Assembly (NCBI GenBank): GCA_029244985.1
Contig: JAQWQD010000017.1
Span: 1-64,000, forward strand
Reading direction: 5' to 3'
DNA length: 64,000 nt
From: Gammaproteobacteria bacterium
Lineage (GTDB): Bacteria > Pseudomonadota > Gammaproteobacteria > Pseudomonadales > Pseudohongiellaceae
The notes under the pieces were generated by a model, which was not told the origin of the DNA, did no database searches, and worked only from the letters and a program-made list of their open reading frames with translations. Below, one piece after another: positions 1-64,000 of the stretch (its first letter is position 1; every line of letters begins with the position of its first letter). Both the position numbers and the translations under genes were made by a program.

Positions 1-72
1 TCAGAAGTGAAACCACTTAGCGCCGATGGTAGTGTGAGGTTTCCTCATGTGAGAGTAGGTCATTGTCAGGCA
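1..72 (+). rRNA. rrf: 5S ribosomal RNA, 3' part only
   Basis: The first ~72 bases match the second half of a gammaproteobacterial 5S rRNA, including the conserved segment around GCGCCGATGGTAGTGTG (21-37) and the closing GAGAGTAGGTCA...CAGGC. The 5' half lies left of the window, so this is the distal end of an rRNA operon read left to right. A hairpin terminator follows at once and no tRNA is seen after it. The 3' end is placed by analogy with other 5S genes and may be off by a few bases. Confidence 0.93.
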
Positions 73-87
73 TTTATTTAGAAGAGT

Positions 88-119
88 CCCTGCATTCGTT
101 TGAGTGCGGGGATTTTTTT
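88..119 (+). terminator. Rho-independent terminator of the rRNA operon
   Basis: CCCTGCA (88-94) pairs with TGCGGGG (105-111), with one G-T wobble, around a 10-base loop. It is followed by a run of seven T (113-119). Its place just after the 5S end identifies it as the rRNA operon terminator. Confidence 0.88.
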
Positions 120-313
120 ATGGCGTGCAGGAAAGTGGGAATGGAAACTCATAATAACAGGGAGCTAGCCGAAGTCTGATGATTATAGTGTGCTGTGCCG
201 CAGTCTATGGCTCAAGGTGATATCGTTTTCCATTTTAATAGTCATGGTCTAGTGTGTTGTTATTTGATATACCTAATTAACCAATAACGATAAAGTCCAA
301 CTGAGGCTCCCTT

Positions 314-1174
314 GTGATTAAAATCTGCGCATTGATTTTTTCTTTCATATTGCCAACGACAGCCCTGGCTCAGCAATCGGATATCACCTTTATAGTTGCT
401 GGGAAGACATCAAATCATCGTCAACAAGTCGATGGAACAATAAAGACCCTGAATTTCCATTTCTTCGCTGAAATTTTCTTACAACCTGATGGCGAAGCCA
501 CTCTGGCCAGTATTAGTACGCCATTGTCCAATACCCCGATAGATTTTTCTGATAGCGGATACGCATTGGAAATGCATGGGGGTCGCTACAAGACAGAACA
601 GGAATTGGAGAGCAATTACCCTGATGGTAATTATAGATTTCAATACGCGGCACCGAGTATCGGCTCGGTAAGTCATTCAATAGTGATGACTAAAACAAGA
701 GCCAGTGGTTCCAGCCTACCGGAGGCGCCGAAGATTGAATTGTCTCAAGGGGGGGTGCCGGTGGCGCCAGACCAGATCGACCCAAATCTGAACTTAAAGG
801 TTACATGGAGCGAGTTTGCTGAGGGCGGCCAAGATCCGCTTGGCATTATGGATGATTTGTTGTTTGTTATAATGGCCAATTGCCATGGAGAGCGCATCGC
901 ACATAGTGGTCGACCATTTGAGAATAGGCCTTACCTCACCTATGCTGATCATTCATTCTTTATCGATGCTGAAATTTTAATTCCCGAAAATGCTTATCAA
1001 GTATCCGTTGAGCATGCCATTCTTGATACTTCGACCAATTATGGAGTGCCGGCCTTTGCAACCTTTGCTACCACGACTTTTTTGGATTTAAAAACCACTG
1101 GATTCGCAGAGGGAGATGCAGGGTGCCCGCGGGTCTTGCAAGTCTTTGATGCGGGTCAAACCGTGCTTCCATGA
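314..1174 (+). CDS. Exported protein of unknown function
   Basis: 286 residues from a GTG start; a GAGG a few bases upstream is the likely ribosome binding site. The first ~19 residues form a signal peptide (Lys, then a hydrophobic stretch ending in TALAQQ), so the mature protein should be periplasmic or outside the cell. The rest is rich in Ser, Thr, Pro and aromatic residues with alternating polar and hydrophobic segments, as in beta-sandwich proteins. I recognise no catalytic motif. Two cysteines (in MANCHG and AGCPRV) could form a disulfide. The stop overlaps the next start as ATGA (1171-1174), so the two genes are probably co-translated although the neighbour looks cytoplasmic. Function unknown. 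Confidence 0.75.
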   Translation: MIKICALIFSFILPTTALAQQSDITFIVAGKTSNHRQQVDGTIKTLNFHFFAEIFLQPDGEATLASISTPLSNTPIDFSDSGYALEMHGGRYKTEQELESNYPDGNYRFQYAAPSIGSVSHSIVMTKTRASGSSLPEAPKIELSQGGVPVAPDQIDPNLNLKVTWSEFAEGGQDPLGIMDDLLFVIMANCHGERIAHSGRPFENRPYLTYADHSFFIDAEILIPENAYQVSVEHAILDTSTNYGVPAFATFATTTFLDLKTTGFAEGDAGCPRVLQVFDAGQTVLP

Positions 1175-2292
1175 AATCGAAGCTAGACATAACACAAAGA
1201 GCCATTTCGGGACTGAAATACTTGTTTGTAGCTGATGCTATTGCAATGCCAGTCCATTGGTATTACAGGATAGCTGATATATTTGCTGAGTTTCCGGGTG
1301 GTATTTCCAAGCTTGAAAATGCACCCTCTTTCCATCCAGGCTCAATTATGTCTTTGCATTCAACTCTAGGAGGAGGGCGAAATACAGCGCCACGATTTGG
1401 TAAGGTGAAGGAAGTGGTCGGCGCTGTAATTCTTAAAGATAAAGCAGAGTTTTGGGGTAAACCTAATATTCACTACCACCAGGGAATGTTTGCCGGGGAA
1501 AACACATTAAATGCTCATTGTGCAAGAGTTCTCATGCGAACGATTATCGCCTGTGAGGGCAAATATGATGAACCTGAATTTCTAAGTGCTTACGTCAACT
1601 TCATGACTTCTGATACGCCTTTGCATCCTGATACCTATGCTGAATCGTATCACCGGGAATTTTTCTCAAATTTAGCGGCTGGACTGCCAGTAAACAAGTG
1701 CGGAGGCATCACTCATGATACAGCGTCTATAGGGGGCCTAGTTACAATAGTTCCGCTAGTAATCTGTTTAGTGCTGAGTGGATTGAAATTAAATGAAGTT
1801 AAAAAAATAGCCCGCTCACATTTACGATTAACTCATCCAGACTCAGGTCTTTATCGAGTATGTGATTATTTTGTCGAGCTTCTCAGATCGTTACTTCTAA
1901 AAAAAACGGATGAGCAGATCGATGACTTGATAGATAACATTTCGGTCAATAGTGTAGGCGAAAGCATGAAAGCAATTATTGGACAGGGCCTGCCAGATCA
2001 AGTAGTTATAGGCCGAAAATATTCTTCTGCATGTTACATTACTGACTCGTGGCCGAGTGTTTTGTACTTGGCTCTAAAATACCAAACTGACCCTTTGAAA
2101 GGACTTTTTGTTAATGCCAACCTCGGCGGAGATAATGTTCATAGAGGCTCGATTTTAGGAACCATATTTGGCTTATTGGGCGGTTCTGAAGCCAACTATC
2201 TATTTGAAAAACTGACAGATACCAATACCTTACAGAACGAGATAACAACCATGTGCAATATCTCTTCGCTACTAGATAAACCAAGTGCTTAA
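1171..2292 (+). CDS. ADP-ribosylglycohydrolase-family protein with a divergent metal site
   Basis: 373 residues with the all-helical ADP-ribosylglycohydrolase (DraG/ARH) pattern: an N-terminal helix with ADAIAMPVHW (21-30), GITHDTASIGG (179-189) and a C-terminal GGDNVHRGSILG followed by a Gly-rich helix. Family enzymes remove ADP-ribose from proteins or small molecules using two Mg ions held by Asp/Glu/Thr in GDALG, TDDT and GDTDT motifs. Here those read ADAIA, AGENT and GDNVH, so part of the metal site is replaced. This resembles the crystallin-J1-like branch rather than classical DraG. Activity as an ADP-ribosyl hydrolase is therefore unproven. It starts inside the stop codon of the exported protein upstream. 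No nitrogenase genes are nearby. Confidence 0.78.
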   Translation: MKSKLDITQRAISGLKYLFVADAIAMPVHWYYRIADIFAEFPGGISKLENAPSFHPGSIMSLHSTLGGGRNTAPRFGKVKEVVGAVILKDKAEFWGKPNIHYHQGMFAGENTLNAHCARVLMRTIIACEGKYDEPEFLSAYVNFMTSDTPLHPDTYAESYHREFFSNLAAGLPVNKCGGITHDTASIGGLVTIVPLVICLVLSGLKLNEVKKIARSHLRLTHPDSGLYRVCDYFVELLRSLLLKKTDEQIDDLIDNISVNSVGESMKAIIGQGLPDQVVIGRKYSSACYITDSWPSVLYLALKYQTDPLKGLFVNANLGGDNVHRGSILGTIFGLLGGSEANYLFEKLTDTNTLQNEITTMCNISSLLDKPSA

Positions 2293-2402
2293 AACAAGCC
2301 AATGAAAAATATAAAAAATTAGTTCGGGCGCGTAGGCCTCATTCTTTGATGTGTCATGAGTGCTATAATGCGACTTGGAAAAGATCTCTATCGAGGTGAA
2401 TC

Positions 2403-3227
2403 ATGTTTACAGTTCAACCACTTGCTTGTGCGCTTGGCGCCGAACTTTCTGGTGTTGACCTGACTTTAGAGTTGTCGCCTAAAATTTTTGAGGAGTTGAG
2501 GCGACTGCTCGTTGAATACGAAGTTATTTTCTTTCGAGACCAAGATATTAGTCCTGCTCAACATCGGTCGCTCGCAGCGTCTTTTGGTCCCCTGCAAACG
2601 CACCCAGCTTATAATACTGTGGAAGGGTTTCCAGAAATCACAATTCTTGAAAGCACAGCGGAAAATCCTAGTAAGATTGAAGCTTGGCACTCGGATATGA
2701 CGTTTCGGGAACATCCACCTCTCGGCACTGTGCTTAGGTCGAAAATTATTCCAGCACAAGGTGGAGATACGTTATGGGCGAGTATGACTGCAGCCTACGA
2801 CGGACTTTCGACTCCTATGCAGAATTTTCTTGCAAATTTAACTGCTGAACATGATTTTAGCTATGGTTTTAAAGAAAGCTTAGCGGAGCCAGGAGGTAGA
2901 GAACGACTTGCCCAGGCGGTTGCTGACAACCCTCCTGTAATACATCCCGTCATTCGAACTCACCCAGAAAGTGGCAAGAAAGTAATTTTCGTAAATTCGC
3001 TATTTACTACTCGAATATTAGAATTGAATAACAAAGAAAGTGAAGATGTACTCAAATTTCTCTTCGAGCATGTTGTTACAGCAGAATACAGTTGCCGGTT
3101 CCGCTGGGCACCCAATTCAATAGCTATCTGGGACAATCGCAGTACACAGCACAAGCCCATCAATGATTATTTTCCCGCCCACAGAATGCTGCAGCGAATA
3201 ACTATAGATGGTGATATTCCTTACTAA
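2403..3227 (+). CDS. TauD/TfdA-family Fe(II)/2-oxoglutarate dioxygenase
   Basis: 274 residues, close to the size of taurine dioxygenase. The iron facial triad is visible as H96-x-D98 (in EAWHSDMTF) and H250 (in RSTQHKP). R265, 15 residues after H250, matches the Arg that binds 2-oxoglutarate in TauD. The family couples decarboxylation of 2-oxoglutarate to hydroxylation of a substrate next to a leaving group (sulfonates, phenoxyacetates, betaines such as gamma-butyrobetaine or trimethyllysine-like compounds). Substrate cannot be read from sequence. GAGGTG about 5 bases upstream supports the ATG start. It ends 21 bases from the convergent amidotransferase gene. Confidence 0.88.
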   Translation: MFTVQPLACALGAELSGVDLTLELSPKIFEELRRLLVEYEVIFFRDQDISPAQHRSLAASFGPLQTHPAYNTVEGFPEITILESTAENPSKIEAWHSDMTFREHPPLGTVLRSKIIPAQGGDTLWASMTAAYDGLSTPMQNFLANLTAEHDFSYGFKESLAEPGGRERLAQAVADNPPVIHPVIRTHPESGKKVIFVNSLFTTRILELNNKESEDVLKFLFEHVVTAEYSCRFRWAPNSIAIWDNRSTQHKPINDYFPAHRMLQRITIDGDIPY

Positions 3228-3248
3228 CGCGGATTAAGATGGAGCTTC

Positions 3249-3950
3249 CTAGCGCGAAATGAAATCAAGAATCCAGCTTGCCACTTGTGAATTATTTGTT
3301 TCATTCTTGAATGAGTTAATAGCTTCTCTGTAATGCGTTTCACCGAATATTTTCCGACGCATATCTAACAGGGCGCGGGCATAGCCTTCGCTGAATTCTG
3401 GATGACCCTGAAAGGTAAGTATGTGATCACCCAACCCCATGGCGGAAATAGGGCAAGTCTCAGTGCGCGCAAGAAGTTTGCCACCTGGTGGTAGTTCCAG
3501 GACTTGATCTTTGTGGTTGGAAGGTATCTTAAATTCACTGCGTGTCAGTCCATAATCCTTTGCCGCATCCGTGAATTTATTCTTATGTACGCCGACACAC
3601 CACCCAGTTTCAGCTTGACCGGTTTTGCCACCCAAGGCCTCTGCCACTAATTGATGACCAAAGCAGATGCCAATAATTTTCTTTTCCTCTGAGTGCAATT
3701 GCCTGACGAAATTCTTTAAATCATTTATCCATGGAATATCATCATAAACACTAAGTTTACTTCCAGTAATGACATAACCGTCAACCTCATCGATATCAGA
3801 AGGGTACTCCCCTTGAACAACTTCGTAAGTCATAAAACTAATATCTGGGTCTACTAGGTGGAAGAGTTCAGCAAACATGTCTGGATACTCACCATGCTTC
3901 GCTGTAAATTCCGGTTTAACCGTATCTGTGTTTAATATTCCTAACTTCAT
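3249..3950 (-). CDS. Stand-alone class I glutamine amidotransferase-like protein
   Basis: 233 residues forming one GATase class I domain. The nucleophile elbow is GICFGHQ with C96, and the His/Glu pair is in FQGHPEF (H183, E185), so the catalytic triad is complete. No synthetase domain is attached. Such free domains hydrolyse glutamine for a partner or cleave gamma-glutamyl amides, as PuuD does for gamma-glutamyl-GABA (PuuD itself is of the related C26 type). The gene lies 26 bases downstream of an aldehyde dehydrogenase on the same strand. That pairing fits the last steps of a gamma-glutamylated amine route. A second amidotransferase of this kind is at 59414. Confidence 0.85.
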   Translation of the reverse strand: MKLGILNTDTVKPEFTAKHGEYPDMFAELFHLVDPDISFMTYEVVQGEYPSDIDEVDGYVITGSKLSVYDDIPWINDLKNFVRQLHSEEKKIIGICFGHQLVAEALGGKTGQAETGWCVGVHKNKFTDAAKDYGLTRSEFKIPSNHKDQVLELPPGGKLLARTETCPISAMGLGDHILTFQGHPEFSEGYARALLDMRRKIFGETHYREAINSFKNETNNSQVASWILDFISR

Positions 3951-3976
3951 ATTTTTGGCTATGTTCTGAGAGAAAA

Positions 3977-5380
3977 TTATACATTTTTCAAATGGAATGA
4001 TTTTGGTTGAGTGAGTTGTTGATATCCTAGCTCAGATAATGTAGCCCCTCGTCCAGTATTTTTTACCCCAGTCCAAGTTAAAGCCGGGTCTAGGTAGTCA
4101 CAGCGGTTCATGAATACTGTTCCTGTTTGTAATCGATTTCCTAAATGCTCTCCCGCCGATTGATCTTGCGTCCACAATGAAGCAGTCAGACCTAAATCGC
4201 TATCATTCATTAGGTGTATCGCTTGTTCGTCATTGCTTACAGACATTATACCAACTACTGGCCCAAAGCTCTCTTCTGTCATAACAGACATAGAATGGTC
4301 AACATCGATTAGCACTTCAGGAGCGATATAAGGAGTGCTTTCCGCAGCATGGTGGAATTTAGTGGCATCAACACAAGGTTTCGCCCCTTGTGTGACAGCG
4401 CCTTTAATTTGTTGGCGAACCCAATCGGCGGCGCTGGTTTTTACCACTGGCCCAAGTGTAGTTGAAGGGTCAATCGGGTTGGAGAGGATCAATGCATTTA
4501 CCTTTTCAATATAGGCTTCGACAAATTGAGTATAGAGAGAATCATGTACATAAATTCTTTCGATGCCACAACACGATTGCCCGGAATTGAAAAATGCACC
4601 ATCAACTAGTTCGGTCACGCTGTAATCAAAATTTGCATCTGCACGTACATAGGCTGGATCTTTTCCGCCGAGCTCCAGTCCCAGCCCTGTAAAAGTGCCA
4701 GCTGCAGCGACTTCGATTTGTTGGCCGGCCGCTACCGAACCGGTAAAGCAAACGAAATCGATATCTCTCGAAGAAACTAGCTTCTCTGTAGTTTTATGGC
4801 TCAGGAATAGACATTGCAATACGTTATCTGGGAGACCGGCCACTTGAAAGGCTTTGGCAAAAGCCTCTCCACACAAGGGCGTTTGTGCTGAGGGTTTTAA
4901 TAATACACTGTTTCCAGCCATGAGCGCAGGGACAATAGAGTTTACCGCCGTAAGCAGTGGGTAGTTCCAGGGAGCGATTGTAAAAACAATACCCAGAGGT
5001 TCTCGGCGAATAAATCTCTTGAAACCGTCTTCAGGCGTTGGAACAAGGTCCGCCAAAGATTGTTCAGCGATACCGATCATATGTCGTGCACGTTGCGCTA
5101 AGCCCTTCACTTCGCCCCCGCTGAAGGCAATTGGCCGACCCATTTGCCACGAAATCTCTTCGGCAATCTGATCTTGCTTCGATTCGAAATACATCACAGC
5201 CTTCTCACAGATTTCAGCGCGGTCTGAAATGGATACTTCTTGCCATTTTTTTTGTGCTACCCGTGACAATTCAACAGATTTTTCAAGGTCGCGCATGCTC
5301 ATTAGCTCTCGTTCAACATAGATGGATCCATCAATGGGTGAGATGCATTGTAGATACTTGTTATTTTGATTTTTTTTCAT
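3977..5380 (-). CDS. NAD(P)-dependent aldehyde dehydrogenase (succinate-semialdehyde dehydrogenase-like)
   Basis: 467 residues, full length for the ALDH superfamily. Visible landmarks are APWNYP (136-141), the cofactor segment FTGSVAAGQ (212-220), the general base E236 in LELGGKD, and the nucleophile C270 in NSGQSCC. The enzyme oxidises an aldehyde to an acid with NAD(P)+. The short N-terminus and the PWNYPLL segment resemble the succinate-semialdehyde dehydrogenase group, but substrate is not certain. It is the first gene of a two-gene unit with the amidotransferase at 3249 and diverges from the AGCS symporter gene. No strong ribosome binding site is seen before its ATG. Confidence 0.88.
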   Translation of the reverse strand: MKKNQNNKYLQCISPIDGSIYVERELMSMRDLEKSVELSRVAQKKWQEVSISDRAEICEKAVMYFESKQDQIAEEISWQMGRPIAFSGGEVKGLAQRARHMIGIAEQSLADLVPTPEDGFKRFIRREPLGIVFTIAPWNYPLLTAVNSIVPALMAGNSVLLKPSAQTPLCGEAFAKAFQVAGLPDNVLQCLFLSHKTTEKLVSSRDIDFVCFTGSVAAGQQIEVAAAGTFTGLGLELGGKDPAYVRADANFDYSVTELVDGAFFNSGQSCCGIERIYVHDSLYTQFVEAYIEKVNALILSNPIDPSTTLGPVVKTSAADWVRQQIKGAVTQGAKPCVDATKFHHAAESTPYIAPEVLIDVDHSMSVMTEESFGPVVGIMSVSNDEQAIHLMNDSDLGLTASLWTQDQSAGEHLGNRLQTGTVFMNRCDYLDPALTWTGVKNTGRGATLSELGYQQLTQPKSFHLKNV

Positions 5381-5510
5381 AATTTAATTTTATTGTTGGA
5401 ATGTAGTGTCGTCCCGCATATTATCTGCTCGGCCAACGAGACAAAAAACATTACGAATGGATTATTATATAAAAACCACTCTTTGTAGCACCACAAGGAA
5501 TCCAGTGCGA

Positions 5511-7055
5511 ATGTTTGTTATTCCAATACTAATCCGAGTATGGGTCGTAGGGGTTTTGTTCTCACTGCTAAGCGTTCCAAGTTCGGCAGCTGGTATTGAC
5601 GCTACAATAAACAGTGCAATGCAACCCATTGCGGATGCTGTGGCCAGTTTCATTTTTTTTGAAGTTAGTGTTTTTGGTACTCGACTCCCTCTTATTATCC
5701 TATGGCTCATTGGTGCGTCGATATTTTTCACCTGCTATTTTAGATTCCTGAATTTGCGTGGCTTCAAACACGCCTTCGAACTTTTAAGGGGCGATTTCAC
5801 TAAACCGGGCCAGCGCGGAGAGCTTACTCATTTTCAGGCTTTAGCCACAGCAGTTTCAGGCACAGTGGGAATTGGTAACATAAGCAGTGTAGCAATTGTT
5901 ATTTCTGTAGGTGGCCCGGGAGCAACTTTCTGGTTAATGGTTGCCGGACTTTTAGGAATGTCTACCAAATTTGCAGAGTGTGTTGTCGGAGTCAAGTATC
6001 GCAAGCTTAATTCCGACGGGAGCGTCTCCGGCGGTCCTATGTACTATCTGGAAGAAGGCTTAAAGGAAAGAAATTTAGCTTGGTTAGGTAAGCCTATGGG
6101 GTATTTCTATGCCTTATCAATCGTGATTGGGTGCATGGGGATTGGAAATATGTTTCAGTCAAATCAAGCATTCGAGCAGTTCGTGGTAGTAACTGGCGGC
6201 GAAACAGGATTTTTTGCCGACAAAGGTTGGCTCTTTGGGGCAGTCTTGGCCAGCATAGTTGGGGTCGTTATTCTTGGCGGAATCACCAGTATTGCCAAAG
6301 TAACCAGCAAACTAGTTCCATTTATGGCGGGGATTTACATCATCGGCTCACTAACGGTAATTTTTCTCAACGCCGAAAGGGTACCCTGGGCAATTGGCGC
6401 GATAGTTACAGAGGCATTCAACTCAAGTGCCGTAGGCGGCGGTATACTTGGTGTAATGATTATGGGTTTTCAGCGTGCGGTTTTTTCAAATGAGGCAGGC
6501 ATAGGATCGGCAGCTATCGCCCACTCTGCTGTAAAAACTCAGGAACCAGTTACTGAGGGTTTTGTTGGATTAATGGAACCCTTTATCGATACCGTTGTAA
6601 TTTGCACTTTGACCGCTCTGGTTATTTTAACTACTGTTTATGAGCCAGAATTGGCTGGTGCAGGTATGCAAGGCATTGAGCTTACTACACGCGCTTTCGG
6701 TACCACTCTTACCTGGTCAGCCATTCCGCTAGCATTTATAGCGATTCTGTTTGCGTTCTCGACGCTCTTATCTTGGTCGTATTATGGTTTGAAAGGTTGG
6801 ACCTATATAGTAGGAGAATCCAGAAAAGCAGAAAATATTTTTAAGATTATTTTTTGTTTGTTTGCGGCTCTCGGCTGCATGGTTCAATTGGATGCGGTTC
6901 TTGAATTCTCAGACGCCCTAGTTTTTGTAATCGCCTTACCGAATATCATTGGTTTGTACATTCTTGCACCAATCATCAAGAAAGAACTTAATAGATATCA
7001 AGAACGGCTACGTAATGGCGAAATTCAAAATTTGCGAAAACAATTGAGTAGGTAA
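5511..7055 (+). CDS. AGCS-family Na+:alanine/glycine symporter
   Basis: An amino acid carrier of the alanine-or-glycine:cation symporter family with about 11 membrane segments. Signature stretches are VSGTVGIGNIS, SGGPMYYLEEG and VFSNEAGIGSAAIAHS, the last being the family hallmark. I place the start at the ATG at 5511, with AAGGA about 12 bases upstream. It gives a signal-like N-terminus ending in SSAAGID, as in many gammaproteobacterial members. The frame stays open to a GTG at 5406 and an ATG at 5457, but those add a basic, non-membrane leader. Likely substrate is alanine or glycine, which fits the alanine dehydrogenase at 16980 and the aminotransferases in the window. It diverges from the aldehyde dehydrogenase gene. 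Confidence 0.9.
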   Translation: MFVIPILIRVWVVGVLFSLLSVPSSAAGIDATINSAMQPIADAVASFIFFEVSVFGTRLPLIILWLIGASIFFTCYFRFLNLRGFKHAFELLRGDFTKPGQRGELTHFQALATAVSGTVGIGNISSVAIVISVGGPGATFWLMVAGLLGMSTKFAECVVGVKYRKLNSDGSVSGGPMYYLEEGLKERNLAWLGKPMGYFYALSIVIGCMGIGNMFQSNQAFEQFVVVTGGETGFFADKGWLFGAVLASIVGVVILGGITSIAKVTSKLVPFMAGIYIIGSLTVIFLNAERVPWAIGAIVTEAFNSSAVGGGILGVMIMGFQRAVFSNEAGIGSAAIAHSAVKTQEPVTEGFVGLMEPFIDTVVICTLTALVILTTVYEPELAGAGMQGIELTTRAFGTTLTWSAIPLAFIAILFAFSTLLSWSYYGLKGWTYIVGESRKAENIFKIIFCLFAALGCMVQLDAVLEFSDALVFVIALPNIIGLYILAPIIKKELNRYQERLRNGEIQNLRKQLSR

Positions 7056-7062
7056 GGAGTCA

Positions 7063-7086
7063 GACTAAGACTAAGACTAAGACTAA
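7063..7086. repeat. Hexanucleotide microsatellite (GACTAA)x4
   Basis: Four perfect tandem copies of GACTAA follow the symporter stop codon, then a partial copy (GACA). The repeat lies in the convergent intergenic space and is not in a gene. No function is evident. Confidence 0.9.
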
Positions 7087-7231
7087 GACAGTTGTTTGTA
7101 GTTGCTTTAAACTATCTCTTCTTTTTGAATTTGAATAGTCAGGATAGATTAATTTTATTCCTAGCCCAATTGGTTCAGCGAGTTGTTGTTCCAGGTATAG
7201 ACGCTAATAAATAGTACCTCCAAATCTGAAT

Positions 7232-7942
7232 TCAAAGATCAGTATGGTCGGGGTCCATGGAACCGAGCCTGTAGAGATTTATTTGTAACTGATTCATAAA
7301 AATATTTATTAACTGCATCTCATTACTAGTAAATAATGTTTGAAGCTCTTGGTGAGCATGCATCAGCATTCGGTTTTGCTGTGCGACTAAATCATCAATG
7401 CTTAGCTCGCTTGGATTTGGAGAATCATTAGCAGACATTCTTGCATGCTTAACAAGTATGTCTAGCACGAGCGATTGTCGTTCGTTGCTCAGGCTTCCAG
7501 CAGAACGAGCGAGCTCTGCGGCATAATCTTGTTTTAGTTGAGCGTCAGAAGGGCCATCTGTCTGGCGATCTAAAACACTTAACTCAACAGAATTTAGCAA
7601 TGGCGCCAATTTTTCCCGCAAATAAGCGTGGTTGCTAACAGTTTTTAATTCTTCTGGGCTAGACTTGCCAGAACTTACTTCGGCACTGAGTTTTGCGCGC
7701 TCGCTCAAAACTTCTACCAATTTAGACTCGATCTGATTTTTTCGCATTGCATTTCCAGACAGGGATTCAAGAAATATTCCAAATTGCACATTTATCTGCA
7801 TGCGTGCGGTTTCTTCAAACTGCGTGCCTGCCTGACTGCGCTCAATCATTGCTCGCACAGAGTCTGGAATGCTCGAATCCTGTCCAAAAATGCTACTGAC
7901 GTAAAGTAGAGTTATTGCTGCAATAACAAGTTTATTTTTCAT
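7232..7942 (-). CDS. Exported helical protein of unknown function
   Basis: 236 residues. A signal peptide covers about residues 1-20 (MKNKL, hydrophobic stretch, SIFGQ). The mature part is rich in Glu, Gln, Leu and Ser and looks almost wholly alpha-helical with charged, coiled-coil-like stretches. No cysteine or catalytic motif is evident. It lies 35 bases downstream of the NHL propeller gene on the same strand and may be co-transcribed with it. I do not recognise the family. Confidence 0.7.
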   Translation of the reverse strand: MKNKLVIAAITLLYVSSIFGQDSSIPDSVRAMIERSQAGTQFEETARMQINVQFGIFLESLSGNAMRKNQIESKLVEVLSERAKLSAEVSSGKSSPEELKTVSNHAYLREKLAPLLNSVELSVLDRQTDGPSDAQLKQDYAAELARSAGSLSNERQSLVLDILVKHARMSANDSPNPSELSIDDLVAQQNRMLMHAHQELQTLFTSNEMQLINIFMNQLQINLYRLGSMDPDHTDL

Positions 7943-7977
7943 AGCACTAAATGACTCATAACCTATATATCATTATC

Positions 7978-9042
7978 TTATTTTACTGGGCGGACGTAAC
8001 GCTTGATTCCACCTACCGGTCCAACTTCAGCGCCAAAAATATTGCCATGGCTGTCTGCTACTACACCCTCGGCCGTGCATGTCCCTCGACAATCTGGCTG
8101 CGGGTCAGGAATTAGGAACTCAACTTCGCCTGTGATCGCACTTCCTACTCGGATACCGCGTGTCCATGCACCGTGATCAGGATTTACTGAACCTGATTCA
8201 GAATCTGCTGCATAAAGCACATCATGTTCATCAATATAGATCCCGCTATTACGACTGAATTGGTACCAGATATCTAACAGATTACCTTCTTGATCGAAGA
8301 TTTGAATGCGGTCATTGCCACGGTCTGCAATAAATAGACGACCTTTTGAATCCATTGCCATTCCGTGAGGTTGACGAAACTGCCCAGGACCCAAGCCCCA
8401 CTCACCGAAAGAGAATAGATGGTTGCCCTCCGCATCAAACTTATGGACGCGGTTAGGAGTGTTTTCAGCACTAGAGTGTCCTTCGCCGACAAATATTGAG
8501 CCATCTGGTGCAACATGCACGTCATTGGGGGTATAGAAATATTCCTCATCACGGCCACCACCCTTCGTACCTAGGGACATAAGATGTACCCCGGTTGGAC
8601 TGAATTTATGAACCTGGTGGCCATAGTCTTCACCAGAATAATCCTGAACTTGATCTGTCCCGCGGGCATCAGCAACCCAGACATTTCCATCGTGGTCTAC
8701 ATGAATGCCGTGAGGCCAGGTGATATAACCTGCACCAAAGCTGCGAACAAGATTGCCATTCTTATCGAATAGCATAATTAAGTTTGTATCCGGGCTGCCA
8801 ACGCAGGCGTTAATGTTGCCGCCGCAGCGTTCAGCGACCCAAACGCTCTCCCCGTCAGGATGGATATCCACTGTACTTGACGAACCCCAGTCACGCCCCG
8901 CCGGTAGTTGAAAGTAACCAGATTGAGTGGTGTAAGGGTTTGGCAAGTCGTTTACTGGCGGCATGTCTGATTGCGCAAACACTAAGGCTGGGGCAGTAAT
9001 TAGTGTTAAAAAAGTGGTTTTTAATCTTGTGCGTATGGACAT
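7978..9042 (-). CDS. Exported NHL-repeat six-bladed beta-propeller, peptidyl-hydroxyglycine lyase-like
   Basis: 354 residues from the ATG at 9042, preceded by GAGAGGGC; the frame extends to 9111 but that adds a leader before an obvious signal peptide (MSIRTRLK ... ALVFAQ). Repeats of the type WPHGIHVDHDGNVWVAD, TPNDVHVAPDGSIFVGEG and QPHGMAMDSKGRLFIADRG mark NHL blades. The order and the His/Asp-containing blade edges resemble the lyase domain of peptidylglycine alpha-amidating enzyme, which cleaves hydroxyglycine-type carbinolamides. Bacterial members mostly have no proven function. Cysteine pairs (RCGGNINAC, DCRGTC) may form disulfides, in keeping with export. Confidence 0.82.
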   Translation of the reverse strand: MSIRTRLKTTFLTLITAPALVFAQSDMPPVNDLPNPYTTQSGYFQLPAGRDWGSSSTVDIHPDGESVWVAERCGGNINACVGSPDTNLIMLFDKNGNLVRSFGAGYITWPHGIHVDHDGNVWVADARGTDQVQDYSGEDYGHQVHKFSPTGVHLMSLGTKGGGRDEEYFYTPNDVHVAPDGSIFVGEGHSSAENTPNRVHKFDAEGNHLFSFGEWGLGPGQFRQPHGMAMDSKGRLFIADRGNDRIQIFDQEGNLLDIWYQFSRNSGIYIDEHDVLYAADSESGSVNPDHGAWTRGIRVGSAITGEVEFLIPDPQPDCRGTCTAEGVVADSHGNIFGAEVGPVGGIKRYVRPVK

Positions 9043-9348
9043 CGTGGGCCCTCTCAGGTTTGTTCTATTGAACGAATGCGTGGCCAGCAAGAATAAAACA
9101 GGAGATGCCATTGATTCAATGAAACTTGGAAAAATTGTTCTTATTGTTACAGATTGTCAAACTATTGAAATAAATACATTTATCTAAAAGGTATCTATTA
9201 GTTATCCTCTTCTTGTAAGAACGATTACAGGGGTGAGAGAAATTTGGTTGAGACCTACTTAATTTCCTACAATGAAAGTATTCTGCTGTTCTAGTTTCTG
9301 ACCTTTCTGGTTTTTTAATTGTGATACATCGCCCATGAGAATTTCTTA
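9043..9348. other. Divergent intergenic region, 306 bases
   Basis: This AT-rich spacer separates the divergent NHL propeller and M20 peptidase genes, so it should hold promoters for both. I see no clear -35/-10 pair, operator palindrome or RNA structure. Short frames in it show no recognisable protein. Confidence 0.5.
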
Positions 9349-10902
9349 ATGAAGAAAATACAATCTGATTCGTTATTCGCCTCTCTAATGGCATCCTTGA
9401 TCATGGCTGTTGCACCTAGTTGCTTTGCTCAAATGCCGACATTGGAAATATCAACATTGGTCAATGAATACCGAATTGAGCATGAGCAAGAAATCCTCGT
9501 TGATTTTGTTAATTTATTGTCAATGCCCAACGATTCGGCAAATTCCGAAGATATTGATGCCAACGCCGAACTAATTTCGCAGATGTTACAGAGTAGAGGA
9601 TTCGCAACGAGAACGCTTCGAGCAGGGCGCGCACCCTATGTTTTTGCTGAATTAACAACGCCTGGTGCGACTAAAACTCTTATTCTATATGCCCATTTCG
9701 ACGGTCAGCCTGTCCAAGAGGAAAATTGGACCTACCCTCCATTCACTCCCACCTTGATGGACGCGCCTTTGCCAGGCGGTGAACCTATAGATTTAGAAAC
9801 AGTATCTGGCAGTTTTGACCCTGAATGGCGTTTGTACGCCCGTTCGGCAGGGGATGACAAGATGCCGATTGTTGCAATCATACATACACTGGATGCTATG
9901 CGGGCGAAGGGCATTCCGTTGTCAGTTAATTTGAAATTGTTATTGGATGGTGAAGAAGAGCGCGGTTCGCCCACTGTCGGTCAGATTATTGATGAAAACC
10001 CAAGTCTCTTTGATGCAGATCTGTTTCTGTTTTGTGACGGACCTATGCATCAGTCGCGGCGTGCGCAACTGGTATTTGGTGTAAGAGGCAGTGGTACTGT
10101 CGATATTACGACTTATGGTGCTACTCGTCCGTTACATTCAGGTCATTACGGGAACTGGGCGCCTAACCCCATCATGCAGCTTTCTTATTTGTTAACGAGT
10201 ATGCGCAGCGAAAATGGTCGTATACTGGTAGATGGTTATTATGACAATGTAGCAACTTTGAGCGAAGCTGAGCGTGCGGCAATCAATACGATGCCAGATA
10301 CCGCTGCTGATTTGCAAAATGAACTGTCGATTCATACGCCTGAAGGTGAAGGCGTTCGCTTGGAAGAATTGGTTACATTACCGGCAATTAATGCCCGAGG
10401 TATCGCTGCCGGAGGTGTGGGGACTCGAGGTCGAAATATCATTCTACCGTCTGCAACGGTGTCACTAAATCTTAGGATGGTCCCTAATCAGCAGCCACTC
10501 CGGCTAAGGGAGCTGATTGAAAATCATCTCCAGAAAGAAGGGTTCTTCGTTGTGCATGAAGACCCGTCTGCTGCCGTTTTGCGCAATAATTCCAATGTAG
10601 TAAAGCTCAATTGGCGTGGTGTTGGCAATGCTGGACTGCGCACGCCAATGAGTGATGAAGTCGCGCAACATTTGATTGGTATCATGAAGGAACTAGCGCC
10701 AGATCTAATTCTTACTCCAAGTATGGGGGGGACATTGCCACTTAATGCATTTGATGATCGCCTTGATACACCTATTATCATATTGCCTTTGGCTAATCAT
10801 GATAACAATCAACATGGGCGCGATGAAAATATTCGCTTACAGAATATTTGGGATGCGATGGCAGTCTATGGTGTGTTGTTTGCGAAGTTTGGGGGTAGTT
10901 GA
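9349..10902 (+). CDS. Exported M20-family metallopeptidase/amidohydrolase
   Basis: 517 residues with a signal peptide (about 1-27, ending in SCFAQ). Zinc-ligand motifs of the M20 family are in order: H116 in LYAHFDGQP, the Asp pair D169/D170 in SAGDDKMP, E202/E203 in LLDGEEERGS, D230 in FCDGPM, and a C-terminal His in ANHDNNQHGRDE. A dimerisation domain occupies about 235-390. M20 enzymes hydrolyse dipeptides, acyl-amino acids or carbamoyl amino acids with one or two Zn ions; this copy works outside the cytoplasm. Length is at the upper end for the family because of the leader and inserts. Substrate unknown. Confidence 0.88.
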   Translation: MKKIQSDSLFASLMASLIMAVAPSCFAQMPTLEISTLVNEYRIEHEQEILVDFVNLLSMPNDSANSEDIDANAELISQMLQSRGFATRTLRAGRAPYVFAELTTPGATKTLILYAHFDGQPVQEENWTYPPFTPTLMDAPLPGGEPIDLETVSGSFDPEWRLYARSAGDDKMPIVAIIHTLDAMRAKGIPLSVNLKLLLDGEEERGSPTVGQIIDENPSLFDADLFLFCDGPMHQSRRAQLVFGVRGSGTVDITTYGATRPLHSGHYGNWAPNPIMQLSYLLTSMRSENGRILVDGYYDNVATLSEAERAAINTMPDTAADLQNELSIHTPEGEGVRLEELVTLPAINARGIAAGGVGTRGRNIILPSATVSLNLRMVPNQQPLRLRELIENHLQKEGFFVVHEDPSAAVLRNNSNVVKLNWRGVGNAGLRTPMSDEVAQHLIGIMKELAPDLILTPSMGGTLPLNAFDDRLDTPIIILPLANHDNNQHGRDENIRLQNIWDAMAVYGVLFAKFGGS

Positions 10903-11048
10903 TTAAGATAAACGATTGGTTTAATCAGTTAATAGTGGTTGACTAGATTAATCATTAATAAATATTAGAAATAGATTTTATTAATGCTGTTGCAACTGGT
11001 CTTCGTAAAAATAGCAAACAGGTATTATTTAAGTAGTGTCAGGTCATT

Positions 11049-11438
11049 TTATTGACTAGGTCTTGCCAGGGTAATACTCATCATAAAATCCATATCACCA
11101 TCCAATATTGTGTCACCCGCAGGCATTTCGTTTTCATCGAAGATATGTGCCATTAATGCATTAACTTGTGGCAGGCTCAAGCTGCCAGGTTGATCAAGAG
11201 GCATGGTGTTGGCAATGCGCGCATAGAGCGCTGCAGCAGGTACGCCGGCCCAGATGGCATCGAATGAACGCCCGGTAAATTCCTGCACACTGTGGCAACG
11301 TTGGCAAAGAGTTTCGAATAGTGCTGCACCGCGTTGTGCTTGTTGTGCAGTATAAATACCGTCCATTGAGGTCTCTGGTACTTGTTCTGTGCAGCTTGCG
11401 AGCAGCATTAAAGTAAAAGCAAATACTGCTCGCGTCAT
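11049..11438 (-). CDS. Monoheme c-type cytochrome lipoprotein
   Basis: About 129 residues from the ATG at 11438 (the frame opens at 11450, but the signal peptide begins MTRAVFAF). A lipobox LLASC places lipidated C16 at the membrane. One heme site CQRCH (C45, C48, H49) and a later Met in NTMPLD, the likely sixth heme ligand, make it a small class I cytochrome c. It follows the diheme protein gene by a few bases and is third in a unit with 11455 and 12360. Its likely role is electron transfer in the periplasm; partners outside this unit are unknown. Confidence 0.85.
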   Translation of the reverse strand: MTRAVFAFTLMLLASCTEQVPETSMDGIYTAQQAQRGAALFETLCQRCHSVQEFTGRSFDAIWAGVPAAALYARIANTMPLDQPGSLSLPQVNALMAHIFDENEMPAGDTILDGDMDFMMSITLARPSQ

Positions 11439-11454
11439 CCCTGATGGCATTGAA

Positions 11455-12363
11455 TTATGACCTAGGTGGATTATCGAATTGCAAAGCTGAAGGGCACTGA
11501 TCGCCTGTAGAGTCTCCCCTTACCCAGGCTTCAAGTGCCTGACGTTCCGGGTCGTCTTTCGAATACCAGCGTCTACCGCCGTTGTGCATCAAATCTCCTC
11601 CCGCGTCAGGGTGAAGTGGTTTGTGCAAGAAGCGGCTATAATCTGGTCGCCCGGGATCGACGAAACTTAGTAGTTCTTCAAATGCTTGCTCAGACTGCTG
11701 CACAGTCCAGTAGCTATTTTCTGGTGGAGGCACAGCAAATTGTCCACTGTGACATTCCGTGCAAGGCATTGCATTGTCAATTGGATTGACAAAAATGGGC
11801 TGTACACAAGAACGGAAGAATGCAAAGTCAACGTCAACTGTAGGCTCTGCACCTGCATTTGGGTCTCCACTAGCGATCCATTCAGAAATTAAACGGTATT
11901 CGCTATGATTCGTTGAGTCCCAGAATATACCGCCGGAGTGACTTTCTCCGCCAGCAGTGGGCGCGAGCGGAGCCATGAGCAGGCGGCTGGTTTCTGGTGC
12001 ACTGGGATTGACCAGCATCGCTACATTCTGGAAATTTTCTTGTGACTGCGCTTCAGTCCAAAACACTTCCCCATTTTCTTCGGTCAGTGGTACGAGGCCC
12101 AAAGGAGCATTCGCCTGGACTGTATGACAAGCCACACAAGCTGTATCGGAGCCAACGAAACCGCCGCGATAACGAATAAAAATTGGTTCAACTGATTCCT
12201 TATAAAATGCGTAATCCAATCCCTTAGGAGTATCACTGCTTATTGTTCCGCTTCCACTCTGAGCTGCGGAGGGAATAGCAGGTGAAGATTCTTGTTCATT
12301 GCAGGCTGCAACCAACAAAGTAAGTGTGGTTAAAAGCAGCCATGATTTTGAGCGGCTTATCAT
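11455..12363 (-). CDS. Diheme cytochrome-like lipoprotein with an internal duplication
   Basis: 302 residues from the ATG at 12363, which overlaps the upstream stop as ATGA and has GGAGAGGC before it. The signal peptide ends in a lipobox LVAAC (C21). Two heme-attachment motifs are present, CVACH (76-80) and CTECH (201-205). Each sits in a repeated half of about 120 residues: a Phe-rich segment near a PIF motif, the heme motif, a stretch ending in VNP or VDPGRP, then PLxPxAGG, a Gly-rich turn, and a closing EWI/AWV-G helix. This matches planctomycete-type cytochrome-C-like modules seen in exported proteins. Function is likely electron transfer or structural; substrate unknown. Confidence 0.85.
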   Translation of the reverse strand: MISRSKSWLLLTTLTLLVAACNEQESSPAIPSAAQSGSGTISSDTPKGLDYAFYKESVEPIFIRYRGGFVGSDTACVACHTVQANAPLGLVPLTEENGEVFWTEAQSQENFQNVAMLVNPSAPETSRLLMAPLAPTAGGESHSGGIFWDSTNHSEYRLISEWIASGDPNAGAEPTVDVDFAFFRSCVQPIFVNPIDNAMPCTECHSGQFAVPPPENSYWTVQQSEQAFEELLSFVDPGRPDYSRFLHKPLHPDAGGDLMHNGGRRWYSKDDPERQALEAWVRGDSTGDQCPSALQFDNPPRS

Positions 12364-13457
12364 GGTGCCTCTCCTTCCCAATCTGCTGGCATGATGGCTG
12401 TAAAAATTCGTTTAGGCGCTTGTCCTACTGGAAAGCGTTTGATCACTTCCTGCGTGTCCACGTCTACAACAGCCGTTTGATTGTGGCCTGATACGCCTAC
12501 CCAGAGGTGTTTGCTATCGGGGGTCGTAGTAATCCAGGCAGGATTACCAATATACACTCTCCCCAAGTATTCAAAATCTGGAAAGGAATAGCCATAAATA
12601 TGAGAAGTGGCACGACTAGAATGCCAAACCTGACTCTGGTCAGGCAACACCACGACGCCGTGGCTTGGTGCACTCTGAATACCGTCGGCTGTCTGGTCCA
12701 TGCGGTCCCAGGAATCTGTTGGCGGGCTGATTTTGTTCAACACCTCTTGAGTTTCCCAATCAATTTCCCAGAATCCATGCCAGCCACCTACGTTAACAAG
12801 CATAGAGCGGGTTGAACCATCTTCATTTACGGTAAAGGTCAAGGGCCTAACACCGCCGGTGAAAGGGTTTTGCGAATAGGGGATAGTCGTTTCGAACAAT
12901 ACTTCATCGGTTTCTGTATCTATTGCAATAATTTCGCTGGCACCAATCATGCCGCCAACTGCATAACGACCATCTGGCGTAACAAAAGTATTGTGGACAC
13001 CACCGCCAGTTTCGATGTTAGCAATAATTTCATTATTATCCATGGAGATTACCTGGATCAGTGGCTCAGCGATAATTGCCACATAAACTTTCCTCGCAGT
13101 CATACTAGCTGAAAGATTATGAGGGCCAGCAGCCAGCTGGATTCGGTCAGTGACTTCAAAGGTTCGTGAGTCGACGACATCGACCGTATGATCATATTCG
13201 TTGGTGAAATAGTAATGAGTTCCGTCGGCATGGACTGTTGCGCCGTGGTTATGGGGCAGATTTTCGATGTAACCTACCTGCTCCATAGTCTCTGGATTGA
13301 ATACATAGACATCATCACCGGCGGAATTTGTCTGGAGAATACGAACTGGACGATCGGTAATCGGGCCGTTTACGAAATCTGAAACGTACGTCTGAGCAAA
13401 GAGAGACGTGCTCAGCATGCCTATAATCGCCAGACCACGGCTAATCAGTTTTTTCAC
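12360..13457 (-). CDS. Exported YVTN/YncE-type beta-propeller protein
   Basis: 365 residues from a GTG at 13457, chosen because a perfect GGAGGT (13467-13462) stands 4 bases before it; the longer frame to 13469 would start with TTG inside that site. A signal peptide (KKLISRG ... STSLFAQ) is followed by repeated blades such as RTFEVTDRIQLAAGPHNLS, VDVDTQEVIKRFPVGQAPKR and ITTTPDSKHLWVGVSG, typical of YVTN seven-bladed propellers. Members bind partners or substrates outside the cell; some accompany quinoprotein or cytochrome systems. First gene of a three-gene unit with two c-type cytochromes, which suggests a redox partner role. Confidence 0.85.
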   Translation of the reverse strand: MKKLISRGLAIIGMLSTSLFAQTYVSDFVNGPITDRPVRILQTNSAGDDVYVFNPETMEQVGYIENLPHNHGATVHADGTHYYFTNEYDHTVDVVDSRTFEVTDRIQLAAGPHNLSASMTARKVYVAIIAEPLIQVISMDNNEIIANIETGGGVHNTFVTPDGRYAVGGMIGASEIIAIDTETDEVLFETTIPYSQNPFTGGVRPLTFTVNEDGSTRSMLVNVGGWHGFWEIDWETQEVLNKISPPTDSWDRMDQTADGIQSAPSHGVVVLPDQSQVWHSSRATSHIYGYSFPDFEYLGRVYIGNPAWITTTPDSKHLWVGVSGHNQTAVVDVDTQEVIKRFPVGQAPKRIFTAIMPADWEGEAP

Positions 13458-13707
13458 AGGGACCTCCAAGTTTATTCTAATTATAGTATTTGTTTGCCTT
13501 CTGACCTCATTGTAACAACAGGACAGTCAATATTTCTAGGAAAGGGGTGCGAGATCAACGGAAAGTTGCTGAATGTGCCTTCAGTCTATTTTTACAAATT
13601 CAGAGAAATCAAGAAGAAAATGAGGCCCAATTTTTATAGAAGATAGTTTCACGTTAAAAATTTAAGGTAGATTGTTCTCGCTAGCTTCTCAATCAGAGTA
13701 ATTGGTT

Positions 13708-14865
13708 TTACTGTGTTTGGAATTGAGACTTAAGCCATTTATGAAAATTCACGACATCATATTCTTGTGGCATAAGTACTCCCTGTTTATGCGCGAGAGA
13801 TTTCACTCCACGCTGATTTAGTTCGCACACTTCAGCATCCTCTTTTAGGATTTTCACGCCAAAGTCTACGATTTTTGATAAATCGAATTGTTCGAGATCT
13901 AGAGATTCTTTTGCTAAAAGCCAATCTGCTGTAAGCGATATTGCTTCGGGGCCATCAGGTAATAACGAAACTGTTCTAACATAGTCAGAATGCGCAACTA
14001 TAAAAACAGAAGGTAAAGATTGGAGATAAGTGTACCCTGCTTGAATCTCATTAGCGTTTAAATCAGAAAATTGGGTTCCTTGTAACTGACCATCGGTAGT
14101 CCAGCTTTTTGCCCCGTGTTTTAGACCACCACAAAACTTGGGATCGCCTTCGCCCTGGAGCTTCTCCCATCCTTGTTCATCTTTTTTGCTCACAAAGGTA
14201 CGTTGATAGATAGGCACCATGTCACAGAGTGATTTGTGAATACCAGGACAGTGATAGCACTCTACAAAATTTTCCCAGAAAATTTTCCAATTACACAAAA
14301 TTTTTGTTTTATAACTATGTGCTAGAACTAGCTCTTCCAATGGCCAGTTGTCGAGATGATTTGGTGAAGGGTCAAGGGAGGTATCAAATGAATGTAATTT
14401 ACTTTTATCGAGATTTACGAACAAATTGCCTTTCCATTTTTTCACTAAAACAGGGTAGAGTGAGTAATCTTCTGGCTGAAAATCGTCTGTTCTAATCAAG
14501 TGTGGGGTTCGAATGAGTTCGCCGTCGAGGGAGTATGTCCAACGATGATAAGGGCAGGAGATATTTTTAGATTTAAGGTTGCCCTGTTCTTCGCTGCACA
14601 ATTCAGAGCCTCTATGACGACAAGTGTTGTGAAAGCCTTTGATTTCACCTTGTTCATTCTTCACCAACAATAGATTTTGTGACCCTATACGAAGGGACTT
14701 AAAATCCCCTTGGTGCGCTAATTCGCTGTCTCTTCCGGCGTAAATCCAGTTCCTGTACCAAACGTGTTTAAGTTCCGCTTCGAAAGCGTCATGACTGTAA
14801 TAGTCTTGCGATTCTAGTGATGGTTCAACTTGAGAAAGGTTATTGTAGTTTTTAGACTTTGCCAT
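13708..14865 (-). CDS. Rieske non-heme iron oxygenase, alpha subunit
   Basis: 385 residues. The [2Fe-2S] Rieske site is C82-x-H84 (CRHRG) and C104-x2-H107 (CPYHRW; the usual Gly after His is Arg here). The catalytic domain has the bridging acid E202 and iron ligands H205 and H210 in ENFVECYHCPGIH. Enzymes of this architecture hydroxylate or N-/O-demethylate substrates such as betaines, carnitine or stachydrine, using electrons from a separate reductase. No reductase or ferredoxin gene is in the window. It is divergent from a GcvT-like gene (15105), suggesting a demethylation pair, and is related to the Rieske gene at 56860. Confidence 0.9.
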   Translation of the reverse strand: MAKSKNYNNLSQVEPSLESQDYYSHDAFEAELKHVWYRNWIYAGRDSELAHQGDFKSLRIGSQNLLLVKNEQGEIKGFHNTCRHRGSELCSEEQGNLKSKNISCPYHRWTYSLDGELIRTPHLIRTDDFQPEDYSLYPVLVKKWKGNLFVNLDKSKLHSFDTSLDPSPNHLDNWPLEELVLAHSYKTKILCNWKIFWENFVECYHCPGIHKSLCDMVPIYQRTFVSKKDEQGWEKLQGEGDPKFCGGLKHGAKSWTTDGQLQGTQFSDLNANEIQAGYTYLQSLPSVFIVAHSDYVRTVSLLPDGPEAISLTADWLLAKESLDLEQFDLSKIVDFGVKILKEDAEVCELNQRGVKSLAHKQGVLMPQEYDVVNFHKWLKSQFQTQ

Positions 14866-14883
14866 AGGAGAGGATACGTACTG

Positions 14884-14895
14884 ATCAATATTGAT
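14884..14895. promoter_or_regulatory. 12-bp palindrome before the Rieske gene
   Basis: ATCAATATTGAT is a perfect palindrome about 18 bases upstream of the Rieske oxygenase start, in the space shared with the divergent GcvT-like gene. It could be an operator half-overlapping the 5' leader. AT-rich palindromes of this length can arise by chance. Confidence 0.3.
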
Positions 14896-15104
14896 TTGTA
14901 TGAGTTAAACCAGTTAAGTCAGCTGGGATACTTCATTGCACTTTTTGATTTTGTTTTGAAATAATGGCATGTTTCTTCCCGGCTAACTACGCCTAAATTA
15001 GGGAAAGGGATAAAGAAAATAAATTCACCTCGAAAGCCAACTTCAAATTGCTCCTTCAGAAGCCAATAAGATTTAATTTACTACCTTAATGTTGATATTC
15101 GCTA

Positions 15105-16325
15105 ATGCTTAGACAAAGTCCTTTTTATAATTTTTTGAATCGTCGAATTGATTTGAGTTTTAGTCAATTTGAGTCAAGTCGTGATCTAGATGTTGATTAC
15201 ATCAACTGGAATGAGTTTTTGCTTCCAAATGATTATGGCGATCCCAAGCAGGAGTATGAAGCTATTAGAAATCGAGTCGCGCTTTTTGATGTGACACCGA
15301 TGCGTAAGTTTGAAATTCTGGGGTCAGAAGCGGGTCGATTTTTAGATCATTTAGTAACTCGCCCTGTATCTTCTGCAGCCCCAATGCAGGGGATTTATGT
15401 AGTCTTTTGTAATGAGGATGGCAGCCTCAAAGATGATGCAATTCTCTACAAGTTTGCAGAGGACCATTATTGGTTAATGCCATCGGATATTGACCACCGC
15501 CCTCATTTCGCCGCTTTGTGTGAGCAATTTGAGATATCTGAGCTTTCCGTTAACGAATGCACTATGGAGTTTGCTGGCATGGCGATTCAGGGGCCATTGT
15601 CAGCAATGCTTGTTAAACAATTAGGTGTATCTGACTTAGAGCTACTCGAACCCTATCAAGTAGTGGACTTCAAGCTTCAGGGAACATTGGTACGGGTTGC
15701 TCGCATGGGCTTTACTGCTGATTTAGGTTATGAGTGTTGGATGCCAATTGAATTTAGTTCCCTTTTTGAAGTCTCTTTACAAAATGCGATCGATAATTTA
15801 GAGATTTCTGCCCATGGTTATGGTCTAACTGCTTTAGAGGCATGTCGGATTGAAGGTGGTTTTATTGTTGCCGGTTGGGATTGCGCAACAGAAATAGATC
15901 CTTCACCAGGGTTTGAACGAACACCTTTTGAGCTCGGCCTCGGTTGGTTGGTTGATTTAGAGGGGTGTGAATTTGTCGGCAGAGATGCGTTACTTCGGGA
16001 AAAAGCTATAGGTGGTCGTTACGTAAAAAGATGTTTTATCGCTAATGGGCCATCGATACCGGATGAAGGTTCTGAAGTATGGGGGGAGGTCCAAGGCAAA
16101 ACCATTGTTATTGGGACAGTCAATTGCGCTAGTTGGTCTTGGGGGTTGGAAAAAACTATTGGGAATGCGTCAATTTTTCGCCAATACATGAATCTTGAGA
16201 CTGGCGAATTAAAGCTACAGGAAATGGCAGTTGGGGTGCAGTTAAAGAAGGGGCCTCTGATCAATTTAAAAAGAAATAGACAGGTTCCGGCACCCATTCC
16301 TGAAGATTCGACCGAGATTAATTAG
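15105..16325 (+). CDS. GcvT-like aminomethyltransferase family protein
   Basis: 406 residues, the length of the folate-dependent aminomethyltransferase family (GcvT, DmdA, dimethylglycine dehydrogenase C-terminal part). The Asp pair of the folate-site motif is kept at 110-111 in GSLKDDAILY, and the GYECWMP and ALEACRIEGGFI segments match the family. The T-protein of glycine cleavage is shorter and linked to gcvH/gcvP, which are absent here, so this is not glycine cleavage. Divergent from the Rieske oxygenase, it could move a C1 unit to tetrahydrofolate. Its GRYVKRCF and AGWDCATEIDPSPG segments differ from the three other copies. Its 3' end overlaps the convergent Lrp gene by 4 bases. Confidence 0.87.
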   Translation: MLRQSPFYNFLNRRIDLSFSQFESSRDLDVDYINWNEFLLPNDYGDPKQEYEAIRNRVALFDVTPMRKFEILGSEAGRFLDHLVTRPVSSAAPMQGIYVVFCNEDGSLKDDAILYKFAEDHYWLMPSDIDHRPHFAALCEQFEISELSVNECTMEFAGMAIQGPLSAMLVKQLGVSDLELLEPYQVVDFKLQGTLVRVARMGFTADLGYECWMPIEFSSLFEVSLQNAIDNLEISAHGYGLTALEACRIEGGFIVAGWDCATEIDPSPGFERTPFELGLGWLVDLEGCEFVGRDALLREKAIGGRYVKRCFIANGPSIPDEGSEVWGEVQGKTIVIGTVNCASWSWGLEKTIGNASIFRQYMNLETGELKLQEMAVGVQLKKGPLINLKRNRQVPAPIPEDSTEIN

Positions 16326-16783
16326 AAATTCAGTACATTTGACTCTTTAACATCTTCCATAACTACATAGGTTCTAGACGCTGATACTCCTGGCAATGTT
16401 AGCAGTGTCTCTCCTAATAATTTTCGATAGGCTGCCATGTCGGCCACCCTGGCTTTGATTAAATAATCAAAATTCCCCGACACCAAATGGCATTCAAGTA
16501 CCTGAGGTAATTTGCGCACCGCCTTAGCAAAATCATCAAAGGCTTCAGGTGAGGTTCGGGCCAAATCTATTTCCACAAACACCAATAGTTCCACATTTAG
16601 CAACGAAGGATTTAATCGCGCGTAATAGCCTTGAATAAACCCATTTTTTTCCAGACTTTTTACCCTTTCGGCACAAGGAGTTGCGCTTAGATTGACTTTC
16701 CTTGCGAGCTCAACATTTGTGATGCGGGCATTTTCCTGCAGTTCATGCAGTATTAGTAGGTCTTTTTTGTCTAGTGAAATCAT
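16322..16783 (-). CDS. Lrp/AsnC-family transcriptional regulator
   Basis: 153 residues: an N-terminal winged helix-turn-helix (about 5-60, with ENARITNVELARKVNLSAT) and a RAM/AsnC ligand-binding domain (about 65-145, with HLVSGNFDYLIKARV). The family senses amino acids and forms dimers to octamers. It is divergent from alanine dehydrogenase, the classic arrangement for a local alanine- or leucine-responsive activator of ald. Size and motifs are normal. Confidence 0.93.
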   Translation of the reverse strand: MISLDKKDLLILHELQENARITNVELARKVNLSATPCAERVKSLEKNGFIQGYYARLNPSLLNVELLVFVEIDLARTSPEAFDDFAKAVRKLPQVLECHLVSGNFDYLIKARVADMAAYRKLLGETLLTLPGVSASRTYVVMEDVKESNVLNF

Positions 16784-16979
16784 CTTTATATTAACAATAA
16801 AATAGGTAAATATCTCTTGAATATATTAATAAATAAGATAATAACGTGTTTTATACTCTAATAAAAGTCAGAAACCGCAATTCTTATTTGTTTATAATAG
16901 CCCCCGATTTAGCCCAGAATCAAATAGATTAACAAGACTACTTTGTAGTTGTGGCGCTAATAAATTAGGAGTTATTGCG
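16784..16979. promoter_or_regulatory. Lrp/ald divergent control region
   Basis: This 196-base AT-rich spacer holds both promoters. A perfect -10 box TATAAT (16893-16898) faces ald, though no good -35 is seen, which would suit an activated promoter. AGGAG (16967-16971) lies 8 bases before the ald ATG. Several AT-rich near-palindromic stretches could bind the Lrp protein, but no single one stands out. Confidence 0.5.
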
Positions 16980-18110
16980 ATGCGTATCGGGGTTCCCAAA
17001 GAAATTAAAATTCACGAATACAGAGTAGGACTTATTCCTGCTGCAGTTAGAGAGATTACCCAAGCAGGACACAAGGTATTTCTAGAATCCAACGCAGGTA
17101 TTGGCAGCGGTTTTGATAATGCCAGTTATGTAAAAGCGGGTGCGACAATCCTTGAAACTGCCGAAGAAATCTTTGGCGAGGCGGAAATGATTGTGAAAGT
17201 CAAAGAACCACTGGCTAGTGAGCGGAAACTCCTTCGAAGTGACCTGACTTTGTTCGCTTACCTTCATCTTGCGCCAGACCTTGAACAAACAGAAGATCTA
17301 GTTCAAAGCAATGCAACTTGCATTGCTTATGAGACTGTTACTGATGCCAGAGGGCAGTTACCGTTGCTTGCACCAATGTCTGAAGTAGCTGGGCGCATGT
17401 CGGTGCAGGCCGGGGCTGTGTGTCTAGAAAAATCTTATGGAGGTGCTGGTTTGTTGCTTGGTGGTGTGCCAGGAGTTGAATCAGCTAACGTTTTAATTCT
17501 AGGTGGCGGCGTGGTTGGTCGTAATGCTTTGAAAATGGCTGTCGGTATGGAAGCTAATGTAACGGTGGTAGATAAATCGCTCGATACTTTGCGGGACTTA
17601 GACGAGATTTACGCTAATCGAATTCAAACAATATACTCAACACAAGAAGCGATCGAGACTTGTGTGCTTAATGCTGATCTTATTATCGGTGCTGTGCTTA
17701 TTCCAGGTGCAGCTTCACCAAAACTGGTAAGTACTGATTTAATTAAAAGGATGAAGCCGGGCTCTGTTGTGGTTGATGTTGCGATCGACCAAGGAGGTTG
17801 TTTCGAAACTTCTAAAGCAACCACCCATGACAATTCAACTTATCTTGTCCATGATGTTGTTCACTATTGTGTGGCGAATATGCCTGGAGCAGTCGCGAAA
17901 ACGTCTGCAATTGCGCTAAATAATGCCACGCTTCCTTTCGTGTTGCAGTTAGCTAATCAAGGCACAGTAAAAGCATTGCAGAGCAACTCTCACTTATTTG
18001 AAGGTCTAAATGTTTGGAAGGGACAGGTAATTAACGAGCATATAGCGCAACAACATGGCTACGAATTTAATACTATTGGGCCGGGTCAACTCAACGTTAG
18101 TACACACTAA
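16980..18110 (+). CDS. ald: Alanine dehydrogenase
   Basis: 376 residues, nearly the standard length of about 371. It begins MRIGVPKEIK with the conserved EYRVGLIP, contains KVKEPL, the catalytic His region YLHLAPD, and a Rossmann NAD site LILGGGVVGRNA followed by an Asp in TVVDKS. It interconverts alanine and pyruvate plus ammonia with NAD. Context suggests it recycles alanine made when omega-aminotransferases use pyruvate as amino acceptor, and alanine brought in by the AGCS symporter. Likely controlled by the divergent Lrp-family gene. AGGAG ribosome binding site present. Confidence 0.96.
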   Translation: MRIGVPKEIKIHEYRVGLIPAAVREITQAGHKVFLESNAGIGSGFDNASYVKAGATILETAEEIFGEAEMIVKVKEPLASERKLLRSDLTLFAYLHLAPDLEQTEDLVQSNATCIAYETVTDARGQLPLLAPMSEVAGRMSVQAGAVCLEKSYGGAGLLLGGVPGVESANVLILGGGVVGRNALKMAVGMEANVTVVDKSLDTLRDLDEIYANRIQTIYSTQEAIETCVLNADLIIGAVLIPGAASPKLVSTDLIKRMKPGSVVVDVAIDQGGCFETSKATTHDNSTYLVHDVVHYCVANMPGAVAKTSAIALNNATLPFVLQLANQGTVKALQSNSHLFEGLNVWKGQVINEHIAQQHGYEFNTIGPGQLNVSTH

Positions 18111-18277
18111 ATAAGATAGGGCCGAGCAGATAGGAAACACGTTGTTTCTGCCGATTAAAAATAAACCTTTTTAGTTACTAAATGCCAAGCCTATTTAGGA
18201 AATGTATTCACTTTCCAGAGAAGTCTGCTGGGCAATGCTCGAGAGAGTTAAGCAGTGCGATATTAGGAAAGTCTCTA

Positions 18278-18672
18278 ATGATTTTGGGAAGCTGTGCTTG
18301 TGAATCAGTTCAATACAAAGTTGATGGTGAACTAAAAAATTTCAGCCATTGCCACTGTTCAATATGTCGTAAGTTTCATGGAGCAGCTTTTGCAACTTGG
18401 GGCGGTGTGGGTCGAGCTAACTTGTCTATCGATAAAAGCAGGGAATTGCTCAAGGCTTATTCATTTTCAAAAAATACTGACAGTATTTTCTGTTCGAGAT
18501 GTGGGTCTCCTGTTTTTGCAGACTACAAGCCCGATCAAAAAAAATATATCTGACTCTCGGCACCGTCGATAGTGAACTTGATTGCCCTCCCGGGTTTCAT
18601 GAATTTGTAGATTCCAAAGCTCCATGGTTTGAAATTACCGATGACTTGCCTCAATTTAGAGAGTCGAGTTAA
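18278..18672 (+). pseudogene. GFA/CENP-V-family protein, frameshifted in an A-run
   Basis: The reading frame from the ATG at 18278 (AGGAA upstream) shows GSCACESVQY, HCHCSICRKFHG and FCSRCGSP, the zinc-binding cysteines of the glutathione-dependent formaldehyde-activating (GFA)-like fold. The frame stops at 18553, but the expected C-terminus continues in the next frame as LTLGTVDSE ... SKAPWFEITDDLPQF and ends at 18672. The shift falls at a run of eight A (18537-18544); nine would restore one frame of about 131 residues. This is a recent frameshift, a sequencing slip, or slippage used in expression. The family is annotated for formaldehyde or other small-molecule handling; function here unknown. 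Confidence 0.85.
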
Positions 18673-18987
18673 ATCTAATCTGGTCTTTGTTCTGCACTTC
18701 TCATTAGTAGATTAGAATCTGTTAGCCTGCCATTGGCCTGTTGAGAATATTTGGTTTAATTTCTACTTACCGAAATAGCGAAGATCTCTATAATTGTTAA
18801 ACATAATTCAGCCAATTTTCGAGTCACGGACAACCTAATTAGTCGGCGAGCATTAGGTCGAATAAATCCATGAACAAAGCTGCCATATCTGCTAATTTCA
18901 TCATTTCCATGGAATATGTAGTGCGCAACGCACAACAATCCGTAATTAGAGCGAAAGTTATTTTTTAAGACAGGTAAAGATTTTCAA
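18673..18987. other. Intergenic region, 315 bases
   Basis: AT-rich spacer between the GFA-like gene and the TPR-sulfotransferase. An 8-base inverted repeat TCTAATCT/AGATTAGA (18674-18681 and 18709-18716) with a long loop is the only structure noted and is weak. No gene, RNA or clear promoter is seen. Confidence 0.45.
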
Positions 18988-21009
18988 ATGCAAACTACAA
19001 ACGAGTTAAGCTCAGAAGCTCTTTTTAAAGAAACAATAAATCTTATTAATAAAGGTGATTTGGCTGGCGCTGTAGCAAATTGCCGTCGAGCGGTTGCGGC
19101 TGATTCGTCAGATGTATCCTCGACTGCCTTATTAGGTGCAGTTTTGATTAAAACTAAAGAGCCAATTGAAGCTGAAAATTACTTACGAAAAGCAATAGAC
19201 CTGGCACCTACATTTGCAAAGCCTCATGAAGATTTGGGCTATTTATTGCTAGAGACCGATCGTTCTGCCGAGGCGGTGACATGTTTAGAGAATGCGACTC
19301 GTCTAGACCCTAAGTCTGAAAAAGCATTTTATATGCTTGGGAAAGCTTATTCGAAGATTGGAGATGGACAGAAATCGGACGCAGCCTATGAAAAATCATT
19401 TGGGTTAAATCCTGAAAGGAAAAAATTAGCTCGTGCAGCAGAACACCACAAAGCAGGACGTTTTAAAGAAGCAGAAATACTCTATCGGGAAACTCTAAGA
19501 GATTATCCCAATAATGTAGATGCAATGCGCATGCTTGCAGGTATTGTTGCTTCGCAGTCTTTTGTTGAAGAAGCAGAATCTCTATTTCGAAGAGCACTAT
19601 CTTTAGCCCCAGATTATGGGCTCGCTTTTTTGGATTTTGGCATGCTGCTACAGGATCAGCATCGATATGCAGAAGCTATTGAATGCTTTGCACGTACAGC
19701 CGCTCTGGAGCCTAAAACACCTAAACCCCATTATTATTTGGCGTCTATTCTTGCACAGGTTGGCAAAACTTCCAGTGCGTTAAAAGCCTATCAACATGTA
19801 TTAGAACTTAGCCCAAAACATGCCGGCGCCTTACTTGGAATTGGACATACCTTGAAAACTATTGGTAAACAAGAAGAGGCAATTGACGCTTATCGAAACT
19901 GTATAAACTTGCGCCCAGACAATGGTGAGGTCTATTGGAGTCTTGCAAACCTAAAGACCTATAAATTAACTTCTGAAGACATAAATAGAATGGAATCCGC
20001 CATCGATTCAGGCGAAGAAATTAACGATGTATCAAAAGTTAATTTCTTGTTCGCTATAGCGAAGGCGAAAGAAGACGCTGGAAGCTTTAAAGATGCGTGG
20101 AAATACTATTGTAAGGGCAATGATTTGCAACGATCTCTGGAGTATTACGATCCTGTGGATACGGAATCTACCAACAATGACTTAATTAAGGTGTTTGACA
20201 AAAACTTTTTGACAAAAAATATTGAATCAGGATGCAAGGATGCAGCACCTATCTTTATTGTAGGGTTGCCTCGATCTGGATCTACATTAATAGAACAAAT
20301 CCTAGCCAGTCATAGCTTGGTTGAAGGTACATCCGAACTACCTTATTTAGGAAGGGTGGCCACCTCTCTAAATCGCAACAGAGCGGACGGTATAAATTAC
20401 CCTCAGGCAGTTTCGGAGTTAAGTTCCAATCATCTGGAGGCTTTAGGACAGCAGTATCTGGGCAAGGCAAAGTTTAATCGGCAATCTGATAAACCTAGAT
20501 TCATTGACAAAAATCCAAACAATTTTGCGTCGGTTGGTTTTATTCACAAGATATTGCCCAACGCCAAAATTATTGATGCACGTCGTTATCCTTTAGATTC
20601 CACGTTTAGCTGTTATCGACAATTATTCGCTAAAGGACAAACTTTCGTTTATGACCTGACGGATATTGGTGAGTACTATATTCAGTATCTGAGAATGATG
20701 GATCACTGGCATGACGTATTACCAGGGCGTGTACTTACTGTGCAATACGAAGATCTGGTCTTTAATCTTGAAGATTACGTAAGAAAATTATTGGAGTATT
20801 GCGAGTTACCCTGGGAGGATTCCTGTTTAAAATTTTATGAAACAGACAGACCGGTTCGTACAGCTAGCTCAGAACAAGTACGTCAGCCGGTATACACAAA
20901 GTCTGTTCACTACTGGCGAAACTATGAAGACGAATTGACAGAACTCATTGAAATTCTGGACCCTGTCTTGCCAAGATTTAAGCACTACGAGCATATTAAT
21001 CGAGTGTGA
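18988..21009 (+). CDS. TPR-repeat sulfotransferase family protein
   Basis: 673 residues in two parts. Residues about 5-340 are tandem tetratricopeptide repeats (for example GDLAGAVANCRRAV, AENYLRKAIDLAPTFAKPHEDLG, EEAIDAYRNCINLRPDNGEVY). Residues about 415-670 are a sulfotransferase domain with the PAPS 5'-phosphosulfate loop at 426-433 (GLPRSGST) and FIDKNPNNFASVGFI further on. Such proteins are frequent in marine bacteria and may sulfate proteins or other molecules presented by the TPR part; targets are mostly unknown. It ends 8 bases from the convergent gene at 21018. Confidence 0.88.
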   Translation: MQTTNELSSEALFKETINLINKGDLAGAVANCRRAVAADSSDVSSTALLGAVLIKTKEPIEAENYLRKAIDLAPTFAKPHEDLGYLLLETDRSAEAVTCLENATRLDPKSEKAFYMLGKAYSKIGDGQKSDAAYEKSFGLNPERKKLARAAEHHKAGRFKEAEILYRETLRDYPNNVDAMRMLAGIVASQSFVEEAESLFRRALSLAPDYGLAFLDFGMLLQDQHRYAEAIECFARTAALEPKTPKPHYYLASILAQVGKTSSALKAYQHVLELSPKHAGALLGIGHTLKTIGKQEEAIDAYRNCINLRPDNGEVYWSLANLKTYKLTSEDINRMESAIDSGEEINDVSKVNFLFAIAKAKEDAGSFKDAWKYYCKGNDLQRSLEYYDPVDTESTNNDLIKVFDKNFLTKNIESGCKDAAPIFIVGLPRSGSTLIEQILASHSLVEGTSELPYLGRVATSLNRNRADGINYPQAVSELSSNHLEALGQQYLGKAKFNRQSDKPRFIDKNPNNFASVGFIHKILPNAKIIDARRYPLDSTFSCYRQLFAKGQTFVYDLTDIGEYYIQYLRMMDHWHDVLPGRVLTVQYEDLVFNLEDYVRKLLEYCELPWEDSCLKFYETDRPVRTASSEQVRQPVYTKSVHYWRNYEDELTELIEILDPVLPRFKHYEHINRV

Positions 21010-21017
21010 GCTTTGAA

Positions 21018-21932
21018 TTAGAAGGGCCAGACTTCTAGCCCATGGATTGAGTTTCTAATGTCCATTGACAGATTGTGGCTACCTGCATTCAAGGATTCGC
21101 GAAAACTATGAAGTGAAATTGTAGATGGCGAAGACCCGCCGGCAATTAAATGGTCAGACACTACGCATAGTCCTCGTCCAAATCCTTGCCTTGCAACTCG
21201 AGTATCATCCAATTCAGTATGGGTAAGTAGCTCCGCGTCGAAATAAGGAACTGGGAATTCCTTTGATACCCCATCTCTTCCGAAATACTTAACAACATTG
21301 CTCTGCGTGTCGTTGAATATAACGCCATTTCCAAAGGGTTGAGCATTGTGGGTGCCCATTGGAAGCTTTGCAAACAGCTGTATATGCTTGCCCGTATACC
21401 CAAATAGACCGCCTGTATTTAATCCACTAAAGAATAGCGATTGGCTGTTGCAGAAAATACTATTCAGATGAAGCTGATTACTGGGCTGTGGCCCTTTTTC
21501 CTGTTCTGGATGGAAAGGCAATGCGCGATAACCGTTAAAATCCTTAATGATATTGAGTCCGTAACTAAAACGATTTTTATCCAGGTCGAAACCCACTATG
21601 GAATCGAAACCTGTTGAGGAAATGAATAACCTGCGGCGATAGATACTTATTTCATGACAGTGTTTTAGAAACGGGTTTTTGTAGGAAGCGACATGCTTGA
21701 ATTGTGTGTCGTATTCGAACAATTCATCACTGGCGGCAATAAATACTCGGTTGTTATCGAAAGCGATGCCCCTTAATCCCCGATCCCAGCCTCGACCTTG
21801 CCAGTCGATATCCATGGTGTTCCAGTCAATCACTTGTTCGTATTTTTCGGTTTCGCAGTCAATCAAATAGACTCCGCCATGGCTTTCGCCCTGCTGACTA
21901 CCTCTTACTACTGAAGTTGCAATAAATTTCAT
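21018..21932 (-). CDS. Uncharacterised protein, propeller-like
   Basis: 304 residues without signal peptide. It has repeating beta-rich units such as RGIAFDNNRVFIAASDELFEYD, HEISIYRRRLFISSTGFDSIVGFDL and LHLNSIFCNSQSLFFSG, which look like blades of a beta-propeller. WQGRGWDRGLRG and HAQPFGNG are distinctive. Similar proteins often sit beside TPR-sulfotransferases, and here the two genes are convergent. I recognise no catalytic site and assign no function. Related uncharacterised families (DUF4915/TIGR03032-like) are possible. Confidence 0.65.
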   Translation of the reverse strand: MKFIATSVVRGSQQGESHGGVYLIDCETEKYEQVIDWNTMDIDWQGRGWDRGLRGIAFDNNRVFIAASDELFEYDTQFKHVASYKNPFLKHCHEISIYRRRLFISSTGFDSIVGFDLDKNRFSYGLNIIKDFNGYRALPFHPEQEKGPQPSNQLHLNSIFCNSQSLFFSGLNTGGLFGYTGKHIQLFAKLPMGTHNAQPFGNGVIFNDTQSNVVKYFGRDGVSKEFPVPYFDAELLTHTELDDTRVARQGFGRGLCVVSDHLIAGGSSPSTISLHSFRESLNAGSHNLSMDIRNSIHGLEVWPF

Positions 21933-22136
21933 GATAAATGCTGAGTTAAAGTTACTGAATTTTGCGGTTATTATCCAAAATTTGGCAACTAGGCAACTAG
22001 AAAAAGCCTTATTTTTTGATATTTTAGAAATGAAACTCTAATCCGTTACGCCCCTATAGGCTGGGAAACGTTAGAGCGGATTGACTAATATTATGTTTTA
22101 AATCAAACTGGGTAAACCTAGGATCAGGAGCCGAGA

Positions 22137-24593
22137 ATGCCTAATAGCTGTGGTAAGAAAAATACTCCCTTCCGTAAACGCTCTTTATGCATTGCGATTT
22201 CATCTGCGCTTACAGCGTCGATGGCTGCAGACGCCCAAGATGCCGGTCTCGAAGAAATCATTGTTACCTCAACGAAGCGTGAGTTGAACCTTCAAGACAC
22301 CCCATTGGCGGTGACAGCATTGGGTAATGAAGAATTAACGCTCTTGCGTTTAATGAATTTTGAAGATTACGTTGGTCAGATTCCAAGTCTTGCAGTGACT
22401 GAGAGAGAGCCTGGCGCCAGTTCTGTCATTATGCGTGGCTGCGCTGCACAGGGCCTTTCTTTCAGTGACTCAGCGACTACTTCAGTTTATCTTGATGAGC
22501 AGCCGATTACTGCGGCTGGTTATAACCCAGATCCACGGCTCATTGATATTGAACGATTGGAAGCCTTGGCCGGCCCCCAGGGAACGCTGTTCGGTGATGC
22601 CGCACAATGCGGAACACTTCGAATAATAACAAATAAACCCGACACAACCGAATTCAGTGGTTGGCTGGATGTCACAGGCTCATCTATTAAAGATGGCGGC
22701 GATAGTCGTGATGTCAGCGCTATGTTTAATATCCCTTTGTTGGACAACAGGCTGGCCCTGCGTTTCGTCGGATTTAGTTCGGACGAAGCCGGATGGGTAG
22801 ACAACATATTAAGTCCATCTCCAGGCAAAACTTTCGATAACGCTGCATACGTTGATGACGATGTAAACAGCTCTACATGGGAAGGCGGCCGCCTTGGATT
22901 ACGTTGGGCGGCAAGCGACCAATGGACTGTGGACTTGCAACATATTTATCAAAAGTATGAATTGGATGGATTTGCAGACGCATCTCTCAACACGCAAAAC
23001 TACGCTGACACCAGTGTATTTCCAGTTTTTGGGTCTAGAGAACAAGCCAGATTCAGCGAAGACGTGTGGGAAGATGAGTGGTATCAAACGGCATTAACGA
23101 TCGAAGGCGACCTGGATATTGGTAATTTCGTTTTATCCGGTGCTTATTTTGATAGAGATAGCGCTTATTCTGCAGATAGCACCGCCTACCTGCAATCGTT
23201 TCAGCAAACTGGCGACTATTTTCGTTCGTTTAATACCGGAGACCCTTATTACGATACTGGTTCTATCTATGACTTCGGCGGTGATCCGCGGGCCAATGAC
23301 TATGACGCACGAGAAACTACTTCCTGGACTGTAGAAGGCCGTTATGCAACGCCGACCGACGGTCGTTGGTCAGGTATCATTGGTGGTTTTTACAATCATC
23401 GAGAAGTTGATGAATTGTTTACCGCTAATGTACTAAATGGGTTTTCCAGTTCTGGAGCGTTTGCATATATTGATTATGCAGGCGGCTACGTTGGTACTCC
23501 AAATTCAAATAATTGGTTTTCAGGTACTTATGACAGCGATCTTGATCAAAGTGCAATATTTGGTGAGGTCAGCGTAGATTTAACAGAGAATTTTACAATT
23601 ACTGCTGGCGGTCGTTTTTACAATATTGAAAATGACTACATCGTTAAAAATGGTGCGCTAATTGGACTGAACGGTGGAGAGCCTGACTGTGCGGTAAATT
23701 ATTGTTATGCGCCCGGGGATTTAGGAAAGTCGGATGAGTCCGGATTTGTACCGAAAGTGAATTTGGCTTATAGGGCCGGCGATCAGCTATTGTATGCCAC
23801 CTATTCTGAGGGGTTTAGGAGAGGAGGTGCAAACTCCGCCAGGCCGCAATCAGTCTATGGGCCACCTACCGGACAATTTGCAGCTCCAGCGGGGACATTG
23901 AACAAGTACGATTCCGATACTATTGAAAACTGGGAAATTGGCGCGAAAACCGAATGGCTAGATAATCGGTTGCGTCTTAATTTTTCGGTCTATCAAATGA
24001 CTTGGGACAATATTCAGATACAAGCGGAAGATCCGCAACCAACGCTTTATACCTTGGGTATTGTCAATTTTCCCGAAGCAGAGATTGAAGGGGCAGAGAT
24101 TTGGGCGACTTATGCGCCGGACGATAATTGGCAGTTCGATTTTACGCTGGGTATAAATGATGGAGAGATACCTAGTGATCAAATGTTATTTAGTGGTATG
24201 GCAGGAGAGATACCGGTAGCAGGCGGAACTAGGTTGCCAATTGTTCCTGATCTCAAATACAGTATCCATGCTACATATACTTTTTCAGAAACCTTGTTCG
24301 GGGGAAATCCTTATATCATTGGCCGCTACAACTATATTGATGAGTCAGTTAACTCCCTAGCTGGTATTGAATCCTCGAGTTTTAAGGTGCCAACAAGCAC
24401 CCATGATTCCTGGGATCGCTTTAATTTGCAGGCAGGCTTGGAGACAGACGATTGGAGCGTGAGTGTATTCATTGACAATGTGCTTGATGAAGAAGCTGAA
24501 TTATTTTTTAATAATCGTTGGTCGCAACAGCGACTTTCGGTGAATCAACCCAGAACAATTGGGGTCAATTTCCGTTACAATTTTAGGAATTAG
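22137..24593 (+). CDS. TonB-dependent outer-membrane receptor
   Basis: 818 residues. A signal peptide (about 1-34, ending MAADAQ) is followed by a TonB-box-like segment LEEIIVTSTKRE (38-49). The plug domain follows (about 50-165) with LEALAGPQGTLFGDAAQCG and LRIITNKP, then a 22-strand barrel rich in aromatic girdles, closing RTIGVNFRYNF. It imports an unidentified ligand through the outer membrane using TonB energy. No siderophore genes are near, so the ligand may be an organic substrate; the PYROXD2-like cassette starts 255 bases downstream on the same strand. AGGAG lies 7 bases before the ATG. Confidence 0.93.
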   Translation: MPNSCGKKNTPFRKRSLCIAISSALTASMAADAQDAGLEEIIVTSTKRELNLQDTPLAVTALGNEELTLLRLMNFEDYVGQIPSLAVTEREPGASSVIMRGCAAQGLSFSDSATTSVYLDEQPITAAGYNPDPRLIDIERLEALAGPQGTLFGDAAQCGTLRIITNKPDTTEFSGWLDVTGSSIKDGGDSRDVSAMFNIPLLDNRLALRFVGFSSDEAGWVDNILSPSPGKTFDNAAYVDDDVNSSTWEGGRLGLRWAASDQWTVDLQHIYQKYELDGFADASLNTQNYADTSVFPVFGSREQARFSEDVWEDEWYQTALTIEGDLDIGNFVLSGAYFDRDSAYSADSTAYLQSFQQTGDYFRSFNTGDPYYDTGSIYDFGGDPRANDYDARETTSWTVEGRYATPTDGRWSGIIGGFYNHREVDELFTANVLNGFSSSGAFAYIDYAGGYVGTPNSNNWFSGTYDSDLDQSAIFGEVSVDLTENFTITAGGRFYNIENDYIVKNGALIGLNGGEPDCAVNYCYAPGDLGKSDESGFVPKVNLAYRAGDQLLYATYSEGFRRGGANSARPQSVYGPPTGQFAAPAGTLNKYDSDTIENWEIGAKTEWLDNRLRLNFSVYQMTWDNIQIQAEDPQPTLYTLGIVNFPEAEIEGAEIWATYAPDDNWQFDFTLGINDGEIPSDQMLFSGMAGEIPVAGGTRLPIVPDLKYSIHATYTFSETLFGGNPYIIGRYNYIDESVNSLAGIESSSFKVPTSTHDSWDRFNLQAGLETDDWSVSVFIDNVLDEEAELFFNNRWSQQRLSVNQPRTIGVNFRYNFRN

Positions 24594-24648
24594 TTTGGTA
24601 GTGGAAGTAGATTTTAACGCGTTCGTTTGTAAGAATATTTAAAGTGCC

Positions 24649-24675
24649 AAGGTGCCTTCTATAAGAAGGCACCTT
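24649..24675 (+). terminator. Strong hairpin after the TonB receptor gene
   Basis: AAGGTGCCTTCT (24649-24660) and AGAAGGCACCTT (24664-24675) form a perfect 12-bp stem with a 3-base loop. It lies 55 bases after the receptor stop. The T-run after it is poor (TTGCGTTTGCT), so it may be a weak terminator, an mRNA-stabilising element, or an attenuator limiting read-through into the next cassette. Confidence 0.6.
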
Positions 24676-24848
24676 GCGTTTGCTACTCCTAAATTGTTTA
24701 TTCTGACAATATTTTTCAAGTTTCTTACTCAGCATAAAAGCTTGGTTGTTAATTACCAGAAATATTTCTGTATTCGAGAATTTATTTGTTCCTTAGGCAG
24801 TTTACAATTGTGTAATAGTACATTTTTTGGCAATGGGTTCAGAGCTTG

Positions 24849-26462
24849 ATGCAATCATATGACGCAATTGTTATTGGTGCTGGTCACAATGGTCTTGTGA
24901 CTGCGACATTTTTAGCAAAAGCAGGGCTCAAAGTTTTAGTAGTTGAGAAGAACGACCACATTGGCGGAGCGACTGTAAGCCGAGAGCTGCACCAGGATTG
25001 GAAATACTCTAACTGTTCTTATGTCTGCAGCTTATTTCGGCCCGAAATATATCAAGCTTTGGATTTAGGGCGTCATGGCCTTGAGGTGGTTCCACTTCAG
25101 GGCAGCGTTACTTTCAAGCAAGATGGAGATTATTTTGGTAGTTATCATCAATCTCCAGTAAGAAGAAGAGAAATTGAGCGACACTCAAAGCGAGATGCCG
25201 ATGCGTCAATTCGATTTGATGCCGATTTAATGAAATGGTGTCGACTAATTCGAAGTTTCTTGCTAACTGCTCCGCCAGATCCGGGATCATTAAAGATTCG
25301 GAACGTAATGGAATTTTCTTATCTACTCAAAAAATTTCATTCCCTAAGTGAAAGTCAAATTTACGAGTTCATTCGTTTCTTTACGATGTCCATAGCCGAG
25401 TACCTCGAGGAGTATTTCGAGAGCGATGTAATCCTCGCTCATTTTTCTGGTGGTAGCATTATAGGCACCGGGTTAGGTGTTTATTCTCCTGGAACTGCTT
25501 ATGTACTCTTGCATCACGCAATGGGTGACGTAGATGGTAATGTTGGATCTTGGGGGTTTGCACGTGGAGGGATGGGTGCCGTGTCGGCTGCTATCGCTTC
25601 TTCTTTTCAAGCCGAGGATGGGGAAATACGGACAGACGCAGAAGTGGGTCAGATACTGGTCAAGGGAGGTCGGGCAGTCGGAGTAGCCCTGAGTGGGGGC
25701 GAAGAAATATATGCAAATACCATTGTCTCAAATTTGGATGCCAAGCGAACTTTCCTCAAGATTATGGATCGTAATGATCTGCCAGAGCATGTTGTTCAGC
25801 GTGCAGAAAATTTTAAAATTCGCGGTTCTTCTGGCAAAGTAAATATTGCATTGGACGGATTACCGAATTTTCCTGCTCTTCCTCCGCGATCTCCTTTAAC
25901 TCTCGGCCATATTCATTTTACGGATACTTTAGAGCGTTTGGAGCGGGCCTATGATGACTGGAAAGATGATTGTTGGTCTAAAGACCCCTATGTGGACTTG
26001 GTGATTCCTTCACAGTATGACCCAACGCTCGCACCACCAGGCAAGCACATGATGTCTGTATTCGTTCAGTATTGTCCAGTAAAGCCAGAAGGCGGATGGA
26101 CGGATCAAAAAAAAGATGCATTTGGTGCCACTGTGATCAATCAAATTAGTGATTACAGTCCTAACTTTAAGGATCTCCTGCTTCATGCTGAAGTGCGAAC
26201 GCCTAAAGAAATAGAGGATGAGGTAGGCCTTACGGAAGGGAATATTTTTCAGGGTGAGCTCACCCTAGACCAATTGATGTTCAATCGCCCGTTTCCTGGA
26301 TATGCCCGTTATCGAGGCCCAGTCAAAGGTATGTACATGTGCAGCTCTTCGACGCATCCGGGCGGTGGAGTCATGGGAGCCCCAGGAACCAATTCGGCGC
26401 GGGAAATACTGACAGATTTAAAAAGAAGGGATACAACTCCTGAGGATTTTGGCGATGACTAA
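24849..26462 (+). CDS. PYROXD2/phytoene-desaturase-like FAD oxidoreductase, type A, cassette 1
   Basis: 537 residues from the ATG at 24849 (a TTG one codon earlier is less likely). An N-terminal dinucleotide fold has GAGHNG (10-15) and the ribose-binding E33. The body follows the CrtI/PYROXD2 pattern, with ATVSRELH, NCSYVCSLFRPEI, RGSSGKVNIALDGLP and the C-terminal FAD segment STHPGGGVMGAPG. The HGL and SLFRPEI stretches match animal PYROXD2 better than carotenoid desaturases. It shares type-A marks (EGNIFQGEL, FNRPFPGYA) with 31942 and 50573. The next gene starts inside its end, implying a coupled partner. Likely role: oxidase or dehydrogenase of a small amine; substrate unknown. Confidence 0.85.
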   Translation: MQSYDAIVIGAGHNGLVTATFLAKAGLKVLVVEKNDHIGGATVSRELHQDWKYSNCSYVCSLFRPEIYQALDLGRHGLEVVPLQGSVTFKQDGDYFGSYHQSPVRRREIERHSKRDADASIRFDADLMKWCRLIRSFLLTAPPDPGSLKIRNVMEFSYLLKKFHSLSESQIYEFIRFFTMSIAEYLEEYFESDVILAHFSGGSIIGTGLGVYSPGTAYVLLHHAMGDVDGNVGSWGFARGGMGAVSAAIASSFQAEDGEIRTDAEVGQILVKGGRAVGVALSGGEEIYANTIVSNLDAKRTFLKIMDRNDLPEHVVQRAENFKIRGSSGKVNIALDGLPNFPALPPRSPLTLGHIHFTDTLERLERAYDDWKDDCWSKDPYVDLVIPSQYDPTLAPPGKHMMSVFVQYCPVKPEGGWTDQKKDAFGATVINQISDYSPNFKDLLLHAEVRTPKEIEDEVGLTEGNIFQGELTLDQLMFNRPFPGYARYRGPVKGMYMCSSSTHPGGGVMGAPGTNSAREILTDLKRRDTTPEDFGDD

Positions 26463-28023
26463 ACCCTCGGAAAATTCAGTCATTATTATAGGGGCGGGTC
26501 ACAACGGACTTGTCTGTGCGATTTACCTTTCCATCGCAGGTTACAAGGTAAGAGTCCTGGAGGCTCAGGATATAGCTGGCGGTGGAGCCGTTACTTCGGA
26601 GTTTGCCGCAGGGTTCAAAATTTCAGGGTTAGCACATTTATTCCATGGGTTAGATCCTGAGATCCTTAAAGATATCGGAATGCAGTCTGCTGATTTTGAA
26701 TTAGGGCCCGAAATAAAAACAATTGCGTTGGCTGCAAATGGCAATCACCTTCTGATCGGAAAAGACTCCGTAACTGGTGCAGGCTTGTCTGAAGAAGATA
26801 AACAAGCCTATAAAGAATTCAAACAAGAGTATTACGACTTCGCTAAAGCTCTAAAGCCTCTTCTATTGAATAAGCCGCCTCGATTAAAGAATATGGACAA
26901 GGCGGACAAGTTCACATTCGCGAAAATGGGTTGGGGATTACGCTTCGGCTTAGGTGTGGATGCAATGCGCGAATTTCTCCGTGTTGGAGGAATCAATATT
27001 TACGATGTGTTGAACGAGAAAATAGAAAACTCTCACTTAAAAGGTGCGATTTCAGTTGATGCGGTAATGGGTCATCATATGGGACCACGTACACCAACAA
27101 CTGTTCTTACTTACCTGACAAGACTGAATGGGGAAGCTCAAGGAAATCTTTCGGCGCCCAAAAATGGTATGGGGCGCGTAACAGAATTACTAGTTAATTA
27201 CGCAGAGTCTAAAGGGGTAGAAATTCAATGCGGAGCTACTGTAAAGAAAATCCTTATTGATGAAGGAAAGGCGACAGGAGTGGAGCTTGTCAGTGGTGAG
27301 CAGTATAAGGCACCTCTAATAGTTTCAAATGCTGATGCAAAATCAACATTTCTTAAAATGATTGATGTCTGCGAGCTCGATGCTATGTTCGCCAAGCGAA
27401 TTAACACGACCCGAACTCACGGCAGCGTTGCAAAGTTTCACTTTGCTTTAGATGGCCTGCCAGAATTTGTTGGATTAGAGGCAAGTGATTTAGGTAATCG
27501 TATGTTAATCGCGCCAGATATGCGTTACGTCGAACACGCCTTCAATCATTCGAAATATAAAGAATTTTCTACTGAGCCTGTGATTGAGATCATTTTCCCT
27601 AGTGTACATGATGATTCTTTAGCGCCACCTGGGCGCCATGTGATGTCTGTTTTGGCGACATTCGCCCCCTATAATCTAAAAAATGGATGGGATGAACAAG
27701 AGAGGCGACAATTTACTAATGTAGTGCTTAAAAGTATTGATGAATATGCGCCAGGTATCACTTCTAAAATAATTGCTAGTGAATTGGTAACGCCAATAGA
27801 TATTGAAAATAAGTTTAAAATATCAGGAGGTCACTGGCATCATGGAGAAATGACTATCGATCAGTCATTTATGATGAGGCCAATACATGGGGCAGCACAA
27901 TACAACACTCCTATAGAGGGTCTGTTTTTGTGTGGCGCCGCAGCACACCCAGGTGGAGGCATTACAGGCATTCCTGGGCGTAACGCAGCAAAGCGTATTT
28001 CTTCTCTGGATCGGGCAGGATAA
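26455..28023 (+). CDS. PYROXD2/phytoene-desaturase-like FAD oxidoreductase, type B, cassette 1
   Basis: 522 residues from the ATG at 26455, overlapping the type-A gene by 8 bases. GAGHNG is at 13-18. Type-B marks are GGHWHHGEM, MMRPIHGAAQY and CGAAAHPGGGITGIPG near the C-terminus, where type A has EGNIFQGEL. The middle HGSVAKFHFALDGLPEF corresponds to type A's RGSSGKVNIALDGLP. The paired His (WHHG) is seen in all three type-B proteins and none of the type-A proteins, so the two subunits likely have different active sites or only one is catalytic. The overlap points to equal synthesis and a heteromer, which is inference. Confidence 0.85.
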   Translation: MTKPSENSVIIIGAGHNGLVCAIYLSIAGYKVRVLEAQDIAGGGAVTSEFAAGFKISGLAHLFHGLDPEILKDIGMQSADFELGPEIKTIALAANGNHLLIGKDSVTGAGLSEEDKQAYKEFKQEYYDFAKALKPLLLNKPPRLKNMDKADKFTFAKMGWGLRFGLGVDAMREFLRVGGINIYDVLNEKIENSHLKGAISVDAVMGHHMGPRTPTTVLTYLTRLNGEAQGNLSAPKNGMGRVTELLVNYAESKGVEIQCGATVKKILIDEGKATGVELVSGEQYKAPLIVSNADAKSTFLKMIDVCELDAMFAKRINTTRTHGSVAKFHFALDGLPEFVGLEASDLGNRMLIAPDMRYVEHAFNHSKYKEFSTEPVIEIIFPSVHDDSLAPPGRHVMSVLATFAPYNLKNGWDEQERRQFTNVVLKSIDEYAPGITSKIIASELVTPIDIENKFKISGGHWHHGEMTIDQSFMMRPIHGAAQYNTPIEGLFLCGAAAHPGGGITGIPGRNAAKRISSLDRAG

Positions 28024-28029
28024 ACATAA

Positions 28030-29250
28030 ATGCCATCTACAATAATTCAAGATATAAATCAGCACAATTTTCATGAGGTATTGAAACCAACTCCTTTTCA
28101 TCCTCGTGTAGATCATGATTGTCTGACTAAAAACTGGATGGATTGGAATGGTTATTTAACTGCACGAACTTATGACACATTAGCCGCCGAATATTTTGCA
28201 ATTCGTAGTTCGTGCAGTGTTATGGACTTAACCCCCATGGGGAAATATCGCATTAATGGGCCTGATGCGAATAAATTTCTAAATCGATTAGTTACCCGCG
28301 ACGTAAGTATGCTGCGCCCCCAACGCGTTAGCTATGTTGTGATGTGCAATGATGAGGGCAAGGTTTTAGATGATGCCACAATCTTTCATCTCAACGAAGG
28401 GGATTATCGACTTTGCTGTCAGCACCATCAATTGGATTGGCTTATGATCTCGTCGTTGGGCATGGATGTGTCCATAAAGGAAGAAACTCACGATATTGCC
28501 GCGCTCGCGGTTCAAGGCCCGACCTCCGCTTCAGCATTAAAATTAGCAGGAATTGATGAAATTGGACAATTGAAACCTTATGATATTTTACATACTCAGC
28601 TTCATGGTTTTGAAGTTATGGTATCAAGGACAGGTTACACTGGTGATCTAGGCTATGAGCTGTGGACTTCTCCGGATAATGCATTAAGCATGTGGGATGC
28701 AATTTTTGAAGTAAAGCAGAAAGGGTTTTATGATATTCGGACCATAGGATTGTCGGCGTTGGAGATGGTGCGTATCGAGGCGGGGTTTATTTTGCCGGGC
28801 GATGATTTCAACACTGCTGAAACTGCCATTCGAGCCGACCGAGTGCGGTCGCCGTATGAAGTTGGACTGGGATGGGTAGTTAATTTGGATAAGCCAAATT
28901 TTACGGGAAAGCGCGCATTGTTGGATGAGAAAAAGAAACCTATAAAAAGGCGATTACTTAGATTAGAAGTATCGGGAAATAAAGCGCCTCAAGATTCTTT
29001 CCTTTACGCGGGGAAGGGGGGTAAGCGAATTGGAACTATCATGACACAAATATGGTCTCCTATTCTTAAGGCTAATCTAGCAATGGCAGACGTAGAGTTT
29101 GCTGGCGGTAGTCAGCCCAGCGAAATTTGGGCTGAAATTTACTATCAGAAAGAACTAGAATGGCGTGTATCATGGGCAAAAGGCAAAGTGTGGAATAAAC
29201 CATTCTGGTCACACCCTAGGCGCTCTGCATCTCCTCCGGATAGTTACTAA
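28030..29250 (+). CDS. GcvT-like aminomethyltransferase, cassette 1
   Basis: 406 residues. Family marks are MDLTPMGKYRINGPDA (65-80), the folate-site Asp pair D114-D115 in GKVLDDATIF, SRTGYTGDLGYELW, and ALEMVRIEAGFILPG. GcvT-fold enzymes bind tetrahydrofolate and accept a C1 unit from an amine, thioether or sulfonium. AGGA 8 bases before the ATG. It follows the type-B flavoprotein by 6 bases and ends in the TAATG overlap with a membrane protein gene. The tail KPFWSHPRRSASPPDSY is shared with the cassette 2 protein. Inferred role: transfer of the C1 unit released by the flavoprotein pair. Confidence 0.88.
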   Translation: MPSTIIQDINQHNFHEVLKPTPFHPRVDHDCLTKNWMDWNGYLTARTYDTLAAEYFAIRSSCSVMDLTPMGKYRINGPDANKFLNRLVTRDVSMLRPQRVSYVVMCNDEGKVLDDATIFHLNEGDYRLCCQHHQLDWLMISSLGMDVSIKEETHDIAALAVQGPTSASALKLAGIDEIGQLKPYDILHTQLHGFEVMVSRTGYTGDLGYELWTSPDNALSMWDAIFEVKQKGFYDIRTIGLSALEMVRIEAGFILPGDDFNTAETAIRADRVRSPYEVGLGWVVNLDKPNFTGKRALLDEKKKPIKRRLLRLEVSGNKAPQDSFLYAGKGGKRIGTIMTQIWSPILKANLAMADVEFAGGSQPSEIWAEIYYQKELEWRVSWAKGKVWNKPFWSHPRRSASPPDSY

Positions 29251-30167
29251 TGACGTCAAGGTTGCAGCGCTTCAGAAATTCCGGTATCAATTTGACTCAG
29301 GCCGTCAAGTTCGTTGTCTATGTGTTACTGCTAATTAATTTTGCTTTCTACATTATTGAAGATTGGCAAATTGCACAGTTTACTCGCGCAAACGGTGGAA
29401 CTTTTCTGCAATGGACGAGCGCTTTTGCCACACCCATTGATGAGCTTGCCTGGTTCATTTTGTTGTTTTTGTTTGAACTCGAGACTTATGTTCTAGATGA
29501 TGCGACATTAACTCGAAGGCGTCTGATTTTAATGCATGGTGCCCGCTATGCTTGCTATGTATTTTTAGCCCACACGGTTTATGCATATAGTGCCGACATC
29601 GTCAAACTACGAAACGTAGAAGCTGTAGAAAATATTTCCAGTCTGTGCCAAATGGAAGGAGGAGAATCTTCATTTACCTCCAATTTAAATTATTCAGAAA
29701 TAACCATAGAAAATTGTGAAGAATTATCTTTTGCCAGTGAGTTCATCTATCTAGACCCTCCTGACTATCTTATTGTTACTGATGCGGAAGGCTTTGTGAT
29801 AGAGACAGAGTTAAGAATTGTTGATTTGGCTGAAGCGATAACTTGGTTACTTATTTTGTTCAGCATCGAAGCAGCAGTTATGTTGCAAGAAAGGTCGATT
29901 GGCATTTCTCCTAGTTCTGGGTTTTTGTCGTCATTAGGCTCAGTGGCATCTCTTAAACTACTTAATCGAGCCAAGGTAATTCTCTATTGTTTGCTATGGG
30001 TAGCAATCGCTTACTGGCTATTTCGCGGTCACTATGTGTGGGCTTGGGATGAGTTTGTTTGGATTGCTGGCTTCGTACTAATTGAGAATAATATTTCTGG
30101 GTGGCGAGAAGAAACAACTGAATTGGATTCCTTGAGTCAGGCGATCAAGGAAAACAACGCGCTCTAA
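29250..30167 (+). CDS. Multi-pass membrane protein of unknown function
   Basis: 305 residues, starting at the last base of the GcvT-like stop codon (TAATG). About five or six hydrophobic segments are seen near residues 17-36, 57-76, 95-113, 190-210, 246-262 and 268-285. Between segments 3 and 4 is a long polar loop with two Cys (SLCQMEGG, ENCEEL), perhaps a disulfide on the periplasmic side. It resembles no transporter I know. Its tight coupling to cassette 1 suggests a role in uptake or electron transfer for that system. Function unassigned. Confidence 0.72.
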   Translation: MTSRLQRFRNSGINLTQAVKFVVYVLLLINFAFYIIEDWQIAQFTRANGGTFLQWTSAFATPIDELAWFILLFLFELETYVLDDATLTRRRLILMHGARYACYVFLAHTVYAYSADIVKLRNVEAVENISSLCQMEGGESSFTSNLNYSEITIENCEELSFASEFIYLDPPDYLIVTDAEGFVIETELRIVDLAEAITWLLILFSIEAAVMLQERSIGISPSSGFLSSLGSVASLKLLNRAKVILYCLLWVAIAYWLFRGHYVWAWDEFVWIAGFVLIENNISGWREETTELDSLSQAIKENNAL

Positions 30168-30382
30168 CGGCAATTATTCCAAGGCTTTAGTCGCTGCTGG
30201 GCTTCTAACCTATTGAATCTTAAGCCATTCAGGTACCTTTGCAGGATTCTATGCGTATAGGCGAGGTAGTCTGTGCATATAGCGATTAATAAGCTAACGA
30301 GTAACCTAAGCTTACTGTATGGGGCTGTCTTCTTCTAAGAATTAATCAGTAACCTAACTCAAAATGGAAGCATGTATCGTTT

Positions 30383-31945
30383 ATGTCTAGTTACGACACC
30401 ATAATAATCGGCGCCGGTCATAACGGAATGGTGTGTGCTTGTTATTTGGCTCGCAGAGGACAAAAGGTATTGTTGCTTGAGGCAGCGAATGAAATTGGTG
30501 GTCTAGCCGCTAAGCGAGAATTTTTTCCAGAATTTCAAGTATCAGTAGCCCATTCAATCAGTCATTTCTCTGCCAAAGTTGCAAAAGAACTTAATCTAGA
30601 AAGTCATGGTTTCATTAACCCTTCTTGTTCCTTGCCTACTGTTGGGTTAAATCGAAATGGTGAGCACGTTGTATTGGCGCATGACGAAGGTGGTGCTGCA
30701 AGCTTAAGCGGTGTCAGTGAAAAAGATTTAGCCAGCTTTAAAAATTATCAGACTCTGATGTATCGATATGCTGCGATGTTGAAACCTTTTTGGGGAACAG
30801 TTCTACCCAGAATAGGTGTCAGCGGAATTTCAAAAGCAATGACTTATGCCAAGCTAGGCTTAAAACTGCGCTTGTTAGGTAAAAGTGATATGCGCGAATT
30901 TATGCGCATAGCCATGTTGCCAGCCCGCGACCTTATGGATGAGTATTTTGATAATGATTTGCTTAAGGCGTTACTGAGCTGGGATGCGTTGATTGGGTCA
31001 AAGATGGCGCCGCGCTCGCCAAATGGCCCAGTAGTAAGTTTGCTCTATCGAATGGGAGGTGATTTCGAAGGAGCACACTATTTGCCTGAAAATGGCATTG
31101 AAAGTTTGATTTATTCACTTCGCAGTGTTGCAGAAGCTTCAGGAGTAGAGACTCGTACGAATTTTCCGGTAGAGAAAATTTTGATTCAGCGCAATGAATC
31201 AGGGTTGAAAGTGGAAGGCGTCACAATGCCTGATGGAGAAATTATTACTGCGACTCGAGTGGTTTCTTCTGCGGATCCCCATCGAACGTTTATCGATCTG
31301 GTGGGAGTTGAGAATTTGGAGATTCAATTTGCTAATCGTATTCGCAGGCTACGGAGTGAGGGTTATGTTGCGAAATTACATCTAGCTTTGCATGGTGAGC
31401 CTAAATTTAATGGGTTGGCGGGTCCAGAGGGCCGCATGATTATTGCGCCGACTATGGACACCATCGAATTTGCCTACGACGATGCTAAGTATGGGGAGTT
31501 TTCACGGCAACCAGTTATGGAGGTAATAGTCCCTACGCGCTATCAATCTGAATTAGCCCCTCCTGGCAAGCATGTAATTTCTGCTCATGTTATGTACGTA
31601 CCGAAAATGCTCAAATCGAAATGGTCTGTCGACGCACGGGAAGAAATTAAAAATAAAACAATTGATTTGCTCGCTCAGTATTCGCCGGGACTAAAAAACC
31701 TTATCGCGCATGCAGAATTTTTAACTCCTGAAGATATAGAGAGTAATTTTCGAGTCACTGGGGGAAATTGGCATCACGCCGATCATGTTATCGATCAGAT
31801 GTTTATGATGCGACCAACCTATGAAGCTGCTCAATACTCGACACCAGTGCCTGGGCTCTTTCTTTGTGGCGCAGGTTGTCATCCAGGTGGAGATTTGATG
31901 GGGGCAGCCGGACATAATGCAGCGCACGAGATACTTAAGTCATGA
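30383..31945 (+). CDS. PYROXD2/phytoene-desaturase-like FAD oxidoreductase, type B, cassette 2
   Basis: 520 residues with GAGHNG at 10-15 and an acidic ribose contact in LLLEAANEIGG. It carries type-B marks: EGYVAKLHLALHGEPKF, GGNWHHADHVIDQ and CGAGCHPGGDLMGAAG. The last segment has D in place of the second Gly seen in the other five copies (HPGGG becomes HPGGD). It is the first gene of its operon, so the B gene precedes the A gene, opposite to cassettes 1 and 3. The stop overlaps the type-A start as ATGA. Substrate unknown. Confidence 0.84.
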   Translation: MSSYDTIIIGAGHNGMVCACYLARRGQKVLLLEAANEIGGLAAKREFFPEFQVSVAHSISHFSAKVAKELNLESHGFINPSCSLPTVGLNRNGEHVVLAHDEGGAASLSGVSEKDLASFKNYQTLMYRYAAMLKPFWGTVLPRIGVSGISKAMTYAKLGLKLRLLGKSDMREFMRIAMLPARDLMDEYFDNDLLKALLSWDALIGSKMAPRSPNGPVVSLLYRMGGDFEGAHYLPENGIESLIYSLRSVAEASGVETRTNFPVEKILIQRNESGLKVEGVTMPDGEIITATRVVSSADPHRTFIDLVGVENLEIQFANRIRRLRSEGYVAKLHLALHGEPKFNGLAGPEGRMIIAPTMDTIEFAYDDAKYGEFSRQPVMEVIVPTRYQSELAPPGKHVISAHVMYVPKMLKSKWSVDAREEIKNKTIDLLAQYSPGLKNLIAHAEFLTPEDIESNFRVTGGNWHHADHVIDQMFMMRPTYEAAQYSTPVPGLFLCGAGCHPGGDLMGAAGHNAAHEILKS

Positions 31946-33561
31946 ATCAGTATGACGCGATAGTAATTGGCGCGGGCCACAATGGATTGACTAATGCCGC
32001 TTATCTAGCCAAAGCTGGATTAGAAGTGTTAGTGGTTGAAAAAAATGATTATATCGGCGGGGCAGCGGTTTCTCGTGAACTTCATGAAGGTTGGATATAT
32101 TCCAGCTGTTCATACGTTTGCAGCATGATGCGACAGGCAATCCACCGCGATCTTAATCTTACCAAACATGGTTTGATCTTGGTTCCTTATTTAGGAAATG
32201 TAGCATTTGGGGATAATGGCGAAACTCTTGTTGGCTATACTGACGAGGAAGCGAATTACAATGCGCTACGTAAGATTTCGCCTCACGATGCGGATGCAAT
32301 GTTTCGATTGCACGCCGACTTGGCCCGCTATGCTCAGTTAATTCGCAAAACTCTTTTGAGAACACCTCCAGATCCGACTTCTTTTCGTCCTCGCGATGTT
32401 AATGAATTATTATGGTTTGCAAAACAATTTTGGGGTTTAGGAGAAAAAGAACTTTATGAGTACATTCGATTTTTTACGATGAGTGCAGCAGATTATCTTG
32501 AAGATTATTTGGAGAATGATCTCATTAAAGCAACTATGGCTAGTGCTGGAATTATCGGAACAGCACTAGGAGTTTATTCGCCGGGCTCTGCTTACATTCT
32601 ATTGCACCATGTAATGGGAGACGTTGACGGAAATATTGGTGCATGGGGTTTGGCTCGAGGTGGCATGGGTGCTATCTCCCAATCCCTTGCTGGTGCATTG
32701 CAGGAAAGCGGTGGTGAAATTCGCTTGAATGCAGGCGTGCGAAAGATCTTGGTTAAGAAACAAAAAGCAGTTGGGGTTGTGCTAGAGAATGGTGACGAAC
32801 TTTATGCCAATATTGTCGTATCTAATCTCGATGCTAAGCGCACGTTTACCCAGTGTATGGATGAAGATGATTTGCCGCCTGGGATTTTTAAGAAAGCGAA
32901 AAATTTTAAAATTCGAGGTTCATCGGGGAAAGTTAATATTGCTTTGTCTGGGTTGCCGAAATTTAACGGAGTCCCTAATAACCGATATGTGAATAGAGGA
33001 GGGCAGGCATTTGTAGGCTCACTGGAAACCATGGAGCGAGCCTATGACGATTGGAAACATGGATGCTGGTCGAAAGATCCGTTTATTGAATCGGTAATTC
33101 CTTCGGCCTGGGACCCAACGGTGGCCCCTCCAGGAAAGCACTGGATGTCTAATTTTGTTCAATATTGTCCAGCTGAATTAGCTGATGGACCTTGGACGCC
33201 AGAGAAAAGAAATACATTTGGACAAATAATAGTTGATAAAATCGAACGCTACAGTCCCGGATTTAGAGAACTTATCGTACACATGGAGGTGCGTACTCCT
33301 CATGAAATTGAGGCAGAGGTGGGTTTAACTGAAGGAAATATATTCCAGGGTGAATTGACAATAGATCAATTGCTATTTAATCGGCCATTTCCAGGTTATG
33401 CGCAGTATCGAATGCCTGTAAAAAATATGTATATGTGTGGATCTTCCACTCATCCCGGCGGGGGTGTGTCTTCGGCCTGTGGCGCAAATGCCGCGAGAGA
33501 AATACTCATGGATTTGAGGCTAGGTAATACTGTACCCGATGACGATTTTTACGACGAGTAA
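31942..33561 (+). CDS. PYROXD2/phytoene-desaturase-like FAD oxidoreductase, type A, cassette 2
   Basis: 539 residues; starts within the ATGA overlap with the type-B gene. GAGHNG is at 10-15. Type-A marks are SSCSYVCSMMRQAI, RGSSGKVNIALSGLP, EGNIFQGELTIDQ, FNRPFPGYAQY and STHPGGGVSSACG. Where types A1 and A3 read RPEI, this has RQAI, and the last motif has SSACG for MGAPG or MAAPG, so it is the most divergent of the three type-A proteins and may act on another substrate. Followed by the GcvT-like gene after 38 bases. Confidence 0.84.
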   Translation: MNQYDAIVIGAGHNGLTNAAYLAKAGLEVLVVEKNDYIGGAAVSRELHEGWIYSSCSYVCSMMRQAIHRDLNLTKHGLILVPYLGNVAFGDNGETLVGYTDEEANYNALRKISPHDADAMFRLHADLARYAQLIRKTLLRTPPDPTSFRPRDVNELLWFAKQFWGLGEKELYEYIRFFTMSAADYLEDYLENDLIKATMASAGIIGTALGVYSPGSAYILLHHVMGDVDGNIGAWGLARGGMGAISQSLAGALQESGGEIRLNAGVRKILVKKQKAVGVVLENGDELYANIVVSNLDAKRTFTQCMDEDDLPPGIFKKAKNFKIRGSSGKVNIALSGLPKFNGVPNNRYVNRGGQAFVGSLETMERAYDDWKHGCWSKDPFIESVIPSAWDPTVAPPGKHWMSNFVQYCPAELADGPWTPEKRNTFGQIIVDKIERYSPGFRELIVHMEVRTPHEIEAEVGLTEGNIFQGELTIDQLLFNRPFPGYAQYRMPVKNMYMCGSSTHPGGGVSSACGANAAREILMDLRLGNTVPDDDFYDE

Positions 33562-33599
33562 GTTAAGCGAGATTTGAGACTGAGACTAGTTTAATAAAA

Positions 33600-34820
33600 A
33601 TGAGTGATTCAAACACTGTAACTGTCGATCCTTTTGAAGAAGAGCGACCTAAAGAAACGCATTTTCATGCGCGTATGGCTGTATTGAATATTCGTGAGAA
33701 TTGGGCAGCCTGGAATGGTTATAAACTGGCGAACTACTTTTATGATGCAGAGTATGAGTATTTTTGTGTCCGTAATGGATGTGGAACTTACGACATCTGT
33801 GGAATGCAAAAGTACTTTGTAACTGGCAAGGACGCTGAAGCGATGCTGAATCGCATGGTGACTCGTGATATTAGCGAGATGAATATAGACAGAGTGACTT
33901 ATCTTGTCTGGTGCACCGATGAGGGGAGACTTATTGATGATGGCACGGTTTTCAAATTAGGGCATGAACACTTCATGCTCACCTGTGGAAGTCCCAGTTT
34001 AGCTTGGCTAGAAAAAAGTTGTTATGGATTTAAAGATGTTTCCATTGTTGACATGTCAGAGGGAATTGCTGCTCTTGCGTTGCAAGGGCCCACGAGCTGT
34101 GAAGTTTTAAAAAAAATGGGGCTCAAAGATATCGATACCCTTAAACCGTTTGGTATTAAGCATTTTCCCTTTGGTGCTAGCCAGGATAAACCGCTTATGG
34201 TATCTCGTACTGGATTTACTGGTGATTTGGGCTATGAATTATGGATTAAGCCAGAGCTAGCTCTGAAGATGTGGGATTCACTGTACGATGCTGGGGAAGA
34301 TTACCATATACAACCTTTTGGCGAAGCAGCTTTAAATATGGCGCGCATGGAAGCAGGATTTATCATGCCATTGATGGAGTTTAATGAAGCGCTGAAGACC
34401 ATACATTTTCGGCATGACCATACGCCATTTCAACTAAACCTGGATTGGCTGGTGGATTTTAAAAAGCCACATTTTAATGGCAGGGCTGCTCTGCTAAGAG
34501 AGAAGCATGATGGACCGGAGTATACTCTGGTAAAACTGGATATCGAAGGAAATAAACCTGCTGAAGAATGTAATGTCTATAGCGACAAAGGTTGCGAAAA
34601 TGAAATTGGTTACGTCACATCAGCTATGTGGTCTCCAGTGGTTAAGGCGAACATTGCCCTGGCTATGGTGAAAACTAAATATCTAAAGGGAGAGATTTGG
34701 GCCGAAATTTATTACAATAAAGAGCTTCGGTCGTATACAAAAGTATCCAGGTGTACCGTTAAAGAAAAACCATTTTGGACTCACTCAAGAAGTAGGGCAA
34801 CTCCACCATTGCCTTATTAG
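33600..34820 (+). CDS. GcvT-like aminomethyltransferase, cassette 2
   Basis: 406 residues with TYDICGMQKYFVTGKDAE (63-80), the Asp pair D113-D114 in GRLIDDGTVF, SRTGFTGDLGYELW and ALNMARMEAGFIMP. The usual Asp-Leu-Ser/Thr-Pro motif (DLTPMGK, DLSPMTK) reads DICGMQK here. The tail KPFWTHSRSRATPPLPY matches the cassette 1 protein closely. Same inferred role: tetrahydrofolate-linked C1 acceptor for the flavoprotein pair just upstream. No clear Shine-Dalgarno is seen before the ATG. Confidence 0.87.
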   Translation: MSDSNTVTVDPFEEERPKETHFHARMAVLNIRENWAAWNGYKLANYFYDAEYEYFCVRNGCGTYDICGMQKYFVTGKDAEAMLNRMVTRDISEMNIDRVTYLVWCTDEGRLIDDGTVFKLGHEHFMLTCGSPSLAWLEKSCYGFKDVSIVDMSEGIAALALQGPTSCEVLKKMGLKDIDTLKPFGIKHFPFGASQDKPLMVSRTGFTGDLGYELWIKPELALKMWDSLYDAGEDYHIQPFGEAALNMARMEAGFIMPLMEFNEALKTIHFRHDHTPFQLNLDWLVDFKKPHFNGRAALLREKHDGPEYTLVKLDIEGNKPAEECNVYSDKGCENEIGYVTSAMWSPVVKANIALAMVKTKYLKGEIWAEIYYNKELRSYTKVSRCTVKEKPFWTHSRSRATPPLPY

Positions 34821-34857
34821 GGCGAATAGATAGAATTTTTAGAATTGGGGAATAAGA

Positions 34858-35451
34858 ATGCAATCACTAAAAGTCCAGGTTGAATCAGTATGCATAGGAA
34901 TTGCTAACAGTGAATTTGGACAATCATTAGTAAATTGTTTGGAATGCGAACTGGATGGGATTGTTGGCGATAAGCATCGCGGGATTTCTCGTGAGGCCTG
35001 GGAAACTGGAGATAAGCAATTGGGTGGAACAATCCGACGTAATGAGCGTCACTGGTCTGCAGTCTCTATGGAAGAATTGGCAACTATTAGTAAAACGATG
35101 AATCTTGCTGAGCCTCTAACGGCAGATCTGTTAGGCACAAATTTGTGTTTTAAAGGTCAGGATAAACTCTCGCAATTGCCTAAAGGATCAGTGTTCAAAT
35201 TTCCTTCAGGCGCTGAATTAATTGTGGAAGAGTATAATCCCCCCTGTCCTGGTATGAGTGAGCATCTAGCGCAGAATTTAAAGACCAGTTCTGGGGTCTC
35301 GCTCAGCAATTCTGCTTTTTCTGAAGCTGCAAAATTTTCACGAGGTTTGGTGGGGGTGGTAGAGGTACCTGGTATCGTAAACGTTGGGGATGAAGTTACG
35401 GTAATTCTCTATAAACCAGCTCCGTGGTTGGTAAAAATGACGACTGGCTAA
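34858..35451 (+). CDS. MOSC-domain protein
   Basis: 197 residues, one MOSC (molybdenum cofactor sulfurase C-terminal) domain. GIVGDKHRG near residues 34-42 and the conserved Cys in EYNPPCPGM are the family signature; the Cys is thought to carry sulfur or bind the cofactor. GGGGAA precedes the start. It lies between the cassette 2 GcvT gene and a symporter gene on one strand. A link between a MOSC protein and the flavoprotein cassette is not expected from known pathways, so its target is open. Confidence 0.87.
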   Translation: MQSLKVQVESVCIGIANSEFGQSLVNCLECELDGIVGDKHRGISREAWETGDKQLGGTIRRNERHWSAVSMEELATISKTMNLAEPLTADLLGTNLCFKGQDKLSQLPKGSVFKFPSGAELIVEEYNPPCPGMSEHLAQNLKTSSGVSLSNSAFSEAAKFSRGLVGVVEVPGIVNVGDEVTVILYKPAPWLVKMTTG

Positions 35452-35506
35452 TGACTAGTTGGCTCTGCAAATTGATTACATATAAATTTCAAATGAGGAT
35501 TCCTTT

Positions 35507-37306
35507 ACGGATATTTTTACGATAACCATAGCGATCAGTATTATCGTCTTTGTTGCTGTAGGTAATTACGCAGGTCGTAGTGTTAAAAAGCTTGATGATT
35601 ATTTTGTTGCGGGTCGACGGGCTCCGACTCTATTGATAGTTGGTACGCTGGTAGCCAGCGTGTTTAGTACTTCTATATTTCTAGGGGAGGCTGGATTTAC
35701 TTACGATGGCCAACTCGGGCCTTATATGCTATTTCCTGGAATAGCAGTGATTGGTTATATCTATGGAGCACTTTTTTTCGGGGCCTATCTTCGTCGAAGC
35801 TGCGCTCCAACAGTGGCCGATTTTTTTGGTCAGCGTTTCAATAATCACCGCGTACAACAGGCAGCTGGATTCACCATTATTATGGGTTTGGGTGGCTATC
35901 TACTCGTTGTAACTCAGGGAGCGGCGATTCTATTAACTGAACTCACTGATCTAACCTACACTCAAGGCATTATTTTAGCTTGGCTAAGCTATACGACCTT
36001 CACAATGTACTCAGGATCTCAGGGTGTGATTATTACCGATACCCTGATGTTTCTATTATTCACAGTAGCCACTGTCTTTTTTGCATTTTATGTTATTGAT
36101 GGTCTTGGAGGAGTAACGACGACGGTTGAAAATTTGGCTCAGATGGAGAGTAAGCCCGATATCGCCTCTTGGCATGGTACCGTTGGACCCGGCACAGAGT
36201 GGCCGACCCCTATGGATTACCTAATATGGACTATCATTATCGATACCAGTTGGGGGGTGGTTTATGCGGTAAGCCCATGGCAATCAAGTCGTCATTTAAT
36301 GGCGAGAAATGAACATGTGGTTTTACGTGCTGCTATCTATGCCTGTCTGGTAGTGATCTTTATGCAGTTTCTGATCTATGGATTAGGTGGTTTTATTAAT
36401 TTGGCTAATCCAAATATCAGCCCTTCAGAGACGGTTATGATTTGGGCTGCAAAAAATCTTGTTCCAGAGGCGCTTGGAGCTCTCTTGCTAGCGGGAATTA
36501 TGGCCGCAGCTCTCTCGTCTGCCTCTACTTTTCTTTCATTGGTAGGTTTCAGTGTTAGCAATGATATGATTCCGAGCAATAAAGAACTTACTTTGAGAAA
36601 AACCCGGATCGTTATGTTTTTTACCGGTGTGGTTGTGCTCATTGCGAGTTTCTTTTTCCCACCTAATGTGTTTTGGCTTATGTTATTCGTAGGAACCGTA
36701 TTTGCGTCTTCGTGGGGACCAGTCGGGTTTATGAGTATTTGGAGTAAGCGCATTACGGCTGATGCGGCTTTTTGGGGAATAGTTACAGGGTTTATATTTA
36801 ATGTCGTTCCCGCAGCGTTGGAGTATTTCGGTTATGTAACTTGGCCGAGTTATGCAAACCCGGCGGTACTGGGTGCAGCAGCTAGTATAATAACAATTTT
36901 GGTTGTGTCTCGAATGGGGAAGGTGAGCCGAGCTGAGGCGTTGTACCGTATGAGGCTGCACCGCACTCCTGAGATCGATTTCGATCTCAAGCAGGTAAAA
37001 ATTACCCTGCTTGCACCATGCTGTTTGATTATCTACGGCTGCACTATGCCGTTCTTGCTGATTTACTACTATGTTATTCCTTACCAAACCGGCGCTAGTG
37101 AATTGCTTGATGATGGAAGTCTGAATTGGGCAACCGGTGAAGTTGTACTGGCCTTGTCTTATCCATTTATTTATGTATTTTTGGGTGTCTTAGGGATAGT
37201 TTTGATATGGCGCCGGTATAGTCCGCATGCGGGGGAAAAAGCTCGAACGCAGCGACGCAGAGCTAATGGAGCTACTGAATCAACCAGGCACCGCATATCC
37301 ACCTAA
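35507..37306 (+). CDS. SSS-family Na+:solute symporter with apparent ACG start
   Basis: A sodium:solute symporter with about 13 membrane segments. The first ATG/GTG/TTG in frame is TTG 35633, but the reading frame upstream codes for the conserved N-terminus, a first helix (ITIAISIIVFVAVG) and DDYFVAGRRAPTL. The frame is open back to a stop at 35483-35485 with no normal start. The best fit is ACG at 35507, 7 bases after AGGA (35496-35499), giving 600 codons. Either ACG is used as start or an ATG has mutated. Family members take up sugars, amino acids, choline, betaine or polyamines with Na+. Being last in the cassette 2 operon, it probably imports that cassette's substrate. Confidence 0.8.
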   Translation, partial: TDIFTITIAISIIVFVAVGNYAGRSVKKLDDYFVAGRRAPTLLIVGTLVASVFSTSIFLGEAGFTYDGQLGPYMLFPGIAVIGYIYGALFFGAYLRRSCAPTVADFFGQRFNNHRVQQAAGFTIIMGLGGYLLVVTQGAAILLTELTDLTYTQGIILAWLSYTTFTMYSGSQGVIITDTLMFLLFTVATVFFAFYVIDGLGGVTTTVENLAQMESKPDIASWHGTVGPGTEWPTPMDYLIWTIIIDTSWGVVYAVSPWQSSRHLMARNEHVVLRAAIYACLVVIFMQFLIYGLGGFINLANPNISPSETVMIWAAKNLVPEALGALLLAGIMAAALSSASTFLSLVGFSVSNDMIPSNKELTLRKTRIVMFFTGVVVLIASFFFPPNVFWLMLFVGTVFASSWGPVGFMSIWSKRITADAAFWGIVTGFIFNVVPAALEYFGYVTWPSYANPAVLGAAASIITILVVSRMGKVSRAEALYRMRLHRTPEIDFDLKQVKITLLAPCCLIIYGCTMPFLLIYYYVIPYQTGASELLDDGSLNWATGEVVLALSYPFIYVFLGVLGIVLIWRRYSPHAGEKARTQRRRANGATESTRHRIST

Positions 37307-37435
37307 CGAGGGAAAAGGTCGACATCTACCGCTTTAGGGGTGCAATTAGGTCTTGCAAGTATTGATTAGACTGATAATCTAATTCTGAACAAGTCGACAA
37401 TAAAATTATGTGGTGAACATTCTGGAACTGCGAAT

Positions 37436-38203
37436 ATGCGTGCAAATGAATTTGTTCAGAGCTACTTCGATGCTTGGAATCATCAAGACGCTCAAGGAGT
37501 CGCAGCACACTTGGTTACTAATGGCACCTATGTTGATATTCCTGAGCAACAACAACTTTCAAAAGAGAAACTCGTCGCCTATCTGGTACAATTTTTCGAT
37601 CATCAACAAGCACAATACAATGTTATTGGAGAAATTTTAGCTAGCGAAAACTCCATAGCCTTTCAATACCGAATGTCTCCTTCGGATTCTGGGGGCGTGG
37701 ATTGGTTCGGTGCAGAATTTATGACCCTGGAGGGTGATGGTGCGGTAAAAATCTCCGACTATTACGATCCAATCCATACAGTTCATTCTAATTTGAACGA
37801 AGCGCATAGCGCTGCTCTGCCGAAGTACGCCAAATCGGGATTGCATCCAAAGCAACTAATAAAGTACTCAGAAAAACTCACAAGATTAATGGAGCAAGAG
37901 AAAGTGTTTTTACAGGCTGGATTGACCCTGCCTAAATTAGCAAGAATGGTGAATTGTTCAGTCAATCACTTGTCTCAGGCTGTTAACGCCGGGTTTGGTA
38001 TGAGTTTTTTTGATTTCTTAAATAGCTACCGTATCAGTGAAGCGAAAGTCTTACTTAGCCAGCCAGAGCTGCAATCAAATGCAATTCTAGATGTGTCATT
38101 TGCAGTTGGTTTTAATTCAAATTCGGCCTTTTATTCAGCCTTCAAGAAGATGACAGGATCCACCCCCGCTCGGTTTCGTCAAGATGCCCTGGCTCGATCA
38201 TAA
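37436..38203 (+). CDS. AraC-family regulator with N-terminal SnoaL/NTF2-like domain
   Basis: 255 residues. Residues about 1-110 match the SnoaL/NTF2 small-ligand fold (FVQSYFDAWNHQDAQGVAAHL, WFGAEFMTLEGDGAVKISDYYDP). Residues about 150-250 are a double helix-turn-helix of AraC type (LTLPKLARMVNCSVNHLSQAVN, ILDVSFAVGFNSNSAFYSAFKKMTGSTPARFR). An NTF2-like sensor in front of an AraC domain is less usual than the cupin sensor; it may bind a small metabolite directly. It sits just after the cassette 2 operon and before the PuuB-like oxidase gene, either of which it may control. Confidence 0.86.
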   Translation: MRANEFVQSYFDAWNHQDAQGVAAHLVTNGTYVDIPEQQQLSKEKLVAYLVQFFDHQQAQYNVIGEILASENSIAFQYRMSPSDSGGVDWFGAEFMTLEGDGAVKISDYYDPIHTVHSNLNEAHSAALPKYAKSGLHPKQLIKYSEKLTRLMEQEKVFLQAGLTLPKLARMVNCSVNHLSQAVNAGFGMSFFDFLNSYRISEAKVLLSQPELQSNAILDVSFAVGFNSNSAFYSAFKKMTGSTPARFRQDALARS

Positions 38204-38428
38204 AAGACCACCGAGCTCCCATTTGCAGGTTTTTGGTGGGTTCCCTGGCTTAGTAACTAATCATCAGCAGGATTCTCGTTGCCGATAGGATAAGATGTGT
38301 TGAGAATCAATTCTGTCGTATGGTAAATAGTTGATTTCGCTGCCATCAGTAATTGGTAGGATTGAAAGAAATCGCGTTGCAGTAAGCAATGTTCATTAAG
38401 AAAATTTAAAGAAGAGCAAAATCTCTCA

Positions 38429-39709
38429 ATGATACAAACTCCGCAACCACACACTGGTTCCTACTACGCTGCAACTGCGAATCGGTTAACCGAATACTCT
38501 TCACTTAAAGGTGAGCAAACTGCTGACGTTTGTATCATAGGCGCTGGATTTACTGGTATCTCTACAGCGCTTTTTCTGGCTGAGCGTGGATATAAAGTTA
38601 CAGTCGTAGAAGCCAACAAGATCGGCTGGGGGGCATCAGGGCGTAATGGCGGACAAATGATTGGCGGTATATCCGGCGAAGCGAAATTGGCGAAGTCAAT
38701 CGGCAGAGAGGGTGAAAAAATTCTCTGGGATATGAGTTGGGCAGGCCACGATATCATCCGCGAGAGAGTAAAAACTTATAACATAGACTGCGATTTGAAA
38801 TCTGGTTATGTGGATGTCGCTATAAAACCTCGACATGTCGCTGACTTGCAAGCGTGGAGAGATCAGTTGGAGAGACTCGATTTTCCTCATGAGTTCAAGT
38901 TGCTGTCGCAACAAGAGACGGAAGAGTCATTAGGAACAAAAGCTTATATCGGAGCACTCCAGAATCAGGGCAACGGGCATCTGCATCCGCTCAATCTTTG
39001 CCTCGGAGAGGCTGAAGCGGCTGCTTCACTAGGGGCACATATATTCGAGCAGTCACCTGTTATTGATATTGAGAAGGGCCTCAAGCCCAGAGTTCTTACT
39101 TCAAAAGGTTCGATAACGGCTGACTTTGTAGTGCTAGCTGGAAACGCCTACCATTTTTTAGATGCCAAACTTCGCGGTATCATGTTTCCGGTTAATAGTT
39201 TTATAACGGCGACAGAGCCTCTTTCCGAAGAGCTAGAACTTTCAGTTAACCCCAATGATTGGGCTGTGTGTGACCCAAATTATATACTAGAATATTATCG
39301 ATTGAGCGCAGACAAGAGATTGCTTTTCGGGGGCAGGTGTAATTATTTTGGAAATGACCCTGATGAGATAAAGAGGCGGCTCAGGCCACGACTTCTGAAA
39401 ACTTATCCTCAACTTAAAATTACTAACTTAGAATTTGCATGGGGTGGAACGATCGGTGTCCCTATTAATAGAGTTCCACAAATGGGCAGACTTTCAGAAA
39501 ATATATTTTATTCACAAGGATATTCTGGCCACGGTGTAAATGTGACTCATTTGGCAGGGCAGATAATGGCTGATGCAGTAGCAGGAACTTTTGAGCGTTT
39601 CGATATGTTTGCCAAGATGAAAACACTAAAACTGCCAGGTCAGCATACCTTTGCTCGACAGATGGTGGCGCTAGGAATGATGTACTACAAGATAAAAGAT
39701 AGTCTGTAA
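38429..39709 (+). CDS. PuuB-like FAD-dependent amine oxidase (DAO family)
   Basis: 426 residues of the D-amino acid oxidase/glycine oxidase fold. The FAD site is GAGFTGISTALFLAERG with GASGRNGGQMIGG, as in gamma-glutamylputrescine oxidase (PuuB). The N-terminal SYYAATAN and C-terminal YSGHGVN are also PuuB-like. PuuB oxidises gamma-glutamyl-amines to aldehydes with release of ammonia and H2O2. A same-length paralogue at 58130 lies beside a PuuA-like synthetase, supporting a gamma-glutamyl amine substrate. This copy precedes two membrane proteins and faces an aldehyde dehydrogenase that could take its product. Confidence 0.9.
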   Translation: MIQTPQPHTGSYYAATANRLTEYSSLKGEQTADVCIIGAGFTGISTALFLAERGYKVTVVEANKIGWGASGRNGGQMIGGISGEAKLAKSIGREGEKILWDMSWAGHDIIRERVKTYNIDCDLKSGYVDVAIKPRHVADLQAWRDQLERLDFPHEFKLLSQQETEESLGTKAYIGALQNQGNGHLHPLNLCLGEAEAAASLGAHIFEQSPVIDIEKGLKPRVLTSKGSITADFVVLAGNAYHFLDAKLRGIMFPVNSFITATEPLSEELELSVNPNDWAVCDPNYILEYYRLSADKRLLFGGRCNYFGNDPDEIKRRLRPRLLKTYPQLKITNLEFAWGGTIGVPINRVPQMGRLSENIFYSQGYSGHGVNVTHLAGQIMADAVAGTFERFDMFAKMKTLKLPGQHTFARQMVALGMMYYKIKDSL

Positions 39710-39760
39710 TTGTTATAACTAAACTAAAGAGCAAAGCTCTGAAGAGCGGACCTAAATTTG

Positions 39761-40435
39761 ATGGCAACGAGTAAATTGAGGTTATTACAAGCGCCAATTC
39801 TAAACGGCTGGAAACTATTTCTATTGGTTACAATGCCTGTTTCGCTGGTAGTAATTGTGCAAATGTTTGGAACTAACTACGCTACTGCTGCAGGCGTATC
39901 TTCTCTTATTCAATTGTCTGTGCGCTTTGCGGTACCTTTGCTATATCTTACTTTTGCCGCTTCATCTTTATATATTTTGACACCTAATGATTTTAGTCGC
40001 TGGTTACTTCGAAATAGAAAATATTTCGGCTTGTGTTTTGCGTCGGCCATGGTTTGGCAGGGAATTTTTATACTTTGGCTGGTGGGAATCCATACCGACT
40101 ATTATGTTGGTCAGGTTTATGTATTAAGCGATGCAATAGAAGGAGTGGCTGGCTATACAGTTCTTTTACTGATGACTATTACGTCTTTTAAATTTGGTCG
40201 TAAGCATTTAACAGGAAAGCAATGGCGTTATCTTCATAAGTTTGGGATCTATTACATCTGGGCTTATGCATGGAGCTCATATTGGTTTGCTGTGTACTAT
40301 TACAGCTCGCCCAATAGTGTTGATTTTTTGTATTATTGGACCGGACTTCTGGCATGGGGATTAAGGGCGGCAGCCTGGAGCAAACAGCAGGCAGAAAACC
40401 AGTTAAAACAAAATGAAAAACTAAAAACCATCTAG
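39761..40435 (+). CDS. Multi-pass membrane protein, possibly ferric-reductase-like
   Basis: 224 residues from the ATG at 39761 (a TTG one codon upstream is less likely). Five or six hydrophobic segments are apparent. His residues occur at helix ends (LVGIHTDYY, RKHLTGKQW, YLHKFGIYYIW), a pattern reminiscent of heme-binding ferric reductase/MsrQ-like transmembrane domains. The match is not strong. It follows the PuuB-like oxidase by 51 bases and precedes a small membrane protein. Function not assigned. Confidence 0.62.
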   Translation: MATSKLRLLQAPILNGWKLFLLVTMPVSLVVIVQMFGTNYATAAGVSSLIQLSVRFAVPLLYLTFAASSLYILTPNDFSRWLLRNRKYFGLCFASAMVWQGIFILWLVGIHTDYYVGQVYVLSDAIEGVAGYTVLLLMTITSFKFGRKHLTGKQWRYLHKFGIYYIWAYAWSSYWFAVYYYSSPNSVDFLYYWTGLLAWGLRAAAWSKQQAENQLKQNEKLKTI

Positions 40436-40450
40436 CAATGGAATATTGTC

Positions 40451-40684
40451 GTGAGTAAATTGATGAAAATTACGCTAAATTTTGTTGGAGTAATAGCTGT
40501 TTTGGTAGGAATTTATGCATCAATTTTTGGCCGTGACTGGAGTGAATGGGTCTATGCTGCCTATGATGGCGTGACGATAATTGAATCTATTGAATCTATA
40601 GTACCTTATTTTCCTTTCGTGCCTTTTTGGCCGTTGGGACTAGTCTTGGTAGGTGCTTTATTTATTATTACGGATAACAAATAG
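40451..40684 (+). CDS. Small membrane protein
   Basis: 77 residues from a GTG start, 15 bases after the larger membrane protein. Two hydrophobic segments (about 6-25 and 56-73) flank a polar, aromatic loop with YDGVTIIESIES. The close spacing suggests both membrane proteins are made together. Not recognised. Confidence 0.55.
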   Translation: MSKLMKITLNFVGVIAVLVGIYASIFGRDWSEWVYAAYDGVTIIESIESIVPYFPFVPFWPLGLVLVGALFIITDNK

Positions 40685-40709
40685 CCGCTTTTATTCTAAT
40701 CGTTATTCC

Positions 40710-42143
40710 TTATTTGATTTGTGCCGCTGCTCCGATAATGGTTTTTAATTCTAGATAGTCTTCAAATCCATATTCTGCAAATTCCCTACCGTTGCCTGAT
40801 TGTTTGAAGCCGCCGAAGGGGACATCAAAACTGCCTTCCTCACCATTTAGATAAACCGATCCTGCACGTACGTGAGAAGCAATCAATCTGGCCCGGTTTG
40901 GGCTGCCAGAAACATATGCGCACAAACCATAAGGTGTGTCGTTAGCAATGCGGATGGCGTCTTGCTCATCTCGATAAGGGATTATCACCAGAACAGGGCC
41001 GAATATTTCTTCTCTGGCAATTCTGGCTTCATTTTTTACGTTGCAAAATATTGTAGGCCGGACGAAATAACCTTGTTCCAATCCCTCTGGAAGTCCAAGG
41101 CCACCGCACGCGAGTTCGCAGCCTTCTGCTATCCCAATTTGAATGAGTCTTTGAATTTTTTCAAAATGTTGTTGGCTCACTACCGGCCCTAGATCCGTAG
41201 TTGGCTGACTAGGATCCCCAACTACTAATTTTTTGGCCGCAGCTATAGCTATCTCTCTCGCTTTGTCATGTAAGGATTCTGGAATTAGAAGACGAGTAGG
41301 CGCATCGCATGATTGACCGCTATTTGAAAAACAAGATCGGACACCTGTGCTTATTGCCGTTTCTAAATCAGCATCATCAAGAATAATGTTGGGTGATTTT
41401 CCTCCTAGTTCCTGTGTGACGCGTTTTACTGATATTGCTGCTGTTTGGGCAACCTCAATACCTGCTCTTGTGGAGCCAGTAAAAGAAACCATATCAACAT
41501 CAGGGTGCGCTGCTAACGCGGTTCCAACTGTTGCCCCATCGCCGTTTACAAGATTGAAGACTCCTGCCGGCACGCCTGCTTTGTGTAGAACTTCTGCAAA
41601 TAAGTATGCAGAAAAAGGAGCTATTTCACTTGGTTTCAGAACCATAGTACAACCCATAGCTAAGGCCGGCGCTACTTTGCAGACTATTTGATTTATGGGC
41701 CAGTTCCATGGAGTAATAAGTGCGCATACTCCAATAGGTTCCTTGTAAATCTGAGCGTTTTCTTTTTTCTCGAGGAATTTAAAGTTCGCCAATGCTGTAA
41801 TAGTGGCTTCTAAGTGCCCATTTCCACAGGCCGCTTGTTCTTGAGAGGAAAATAGATTAGGTGACCCCATTTCTTCAGTGATAGCGTTGGCGATTTCATC
41901 ATAACGACACAAAAATTCAGCGAGGATATTCTCTAGTAGTTCTAATCTTTCTTGGGGCTGCGAAACTGAGAACTTTGGGAAAGCATTCTTCGCTGCCGCA
42001 ACAGCGTTGTCTACGTCTACGGTGGAACCCAAGGAAATAATTCCGGCGATTGACTCAGTGGACGGATTTATGACTTCCAATTCATCTGGCTTGTTGGGTT
42101 CCACCCACTGTCCATTGATATAAAAATGTTTGTAATGGCGCAT
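40710..42143 (-). CDS. NAD(P)-dependent aldehyde dehydrogenase
   Basis: 477 residues, full-length ALDH. Landmarks: TPWNWP (144-149), FTGSTRAG (221-228), general base E245 in ELGGKSP and nucleophile C279 in NSGQSC. It resembles the broad group of amine-derived aldehyde dehydrogenases (betaine aldehyde, gamma-aminobutyraldehyde, PuuC-like). It is convergent with the PuuB-like oxidase unit, 25 bases from the small membrane protein gene. Together they could turn an amine into an acid. Downstream of the MATE gene on the same strand. Confidence 0.9.
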   Translation of the reverse strand: MRHYKHFYINGQWVEPNKPDELEVINPSTESIAGIISLGSTVDVDNAVAAAKNAFPKFSVSQPQERLELLENILAEFLCRYDEIANAITEEMGSPNLFSSQEQAACGNGHLEATITALANFKFLEKKENAQIYKEPIGVCALITPWNWPINQIVCKVAPALAMGCTMVLKPSEIAPFSAYLFAEVLHKAGVPAGVFNLVNGDGATVGTALAAHPDVDMVSFTGSTRAGIEVAQTAAISVKRVTQELGGKSPNIILDDADLETAISTGVRSCFSNSGQSCDAPTRLLIPESLHDKAREIAIAAAKKLVVGDPSQPTTDLGPVVSQQHFEKIQRLIQIGIAEGCELACGGLGLPEGLEQGYFVRPTIFCNVKNEARIAREEIFGPVLVIIPYRDEQDAIRIANDTPYGLCAYVSGSPNRARLIASHVRAGSVYLNGEEGSFDVPFGGFKQSGNGREFAEYGFEDYLELKTIIGAAAQIK

Positions 42144-42195
42144 CTAATTGGTCTCTGGAATTATTGTTGAGAAGATCCAGCTTCTTTCCGCTGAG

Positions 42196-43563
42196 TTAAT
42201 CTGTCAGAGCTCGAGAGCTTAATACATCACTAGTCACAATTCTTTCTGGTGTATTGTTTGCAAAGAAAGTAACAGCGAGTAAAAAAGTTAAAAATTCTGC
42301 TATGGGTACTGATATGAATATACCTATATCTCCAAAAAGTTGTGGCAACGTAAAGAGAAACAGAAGGGGGAGTAATAGGCTTCGGGATAGGGCGATTGAC
42401 GCTGACTGCAGTGGTCTATGGCAAGCAGTAAAATAGGCAGTTAGGCAAATATTGACTCCGCTGAACACAAAAGCTGGCCAAAAAAAGCTAACAAATTTAA
42501 TGGCAATCTCTGTTGTTGCTGTTTCTCCCGGTTTTAGAAAAATATTGATTAGTAGCTCAGTCGATACCAGCAAGATACCACATACACACAAAGCAATGAT
42601 CAACATGGAAAGCAGGGCGGTGCTAATATAAGCAGAGATCTTGTGGGCTTGTCTCGCGCCGAAATTTTTACTCACTAGCGGTTCAATGGATTCACCTATA
42701 CCGTAATAAATCATAATTCCAATAAAAAACAGGTAATTAACAATTGTATATGCAGCTACGCCTTCAACCCCTAGCCTAGAAATCATTATCCAATTAAGTA
42801 ATAGAGTTGTAAGCCCTGCAGAAATTTCGTTAACGAATTCTGAAAAACCATTAATAACTGCCTTGAAAATTTCACGCCAGTTTCCTGTAAGGCTAGTTGG
42901 TTTGAGCTTGGTGTCAGCTCTTAAAAAATAAGGTACCAAAACAAAGAATACAATTGAATGAGCGATCCCGGTTGCGTAAGCGGCCCCCTGAATTCCCAAG
43001 TCCAGCATAACAATAAAACACCAATCGAGAACTACGTTTAGTAATGCACTAATTAATAGTGCCGAAGAAGCCAATAATGGGTTGTTATCAACCCGAACGA
43101 AATAGTACAAACAGAAACCAAGTAGAAATGTGGGTGCACAAGGAAAAATAACAGTAAGGTAGCTAGAAGCTAGAGGAGCTAATTGTTCATTGGCACCAAG
43201 GGCGCGAACGATTGGATCAAGAAAGAGTATCCCAAGAGTGGCGCTGGCTAAAGAAAAGATTAGCGTGCATGTGAGAGCTTTTGTAAAGATAGATTTTGCA
43301 GCTGCAAGGTTATTTTGCCCCAGATATTTGCCAGCAATCACAGAACTTCCAACAGAGAGCATGGTGACAACGGAAAATAAGCCAGACCAAACTGGCATAG
43401 CGATATTGACTGCTGCCAGTGCCTGCGAGCCGACATAGTTACCAAGAAAAATGCCATCAATCATGAATGCGGATGACATCGCAAGTAATCCAAACACGGC
43501 TGGAACAGCATAATGGAAGAATACCCGGAGCACGTTGCCATGAATTGGGTCGTACTTGGACAT
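42196..43563 (-). CDS. MATE-family efflux transporter
   Basis: 455 residues with 12 hydrophobic segments in two homologous halves, as in multidrug and toxic compound extrusion proteins. MFP-like polar motifs include DGIFLGNYVGSQALAAVNIAMP near the N-terminus, typical of the DinF/NorM superfamily. It exports organic cations in exchange for Na+ or H+. Lying between two aldehyde dehydrogenase genes on the same strand, it may export excess amine or aldehyde-derived products. Substrate unknown. Confidence 0.9.
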   Translation of the reverse strand: MSKYDPIHGNVLRVFFHYAVPAVFGLLAMSSAFMIDGIFLGNYVGSQALAAVNIAMPVWSGLFSVVTMLSVGSSVIAGKYLGQNNLAAAKSIFTKALTCTLIFSLASATLGILFLDPIVRALGANEQLAPLASSYLTVIFPCAPTFLLGFCLYYFVRVDNNPLLASSALLISALLNVVLDWCFIVMLDLGIQGAAYATGIAHSIVFFVLVPYFLRADTKLKPTSLTGNWREIFKAVINGFSEFVNEISAGLTTLLLNWIMISRLGVEGVAAYTIVNYLFFIGIMIYYGIGESIEPLVSKNFGARQAHKISAYISTALLSMLIIALCVCGILLVSTELLINIFLKPGETATTEIAIKFVSFFWPAFVFSGVNICLTAYFTACHRPLQSASIALSRSLLLPLLFLFTLPQLFGDIGIFISVPIAEFLTFLLAVTFFANNTPERIVTSDVLSSRALTD

Positions 43564-43639
43564 TGACTACTCTATAGTTGGTCTTGTTACAATTTTGCGG
43601 ATGCCCATTATGGGCTTTAAATTAGCTTTGCTGCTAAGG

Positions 43640-45142
43640 CTATTTCATTGTAGGCATCGCGAAATCGCTTCCTTGGCGTATTCCCGCGGGCCATCTGGCT
43701 GTCATTGTTTTCATCCGTGTGTTGAAACGTACACCATCAGGGCCGTGAACATGAAGTGGTCCAAATAGCGATCTTTTCCAGCCTCCAAAGCTATGAAATG
43801 CCATAGGAACGGGAATTGGAACATTTACCCCTACCATTCCAACTTGAATACTGTGTGCAAACTGTCGCGCGCTGTCCCCATCTCGAGTAAAAATTGTAGT
43901 TCCATTACCATATTCATGATTATTAATGAGTCGACAACCATCATTAAAATTTTCAACTCTTACTATGCACAGTACTGGCCCAAAAATTTCTTCTTTGTAG
44001 ATCCGCATTGATTCTGTAACCTGATCAAATAAACATCCTCCTAAGAAGTAGCCGGCTTCGGGGCCTTCATGTATAAAATTTCTACCATCTACAATTAGCG
44101 TTGCTCCTTCTTCAATACCCAGATCGATATAACCTTTCACTTTGTCTAAATGTTGCTTACTTACCAGAGGTCCCATTTCGGCTTCAATATCTGTGCCAGG
44201 TTTAACTTTTAAATTTTCAACTCTTGGTTTCAATTTTTTCAATAGCGTGTCCGCGGCTTCATCCCCCACACAAACTACTACTGAGATCGCCATGCATCTT
44301 TCGCCGGCAGACCCATAAGCGGCGCCTATTAGCGCATCAACAGCTTGATTCATGTCCGCGTCTGGCATGATGAGCATGTGGTTCTTAGCGCCACCCAATG
44401 CTTGAACTCTTTTTCCATTCTCACTCGCTCTAGCATATATGTATTGAGCTATTGGTGTGGAGCCTACAAAACTGACTGCTTCAACAGAATTATGTGACAA
44501 TAATGCGTCGACGGCTTCTTTATCACCATGCACCACATTAAATACACCGTCAGGTAAGCCAGCTTGTTTAAGTAATTCGGCAATAAAAATTGCCGGAGAA
44601 GGATCTTTCTCTGAAGGTTTTAATATAAATGTATTTCCGCAGGCAATGGCGATAGGAAACATCCACATCGGAACCATCACTGGAAAGTTAAATGGCGTAA
44701 TTCCTGCAACTACCCCTAATGGTTGCATTTCTGACCAGGAATCCACTCCTCGCCCTACATTGACAGAATGTTCTCCTTTGAGTAAGTGTGGAATTCCACA
44801 AGCAAACTCAACAACCTCAAGTCCTCGAGTTATTTCACCAGCGGCGTCATTTAATACCTTCCCATGTTCGGCCGTTATCATTTCAGCGAGCTTTCCCTGA
44901 TTAGCTTCAACCAGTTGCTTAAATTTAAAAAGTATCCGTGCGCGATTTAATGGTGTTGTTTCTGACCATGCAGAAAAGGCAGTTTTGGCGGCAGCTACAG
45001 CGGTGTTAACCTCATTAGCGTCTGCAAGAGAGACACGTGCAGATTCGATCCCTGTTGCTGGATTAAATACAATCGCTTCCCTGCCGCTGGCCCCAGGCAT
45101 GAGTGCTCCGTCAACAAAGTGTTCTATTTTCTTAATCATCAT
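43640..45142 (-). CDS. mmsA: CoA-acylating methylmalonate/malonate-semialdehyde dehydrogenase
   Basis: 500 residues, the usual size. Nucleophile C283 is in GSAGERCMA. Where other ALDHs have ELGG, this has ALGGAKNH, so the general-base Glu is absent, which is diagnostic of the CoA-dependent MmsA class. It converts malonate semialdehyde to acetyl-CoA and CO2, or methylmalonate semialdehyde to propionyl-CoA. It diverges from an omega-aminotransferase over a perfect inverted repeat. That pairing is typical of beta-alanine catabolism: transamination to malonate semialdehyde, then oxidation. Two adjacent Met codons at the start leave the exact first residue open. Confidence 0.94.
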
Positions 45143-45209
45143 TATCCTTTAGAAAGCAGGATTAGTTTTTAGTCCAACTCCGCTACTTAATTTGTTGTCT
45201 TAATTACTA

Positions 45210-45236
45210 TTGATAGAATACCAAAAATTCTATCAA
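45210..45236. promoter_or_regulatory. Perfect inverted repeat between mmsA and aminotransferase
   Basis: TTGATAGAAT (45210-45219) and ATTCTATCAA (45227-45236) are exact inverse copies separated by 7 bases. The element lies about 70 bases from mmsA and 80-110 from the aminotransferase start, in an AT-rich divergent promoter region. It is a likely operator for a dimeric regulator acting on both genes. The regulator is not identified. Confidence 0.72.
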
Positions 45237-45319
45237 TTTAATTTTATAGTATTAAAATATTACTCCTTATTTAAAGTACTACACGTAAGGTGTATATATT
45301 GCTGAATAGAGATATAAAT

Positions 45320-46708
45320 ATGAATAGCAAGCAGCAAATGGATATTACTGAATTACAAAAACTCGACTCTCAGCACCATTTGCATCCATTTACTGACGCA
45401 AAAGAGCTCAAGGAGCAAGGGACTCGAATCATTGTCAAAGCTGATGGTGTTTATATATGGGATGCACAAGACAATAAACTGCTAGATGGCATGGCAGGGC
45501 TTTGGTGTGTTAACGCGGGTTATGGGCGCAAAGAAATAGCAGAAGCGGCCTATGAGCAGCTTCAACGACTACCTTACTACAATAGTTTTTTCCAATGCAC
45601 TACTCCACCAGCAATTGAGCTTGCCACTTTGCTAGCTGAGCTCGCACCAGCCCACATAAACCATGTTTTTTTCACAGGATCAGGGTCAGAAAGCAATGAC
45701 ACGGTGGTTCGGATGGTACGTCGTTTCTGGGACTTAAAGGGTGAACCGCAAAAGTCGGTAATCATAAGCCGCAAGAATGCCTACCATGGATCAACTATGG
45801 CCGGCGCCAGCTTGGGTGGAATGAGGTTTATGCATGAGCAAGGTGGACTGCCGTTACCGGGCATTGTGCATATCGATCAACCGTACTGGTTCGGTGAAGC
45901 TGGTGAACTTGATAAACAAGAGTTCGGGTTGAAAGTTGCCCGACAGCTTGAAGAAAAAATTCTTCAACTAGGGCTTGATCGGGTGGCTGCCTTCATTGCT
46001 GAACCAATCCAAGGAGCAGGAGGAGTGATCATACCCCCTGATAGCTATTGGCCGGAGATTCAAAGAATTTGTGATAAGTACGATATTTTGTTAATCGTGG
46101 ATGAAGTAATTTGCGGTTTTGGTCGGACAGGAAAATGGTTCGGTTCAGATTATTACAATATAACGCCAGACCTCATGTCCATAGCGAAAGGTTTAACATC
46201 GGGATACTTGCCCATGGGCGGTGTAATGGTGAGCGATCGTGTTGCCGAAGAGCTGATTAGTAAAGGGGGTGAATTAGCTCATGGTTATACTTATTCTGGT
46301 CATCCAGTCGCAGCCGCGGTAGCGCTAGCTAATGTAAAGATATTGCGAGATGAAGGAATTGTTGAAACTGTAGACACGGACACAGGGCCTTATTTACAAA
46401 GGCGCTGGCAAGAGCTTGGAGAACATTCACTGGTTGGTGAGTCCCGCGGCGTCGGATTTCTCGGTGCGCTTGAATTAGTTAGCGACAAGCTAGCAAGGGC
46501 CCGCTATCCCAATAGTGGTAAAGTAGGTGGTTTATGCCGCGACATTAGCATTAAAAATGGACTCGTGATGCGGGCAGTTGGAGATACGATGATTATATCT
46601 CCGCCGCTTGTTGCAAATCGAGAGCATATTGATGAATTAGTAGACAAGGCTAAGCTCACATTGGATCAAACTCTAGAGCACATACCTTCAATAAAATTTG
46701 ATGAATAA
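45320..46708 (+). CDS. Class III omega-amino acid:pyruvate aminotransferase
   Basis: 462 residues from the ATG at 45320; upstream in-frame GTG 45290 and TTG 45299 (AAGG before it) are alternatives. Fold type I PLP enzyme of the class III group with GMAGLWCVNAGYG, SGSESNDTVVRMVRRF, DEVICGFGRTG and the PLP lysine K290 in SIAKGLTSGYLP. The group moves amino groups from beta-alanine, GABA, putrescine-type amines or (AGXT2) dimethylarginine to pyruvate. The divergent mmsA points to beta-alanine. Alanine formed could be recycled by alanine dehydrogenase at 16980. Followed by a 2-oxoglutarate hydroxylase-like gene. Confidence 0.92.
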   Translation: MNSKQQMDITELQKLDSQHHLHPFTDAKELKEQGTRIIVKADGVYIWDAQDNKLLDGMAGLWCVNAGYGRKEIAEAAYEQLQRLPYYNSFFQCTTPPAIELATLLAELAPAHINHVFFTGSGSESNDTVVRMVRRFWDLKGEPQKSVIISRKNAYHGSTMAGASLGGMRFMHEQGGLPLPGIVHIDQPYWFGEAGELDKQEFGLKVARQLEEKILQLGLDRVAAFIAEPIQGAGGVIIPPDSYWPEIQRICDKYDILLIVDEVICGFGRTGKWFGSDYYNITPDLMSIAKGLTSGYLPMGGVMVSDRVAEELISKGGELAHGYTYSGHPVAAAVALANVKILRDEGIVETVDTDTGPYLQRRWQELGEHSLVGESRGVGFLGALELVSDKLARARYPNSGKVGGLCRDISIKNGLVMRAVGDTMIISPPLVANREHIDELVDKAKLTLDQTLEHIPSIKFDE

Positions 46709-46783
46709 TCGAAGTGCTTGGCGTTGAACTAACTGCATGAAGGCGTATATTCCAGATTAGTTATTTTTAGGGCAGGTAGTGAG

Positions 46784-47347
46784 ATGGATATAGGTATTCC
46801 ACTAAAAGAATTAGGAGAAATTGACACTTCAGCGCTAAAAGACGTGATCTTGCGCGCAGAAGAAAAAGACTGGCTGGATAATAGCTATCGGCAGCAGGTT
46901 TACGATGTGCACACTCAAACTCACTCTTTGGTTATGTTATTTACAACAGGAGAGGGGTGGCCAGATATAGAAGTGCGCAAGGAATCAGCCTGGGATCTTT
47001 TAGCGGATGCAGCGGTACCTCTGATGGAGTCACTATTAAAGCAGCATTATTCGGCAGGTGGCACGATAGTTCGTGCAATGGCGGCTAAGTTATTAGCAGG
47101 AGGTATAATTAAACCCCATTTAGATGGACACCCTTCCTTCCACGCTGGCCACCGTATTCATGTACCTATTACCACTAATTCCAGGGTTCGGTTTATGATT
47201 GATGGCCAACCCTTTAAGTTTGAGGTAGGTAAAGCTTATGAAATTAATAATCAAAAAACACACAGCGTAATGAATAAAGGCAAAGAAGACCGTATTACTT
47301 TTATTTTTGATTACATTCCCGAAAAGAAATTACCATTGATGCAATAA
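46784..47347 (+). CDS. Aspartyl/asparaginyl beta-hydroxylase-family dioxygenase
   Basis: 187 residues. The double-stranded beta-helix core has H-x-D in KPHLDGHPSF, an adjacent GHRIHVPI, the distal His in KTHSVMN and the Arg in DRITFIFDY. These are the iron and 2-oxoglutarate ligands of the AspH family (PF05118). Members hydroxylate Asp/Asn in proteins or free amino acids and their derivatives. It is 75 bases after the aminotransferase on the same strand. The substrate might be an amino acid feeding that enzyme, but this is a guess. Confidence 0.82.
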   Translation: MDIGIPLKELGEIDTSALKDVILRAEEKDWLDNSYRQQVYDVHTQTHSLVMLFTTGEGWPDIEVRKESAWDLLADAAVPLMESLLKQHYSAGGTIVRAMAAKLLAGGIIKPHLDGHPSFHAGHRIHVPITTNSRVRFMIDGQPFKFEVGKAYEINNQKTHSVMNKGKEDRITFIFDYIPEKKLPLMQ

Positions 47348-47367
47348 GCTCGAAAAATGCAGGAATT

Positions 47368-47393
47368 AAATTTATAGCGAATGCTATAAATTT
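47368..47393. terminator. Hairpin between convergent genes
   Basis: AAATTTATAGC (47368-47378) and GCTATAAATTT (47383-47393) form a perfect 11-bp stem with loop GAAT. It sits at the meeting point of the hydroxylase-like and amidinohydrolase-like genes and overlaps the latter's stop codon. It could stop transcription from either side, although T-runs after it are weak. Confidence 0.55.
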
Positions 47394-48262
47394 CGCAATA
47401 CTGGACGGGTCAAACAGGTAGGGCCTCCACAACCTTTCAAGCTTATTTCTTCCCCTTTATACACAGACACTTCGGCGCCCGCATCTTCTAATCGTTTTCT
47501 TGTTATAGGGTTCCCTTCAAGCATGATGCACTGTCTAGGTGCAACCGCCAATACATTACAAGCCATGGAATTAAACTCTTCTATCGGTACCTCGACCAGG
47601 CTAAAGCCTAAATCTAAAAGGCGATTCCGAAAAGGAACCGTTAACAGGGGTGAGTAAACTAGGCAAAGATCTTCATCTATTGGGCTCAAGCAGGACATTA
47701 AATGAAAAACATCTCCAGCTCCTTGCCAGTGAGGAAGAGGCGCAACAACTAGCTCATCTACGCAGTTACCTAGATAGTCTCGTAGCTGCGCGATCCCTGA
47801 TGCATTAGTTCGATATCCTTCCGCAATTGCCAAAGTCCGTTCATTGAGCCATGTAACATCACCGCCTTCTACTTGACCATCTCCTTCAATCGCACCAAGA
47901 ATGGGTACATCCATCGTTGCGAAGACGGCTGAGTTGGCTTGTGGTTCCGCTTGCCTTTCTTTTTTACCCATATTGCACAAGATTGCTCCTTTGTCGCAAA
48001 TTAGAGAAGTATCACGTACATAAATTGAGTCTAAGCCTGTGGCTTGATTAGGAGAAGAGTAGAAAATTTCGATATCGAATTGAGTAAGTAACTCGACAAA
48101 TATTTCGTATTCAGCTGCTGCTTTGGCAAAATTGGGCTTATCAATGTAGTTAAGAGATTGCCATTGTTGGTCTATAGAATCTTGATTTTCAAAAGCATCA
48201 TGTACCCCTTTTAATATTAAAGATCGAATCTTACCGACCTCGGATTGCATACCTGTTTTCAT
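47384..48262 (-). CDS. Amidinotransferase-superfamily hydrolase (DDAH/arginine deiminase-like)
   Basis: 292 residues of the guanidine-modifying enzyme superfamily. Active-site positions are visible: R83-D84 in IYVRDTS, E132-GG-D135 in VEGGDV, H187 in GDVFHLMSC and nucleophile C283 in GGPTCLTRP. The length and single-domain layout fit dimethylarginine dimethylaminohydrolase (DDAH) better than full arginine deiminase (about 400 residues). DDAH splits N-methylated arginine into citrulline and methylamines. It follows an AdiC-like permease by 18 bases and belongs to the TetR-led operon. A guanidino substrate is well supported; methylarginine in particular is inference. Confidence 0.85.
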   Translation of the reverse strand: MKTGMQSEVGKIRSLILKGVHDAFENQDSIDQQWQSLNYIDKPNFAKAAAEYEIFVELLTQFDIEIFYSSPNQATGLDSIYVRDTSLICDKGAILCNMGKKERQAEPQANSAVFATMDVPILGAIEGDGQVEGGDVTWLNERTLAIAEGYRTNASGIAQLRDYLGNCVDELVVAPLPHWQGAGDVFHLMSCLSPIDEDLCLVYSPLLTVPFRNRLLDLGFSLVEVPIEEFNSMACNVLAVAPRQCIMLEGNPITRKRLEDAGAEVSVYKGEEISLKGCGGPTCLTRPVLRNL

Positions 48263-48280
48263 AGACTTTTCTCTATATTT

Positions 48281-49606
48281 TTAATTTTTTGACTTAATGA
48301 TTAATACGTACACTGGAACCCCTGCTAATAAAAGTAATACTCCCCAAATGATAGTCTCTGAACCGGTGCCAATTATTGCCCAGAAAGCAAATAACATAGC
48401 AATCACGGCAATGGTCTTTTCTATAAAAGAGAGAGGTTGTTGTGAGCGCAGGGAAATAACAATGCGCGCCATTGCACAAATCAAATAAGGGAGGAGAGCT
48501 GCCAAAGTTGCCAGTAGAATGACAAATGTAAATTGATCTACGAGACTTTCAGTTGCATTCATTAACACTAAGACAGTTACAAACAAAGAGGAAATAATAA
48601 GTCCTTTTGCCGGAGTCCCAAACCTCGACCGTTCGGCAAATATCTTAGGAAATATTCCGTCATTGGCTGCAGCCATGGGTATTTGTCCAGAACACAGAGT
48701 CCAGCCATTCAGTGCGCCAAAACATGAGACAATTGCTCCTATGCCGATCAATTGGTAACCGGTTTGACCCCATAGAATTTCAGCGGCATCGGCAAATGGG
48801 GCATTGGAGAGCGCGAGTTGTTCTGGAGCAATTAAACCGATAACGGCGATTGTGCTGGGTATATAGACAGCAGCGGCCAATAATGTGCCGGCAATGGCTG
48901 CGCGAGATACGTTGCGTTCAGCATTTCTGACTTCGCCAGCCGGAATGTTTGCACTTTCCATTCCTAAAAATGCCCACATAGTCAGCGCAGCTGTAGCAGT
49001 AAGGGCGCCGAAATTAGATTGTTCGCTTAAATTAAGTGGCGTGAAATGACCTGGGTTAAGGGCAAATAATCCAAACATAGCGATTGCTAAAAGCGGGAAA
49101 ATTTTGAGGATTGTTGTTGCAAGTTGCAGTCTTCCTGCTTGCCGGATTCCACGAACATTCACGACTAAAAGAAGCCATACGATAAGTACTGTGGTGGTTG
49201 AGCTCAGTATTGGCTGGTTGGCAAGCTCTGACCAGAACACTGAAAGATAACTAACGAGGGCGATAGCTATAGCAGCGTTAGTTGCAATTATCGAAACCCA
49301 GTAGCCCCAAGCGACTAAAAACCCAGGGAGATCACCAAAACCTGTCCTAGTATAGAGATAAGGTCCTCCAGAACCGCGTACTTGTCGCGCTAGTCCCGCA
49401 AAAACAAGCGCGATGCAGATTGAACCGCACGCCGAAACTACCCAGCCCAACACGCTTATACCACCGAAAGCTGCCAAGGAGGCTGGCAAAAGAAAGATTC
49501 CAGAACCAATCATGTTCCCAGTTACCATGGCAGTTGCCGTCCAGAATCCTAATGGCTTGTTTTCGTCCGTTATTTCGTTATTGTTTTGGGCTTGTTGTGT
49601 TGCCAA
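48281..49606 (-). CDS. APC-superfamily amino acid permease, AdiC/PotE-like
   Basis: 441 residues with 12 hydrophobic segments. The N-terminal substrate loop GNMIGSGIFLLPASLAAFGG is of the AdiC/CadB/PotE type, transporters that exchange arginine/agmatine, lysine/cadaverine or ornithine/putrescine. Between a TetR regulator and the amidinohydrolase-like gene on one strand, it most likely brings in a cationic guanidino compound or polyamine. The first ~18 residues are polar and cytoplasmic. Confidence 0.9.
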   Translation of the reverse strand: MATQQAQNNNEITDENKPLGFWTATAMVTGNMIGSGIFLLPASLAAFGGISVLGWVVSACGSICIALVFAGLARQVRGSGGPYLYTRTGFGDLPGFLVAWGYWVSIIATNAAIAIALVSYLSVFWSELANQPILSSTTTVLIVWLLLVVNVRGIRQAGRLQLATTILKIFPLLAIAMFGLFALNPGHFTPLNLSEQSNFGALTATAALTMWAFLGMESANIPAGEVRNAERNVSRAAIAGTLLAAAVYIPSTIAVIGLIAPEQLALSNAPFADAAEILWGQTGYQLIGIGAIVSCFGALNGWTLCSGQIPMAAANDGIFPKIFAERSRFGTPAKGLIISSLFVTVLVLMNATESLVDQFTFVILLATLAALLPYLICAMARIVISLRSQQPLSFIEKTIAVIAMLFAFWAIIGTGSETIIWGVLLLLAGVPVYVLIIKSKN

Positions 49607-49682
49607 ATTCTACTCCACTATTTGTTTATACTGGCAACTGAGAAATTTTGCACATCAATCAGCTTTATTGGAAATAAGAGAA

Positions 49683-50306
49683 TTAATCTAGCAAACCACT
49701 AACATATTGCCAGGCAGCATTTCGGGCAGCATTTACAGTAGAGCGCTGGGGTGAAAGCAGAATGTCTAGCCATAGTCCATCCGTCAATGCAGAATAGGCG
49801 CTAGTAATTAATTCAACATCATTTTTCCGTTTAGTCTTTTCTGACAATAAAGAAGAGAATAGTTTGCAAATTTCATGATTTATCTCATCGTCATGTTGAG
49901 CACAAATTTTTTGATAGATGGGTCGCGCCTTGACTTCCCCAAGAAACGCGAACCATACAGCCAATTTGTTTCTATTAATAATTCTTGGACTGAAATCGTA
50001 ATCAATAATAGCTTTGAGTTTTTCCAAGTCTTGCATGTTATTACTGGCAAAAATTTGATCAAAACCTTCTTTATATTCATCTGCAATGAAGCGTAATGTT
50101 TCAATTAGCAGTAGCTCTTTAGTTTTAAAATGTAGATTAACAATGCCAACGCTTAATTCCGCTTCATTGGTAATGTCGGCCATGGTCGTGGCTGCCAGAC
50201 CTTTTTTTGCAATACATTTTATTGTTGCCTTGATAAGCTGATTACGTCTTTCCGCTTTCGGCAGAGCGCGACGCTTCCGAGTAGTGTTTTGAGAGTGCTT
50301 CGGCAT
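49683..50306 (-). CDS. TetR-family (BetI-like) transcriptional regulator
   Basis: 207 residues from the ATG at 50306 with AAAGG upstream (the frame extends to a TTG at 50330). The N-terminal HTH reads KCIAKKGLAATTMADITNEAELSVGIVNLHFKTKELLL, and the C-terminal ligand domain ends ALTDGLWLDILLSP, as in BetI. It leads the permease and amidinohydrolase genes and diverges from the long cassette 3 operon. The 18-bp palindrome 100 bases upstream of its start is its probable operator. Expected to repress both units until a substrate or intermediate binds. Confidence 0.93.
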   Translation of the reverse strand: MPKHSQNTTRKRRALPKAERRNQLIKATIKCIAKKGLAATTMADITNEAELSVGIVNLHFKTKELLLIETLRFIADEYKEGFDQIFASNNMQDLEKLKAIIDYDFSPRIINRNKLAVWFAFLGEVKARPIYQKICAQHDDEINHEICKLFSSLLSEKTKRKNDVELITSAYSALTDGLWLDILLSPQRSTVNAARNAAWQYVSGLLD

Positions 50307-50406
50307 TATATTGGTGCCTTTATTCCACAAGAGTGGCTATTCTGTTTGACAGAGATCTCGATGATTGCAATTACACTTTAACCCATTGATTAAATTTTAA
50401 CAAATG

Positions 50407-50424
50407 AATGAATGATCATTCATT
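50407..50424. promoter_or_regulatory. Perfect 18-bp palindrome, probable TetR operator
   Basis: AATGAATGATCATTCATT is a perfect 18-bp palindrome in the divergent region between the TetR gene and cassette 3. The form TGAATGA-TCATTCA is typical of TetR/AcrR-family binding sites. It lies about 100 bases from the TetR start and 149 bases from the first cassette gene, so one site could serve both promoters. Confidence 0.82.
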
Positions 50425-50572
50425 ATGGACATAATAGATAAATTCTGGCACGATATTCTTTTCAAGAGTATGCATTTAATTATGAGTTCAGCGACAGGTC
50501 ATAGTAATAGTTTGATGGTGCCTTAACGCTAATCAGAAACAATGCTTTAATAAGCAATGAACGATATTTGGT

Positions 50573-52192
50573 ATGAATAAACGGTACGATGCAATAGTTA
50601 TCGGTGCTGGGCATAACGGCTTGACGAATGCCGCTTATCTGGCTAAATCCGGACTCGACGTTCTGGTTTTGGAAAAAAATTCCTACATAGGTGGGGCCAC
50701 AGTAAGCCGTGAATTACACCAAGATTGGCTCTACTCCAACTGCTCTTATGTATGCAGTCTACTTCGCCCAGAGATTACTCGAGATTTAGAGCTTCCCCGC
50801 CATGGCTTGCAGGTCGTACCTTACGGTGGCAGTGTTAGCTTTTGTAGTAATGGCGATTATTTCGGGGACTACCCAGACCATGAGCGGCAGTACCGAGAAA
50901 TAGCTCGACATTCGATCAGAGATGCTAACGCTTACGAACGCTACGAAGCTGACGTAATGAAACAAACGCGCCTGATCCGGCCCTTCTTGTTGAGAACGCC
51001 CCCAGATCCTGCATCGTTAAAGCCCCGCGATCTCAAGGAAATGAAATATCTCATGGATGCCTTTGCTGATCTTGGCGAGGAAGGTTTAGCGGATACATTG
51101 CGCTTTTGGACCATGAGTATAGCTGATTACTTGAACGAGTATTTCGAGACTGATGTTATCAAAGCTCATTTGGCTGGAAGTGGAATTATTGGTACAGCCT
51201 TGGGTGTGTATTCTCCGGGGACTGCCTACGTTTTGTTGCATCATTATATGGGTGATGTAGACGGGACAGTTGGCGCATGGGGTTTCGCTCGAGGTGGCAT
51301 GGGTGCTGTTTCTGATGCACTGGCTTCATCGTTCAGATCCTTTGGAGGGGAGATTCGTGTTGACTCGGAAGTAGAGCAGATTATCGTTAAGGGAAATAAA
51401 GCGGTAGGAGTGGCTTTGAGCAGCGGAGAAGAAATTGCAGCAAACATAGTGGTTTCGAATCTCGATCCAAAACGTACATTTCTCAATATTATGGATGAAA
51501 AAGATTTGCCATCTGATGTTGTATCTAAGGCGAGAAATTTTAAGATTCGTGGTTCTTCAGGAAAATTGAATATTGCTTTAGATGGATTGCCAACTTTCAA
51601 CGGCATTCCCAAAAATAGTCCTTTAATGCAGACTGATATGCATATGCTTGATTCTCTCGAGCGTATGGAGCGTGCGTATGATGATTGGAAAGATGGAACA
51701 TGGTCAGCAGACCCCTATGTCGATATGTTAATTCCAAGTCAGGTTGATCCAACCATGGCCCCGCCAGGCAAGCATATGATGACAGTCTTTGTGCAATATG
51801 CTCCGCCACAAATTAATGGTAGAGATTGGACAGATGAGGACCGTGACGCATTTGGAAAAACTGTGATCGATCAAATCGCTAATTATAGTCCTGATTTTAA
51901 AGATTTGATTTTGCATTGCGAAGTGCGCACTCCGAGAGAAATTGAAAACGAAGTGGGCTTAACCGAGGGCAATATCTTCATGGGAGAACTGACCTTTGAT
52001 CAGCTTCTGTTTAACCGGCCATTTCCCGGTTATGCACAATATCGAGGCCCAATAAGCGGAATGTATATGTGCAGCTCGGGTACACACCCAGGAGGAGGTG
52101 TAATGGCTGCCCCAGGTGCGAATGCCGCACGGGAAATATTGGCGGATTTGAAAAGACCAAACTTGGTGCCGGAGGCTTATGCCGATGACTAA
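50573..52192 (+). CDS. PYROXD2/phytoene-desaturase-like FAD oxidoreductase, type A, cassette 3
   Basis: 539 residues with GAGHNG at 11-16. Type-A marks: NCSYVCSLLRPEI, RGSSGKLNIALDGLP, EGNIFMGELTFDQ, FNRPFPGYAQY and GTHPGGGVMAAPG. It is very close to the cassette 1 type-A protein in all motif regions. First gene of a long operon that runs to the agmatinase-family gene at 62648, under the divergent TetR gene. Overlaps the type-B gene by 8 bases, as in cassette 1. Likely oxidises an N-substituted amine; substrate not proven. Confidence 0.86.
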   Translation: MNKRYDAIVIGAGHNGLTNAAYLAKSGLDVLVLEKNSYIGGATVSRELHQDWLYSNCSYVCSLLRPEITRDLELPRHGLQVVPYGGSVSFCSNGDYFGDYPDHERQYREIARHSIRDANAYERYEADVMKQTRLIRPFLLRTPPDPASLKPRDLKEMKYLMDAFADLGEEGLADTLRFWTMSIADYLNEYFETDVIKAHLAGSGIIGTALGVYSPGTAYVLLHHYMGDVDGTVGAWGFARGGMGAVSDALASSFRSFGGEIRVDSEVEQIIVKGNKAVGVALSSGEEIAANIVVSNLDPKRTFLNIMDEKDLPSDVVSKARNFKIRGSSGKLNIALDGLPTFNGIPKNSPLMQTDMHMLDSLERMERAYDDWKDGTWSADPYVDMLIPSQVDPTMAPPGKHMMTVFVQYAPPQINGRDWTDEDRDAFGKTVIDQIANYSPDFKDLILHCEVRTPREIENEVGLTEGNIFMGELTFDQLLFNRPFPGYAQYRGPISGMYMCSSGTHPGGGVMAAPGANAAREILADLKRPNLVPEAYADD

Positions 52193-53786
52193 TGCTCGTT
52201 ATGACGTAGTTATAGTTGGGGCTGGGCACAATGGCTTGATATGTGCGGCCTACCTTGCCAAGGCGGGGCGAAAAGTCTTGGTGTTAGAACGAAATGAGCA
52301 AGTGGGAGGCGCAGCAGTAACGCACGAATTCTCCGATGGATTTAGAGTATCGAGTTGTGCGCAATGGCTATATCAATTTAACCCCAACATTCGAGCTGAA
52401 CTTAAGCTTGATCAGTATGGGTACGAATTAGCCGCAGAAAATTTAAGTACCATTGCGCTATCTGCAGATAGCAATCATCTGACATTGTCGAGTGCAGAGC
52501 TTAATGGAGCGAGTGTTACTGAGTCTGATAAAAAAGCTTATCAACTTTTTATAAAACAGATGCTCAAATTCAGTGGCATATTAGCTAAGGCTAGCGAGCG
52601 TCGCATACCAAAACTGTTGGAAGCGAATTGGGGGGATCGGTTTGCACTCTTTAAACTTGGCTTGGAGATGAAGCTCCTTGGCAAAGAGGATATGCAAGAT
52701 CTTTTAAGAATCGCTCTTATTAATATTTATGATGTTCTGCAGGAAAACTTCGATAATGATTTGCTAAAAGCGGCTTTAAGTTTAGATGCTACGCTCGGAA
52801 CTCATATGGGTCCTCGCTCTCCGAACACGGTGTTCAGTTTTTTGCATCGCAGGCTTGGAGAAGTGTTTGGGTTTAATGGGGTGTCAGTAGTTAAAGGAGG
52901 TATGAGCACTCTCTCTCAAGCGCTCGCCAACGCAGCAACGGCCAATGGTGTTGAAATAAGAACTGCTATGCCGGTTAGCCGAATCAATTCAACAGCGGAT
53001 GAAGTTACAGGTGTAACTCTAGCTAACGGCGAGGTTGTTGAAGCTTCAACGGTGGTTTCAAATGCTGATCCAAAAACAACTTTTAAAAGCCTGCTTGGTT
53101 TTCAGAAATTGGAAACAGGTATTATCCGGCGTGTCAGCAATATTCGCATGCAAGGCAATGTCGCAAAACTTCATCTTGCATTGGACTCTTTGCCACAGTT
53201 TGACGGACTTGATGAAAACCAAAGTGGCCAAAGATTAATTATCGTTTCCACCATGGATGCAATGGAGCGTGCATTCAATTCAGCTAAATATGGTGAATAT
53301 TCAGCGCAGCCGGTAATGGATATTTCTATCCCTACTTTGCATGATAAAACTTTGGCTCCAGAAGGGAAACATGTGCTTTCGGCTCTTGTGCAATACGCGC
53401 CCTATAAACTGGCTCAGGATTGGGGATCAGTTAAAGAGGATTACGCGCAACTATTAGTTGAGAGGATCGATGAATTTGCGCCTGGTATAGAAGAACAAAT
53501 TCTTAGCTGGGAGTTACTTACGCCGGTAGATTTGGAGCGAGAGTTCCATTTAACGGGTGGCCATTGGCATCATGGAGAAATCAGTTTAGACCAAATTATG
53601 ATGACGCGACCTTTCCCGGGGGCAACTCAATACGCGATGCCTTTAACGGGGTTGTATCTTTGCGGAGCTGGCGCTCATCCTGGTGGCGGGGTGATGGGAT
53701 TGGCAGGGAAAAATTCAGCTCAAGAAATACTAAGAAGCAATAGAAGCAAAACGAATCTCGCTGGGAAAAAGGAGAATGTTGCATGA
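52185..53786 (+). CDS. PYROXD2/phytoene-desaturase-like FAD oxidoreductase, type B, cassette 3
   Basis: 533 residues from the ATG at 52185; GGAGG (52171-52175) stands 9 bases before it, while an earlier ATG at 52179 is only 3 bases from that site. GAGHNG is at 12-17. Type-B marks: QGNVAKLHLALDSLPQF, GGHWHHGEISLDQ, MTRPFPGATQY and CGAGAHPGGGVMGLAG. A basic, Asn/Lys-rich tail of about 18 residues follows the last FAD motif and is missing in the other type-B proteins. Its stop overlaps the GcvT-like start as ATGA. Confidence 0.85.
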   Translation: MTNARYDVVIVGAGHNGLICAAYLAKAGRKVLVLERNEQVGGAAVTHEFSDGFRVSSCAQWLYQFNPNIRAELKLDQYGYELAAENLSTIALSADSNHLTLSSAELNGASVTESDKKAYQLFIKQMLKFSGILAKASERRIPKLLEANWGDRFALFKLGLEMKLLGKEDMQDLLRIALINIYDVLQENFDNDLLKAALSLDATLGTHMGPRSPNTVFSFLHRRLGEVFGFNGVSVVKGGMSTLSQALANAATANGVEIRTAMPVSRINSTADEVTGVTLANGEVVEASTVVSNADPKTTFKSLLGFQKLETGIIRRVSNIRMQGNVAKLHLALDSLPQFDGLDENQSGQRLIIVSTMDAMERAFNSAKYGEYSAQPVMDISIPTLHDKTLAPEGKHVLSALVQYAPYKLAQDWGSVKEDYAQLLVERIDEFAPGIEEQILSWELLTPVDLEREFHLTGGHWHHGEISLDQIMMTRPFPGATQYAMPLTGLYLCGAGAHPGGGVMGLAGKNSAQEILRSNRSKTNLAGKKENVA

Positions 53787-54964
53787 GATCTCATGACGAA
53801 ACCATGATGCTGCAAACGCCTTTTCACTCAAGAGTGGCAAAGGCTTGTGAATTAAATCAATGGGATGAATGGAAAGGCTATACCACGCCGGCAGCTTATA
53901 CGGAAGTTGAACAGGAGTACTTTGCGGTTCGAAACAGCACCGGTGTCTTTGATCTATCTCCGATGACAAAGTACCGTATTACCGGAGCAGACGCAGAACT
54001 TTATCTAAACAAAGTAATGACACGAGATGTGCGTAAACTAAACCCCGATAGAGTGGGTTATACAATATGGTGTAATGATGCTGGTCAAGTAATGGATGAC
54101 GGCACTTTATTTAATTTTGGTGAGAATAATTATCGGCTTTGCAGTTATACGCGAGTGATGGATTGGTTGCAGTGGTCTGCAATGGGCTTCGATGTTGAAA
54201 TAATAGATGAAACGGCAGATTTTGGTGCTTTAGCTGTTCAAGGTCCTACTTCTTGCGCTGTTTTAAAAGCAATGGGATTTAAAGGAATAGAAAAACTTAA
54301 ACCCTTTGGTATAAGCCATTTCCCATTCGAAGACGCTGAGGTGATGATTAGCCGTACAGGGTTTACCGGCGATTTAGGATATGAGTTATGGGTTGAGCCC
54401 CCAAAAGCCATAACCCTCTGGGATCGACTCTTTGATGCCGGTAGTAATCTAGGCATTCGCGCAATAGGCGGTAATGCTTTAGAAATGGTGAGGATAGAAG
54501 CTGGTTTTTTGCAGGCAGGAGTGGATTTCGTGCCAGCTGAAGAGACGGTCCGGATTGGCAGGTCTCGTTCTCCTTTTGAACTGGGATTGGGTTGGTTGGT
54601 TGATTTTGACAAGGGGGTTTTCAATGGGAGACAAGCCTTACTAAAAGAAAAACGTGAAGGTTCGCGTTATGCCTTTGTTTTCTTAGATGTTGAGGGAAAT
54701 AAACCAGCAGAACATTCATTTATTCTAAAGGGAAATAAGGAAATTGGGACAGTGACTTCTGCTGCATGGTGTCCAACCGCGAAATCGAACATAGCTTTCG
54801 CCCAAATTGAATCTAAATACGCAAATAGTGGAGAAAACTTGACTGCTGAGATTTACTATCAGACGGAGCTTAAATGGACCCGTCTCTTAGCAAAGTGTCA
54901 CGTGATTGATTCGCCAGTATTTTCGTCACCTAAACGTAGGCAAACGCCAGCGCCAGACTTCTAA
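53783..54964 (+). CDS. GcvT-like aminomethyltransferase, cassette 3
   Basis: 393 residues, starting within the ATGA overlap. DLSPMTKYRITGAD (57-70), the folate-site pair D105-D106 in GQVMDDGTLF, SRTGFTGDLGYELW and ALEMVRIEAGFLQAG identify the family. The C-terminus ends in the basic, Pro-rich form SSPKRRQTPAPDF, related to the tails of cassette 1 and 2 proteins. Direct translational coupling to the flavoprotein pair is the tightest of the three cassettes and supports action on one pathway step. Confidence 0.88.
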   Translation: MRSHDETMMLQTPFHSRVAKACELNQWDEWKGYTTPAAYTEVEQEYFAVRNSTGVFDLSPMTKYRITGADAELYLNKVMTRDVRKLNPDRVGYTIWCNDAGQVMDDGTLFNFGENNYRLCSYTRVMDWLQWSAMGFDVEIIDETADFGALAVQGPTSCAVLKAMGFKGIEKLKPFGISHFPFEDAEVMISRTGFTGDLGYELWVEPPKAITLWDRLFDAGSNLGIRAIGGNALEMVRIEAGFLQAGVDFVPAEETVRIGRSRSPFELGLGWLVDFDKGVFNGRQALLKEKREGSRYAFVFLDVEGNKPAEHSFILKGNKEIGTVTSAAWCPTAKSNIAFAQIESKYANSGENLTAEIYYQTELKWTRLLAKCHVIDSPVFSSPKRRQTPAPDF

Positions 54965-55096
54965 AGTTTAGTTGCGATTCGCTAAGATTAATTGATTCGA
55001 ATCTGCCGAGCTACAACTGACAGCAAAGGAAGTAAACGTTAGGTATATGGTTAATGACTATTCACTAGGACAGGTAAAACAAAAAGGTAACATGTC

Positions 55097-56476
55097 ATGA
55101 CATTTGCCAAGCTAGAAGAGCTCAATGCATTTCTGGATAAAAATCCCGAAGCCACGATGATGGAAATACTGGTTCCTGATGTTAATGGTATATTACGTGG
55201 CAAGCGGATACCGCCTCTAGAATTCGAAACCTTTTTTACAAAAGGAGTGAAAAGTCCTGCTTCACTCAGCTTTTGTAACTGCCGAGGTGATTTCGCAGAT
55301 GAATTGGACTTGGAAATATTTCGTGGAGATGCTGATCAATTGCTCTTCCCGGTCACTGATACGCTTTCATCAATTGGTTGGTTGAAATCCGATACCATAC
55401 AAGTACTGGCTAGTTTTACGGAATTAGATCGTACTCCTGCGTTTTTCGATCCTCGTACAGTATTAAAAAACGCACTCCAACCACTCTATGATTTGGGCTA
55501 CTCCGCTGTTGTCGCGACTGAGATGGAGTTCTATTTAATTGAAGAGGGTGATGATGCTCTTCCAAAATTAAAACTAAGTAACGTGCCGGGCACTAACCAA
55601 CCACAATCTGGAATTCAATATGCAATGCCGGAAGAGCTTTGGGATAACGAAAATTTTTTGGAGGATGTGAGGGTCACCTGTGTTGAGCAAAATATTCCAA
55701 TGACTACTGTTCATTCGGAATTTTCACCGGGACAGTTCGAGTTGAATCTGCATCATGTTGCTGACCCTGTAATAGCATGTGATCACGCAGTACTTTTTAA
55801 GCGCATTATTAAGGGAGTTGCACGGAACCACGGCTCATCAGCTAGTTTTATGGCCAAACCTTTTGATGATATAGCGGGTTGTGGTCTGCATATCCACTTC
55901 AGCCTGTATGACGCTGACGGTAAAAACGTTTTCTCAACTGATAGTGAAACTGTGCCGGCACTCAGTGATAAAGCTAAATACGCTGTTGGAGGATTGGCTG
56001 AAACAATGGATAGTGCTATGGCTATATTTGCGCCTAATGCGAACTCATACCGGAGGCTAGTGCCTGGTAACTATGCACCACTGACACCAAACTGGGGCTA
56101 TAACCATCGTGATGTTGCATTACGAGTGCCTGTATCAGAAGACAATGATCGTCGTATCGAGCATCGAGTCGCTGGTGCGGATGCCAACCCCTACTTAGTT
56201 ATGGCTTCTATAGCTGCTGGTATTCACTATGGTATTACTAACAAATGCATGCCAGATACGATGGTGGCTGAATATCAAGAGATTGAAGAAGAGATCATCA
56301 CACTGCCGCGACAATGGTCTACTGCATTGGACAAGTTCCAAACGGATACCATTTTAAAAGATTACTTGGGCAAGGAATTTTGTGACTTATTCGTCGAAAT
56401 AAGACGCAGCGAATGGGAGGAGTTCTCGAAGCGAGTTTCGAATATCGATTACGAGTGGTATCTCCGCTCGGTTTAA
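55097..56476 (+). CDS. Glutamine synthetase-family, PuuA-like gamma-glutamylamine synthetase
   Basis: 459 residues, near PuuA (about 470). The N-terminal beta-grasp has MEILVPDVNGILRGKRIP, followed by the catalytic domain with ATEMEFYL, GLHIHFSLYD, PNANSYRRLVPGNYAP, and RIEHRVAGADANPYL. The 'RGKRIP' N-terminal motif and lack of an adenylylation loop separate it from GlnA. The group joins glutamate to an amine (putrescine, methylamine, ethanolamine and so on) using ATP. Fourth in the TetR-controlled operon, before a Rieske oxygenase and PuuB-like oxidase, so it probably caps the amine formed by the earlier enzymes. Confidence 0.9.
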   Translation: MTFAKLEELNAFLDKNPEATMMEILVPDVNGILRGKRIPPLEFETFFTKGVKSPASLSFCNCRGDFADELDLEIFRGDADQLLFPVTDTLSSIGWLKSDTIQVLASFTELDRTPAFFDPRTVLKNALQPLYDLGYSAVVATEMEFYLIEEGDDALPKLKLSNVPGTNQPQSGIQYAMPEELWDNENFLEDVRVTCVEQNIPMTTVHSEFSPGQFELNLHHVADPVIACDHAVLFKRIIKGVARNHGSSASFMAKPFDDIAGCGLHIHFSLYDADGKNVFSTDSETVPALSDKAKYAVGGLAETMDSAMAIFAPNANSYRRLVPGNYAPLTPNWGYNHRDVALRVPVSEDNDRRIEHRVAGADANPYLVMASIAAGIHYGITNKCMPDTMVAEYQEIEEEIITLPRQWSTALDKFQTDTILKDYLGKEFCDLFVEIRRSEWEEFSKRVSNIDYEWYLRSV

Positions 56477-56859
56477 TACTTTCTGATTATAAGGTTTTTC
56501 TATTACGGAACTTCGTCATTTGGGCAATTTACATAGGTCTTGTGTCAAGTTTTAATTACTCTTTAACTCCCCCTTTTTTTATATTTGCCACAACACATAG
56601 AGAGTTTTCAGCTTCGAAGCTTTTAGTGGCACCGTTTCCGGGATGGAAAATTACCCTATCTTTTAAAAGTGTATTTAGTTGGGCTCTCTAATCTAACGGG
56701 GGCATTTGCTTATTCCCAAGCTTTTTAGCATTTCTATTTTTTTGAAATTATCGCGGATTTTCTAATAGCACACATATATTGAATATCTATTTAATAGATT
56801 ATATGATCATTTAATAGATATTTTCACCCCTAAACCATTGATTTTGGGAGCCGAACACC
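56477..56859. other. Intergenic region, 383 bases, inside the long operon
   Basis: This is the only large gap in the cassette 3 operon. Its first 300 bases are AT-rich with no gene I can support. The last 80 bases carry dyad repeats (56785-56822) just before the Rieske gene, so an internal promoter is likely here. Confidence 0.5.
56785..56822. promoter_or_regulatory. AT-rich dyads upstream of Rieske gene
   Basis: ATCTATTTAATAGAT (56785-56799) is a 7-bp palindrome around a central T. ATTTAATAGAT recurs at 56809-56819, exactly 20 bases later. AATATCTATTTAAT (56782-56795) and ATTTAATAGATATT (56809-56822) are inverse copies with one mismatch. Two sites two helical turns apart, 40-75 bases from the Rieske ATG, suggest a cooperative regulator. 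AT-richness raises the chance of coincidence. Confidence 0.5.
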
Positions 56860-58125
56860 ATGAAATTTATCGCCACCAATGTTGATGACTCATACCGGGT
56901 ACTCGGAGAGAGGATTTCGGCCCAGCAAGAGCGTTCAGGTTTTGCATTAGATTCCTATTTTTATCGTTCTCATCTCACCTATCAAAGGGAGCTGGAGAGA
57001 ATCATTTATAAGAGTTGGCTTTATGCTGGTCACATCAGTCAAATCCCAAACCCTGGAGACTATTTCTTATTTAATTTAGGTGAGGATTCCATAATTATTA
57101 ACCGAGATGCGTCTGGTGAAGTGCATGCTATGCACAATATTTGTCGGCATCGCGGTGCGCGGGTGTGTGAAGACCTGAAAGGTAATCGTACTAGTTTCGT
57201 TTGTCCCTATCATGGCTGGGTATATAACGATGATGGCAGTCTTAAAGTTGCTCGTGATATGAATTTGCTAGAGGGGTTTAATGATGCAGATTTTGGGTTA
57301 AAGCCAGTCAACTATAAAGTTTTTGAGGGCTTAATTTTTATCAATTGTGACACAGAAGCGCCGGACTGGAGTTCAGAACTTGAAAAGTTAAGTAAGCCAA
57401 TTCAGGGATACGATTTAGCCAATGCCAAAATAGCTGAGAGTACGATGTATAAAGTCGATGCTAATTGGAAATTGTGTCTCGAAAATTATCTTGAATGTTA
57501 TCACTGCGCCACCTCGCACAGAGCCTATGCCAAGTCGCATAGTTTGAAAGCATTAGCTTACCAAGCACAGCCATTAAACGATGCGATGATGGCAAGGGCC
57601 GAAGAAGCAACAGCAGTTGAAGGAATCACCGATGAAATAGTTGAATACTATAGCTTGGCTAAGCAATTCGGTGGCTGCGTGTGCCATAGTCGTTATGCGC
57701 TCTATGAAGGCTATGTAACAGGAAGTGAAGACGGAAAAGCTGTCGCTCCATTAATGGGTGGATTTAAAGGTTATGACGGCGGAGCTTCAGATTTTCACTT
57801 AGGTCCATTAACGTTTATGCTCAATTATCCGGACCATTGTGTGCTTTATCGCTTTATTCCTCGCAGTATCACCCAAACCGATATGCAATTAGTGTGGTTC
57901 GTGAGGGGTGATGCAGAGGAGGGTGTTGATTATATCAAAGAGCGGGTTAGTTGGCTGTGGGATCACACGACTCAGGAAGATGAATTTATCATTACTCGAA
58001 ATAGTGAGGGAGTCAATTCACACTTTTTTGAGCCAGGTCCCTTTCATCCTGAGTTTGAAGAACTTTCAATGATGTTTGTGGATTGGTACCTAAAAGCCTT
58101 GGGACCGGTTTCTGACAAGGATTAA
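56860..58125 (+). CDS. Rieske non-heme iron oxygenase, alpha subunit
   Basis: 421 residues. Rieske ligands are C95-x-H97 (CRHRG) and C115-x2-H118 (CPYHGW). Catalytic residues are the bridging E212 and iron ligands H215 and H220 in ENYLECYHCATSH. Compared with the copy at 13708 it has an insert of about 35 residues in the catalytic half and a standard CPYHGW. Related enzymes act on quaternary or tertiary amines (glycine betaine, choline, carnitine, stachydrine), oxidising an N-methyl or cleaving C-N. GGGAG precedes the ATG. It is 4 bases upstream of the PuuB-like oxidase gene. No reductase partner in the window. Confidence 0.92.
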   Translation: MKFIATNVDDSYRVLGERISAQQERSGFALDSYFYRSHLTYQRELERIIYKSWLYAGHISQIPNPGDYFLFNLGEDSIIINRDASGEVHAMHNICRHRGARVCEDLKGNRTSFVCPYHGWVYNDDGSLKVARDMNLLEGFNDADFGLKPVNYKVFEGLIFINCDTEAPDWSSELEKLSKPIQGYDLANAKIAESTMYKVDANWKLCLENYLECYHCATSHRAYAKSHSLKALAYQAQPLNDAMMARAEEATAVEGITDEIVEYYSLAKQFGGCVCHSRYALYEGYVTGSEDGKAVAPLMGGFKGYDGGASDFHLGPLTFMLNYPDHCVLYRFIPRSITQTDMQLVWFVRGDAEEGVDYIKERVSWLWDHTTQEDEFIITRNSEGVNSHFFEPGPFHPEFEELSMMFVDWYLKALGPVSDKD

Positions 58126-58129
58126 ATCT

Positions 58130-59410
58130 GTGTTATTGAAAAAAACCCAAGACAGCAGCGAGCATACGAAGTCCTATTACGCTGCTTCATCAAATTTTGA
58201 AACAAGCTATCCTATGTTGAAAGGCGATCACTCGGTGGATGTGGTCATAGTTGGTGGAGGCTTTAGTGGGGTTTCCACGGCGGTTGAGCTATGTGAAAAG
58301 GGTTGTTCAGTGGCACTAGTGGAAGCGAATCGAATTAGCTGGGGAGCTAGTGGTCGTAACGGTGGGCAGCTAATCGGCGGACTTGGTCATGACCCTGCCG
58401 CTTTTCGTCGCACCATTGGAGATGCAGGCGTGAATGAAATTTACGCGATGGGCGCAGAGTGTGTCGACATCGTTTGTGAGCGAATTAGAAAATACAATAT
58501 CGAGTGCGACCTAAAATGGGGCTATGTAGAAGTGGCGCTAAGGCCACGTCATCTTCGCGACTATGAGAAATGGGCGAAAGATGATGAAAAACTAGTGTTG
58601 CTCGATAAGAGTGCGGTACAAGCTTATGTTAATTCGGATATTTATCTAGGGGGATATTACAAGCCGGACTGGGGGCACCTCCATCCGCTAAACCTTTGTA
58701 TTGGTGAGGCCAAGGTCGCGGAAGAAATGGGTGCCAAGATATTTGAGCAATCTCCTGTCGAGAGGATCACCTATGGAAATTCACCCGTTATTCATACATC
58801 AAACGGGTCAATAACTGCAGGGCACGCGATTATTTGTGGAAATGCTTATCTCGGAAGTTTAGTAAAGCACCTCGATGATCGAATACTTCCAGCCACTAGT
58901 TGCATTATCGCCACTGAGCAATTAACGGACGAGCAAATCGCAGCAAGTTTGCCAGGTGACGTGGCAGTCTGTGACACACGCACCGCTCTAGACTATTACC
59001 GGTTGTCCGCTGATAAGCGGCTGCTTTTTGGAGGTCTCTCCAATTATTCTGGTCTGGAACCCCATAATGTCGAAGACATTATGCGTCAGAAAATGAATCA
59101 CGTATTTCCCGCACTGGAACAAGTTAAACTTGATTATATTTGGAGTGGGCAGATGGGGATTAGTTTTAGACGTATGCCTCAAATGGGGCGACTTAAGGGA
59201 AATGTACTCTATGTTGGAGGGTACTCTGGGCATGGGGTAGCACCAACGCATGTTCTGGGCAGGACTTTAGCTGAAGCAGTTACTGGAAATACGAAGAGAT
59301 TCGATCACTTGGCTAGCATTAATCATTGGAAATGGCCTGGTGGAAAATTATTGCGCCGTCCTGGAATGGCTTTGGGAATGATGTTCTATAAGCTCGCTGA
59401 TATGGTGTAG
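58130..59410 (+). CDS. PuuB-like FAD-dependent amine oxidase (DAO family)
   Basis: 426 residues from a GTG start. The FAD site is GGGFSGVSTAVELCEKG with GASGRNGGQLIGG, and the C-terminal YSGHGVAPTH is typical. It equals the protein at 38429 in length and motif order, so the two are paralogues. By analogy with PuuB it oxidises a gamma-glutamyl amine, consistent with the PuuA-like gene at 55097 in the same operon, yielding an aldehyde, H2O2 and ammonia or an amine. Tight spacing on both sides. Confidence 0.9.
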   Translation: MLLKKTQDSSEHTKSYYAASSNFETSYPMLKGDHSVDVVIVGGGFSGVSTAVELCEKGCSVALVEANRISWGASGRNGGQLIGGLGHDPAAFRRTIGDAGVNEIYAMGAECVDIVCERIRKYNIECDLKWGYVEVALRPRHLRDYEKWAKDDEKLVLLDKSAVQAYVNSDIYLGGYYKPDWGHLHPLNLCIGEAKVAEEMGAKIFEQSPVERITYGNSPVIHTSNGSITAGHAIICGNAYLGSLVKHLDDRILPATSCIIATEQLTDEQIAASLPGDVAVCDTRTALDYYRLSADKRLLFGGLSNYSGLEPHNVEDIMRQKMNHVFPALEQVKLDYIWSGQMGISFRRMPQMGRLKGNVLYVGGYSGHGVAPTHVLGRTLAEAVTGNTKRFDHLASINHWKWPGGKLLRRPGMALGMMFYKLADMV

Positions 59411-59413
59411 TCA

Positions 59414-60148
59414 ATGGTCTTGATTTTTATGCATATGGACGATAATTCTCCTGGCTATATTGCAGATTACTTAGTTAGGAAATCAATCCCTTTCAAAATA
59501 GTTCGGGCTTATGCCGGTGATATGGTCCCTAGTTGTGATGAAAGCATAGATGGTTTGGTGTTCATGGGTGGAATTATGAGCGTTAATGATGAGCTGCCTT
59601 GGATCAAAGAAGAAATTAGTCTTATTAAAGAGGCGCTAGATAAAGGAGTTCCAGTACTTGGTCATTGTTTGGGTGGGCAACTTATCAGTAAAGCCCTCGG
59701 TCAGGATGTTAATCAAAACCCGGTGAATGAAGTCGGTTGGCATAACTGCCGTCTAGCAGTAGACGCGAAGATCAGTAGCTTAGCAGCTCAGTGGTTAGGA
59801 GATACTAGAGATCCGTTTATCATGTTTCATTGGCACAGCGAAACCTTCTCGCTACCTGCTGGTGCCCATCACTTATTTTCTTCAGAGTTCTGTGACAATC
59901 AAGCGTATATTTTTAACAATAATGTTTTAGCCATGCAGTGTCATGTCGAAATGACATTACCCCTCATTAAGCATTGGATTACTGAATGGCAAGACGATTT
60001 ACAGAATGTATCGCCGAGTGAGCAAAGTTTCTCTCAAATTAGTAGAAACTTAGAGCAACGCGTGAACAGACTTAATCGGGTCGCAGAGAATTTGTACGAA
60101 CGCTGGGTGAGTAAAATTGTTAGCCGGTCATGCGAAATTGTTGCTTAA
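59414..60148 (+). CDS. Class I glutamine amidotransferase-like hydrolase
   Basis: 244 residues, one domain. Catalytic C85 is in VLGHCLGGQ and H177/E179 in MQCHVEM, a complete triad. No synthetase partner is fused. In this operon, after a PuuA-like synthetase and PuuB-like oxidase, it most likely removes the gamma-glutamyl group, the step done by PuuD in E. coli (a different amidotransferase branch). Paralogue in role of 3249. Starts 3 bases after the oxidase stop. Confidence 0.86.
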   Translation: MVLIFMHMDDNSPGYIADYLVRKSIPFKIVRAYAGDMVPSCDESIDGLVFMGGIMSVNDELPWIKEEISLIKEALDKGVPVLGHCLGGQLISKALGQDVNQNPVNEVGWHNCRLAVDAKISSLAAQWLGDTRDPFIMFHWHSETFSLPAGAHHLFSSEFCDNQAYIFNNNVLAMQCHVEMTLPLIKHWITEWQDDLQNVSPSEQSFSQISRNLEQRVNRLNRVAENLYERWVSKIVSRSCEIVA

Positions 60149-60178
60149 TGATAGCATAAAATTAACAGGACACTTCGT

Positions 60179-61609
60179 ATGACAAGTGAGTACTTTCGCC
60201 GTGGATACAATAAACATTTGCTGCATCCATGGGCCAATTTTAATGAATTAGGGGCTGATGAGAATAAAACTGTAATTACTCGTGGCGAGGGTATTTACAT
60301 TTACGACGCTGATGGAAACCGCTTATTGGATGGCCCAGCAGGTATGTGGTGCATGCAGCTAGGCTATGGTCGTAGTGAAATTGCAGAAGCTGTTTCTCAG
60401 CAGATGACCCAGCTTGCGTATTCTTCGCCATTCAATGTTGTCAATGATAAGGAAATCGAGTTAGCAGGTCGCATCGCTAGTAAAACTCCCGGGGATTTAA
60501 ACCGCATATTCTTTACGACTTGCGGTTCAACTGCCGTTGATGCGGCGTTACGGTTATGTCAGCTTGCCAGTAATATTAAAGATCAACCGAATTGTAAGCA
60601 CATTCTTAGTCGCGAGAGTGGATATCACGGAAGTAGCTTTTTATCAGCATCGATAACAGGAAAAGAGAGAGACAAATCAGCAATGGATGTATTGACTGAT
60701 AAAATACACTTTATTAGTGAGCCGTGTTTTTATCATCATCCAAATTTTGCGAGTGAAGAGGAATTCTGTGACTTCTTAATTGATGAATTGGAAGATAAAA
60801 TCAAAGAGTTGGGTGCTGAAAACATTATGTGTTTTATTGCTGAGCCGATACTTGCAAGTGGTGGAGTGATAGTGCCGCCCAAAAACTATAACTATCGTTG
60901 CTGGGAAACAGTAAAAAAATATGGAATTACTTATATCGCCGATGAAGTTGTTACGGGTTTTGGGCGTTTAGGTCATTGGTTTGTCTCTGAAGAAGTTATG
61001 GGTATAGTCCCGGACATCATAATTTTTGCCAAAGGAATTACGGCTGGTCATATCCCTTTAGGAGGGTATGCGGTTTCAGAGAGATATCTTCAAGAATTAA
61101 GCGATGACAAGAATGAATTTTTGTATGCCAATGGCTTTACTTGGTCTGGCAATCCAGTGGCTTGTGCAGCAGCGTTGGCAAGTTGGGATATTTTTGAAAA
61201 AGAGAATGTGTTTGGTCATGTTAAAGAAATCTCTACATATTTTCAGCAGCAGCTGAAGACTTTGGAGCAGATTCCGCTCGTAGGGGAAGTTAGAGGCGTT
61301 GGATTAATGGCCGCTATAGAAACATCAGTGCAAACATCAAATGAAAATGACCGACTAGAAAAAGATTATGCTGTGGGTGAGCTGGTTGATAGGCACTGCC
61401 AGCAGCTTGGTTTGTTGGTTCGCCCATTTATTAATTTATGTATCATTTCTCCGCCGCTAGTAATAGTTGAAGCGCAGGTAGACGAGCTGGTTTCAATTCT
61501 GAAGAAAGGGCTAGAGCTAACTCTTGCTGATTTGAGGGAGCAAGGTATTTGGCAAGATACTTCATGTTCGCAAAATCCGCCAAGCGCGAATAGAGCATTA
61601 AACTCATAG
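60179..61609 (+). CDS. Class III aminotransferase
   Basis: 476 residues with GPAGMWCMQLGYGR, TCGSTAVDAALRLCQ, ADEVVTGFGRLGHW and the PLP lysine K285 in IIIFAKGITAGHIPLGG. It belongs to the same group as the enzyme at 45320 (GABA, putrescine, beta-alanine, AGXT2-like). In the cassette 3 operon it probably removes the terminal amino group of the freed omega-amino acid or guanidino acid. AGGA before the ATG. C-terminal 15 residues are Asn/Ser/Pro-rich and likely disordered. Confidence 0.92.
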   Translation: MTSEYFRRGYNKHLLHPWANFNELGADENKTVITRGEGIYIYDADGNRLLDGPAGMWCMQLGYGRSEIAEAVSQQMTQLAYSSPFNVVNDKEIELAGRIASKTPGDLNRIFFTTCGSTAVDAALRLCQLASNIKDQPNCKHILSRESGYHGSSFLSASITGKERDKSAMDVLTDKIHFISEPCFYHHPNFASEEEFCDFLIDELEDKIKELGAENIMCFIAEPILASGGVIVPPKNYNYRCWETVKKYGITYIADEVVTGFGRLGHWFVSEEVMGIVPDIIIFAKGITAGHIPLGGYAVSERYLQELSDDKNEFLYANGFTWSGNPVACAAALASWDIFEKENVFGHVKEISTYFQQQLKTLEQIPLVGEVRGVGLMAAIETSVQTSNENDRLEKDYAVGELVDRHCQQLGLLVRPFINLCIISPPLVIVEAQVDELVSILKKGLELTLADLREQGIWQDTSCSQNPPSANRALNS

Positions 61610-61694
61610 GTAAGCAGTTAAGTAACACATAGGCTGATTATACCCTTCTTTTAAAAGTTCGCTAAAGTTGCATAAGCACAAGAGGAGAACAAAT

Positions 61695-62648
61695 ATGTCA
61701 GATGATGAGTCGTCTAAATATTTCACCCAAGATAGCGATCCGTTCGACACTGAATCGATGTTTGCGAATGCCTATAGTTTTCTTGGTATTCCTTTTTCGC
61801 GGCGAGTGGAGAAAACGGATCTAGCAATTTTAGGGATTCCCTACGATCTGGCTACGACTGGTCGCGCGGGAACTCGTCACGGTCCGCAGGCAGTAAGAAT
61901 TGCTTCTGCGAATTTGCGTTGGGAAGAGAAGCGTTGGCCATGGAATTTTGATGTGAGAAAGCGCATTAATGCTATTGATTATGGTGATTTGGAATTTGGG
62001 CCTGGTGAATCGGAAGAAATGATTGAAGGTGTTATTCGGCATACAGGCCAATTTTACCAAGAGGGTGCAAAAACTCTTGCCATCGGCGGAGATCATTTCA
62101 TTACTTTGCCATTGCTGCGTTCAGTTCATCAGCATTATGGCACAGTTGCCTTAGTCCATTTCGATGCACATACAGATACTTATACGGTGGGTGCGAAGTA
62201 TGACCATGGGTCTATGTTTTATCATGCGCCAAGGGAAGGACTCGTGGACCCAGCACATTCCATTCAACTTGGTATACGCACGGAGTACGATCCAGACGAC
62301 CATGAATTCATGGTATTAAGCGGCGCAGAACTAAATGATCAACCGGCCATTGATATCATCGGCGTAATCAAGCAGCGAGTTGGAAGCCTGCCTGTGTATC
62401 TTACTTTTGATATTGATTGCCTGGATCCAGCCTATGCTCCAGGTACTGGAACGCCGGTCGTTGGGGGAATTAGCACAGACAAAGCCTTAAAAATTATTCG
62501 CGGATTGAGTGGGATTAATATTGTTGCTGCTGATGTAGTGGAAGTGGCTCCCAGCTACGATCATGCTGAAATAACTGCGCTAGCTGGTGCGACACTTTTG
62601 CTGGAGCTTATGTATTTGATTGGCTCAAACACTCTTCCTAAGGAGTGA
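61695..62648 (+). CDS. Agmatinase/arginase-family ureohydrolase
   Basis: 317 residues from the ATG at 61695 with GAGGAG upstream (a TTG at 61668 is upstream in frame). All Mn ligands are visible: GGDHF, HFDAHTD and FDIDCLDP, plus the PGTGTPV loop and E in DVVEVAP. The N-terminus AILGIPYD and GPQAVR are SpeB-like. It hydrolyses a guanidino group to urea and an amine (agmatine to putrescine, guanidinobutyrate to GABA, or similar). Last gene of the TetR-controlled operon; it supports a guanidino or polyamine substrate for the pathway. Confidence 0.92.
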   Translation: MSDDESSKYFTQDSDPFDTESMFANAYSFLGIPFSRRVEKTDLAILGIPYDLATTGRAGTRHGPQAVRIASANLRWEEKRWPWNFDVRKRINAIDYGDLEFGPGESEEMIEGVIRHTGQFYQEGAKTLAIGGDHFITLPLLRSVHQHYGTVALVHFDAHTDTYTVGAKYDHGSMFYHAPREGLVDPAHSIQLGIRTEYDPDDHEFMVLSGAELNDQPAIDIIGVIKQRVGSLPVYLTFDIDCLDPAYAPGTGTPVVGGISTDKALKIIRGLSGINIVAADVVEVAPSYDHAEITALAGATLLLELMYLIGSNTLPKE

Positions 62649-62657
62649 TTGGGCCGC

Positions 62658-63164
62658 CTATTGGTCAATAGCACGATTTAAATTTTTAATGGCCTCATTG
62701 AATTGAGAGGGCTCGAAAAATAATAATTCAATGTGGATTTGGTTTTCTTCTTTTAGATCAAACCCCAGCATAAGCACATTGAGTTGCTGCTGAATTTCTA
62801 GTGCTGCCGGTATGCTTATCAAAAAGCGTTGGCCTGCAGCTTCTTCTCGAATGGGAAGCGTTTGATTGCTTGTTTGTGTATTTGTGAGCAAATTTACTAA
62901 ATGGGCAATGAATTGTTGGAATACTTTAAAATTTAATACTCCAACAAATTCGCTCTGGTTTAATGACAATAAAACTTCAATGTGTTTGTTATCATCTCGA
63001 GGCGTAGATGCAACTGATTGTATTTTTCCGGTTTTTAATCTATCGAAACGCTGCAGATTTATTTTAGGCTCTCGGCCGAGCAAATAATCGTAAATAAGCT
63101 TAACGACATTCTTTATAAGATCTTCAATGCTTACAGTAATGCTGGATTGTTTCGTGTTTTGCAT
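62658..63164 (-). CDS. Uncharacterised cytoplasmic protein
   Basis: 168 residues, no signal peptide, convergent with the ureohydrolase gene at 9 bases. Predicted helices (SIEDLIKNVVKLIYDYLL at the start and FQQFIAHLVNLLTN in the middle) alternate with strands. The C-terminal half has LNVLMLGFDLKEENQIHIELLFF. I see no known motif. Downstream of the regulator-acetyltransferase gene on the same strand. Confidence 0.6.
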   Translation of the reverse strand: MQNTKQSSITVSIEDLIKNVVKLIYDYLLGREPKINLQRFDRLKTGKIQSVASTPRDDNKHIEVLLSLNQSEFVGVLNFKVFQQFIAHLVNLLTNTQTSNQTLPIREEAAGQRFLISIPAALEIQQQLNVLMLGFDLKEENQIHIELLFFEPSQFNEAIKNLNRAIDQ

Positions 63165-63192
63165 GTAATTAAATTTTTCGATATCGATTATT

Positions 63193-64000
63193 CTAATGGT
63201 CGTCTAGTAGAAGTGAGTATTTAAAAAATTCTACCTCTTTTTCGTAGCCAAGAGATTCATAAAGTGCCTGTGCATTGGTATTGTCGATTGCCGTTTCCAG
63301 ATCAATGCGGGAAGCACCATTACTTTTTGCTAATTTCCTTGCTTGATTCATTAATAATTTGCCGACGCCCTGTCGCCTGGAAAAAGGTTCGACATACAGA
63401 TCATACAGAACCCAGATTGGCGTCGCTGCCACACTGCAGAATAGAGGATACAGCTGCATGAAACCTATCGCCCTCTTGTCAGAATCTACAGCAAGATAAA
63501 TGACGGAGCTTTTTTCCTGCATTCGTTTTTGAAGAAAGTTTCTTGCAAGTTTTAAATCAGTCCTCTCTTCATAAAACTGACGATAAAGATCGAATAATTT
63601 AGCTGCTGCATTAAGGTTCTTGTCATTCGCCTTGATTATACTAATAGCTCCTACACTGACAGCCGTATTTTCAGCTGCCTCGATTGGCATATCAAAACCC
63701 CAAGGGAAAACGCTGGCAAGAAAGCTCATGCAAATTTGTTTGGCATCTTCGCGGTCATAATCTTCACCTTCGAATAATATCTCTTTCCATAATTCATCTG
63801 TTAAGCCAGTTACGGCATTGGCTATAGCTCGCGCGTTTATCTCTTCTCCCTTGTTGCCCTCTGCGATGATCTGTTCGCAAAGATTGAGCAAGAGGTTAAA
63901 GTTCTTTCTATCTCGATTGCCACATATTGATTGGTAATCTTTTCTAGTATGACTTTCAGAATCATAAGCGTGCCACACAGCAACTTTGCGATGTTCGGTA
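63193..64000 (-). CDS. TetR C-terminal (BetI-like) domain fused to GNAT acetyltransferase, cut by the window edge
   Basis: The frame is open through the right end of the window (last codons read TEHRKVAVWHAYD), so the 5' part is missing. Visible residues about 1-100 match the BetI/TetR ligand domain (ESHTRKDYQ, NAVTGLTDELWKEIL, AKQICMSFLASVFP). Residues about 110-265 are a GNAT acetyltransferase with the acetyl-CoA loop SRRQGVGKLLM and a closing ALYESLGYEKEVEFF. The HTH would lie beyond 64000. A repressor carrying its own acyltransferase is unusual; it might modify its ligand or a polyamine. No frameshift is seen between the two parts. Confidence 0.83.
   Translation of the reverse strand, partial: TEHRKVAVWHAYDSESHTRKDYQSICGNRDRKNFNLLLNLCEQIIAEGNKGEEINARAIANAVTGLTDELWKEILFEGEDYDREDAKQICMSFLASVFPWGFDMPIEAAENTAVSVGAISIIKANDKNLNAAAKLFDLYRQFYEERTDLKLARNFLQKRMQEKSSVIYLAVDSDKRAIGFMQLYPLFCSVAATPIWVLYDLYVEPFSRRQGVGKLLMNQARKLAKSNGASRIDLETAIDNTNAQALYESLGYEKEVEFFKYSLLLDDH

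Follow-up and report, generated by a model that had tools for sequence, protein, structure and literature searches.

The window (the whole stretch of 64,000 nucleotides that was analysed) contains three cassettes, in each of which an A-type and a B-type flavoprotein accompany a single GcvT-like protein (T). The A-B-T cassette is an uncharacterised enzyme type that probably removes methyl groups from nitrogen compounds. The reading that we favour, with some confidence, is that the cassettes are flavin-dependent oxidative N-demethylases passing the C1 unit to folate; the complex, the reaction, the folate transfer, the substrate and the electron acceptor are all predicted. The tight pairing of A and T leads to the prediction of one shared reaction.

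Organization of the cassettes

The three cassettes of two flavoproteins plus a GcvT-like protein that the original prediction had announced are found again, all nine ORFs being open at the coordinates listed here together with those of two other features.

15105..16325, + strand: T4, divergent fourth GcvT-like protein, lacking an A/B-type flavoprotein partner
24849..26462, + strand: A1, A-type flavoprotein of cassette 1 (ORF open from TTG 24846; ATG at 24849)
26449..28023, + strand: B1, B-type flavoprotein of cassette 1, overlapping the end of A1 (ATG present at 26455)
28030..29250, + strand: T1, GcvT-like protein of cassette 1 (PF01571, E 4.7e-57; Asp pair retained)
29250..30167, + strand: ORF between cassettes 1 and 2, start overlapping the T1 stop (no Pfam match at E 0.01)
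30383..31945, + strand: B2, B-type flavoprotein of cassette 2, preceding A2 (Pfam and identity comparison)
31942..33561, + strand: A2, A-type flavoprotein of cassette 2 (Pfam, identity and clade grouping)
33600..34820, + strand: T2, GcvT-like protein of cassette 2 (PF01571, E 3.5e-56)
50573..52192, + strand: A3, A-type flavoprotein of cassette 3 (K331 aligned with an amine-oxidase lysine; AF2 pLDDT 90.0)
52179..53786, + strand: B3, B-type flavoprotein of cassette 3 (K330, in the same column as A3 K331; AF2 pLDDT 88.3)
53783..54964, + strand: T3, GcvT-like protein of cassette 3, start overlapping the B3 stop (PF01571, E 3.8e-59)

Cassettes 1 and 3 read A-B-T, whereas cassette 2 reads B-A-T, an order that recurs in loci L043, L056, L067 and L078. 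The overlapping ends of the flavoprotein genes, also part of the original prediction, are borne out in 3/3 cassettes. The overlap tail GATGACTAA is common to A1/B1 and A3/B3, and the B2/A2 overlap is ATGA, as is that of B3/T3. The gap to the preceding gene is 6 bases for T1 and 38 for T2. The ORF at 29250..30167 looks like a membrane protein (by eye only), and a similar ORF separates two cassettes in L043 and L056. T4, which the original prediction did not include, adjoins a Rieske gene (13708-14865, - strand).

Mutual identity is 59-69% for A1-A3 and 41-43% for B1-B3, and 31-35% between A and B. Both A (support 0.996) and B (support 1.0) are monophyletic. The trees of A, B and T agree in their grouping around each of the three cassettes (the A1 clade includes L043, L056, L038, L046, L063, L010 and L042). 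The three cassettes diverged from one another long ago as paralogues, and orthologues exist elsewhere.

Conservation of the unit

The original prediction was to stand or fall with a conserved adjacency in other genomes. This adjacency is strongly upheld: of the 63 A genes followed by a long enough sequence, 61 are adjoined by B and T, i.e., far above chance, in a count that takes in near-duplicates (e.g., L001 and L005/L006). The two A genes without B and T are that of L037 and the second A of L032; they speak against the favoured reading, as does the result that no ORF matching T together with A or B (i.e., an A-T or B-T fusion) was found in the 89 loci.

The genomes positive for A are also those positive for T: the same 4/274 Gammaproteobacteria (A at E <1e-200, T at 1e-80) and the same 11/398 Pseudomonadota (A at 1e-150, T at 1e-80), own genome counted in both cases; among plasmid records, too, A (≥60% identity) and T (1e-80) pick out one and the same set of 7. 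Near the distant A relative of the 12 genomes having only such a relative, a GcvT-like match is found in 0/12. Carriers of the unit include marine Gammaproteobacteria, rhizobia and Rhodobacterales. The annotated records examined label the genes just «NAD(P)/FAD-dependent oxidoreductase» and «aminomethyltransferase family protein». Among the matches listed from the open-access PMC literature, titles and abstract starts contain no description of an A-B-T unit.

The flavoproteins A and B

All six flavoproteins match PF01593 (Amino_oxidase) with 49-79 bits (gathering score: 19.8), the best stretch extending from residue 15-20 to residue 322-518. The best PF01266 (DAO) stretch covers the N-terminal 36-52 residues, B2 and B3 having a second, unplaced stretch. 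The short PF01266 stretch and the long PF01593 stretch support the earlier claim of a flavoprotein class other than DAO. The description «CrtI-like» was also right, both by fold and by the nearest NCBIfam model (CrtO). Using the structures predicted by AF2 for the single chains A3 and B3, the nearest solved structure is the carotenoid desaturase 4rep (TM 0.77 for A and 0.74 for B), which is a point against the favoured reading; amine oxidases and other desaturases come next for both A and B (TM ~0.5-0.6).

A lysine occupies the amine-oxidase column in 78/79 A rows and 67/75 B rows. The column also holds Lys in one amine oxidase, whereas two carotenoid desaturases have Val and Ala there. The lysine of A and B may be the amine-oxidase active-site lysine near flavin N5. 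It is replaced by Arg in 8/75 B rows, and the stand-alone A-like relatives have Arg in 7/8 cases and Lys in L128; the B rows and L128 count against the favoured reading. These exceptions also make Lys vs. Arg less reliable as a strict criterion for linkage to T.

The GcvT-like protein T

T1-T3 belong to PF01571 (GCV_T, E 4e-59 to 4e-56). The genome's best GCV_T match is localized on another contig (C47). The folate-site Asp pair is retained in T1-T3, as originally described, and the folate Asp and the Glu of GYE are invariant (65/65 T rows). It must be noted that the Asp pair was rejected as a proof of oxidative transfer: its second Asp is present in every row compared from the GcvT family, DmdA included, and only the first differs. 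The equivalents of GcvT Arg223 and Tyr101 are absent from T, with Leu/Thr/Tyr and Phe/Tyr, respectively, at those columns (65 rows; the Arg223 column was set at the GARD arginine, numbered 222 in the genome's own GcvT). In the alignment the same positions are changed also in SoxA, DAO-GcvT fusions and DmdA, which are folate-using families. In E. coli GcvT, Arg223 and Tyr101 are tetrahydrofolate contacts, according to the excerpted text of PMC12560246; the same excerpts describe TMAO demethylase as also without these equivalents and its folate use as doubted. Since T is without two GcvT folate contacts, like TMAO demethylase, folate use is the weakest step of the favoured reading.

Genomic neighbourhood

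The features surrounding cassette 3 are the following.

49683..50330, - strand: TetR-like regulator, divergent from cassette 3 (a similar arrangement recurs)
55097..56476, + strand: glutamine-synthetase-like protein, downstream of cassette 3 (TIGR00653 E 1.7e-67 and NF045547 E 3.1e-66, both under cut-off)
56860..58125, + strand: Rieske oxygenase alpha subunit, GbcA-like, downstream of cassette 3 (NF058607 E 1.6e-81, under cut-off)
58130..59410, + strand: DAO-family oxidase, pipecolate-oxidase-like (NF050086 E 1.2e-53, under cut-off)
59414..60148, + strand: class I glutamine amidotransferase (PF00117 E 3e-17)
60179..61609, + strand: class III aminotransferase (NF005447, 613 bits vs. cut-off 618)

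The product of 55097..56476 scores about equally with the GlnA and gamma-glutamylputrescine synthetase models. A matching minus-strand TetR gene lies at most ~2.2 kb upstream of A in 28/40 long loci. At 60 bits, PotG+PotH+PotI are found near the cassettes in 23/40 loci vs. 1/20 controls, a Rieske protein in 24/40 vs. 0/20 and a class III aminotransferase in 30/40 vs. 2/20, an enrichment that is partly built in: cassette loci served to build the neighbour models, and three genomes (G335, G155 and G586) supplied the 20 control stretches, each of 20 kb. Among the importer binding proteins, one resembles PotF (E 4e-91). The marker «any Pot part» was discarded (26/40 vs. 7/20), being poor owing to generic ABC ATPases. 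On the contrary side, Rieske, Pot and class III aminotransferase are all absent from the available stretch of 4/40 long loci (L005, L041, L047 and L063).

The neighbour genes lead us to consider that the substrates are probably mono- or dimethylated polyamines or omega-amino acids. Deducing the substrate from a single neighbour is impossible: beta-alanine-betaine, valerobetaine-like and dimethylarginine-type compounds were considered (MMSDH, acyl-CoA and DDAH-like genes).

Proposed reaction

A and B, i.e., paralogous flavin amine-oxidase-like proteins encoded by overlapping genes, would work jointly, in what is probably a heteromeric complex, to turn an N-methyl group into an iminium by oxidation. 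T would then move the C1 unit onto tetrahydrofolate, giving 5,10-methylene-THF with no release of formaldehyde. A quaternary amine may lose its first methyl to the Rieske oxygenase and the next ones to the cassettes, the freed primary amine being taken by the class III aminotransferase. The three paralogous cassettes probably differ in substrate.

Alternative explanations

It is very improbable that A and B are desaturases or ketolases of carotenoids or other isoprenoids, with a GcvT neighbour that is incidental. CrtO as the nearest NCBIfam model and 4rep as the nearest solved fold would suit such a role, but the CrtO scores are 228-294 bits vs. a cut-off of 1000 and the pairing with T is near-exclusive. 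Moreover, the SQS_PSY search, which is positive in 7/14 control genomes, revealed no phytoene synthase in this genome. The lysine and the undetected phytoene synthase thus make an isoprenoid role unlikely; with the model cut-offs, they led us to set the carotenoid role aside.

It is unlikely that A and B oxidise the amine while T is folate-independent, either structural or handling formaldehyde in another manner, on the model of the TMAO demethylase C-terminal domain. This domain is the nearest solved relative (T1-T3 profile, E 1e-65) and shares with T the losses of Arg223 and Tyr101 (PMC12560246, excerpts); nevertheless, those losses extend to SoxA, DAO-GcvT fusions and DmdA, and the site Asp and Glu are invariant. 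A DmdA-like demethylation by T without oxidation, leading to 5-methyl-THF, with A and B then oxidising the demethylated amine or its backbone in the manner of polyamine oxidases, appears quite unlikely. T adjoins DmdA-like sequences in one tree, of uncertain rooting, and polyamine-type importers are among the neighbours. On the contrary, the motif of T is DDG in 62/65 rows (DDA or DDS in the other 3) vs. NDP in four DmdA rows, and T1-T3 fit the TMAO demethylase model (240-258 bits vs. cut-off 1100, at profile positions ~382-732 of 763 only) and the glycine cleavage T-protein model TIGR00528 (150-177 bits, equivalog cut-off 235.85 not reached) better than the DmdA model NF009133 (124-142 bits, cut-off 410 not reached). 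The co-inheritance and tight packing of A, B and T also suit one shared step.

Significance

Methylated amines are an important share of marine dissolved organic nitrogen (PMC13390433, excerpts). If the favoured reading is true, a second flavoprotein class, beside DAO, is joined to a GcvT-fold C1 acceptor; the tight A-T pairing makes the predicted shared reaction directly testable. PYROXD2 is a human disease protein of unclear function in the excerpted text of PMC8777681, and its locus is associated with N2-acetyl-N6,N6-dimethyllysine in that of PMC13352909, the evidence being human association only. Should PYROXD2 be a member of the flavoprotein group of A and B, a biochemical route to this protein would be available. 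A more speculative proposal, which we hold only tentatively, is that two non-identical CrtI-fold amine oxidases plus a free GcvT-type folate transferase form a new heteromeric N-demethylase class for methylated polyamines, e.g., the N-methylated long-chain polyamines of algal silica, and might be bacterial models for the human orphan PYROXD2.

Comparison with known systems

The stand-alone A-like flavoproteins (31-41% identity to A3, n=8) differ from A: they form a separate clade, with no T adjoining (12 genomes) and Arg at the lysine column (7/8). CrtI/CrtO-type desaturases and ketolases have the overall fold in common with A and B, which however score far under the family cut-offs; in two solved carotenoid desaturases, the lysine position of A and B is taken by Val or Ala. 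To our knowledge, CrtI/CrtO-type enzymes have never been found with GcvT. Flavin monoamine and polyamine oxidases (MAO, putrescine oxidase, NicA2) share PF01593 and, in one of them, the aligned lysine, but are more distant overall (TM ~0.5-0.6); we know of none paired with GcvT.

TMAO demethylase (Tdm) is not known to use flavin. Like Tdm, T has the DDG motif and the same two substitutions; unlike Tdm, T is a lone GCV_T protein, without the DUF1989-type N-terminal part, which consists of metal-binding domains in Tdm (PMC12560246, excerpts). Dimethylglycine dehydrogenase/oxidase and heterotetrameric sarcosine oxidase, whose chains are matched by the T profile with E 2e-38 to 5e-28, share with the cassettes a GcvT-fold partner that keeps the folate Asp, as well as the flavin amine oxidation proposed here. 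In these DAO+GcvT demethylases the flavin and GcvT parts are fused in one chain, though not in every member; in contrast, the flavoproteins of the cassettes are PF01593/CrtI-like and two in number, and T is a separate protein.

Composition and layout of the cassettes

The original prediction of three cassettes, each with two flavoproteins and one GcvT-like protein, is confirmed, and all nine genes lie on the + strand. The two paralogous flavoprotein types are called A and B and the GcvT-like protein T, digits 1-3 being the cassette number:

24849-29250, + strand, cassette 1, order A-B-T
30383-34820, + strand, cassette 2, order B-A-T
50573-54964, + strand, cassette 3, order A-B-T

The six A and B proteins (520-539 residues) belong to PF01593, i.e., to a flavoprotein class different from DAO, as had been proposed. 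T1-T3 (393-406 residues) belong to GCV_T. Identity is 59-69% among A1-A3, 41-43% among B1-B3, 31-35% between A and B and 43-47% among T1-T3. Both flavoprotein genes overlap in the three cassettes; T overlaps the preceding gene in cassette 3 and starts 6 and 38 bases downstream of it in the other two. The genome has six A/B-type genes, every one inside the window (44-row A+B model, E up to 1e-10), and its top GCV_T match sits on a different contig (C47). The nearest named record among the matches listed is OM182 bacterium MED-G28 (locus L001), 100% over A3.

A family-less ORF (29250-30167), membrane-protein-like to the eye, begins inside the T1 stop. Relatives occupy the space between the two cassettes in loci L043 and L056, and other positions in L041, L004, L046 and L078. 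The ORF is a possible partner or regulator.

Conservation of the A-B-T unit

The A-B-T unit is real and conserved. The A-type alignment scan gave 79 loci, from the best 80 of 330 relatives. The A genes counted are the 85 above 600 bits, including near-duplicates (L001; L005/L006, a single assembly) and excluding lower-scoring A-like genes, e.g., L051:10543. Adjacency in other genomes had been set beforehand as a test, and it holds: in this set, 63 A genes are followed by 4.2 kb of sequence or more, and for 61 of these both B and T lie within 4.5 kb on the same strand, the two without B and T nearby being L037 and the second A gene of L032. Contig ends cut short the remaining 22; both B and T are visible for 11 of them, and B only for the other 11. 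Record titles of these loci include Halieaceae, Woeseiaceae, Porticoccaceae, Rhizobium, Shinella, Hoeflea, Ruegeria and Shimia.

Since A was the starting point of that scan, the reverse test was run with T. A (E <1e-200) and T (1e-80) mark the identical 4 of 274 Gammaproteobacteria genomes, and A (1e-150) and T (1e-80) the identical 11 of 398 Pseudomonadota genomes, the own genome being included in both cases. Apart from the own genome, the latter set comprises ten genomes, in which T lies 1.5-1.9 kb past A, the space required by one B gene; B was searched for and detected in one of the ten (G586), and likewise in genomes G120, G155, G167 and G671. Among the matches listed for the plasmid collection, T occurs in 7 records, exactly those in which A reaches at least 60% identity; the records of the 15 A relatives that are more distant gave no T match (of the 22 A rows, 20 were listed). 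In 12 genomes whose sole A relatives are distant (E up to 1e-60), no GcvT-like match (1e-20) was found near these genes, some of which are close to contig ends. Thus, at these thresholds, T was found only together with A, and A lacks T only in rare cases.

It must be added that a control stretch of G335 (L132), itself a genome with a cassette, has an extra A-like gene (379 bits), with no B or T match in that stretch. Plasmid records H11-H19, from Sphingobium strains (Tom series), contain A-like flavoproteins of ~38% identity; the T search gave no match there.

History of the three copies

The flavoprotein tree (167 sequences: 81 A, 78 B and 8 stand-alone relatives) separates A, B and the stand-alone relatives into clades with supports of 0.996, 1.0 and 0.836, respectively. 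A1, A2 and A3 each cluster with orthologues of other genomes, and the same groups are found for B and T. The agreement is imperfect in two places: L078:10001 has its A weakly on the A2 side (0.265) and its B on the B1 side, and B2 groups with B genes of Alphaproteobacteria (0.876). L043, L056, L067 and L078 share the B-A-T order of cassette 2, with an A-B-T cassette upstream in L043, L056 and L078. The three cassettes are thus old, distinct units rather than recent duplications.

Flavoprotein residues and fold

One column contains Lys in 78/79 A rows and 67/75 B rows, and Arg in the others. The sole A exception is L051:10543, of the stand-alone type; among seven further stand-alone proteins, six have Arg and one (L128) Lys. 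In profile alignments to solved structures, this lysine aligns with a Lys of the amine oxidase 8eej (weak stretch, 13 bits), whereas the column reads Val in 4dgk, a phytoene desaturase, and Ala in 4rep. In amine oxidases of the 8eej class, a lysine of this kind acts close to flavin N5. A is characterized by a His223-His224 motif (79/79 rows), absent from the window B proteins, and B by His464 (75/75 rows) and His465 (73/75), absent from the window A proteins.

The best structural match of the AlphaFold2 models of A3 (pLDDT 90.0) and B3 (pLDDT 88.3) is the carotenoid desaturase 4rep (TM 0.77 and 0.74 over query), which, as regards ancestry, argues against simply calling A and B amine oxidases. 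The next matches (~0.5-0.6) are other desaturases and amine oxidases alike. The genome (completeness 95.7%) has no SQS_PSY match, while the same model matches 7/14 control genomes. The lysine and the gene context speak for amine chemistry.

T residues and the folate site

The folate-site Asp pair expected in the GcvT-like proteins (Asp105, Asp106) is kept, with Glu201, Arg237 and Glu239, in 65/65 T rows, including T4, a fourth, divergent GcvT-like protein of the window (15105-16325, +). The second Asp is present in all GcvT-family rows compared. At the first position GcvT, TDM (TMAO demethylase) and SoxA also have Asp, but DmdA has Asn, the DAO-GcvT fusions have Ala or Gly, and one further T (L107) has Glu. 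The column of GcvT Arg223 (assigned to the GARD arginine; numbered 222 in the genome's own GcvT) contains Leu (61), Thr (3) or Tyr (1) in the 65 T rows, and that of Tyr101 Phe (63) or Tyr (2). Passages of PMC12560246 give Arg223 and Tyr101 as THF contacts, both missing in Tdm, the folate use of which is judged probably vestigial, though THF slightly reduces formaldehyde release. In the same alignment SoxA, DAO-GcvT fusions and DmdA likewise lack both equivalents, so that this loss is not decisive on the folate use of T.

The T4 gene is divergent from a Rieske oxygenase gene (13708-14865, -) and without A/B partner; a T4 relative is directly upstream of the L056 cassettes (L056:872-2080). The stretch 4578-10645 of L127 (G671) comprises an A-B-T cassette and, directly after it, another GcvT-like gene, which is DmdA-like, and a CoA-ligase-like gene.

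Gene neighbourhood

Neighbours were compared between the 40 loci that are 19 kb or longer and 20 control stretches of 20 kb (three cassette-bearing genomes), with models derived from the cassette loci, so that the contrast is partly built in. At 60 bits, PotG, PotH and PotI occur together in 23/40 loci (controls, 1/20), Rieske oxygenase in 24 (0), class III aminotransferase in 30 (2), TetR in 29 (1), glutamine-synthetase-like in 9 (0), DAO-type oxidase in 10 (1) and aldehyde dehydrogenase in 8 (1). The picture is the same at 100 bits (PotG+H+I, 21/40 vs. 0/20; Rieske, 23 vs. 0; class III aminotransferase, 30 vs. 2). The TetR gene is divergent and upstream of A in 28/40 loci. One importer binding protein near the cassettes is PotF-like (E 4e-91). 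Genes downstream of cassette 3 encode a glutamine-synthetase-like protein, a Rieske oxygenase, a DAO-type oxidase, an amidotransferase, an aminotransferase and an agmatinase, the last scoring above its model cut-off. In the annotated records compared, both flavoproteins are named only NAD(P)/FAD-dependent oxidoreductase and T only aminomethyltransferase family protein; ring-hydroxylating oxygenase and ABC importer genes are nearby.

Other genes accompany some cassettes. An arginine-deiminase/dimethylargininase-like gene and an arginine/agmatine-antiporter-like permease (47384-49606) adjoin cassette 3; among the loci, this pair is found in L001 only (same organism or nearly so), L019 giving a weak permease match (52 bits). 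The stretches 18988-24593 and 46784-47347 contain a TPR-sulfotransferase, a family-less ORF (21018-21932), a TonB receptor and an Asp/Arg-hydroxylase-like ORF, several of which have relatives grouped near cassettes in L004, L008, L013 and L016. In L126 (Fuscovulum ytuae plasmid) two genes for ring-hydroxylating oxygenases come after the cassette, as do a polyamine-type importer and a gene with the annotation DMSP-lyase family.

Proposed function and comparison with known systems

A flavin N-demethylase handing its C1 product to T fits four of the observations: T pairs almost exclusively with A, the genes are tightly packed, the flavoproteins carry the lysine, and the neighbours are of amine-handling types. 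Composition, conservation, residues and neighbours are thus observed, and the mechanism is a proposal: A and B would form a heteromer oxidizing an N-methyl group of an amine substrate, and the C1 product would pass to T, with folate transfer. One candidate substrate, as a suggestion, is the N-methylated long-chain polyamines of silica-forming algae, described as variably methylated in a passage of PMC12206195. The human PYROXD2 locus is associated, in a part of PMC13352909, with N2-acetyl-N6,N6-dimethyllysine; this agrees with amine chemistry if the PYROXD2 and cassette flavoprotein families are close.

No description of the A-B-T unit was found in the open-access literature searched, where it is thus apparently undescribed. 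The cassettes most likely work like DAO-GcvT demethylases. They differ from these in that their flavoproteins are of another class and are not fused to T, which places them outside that family.
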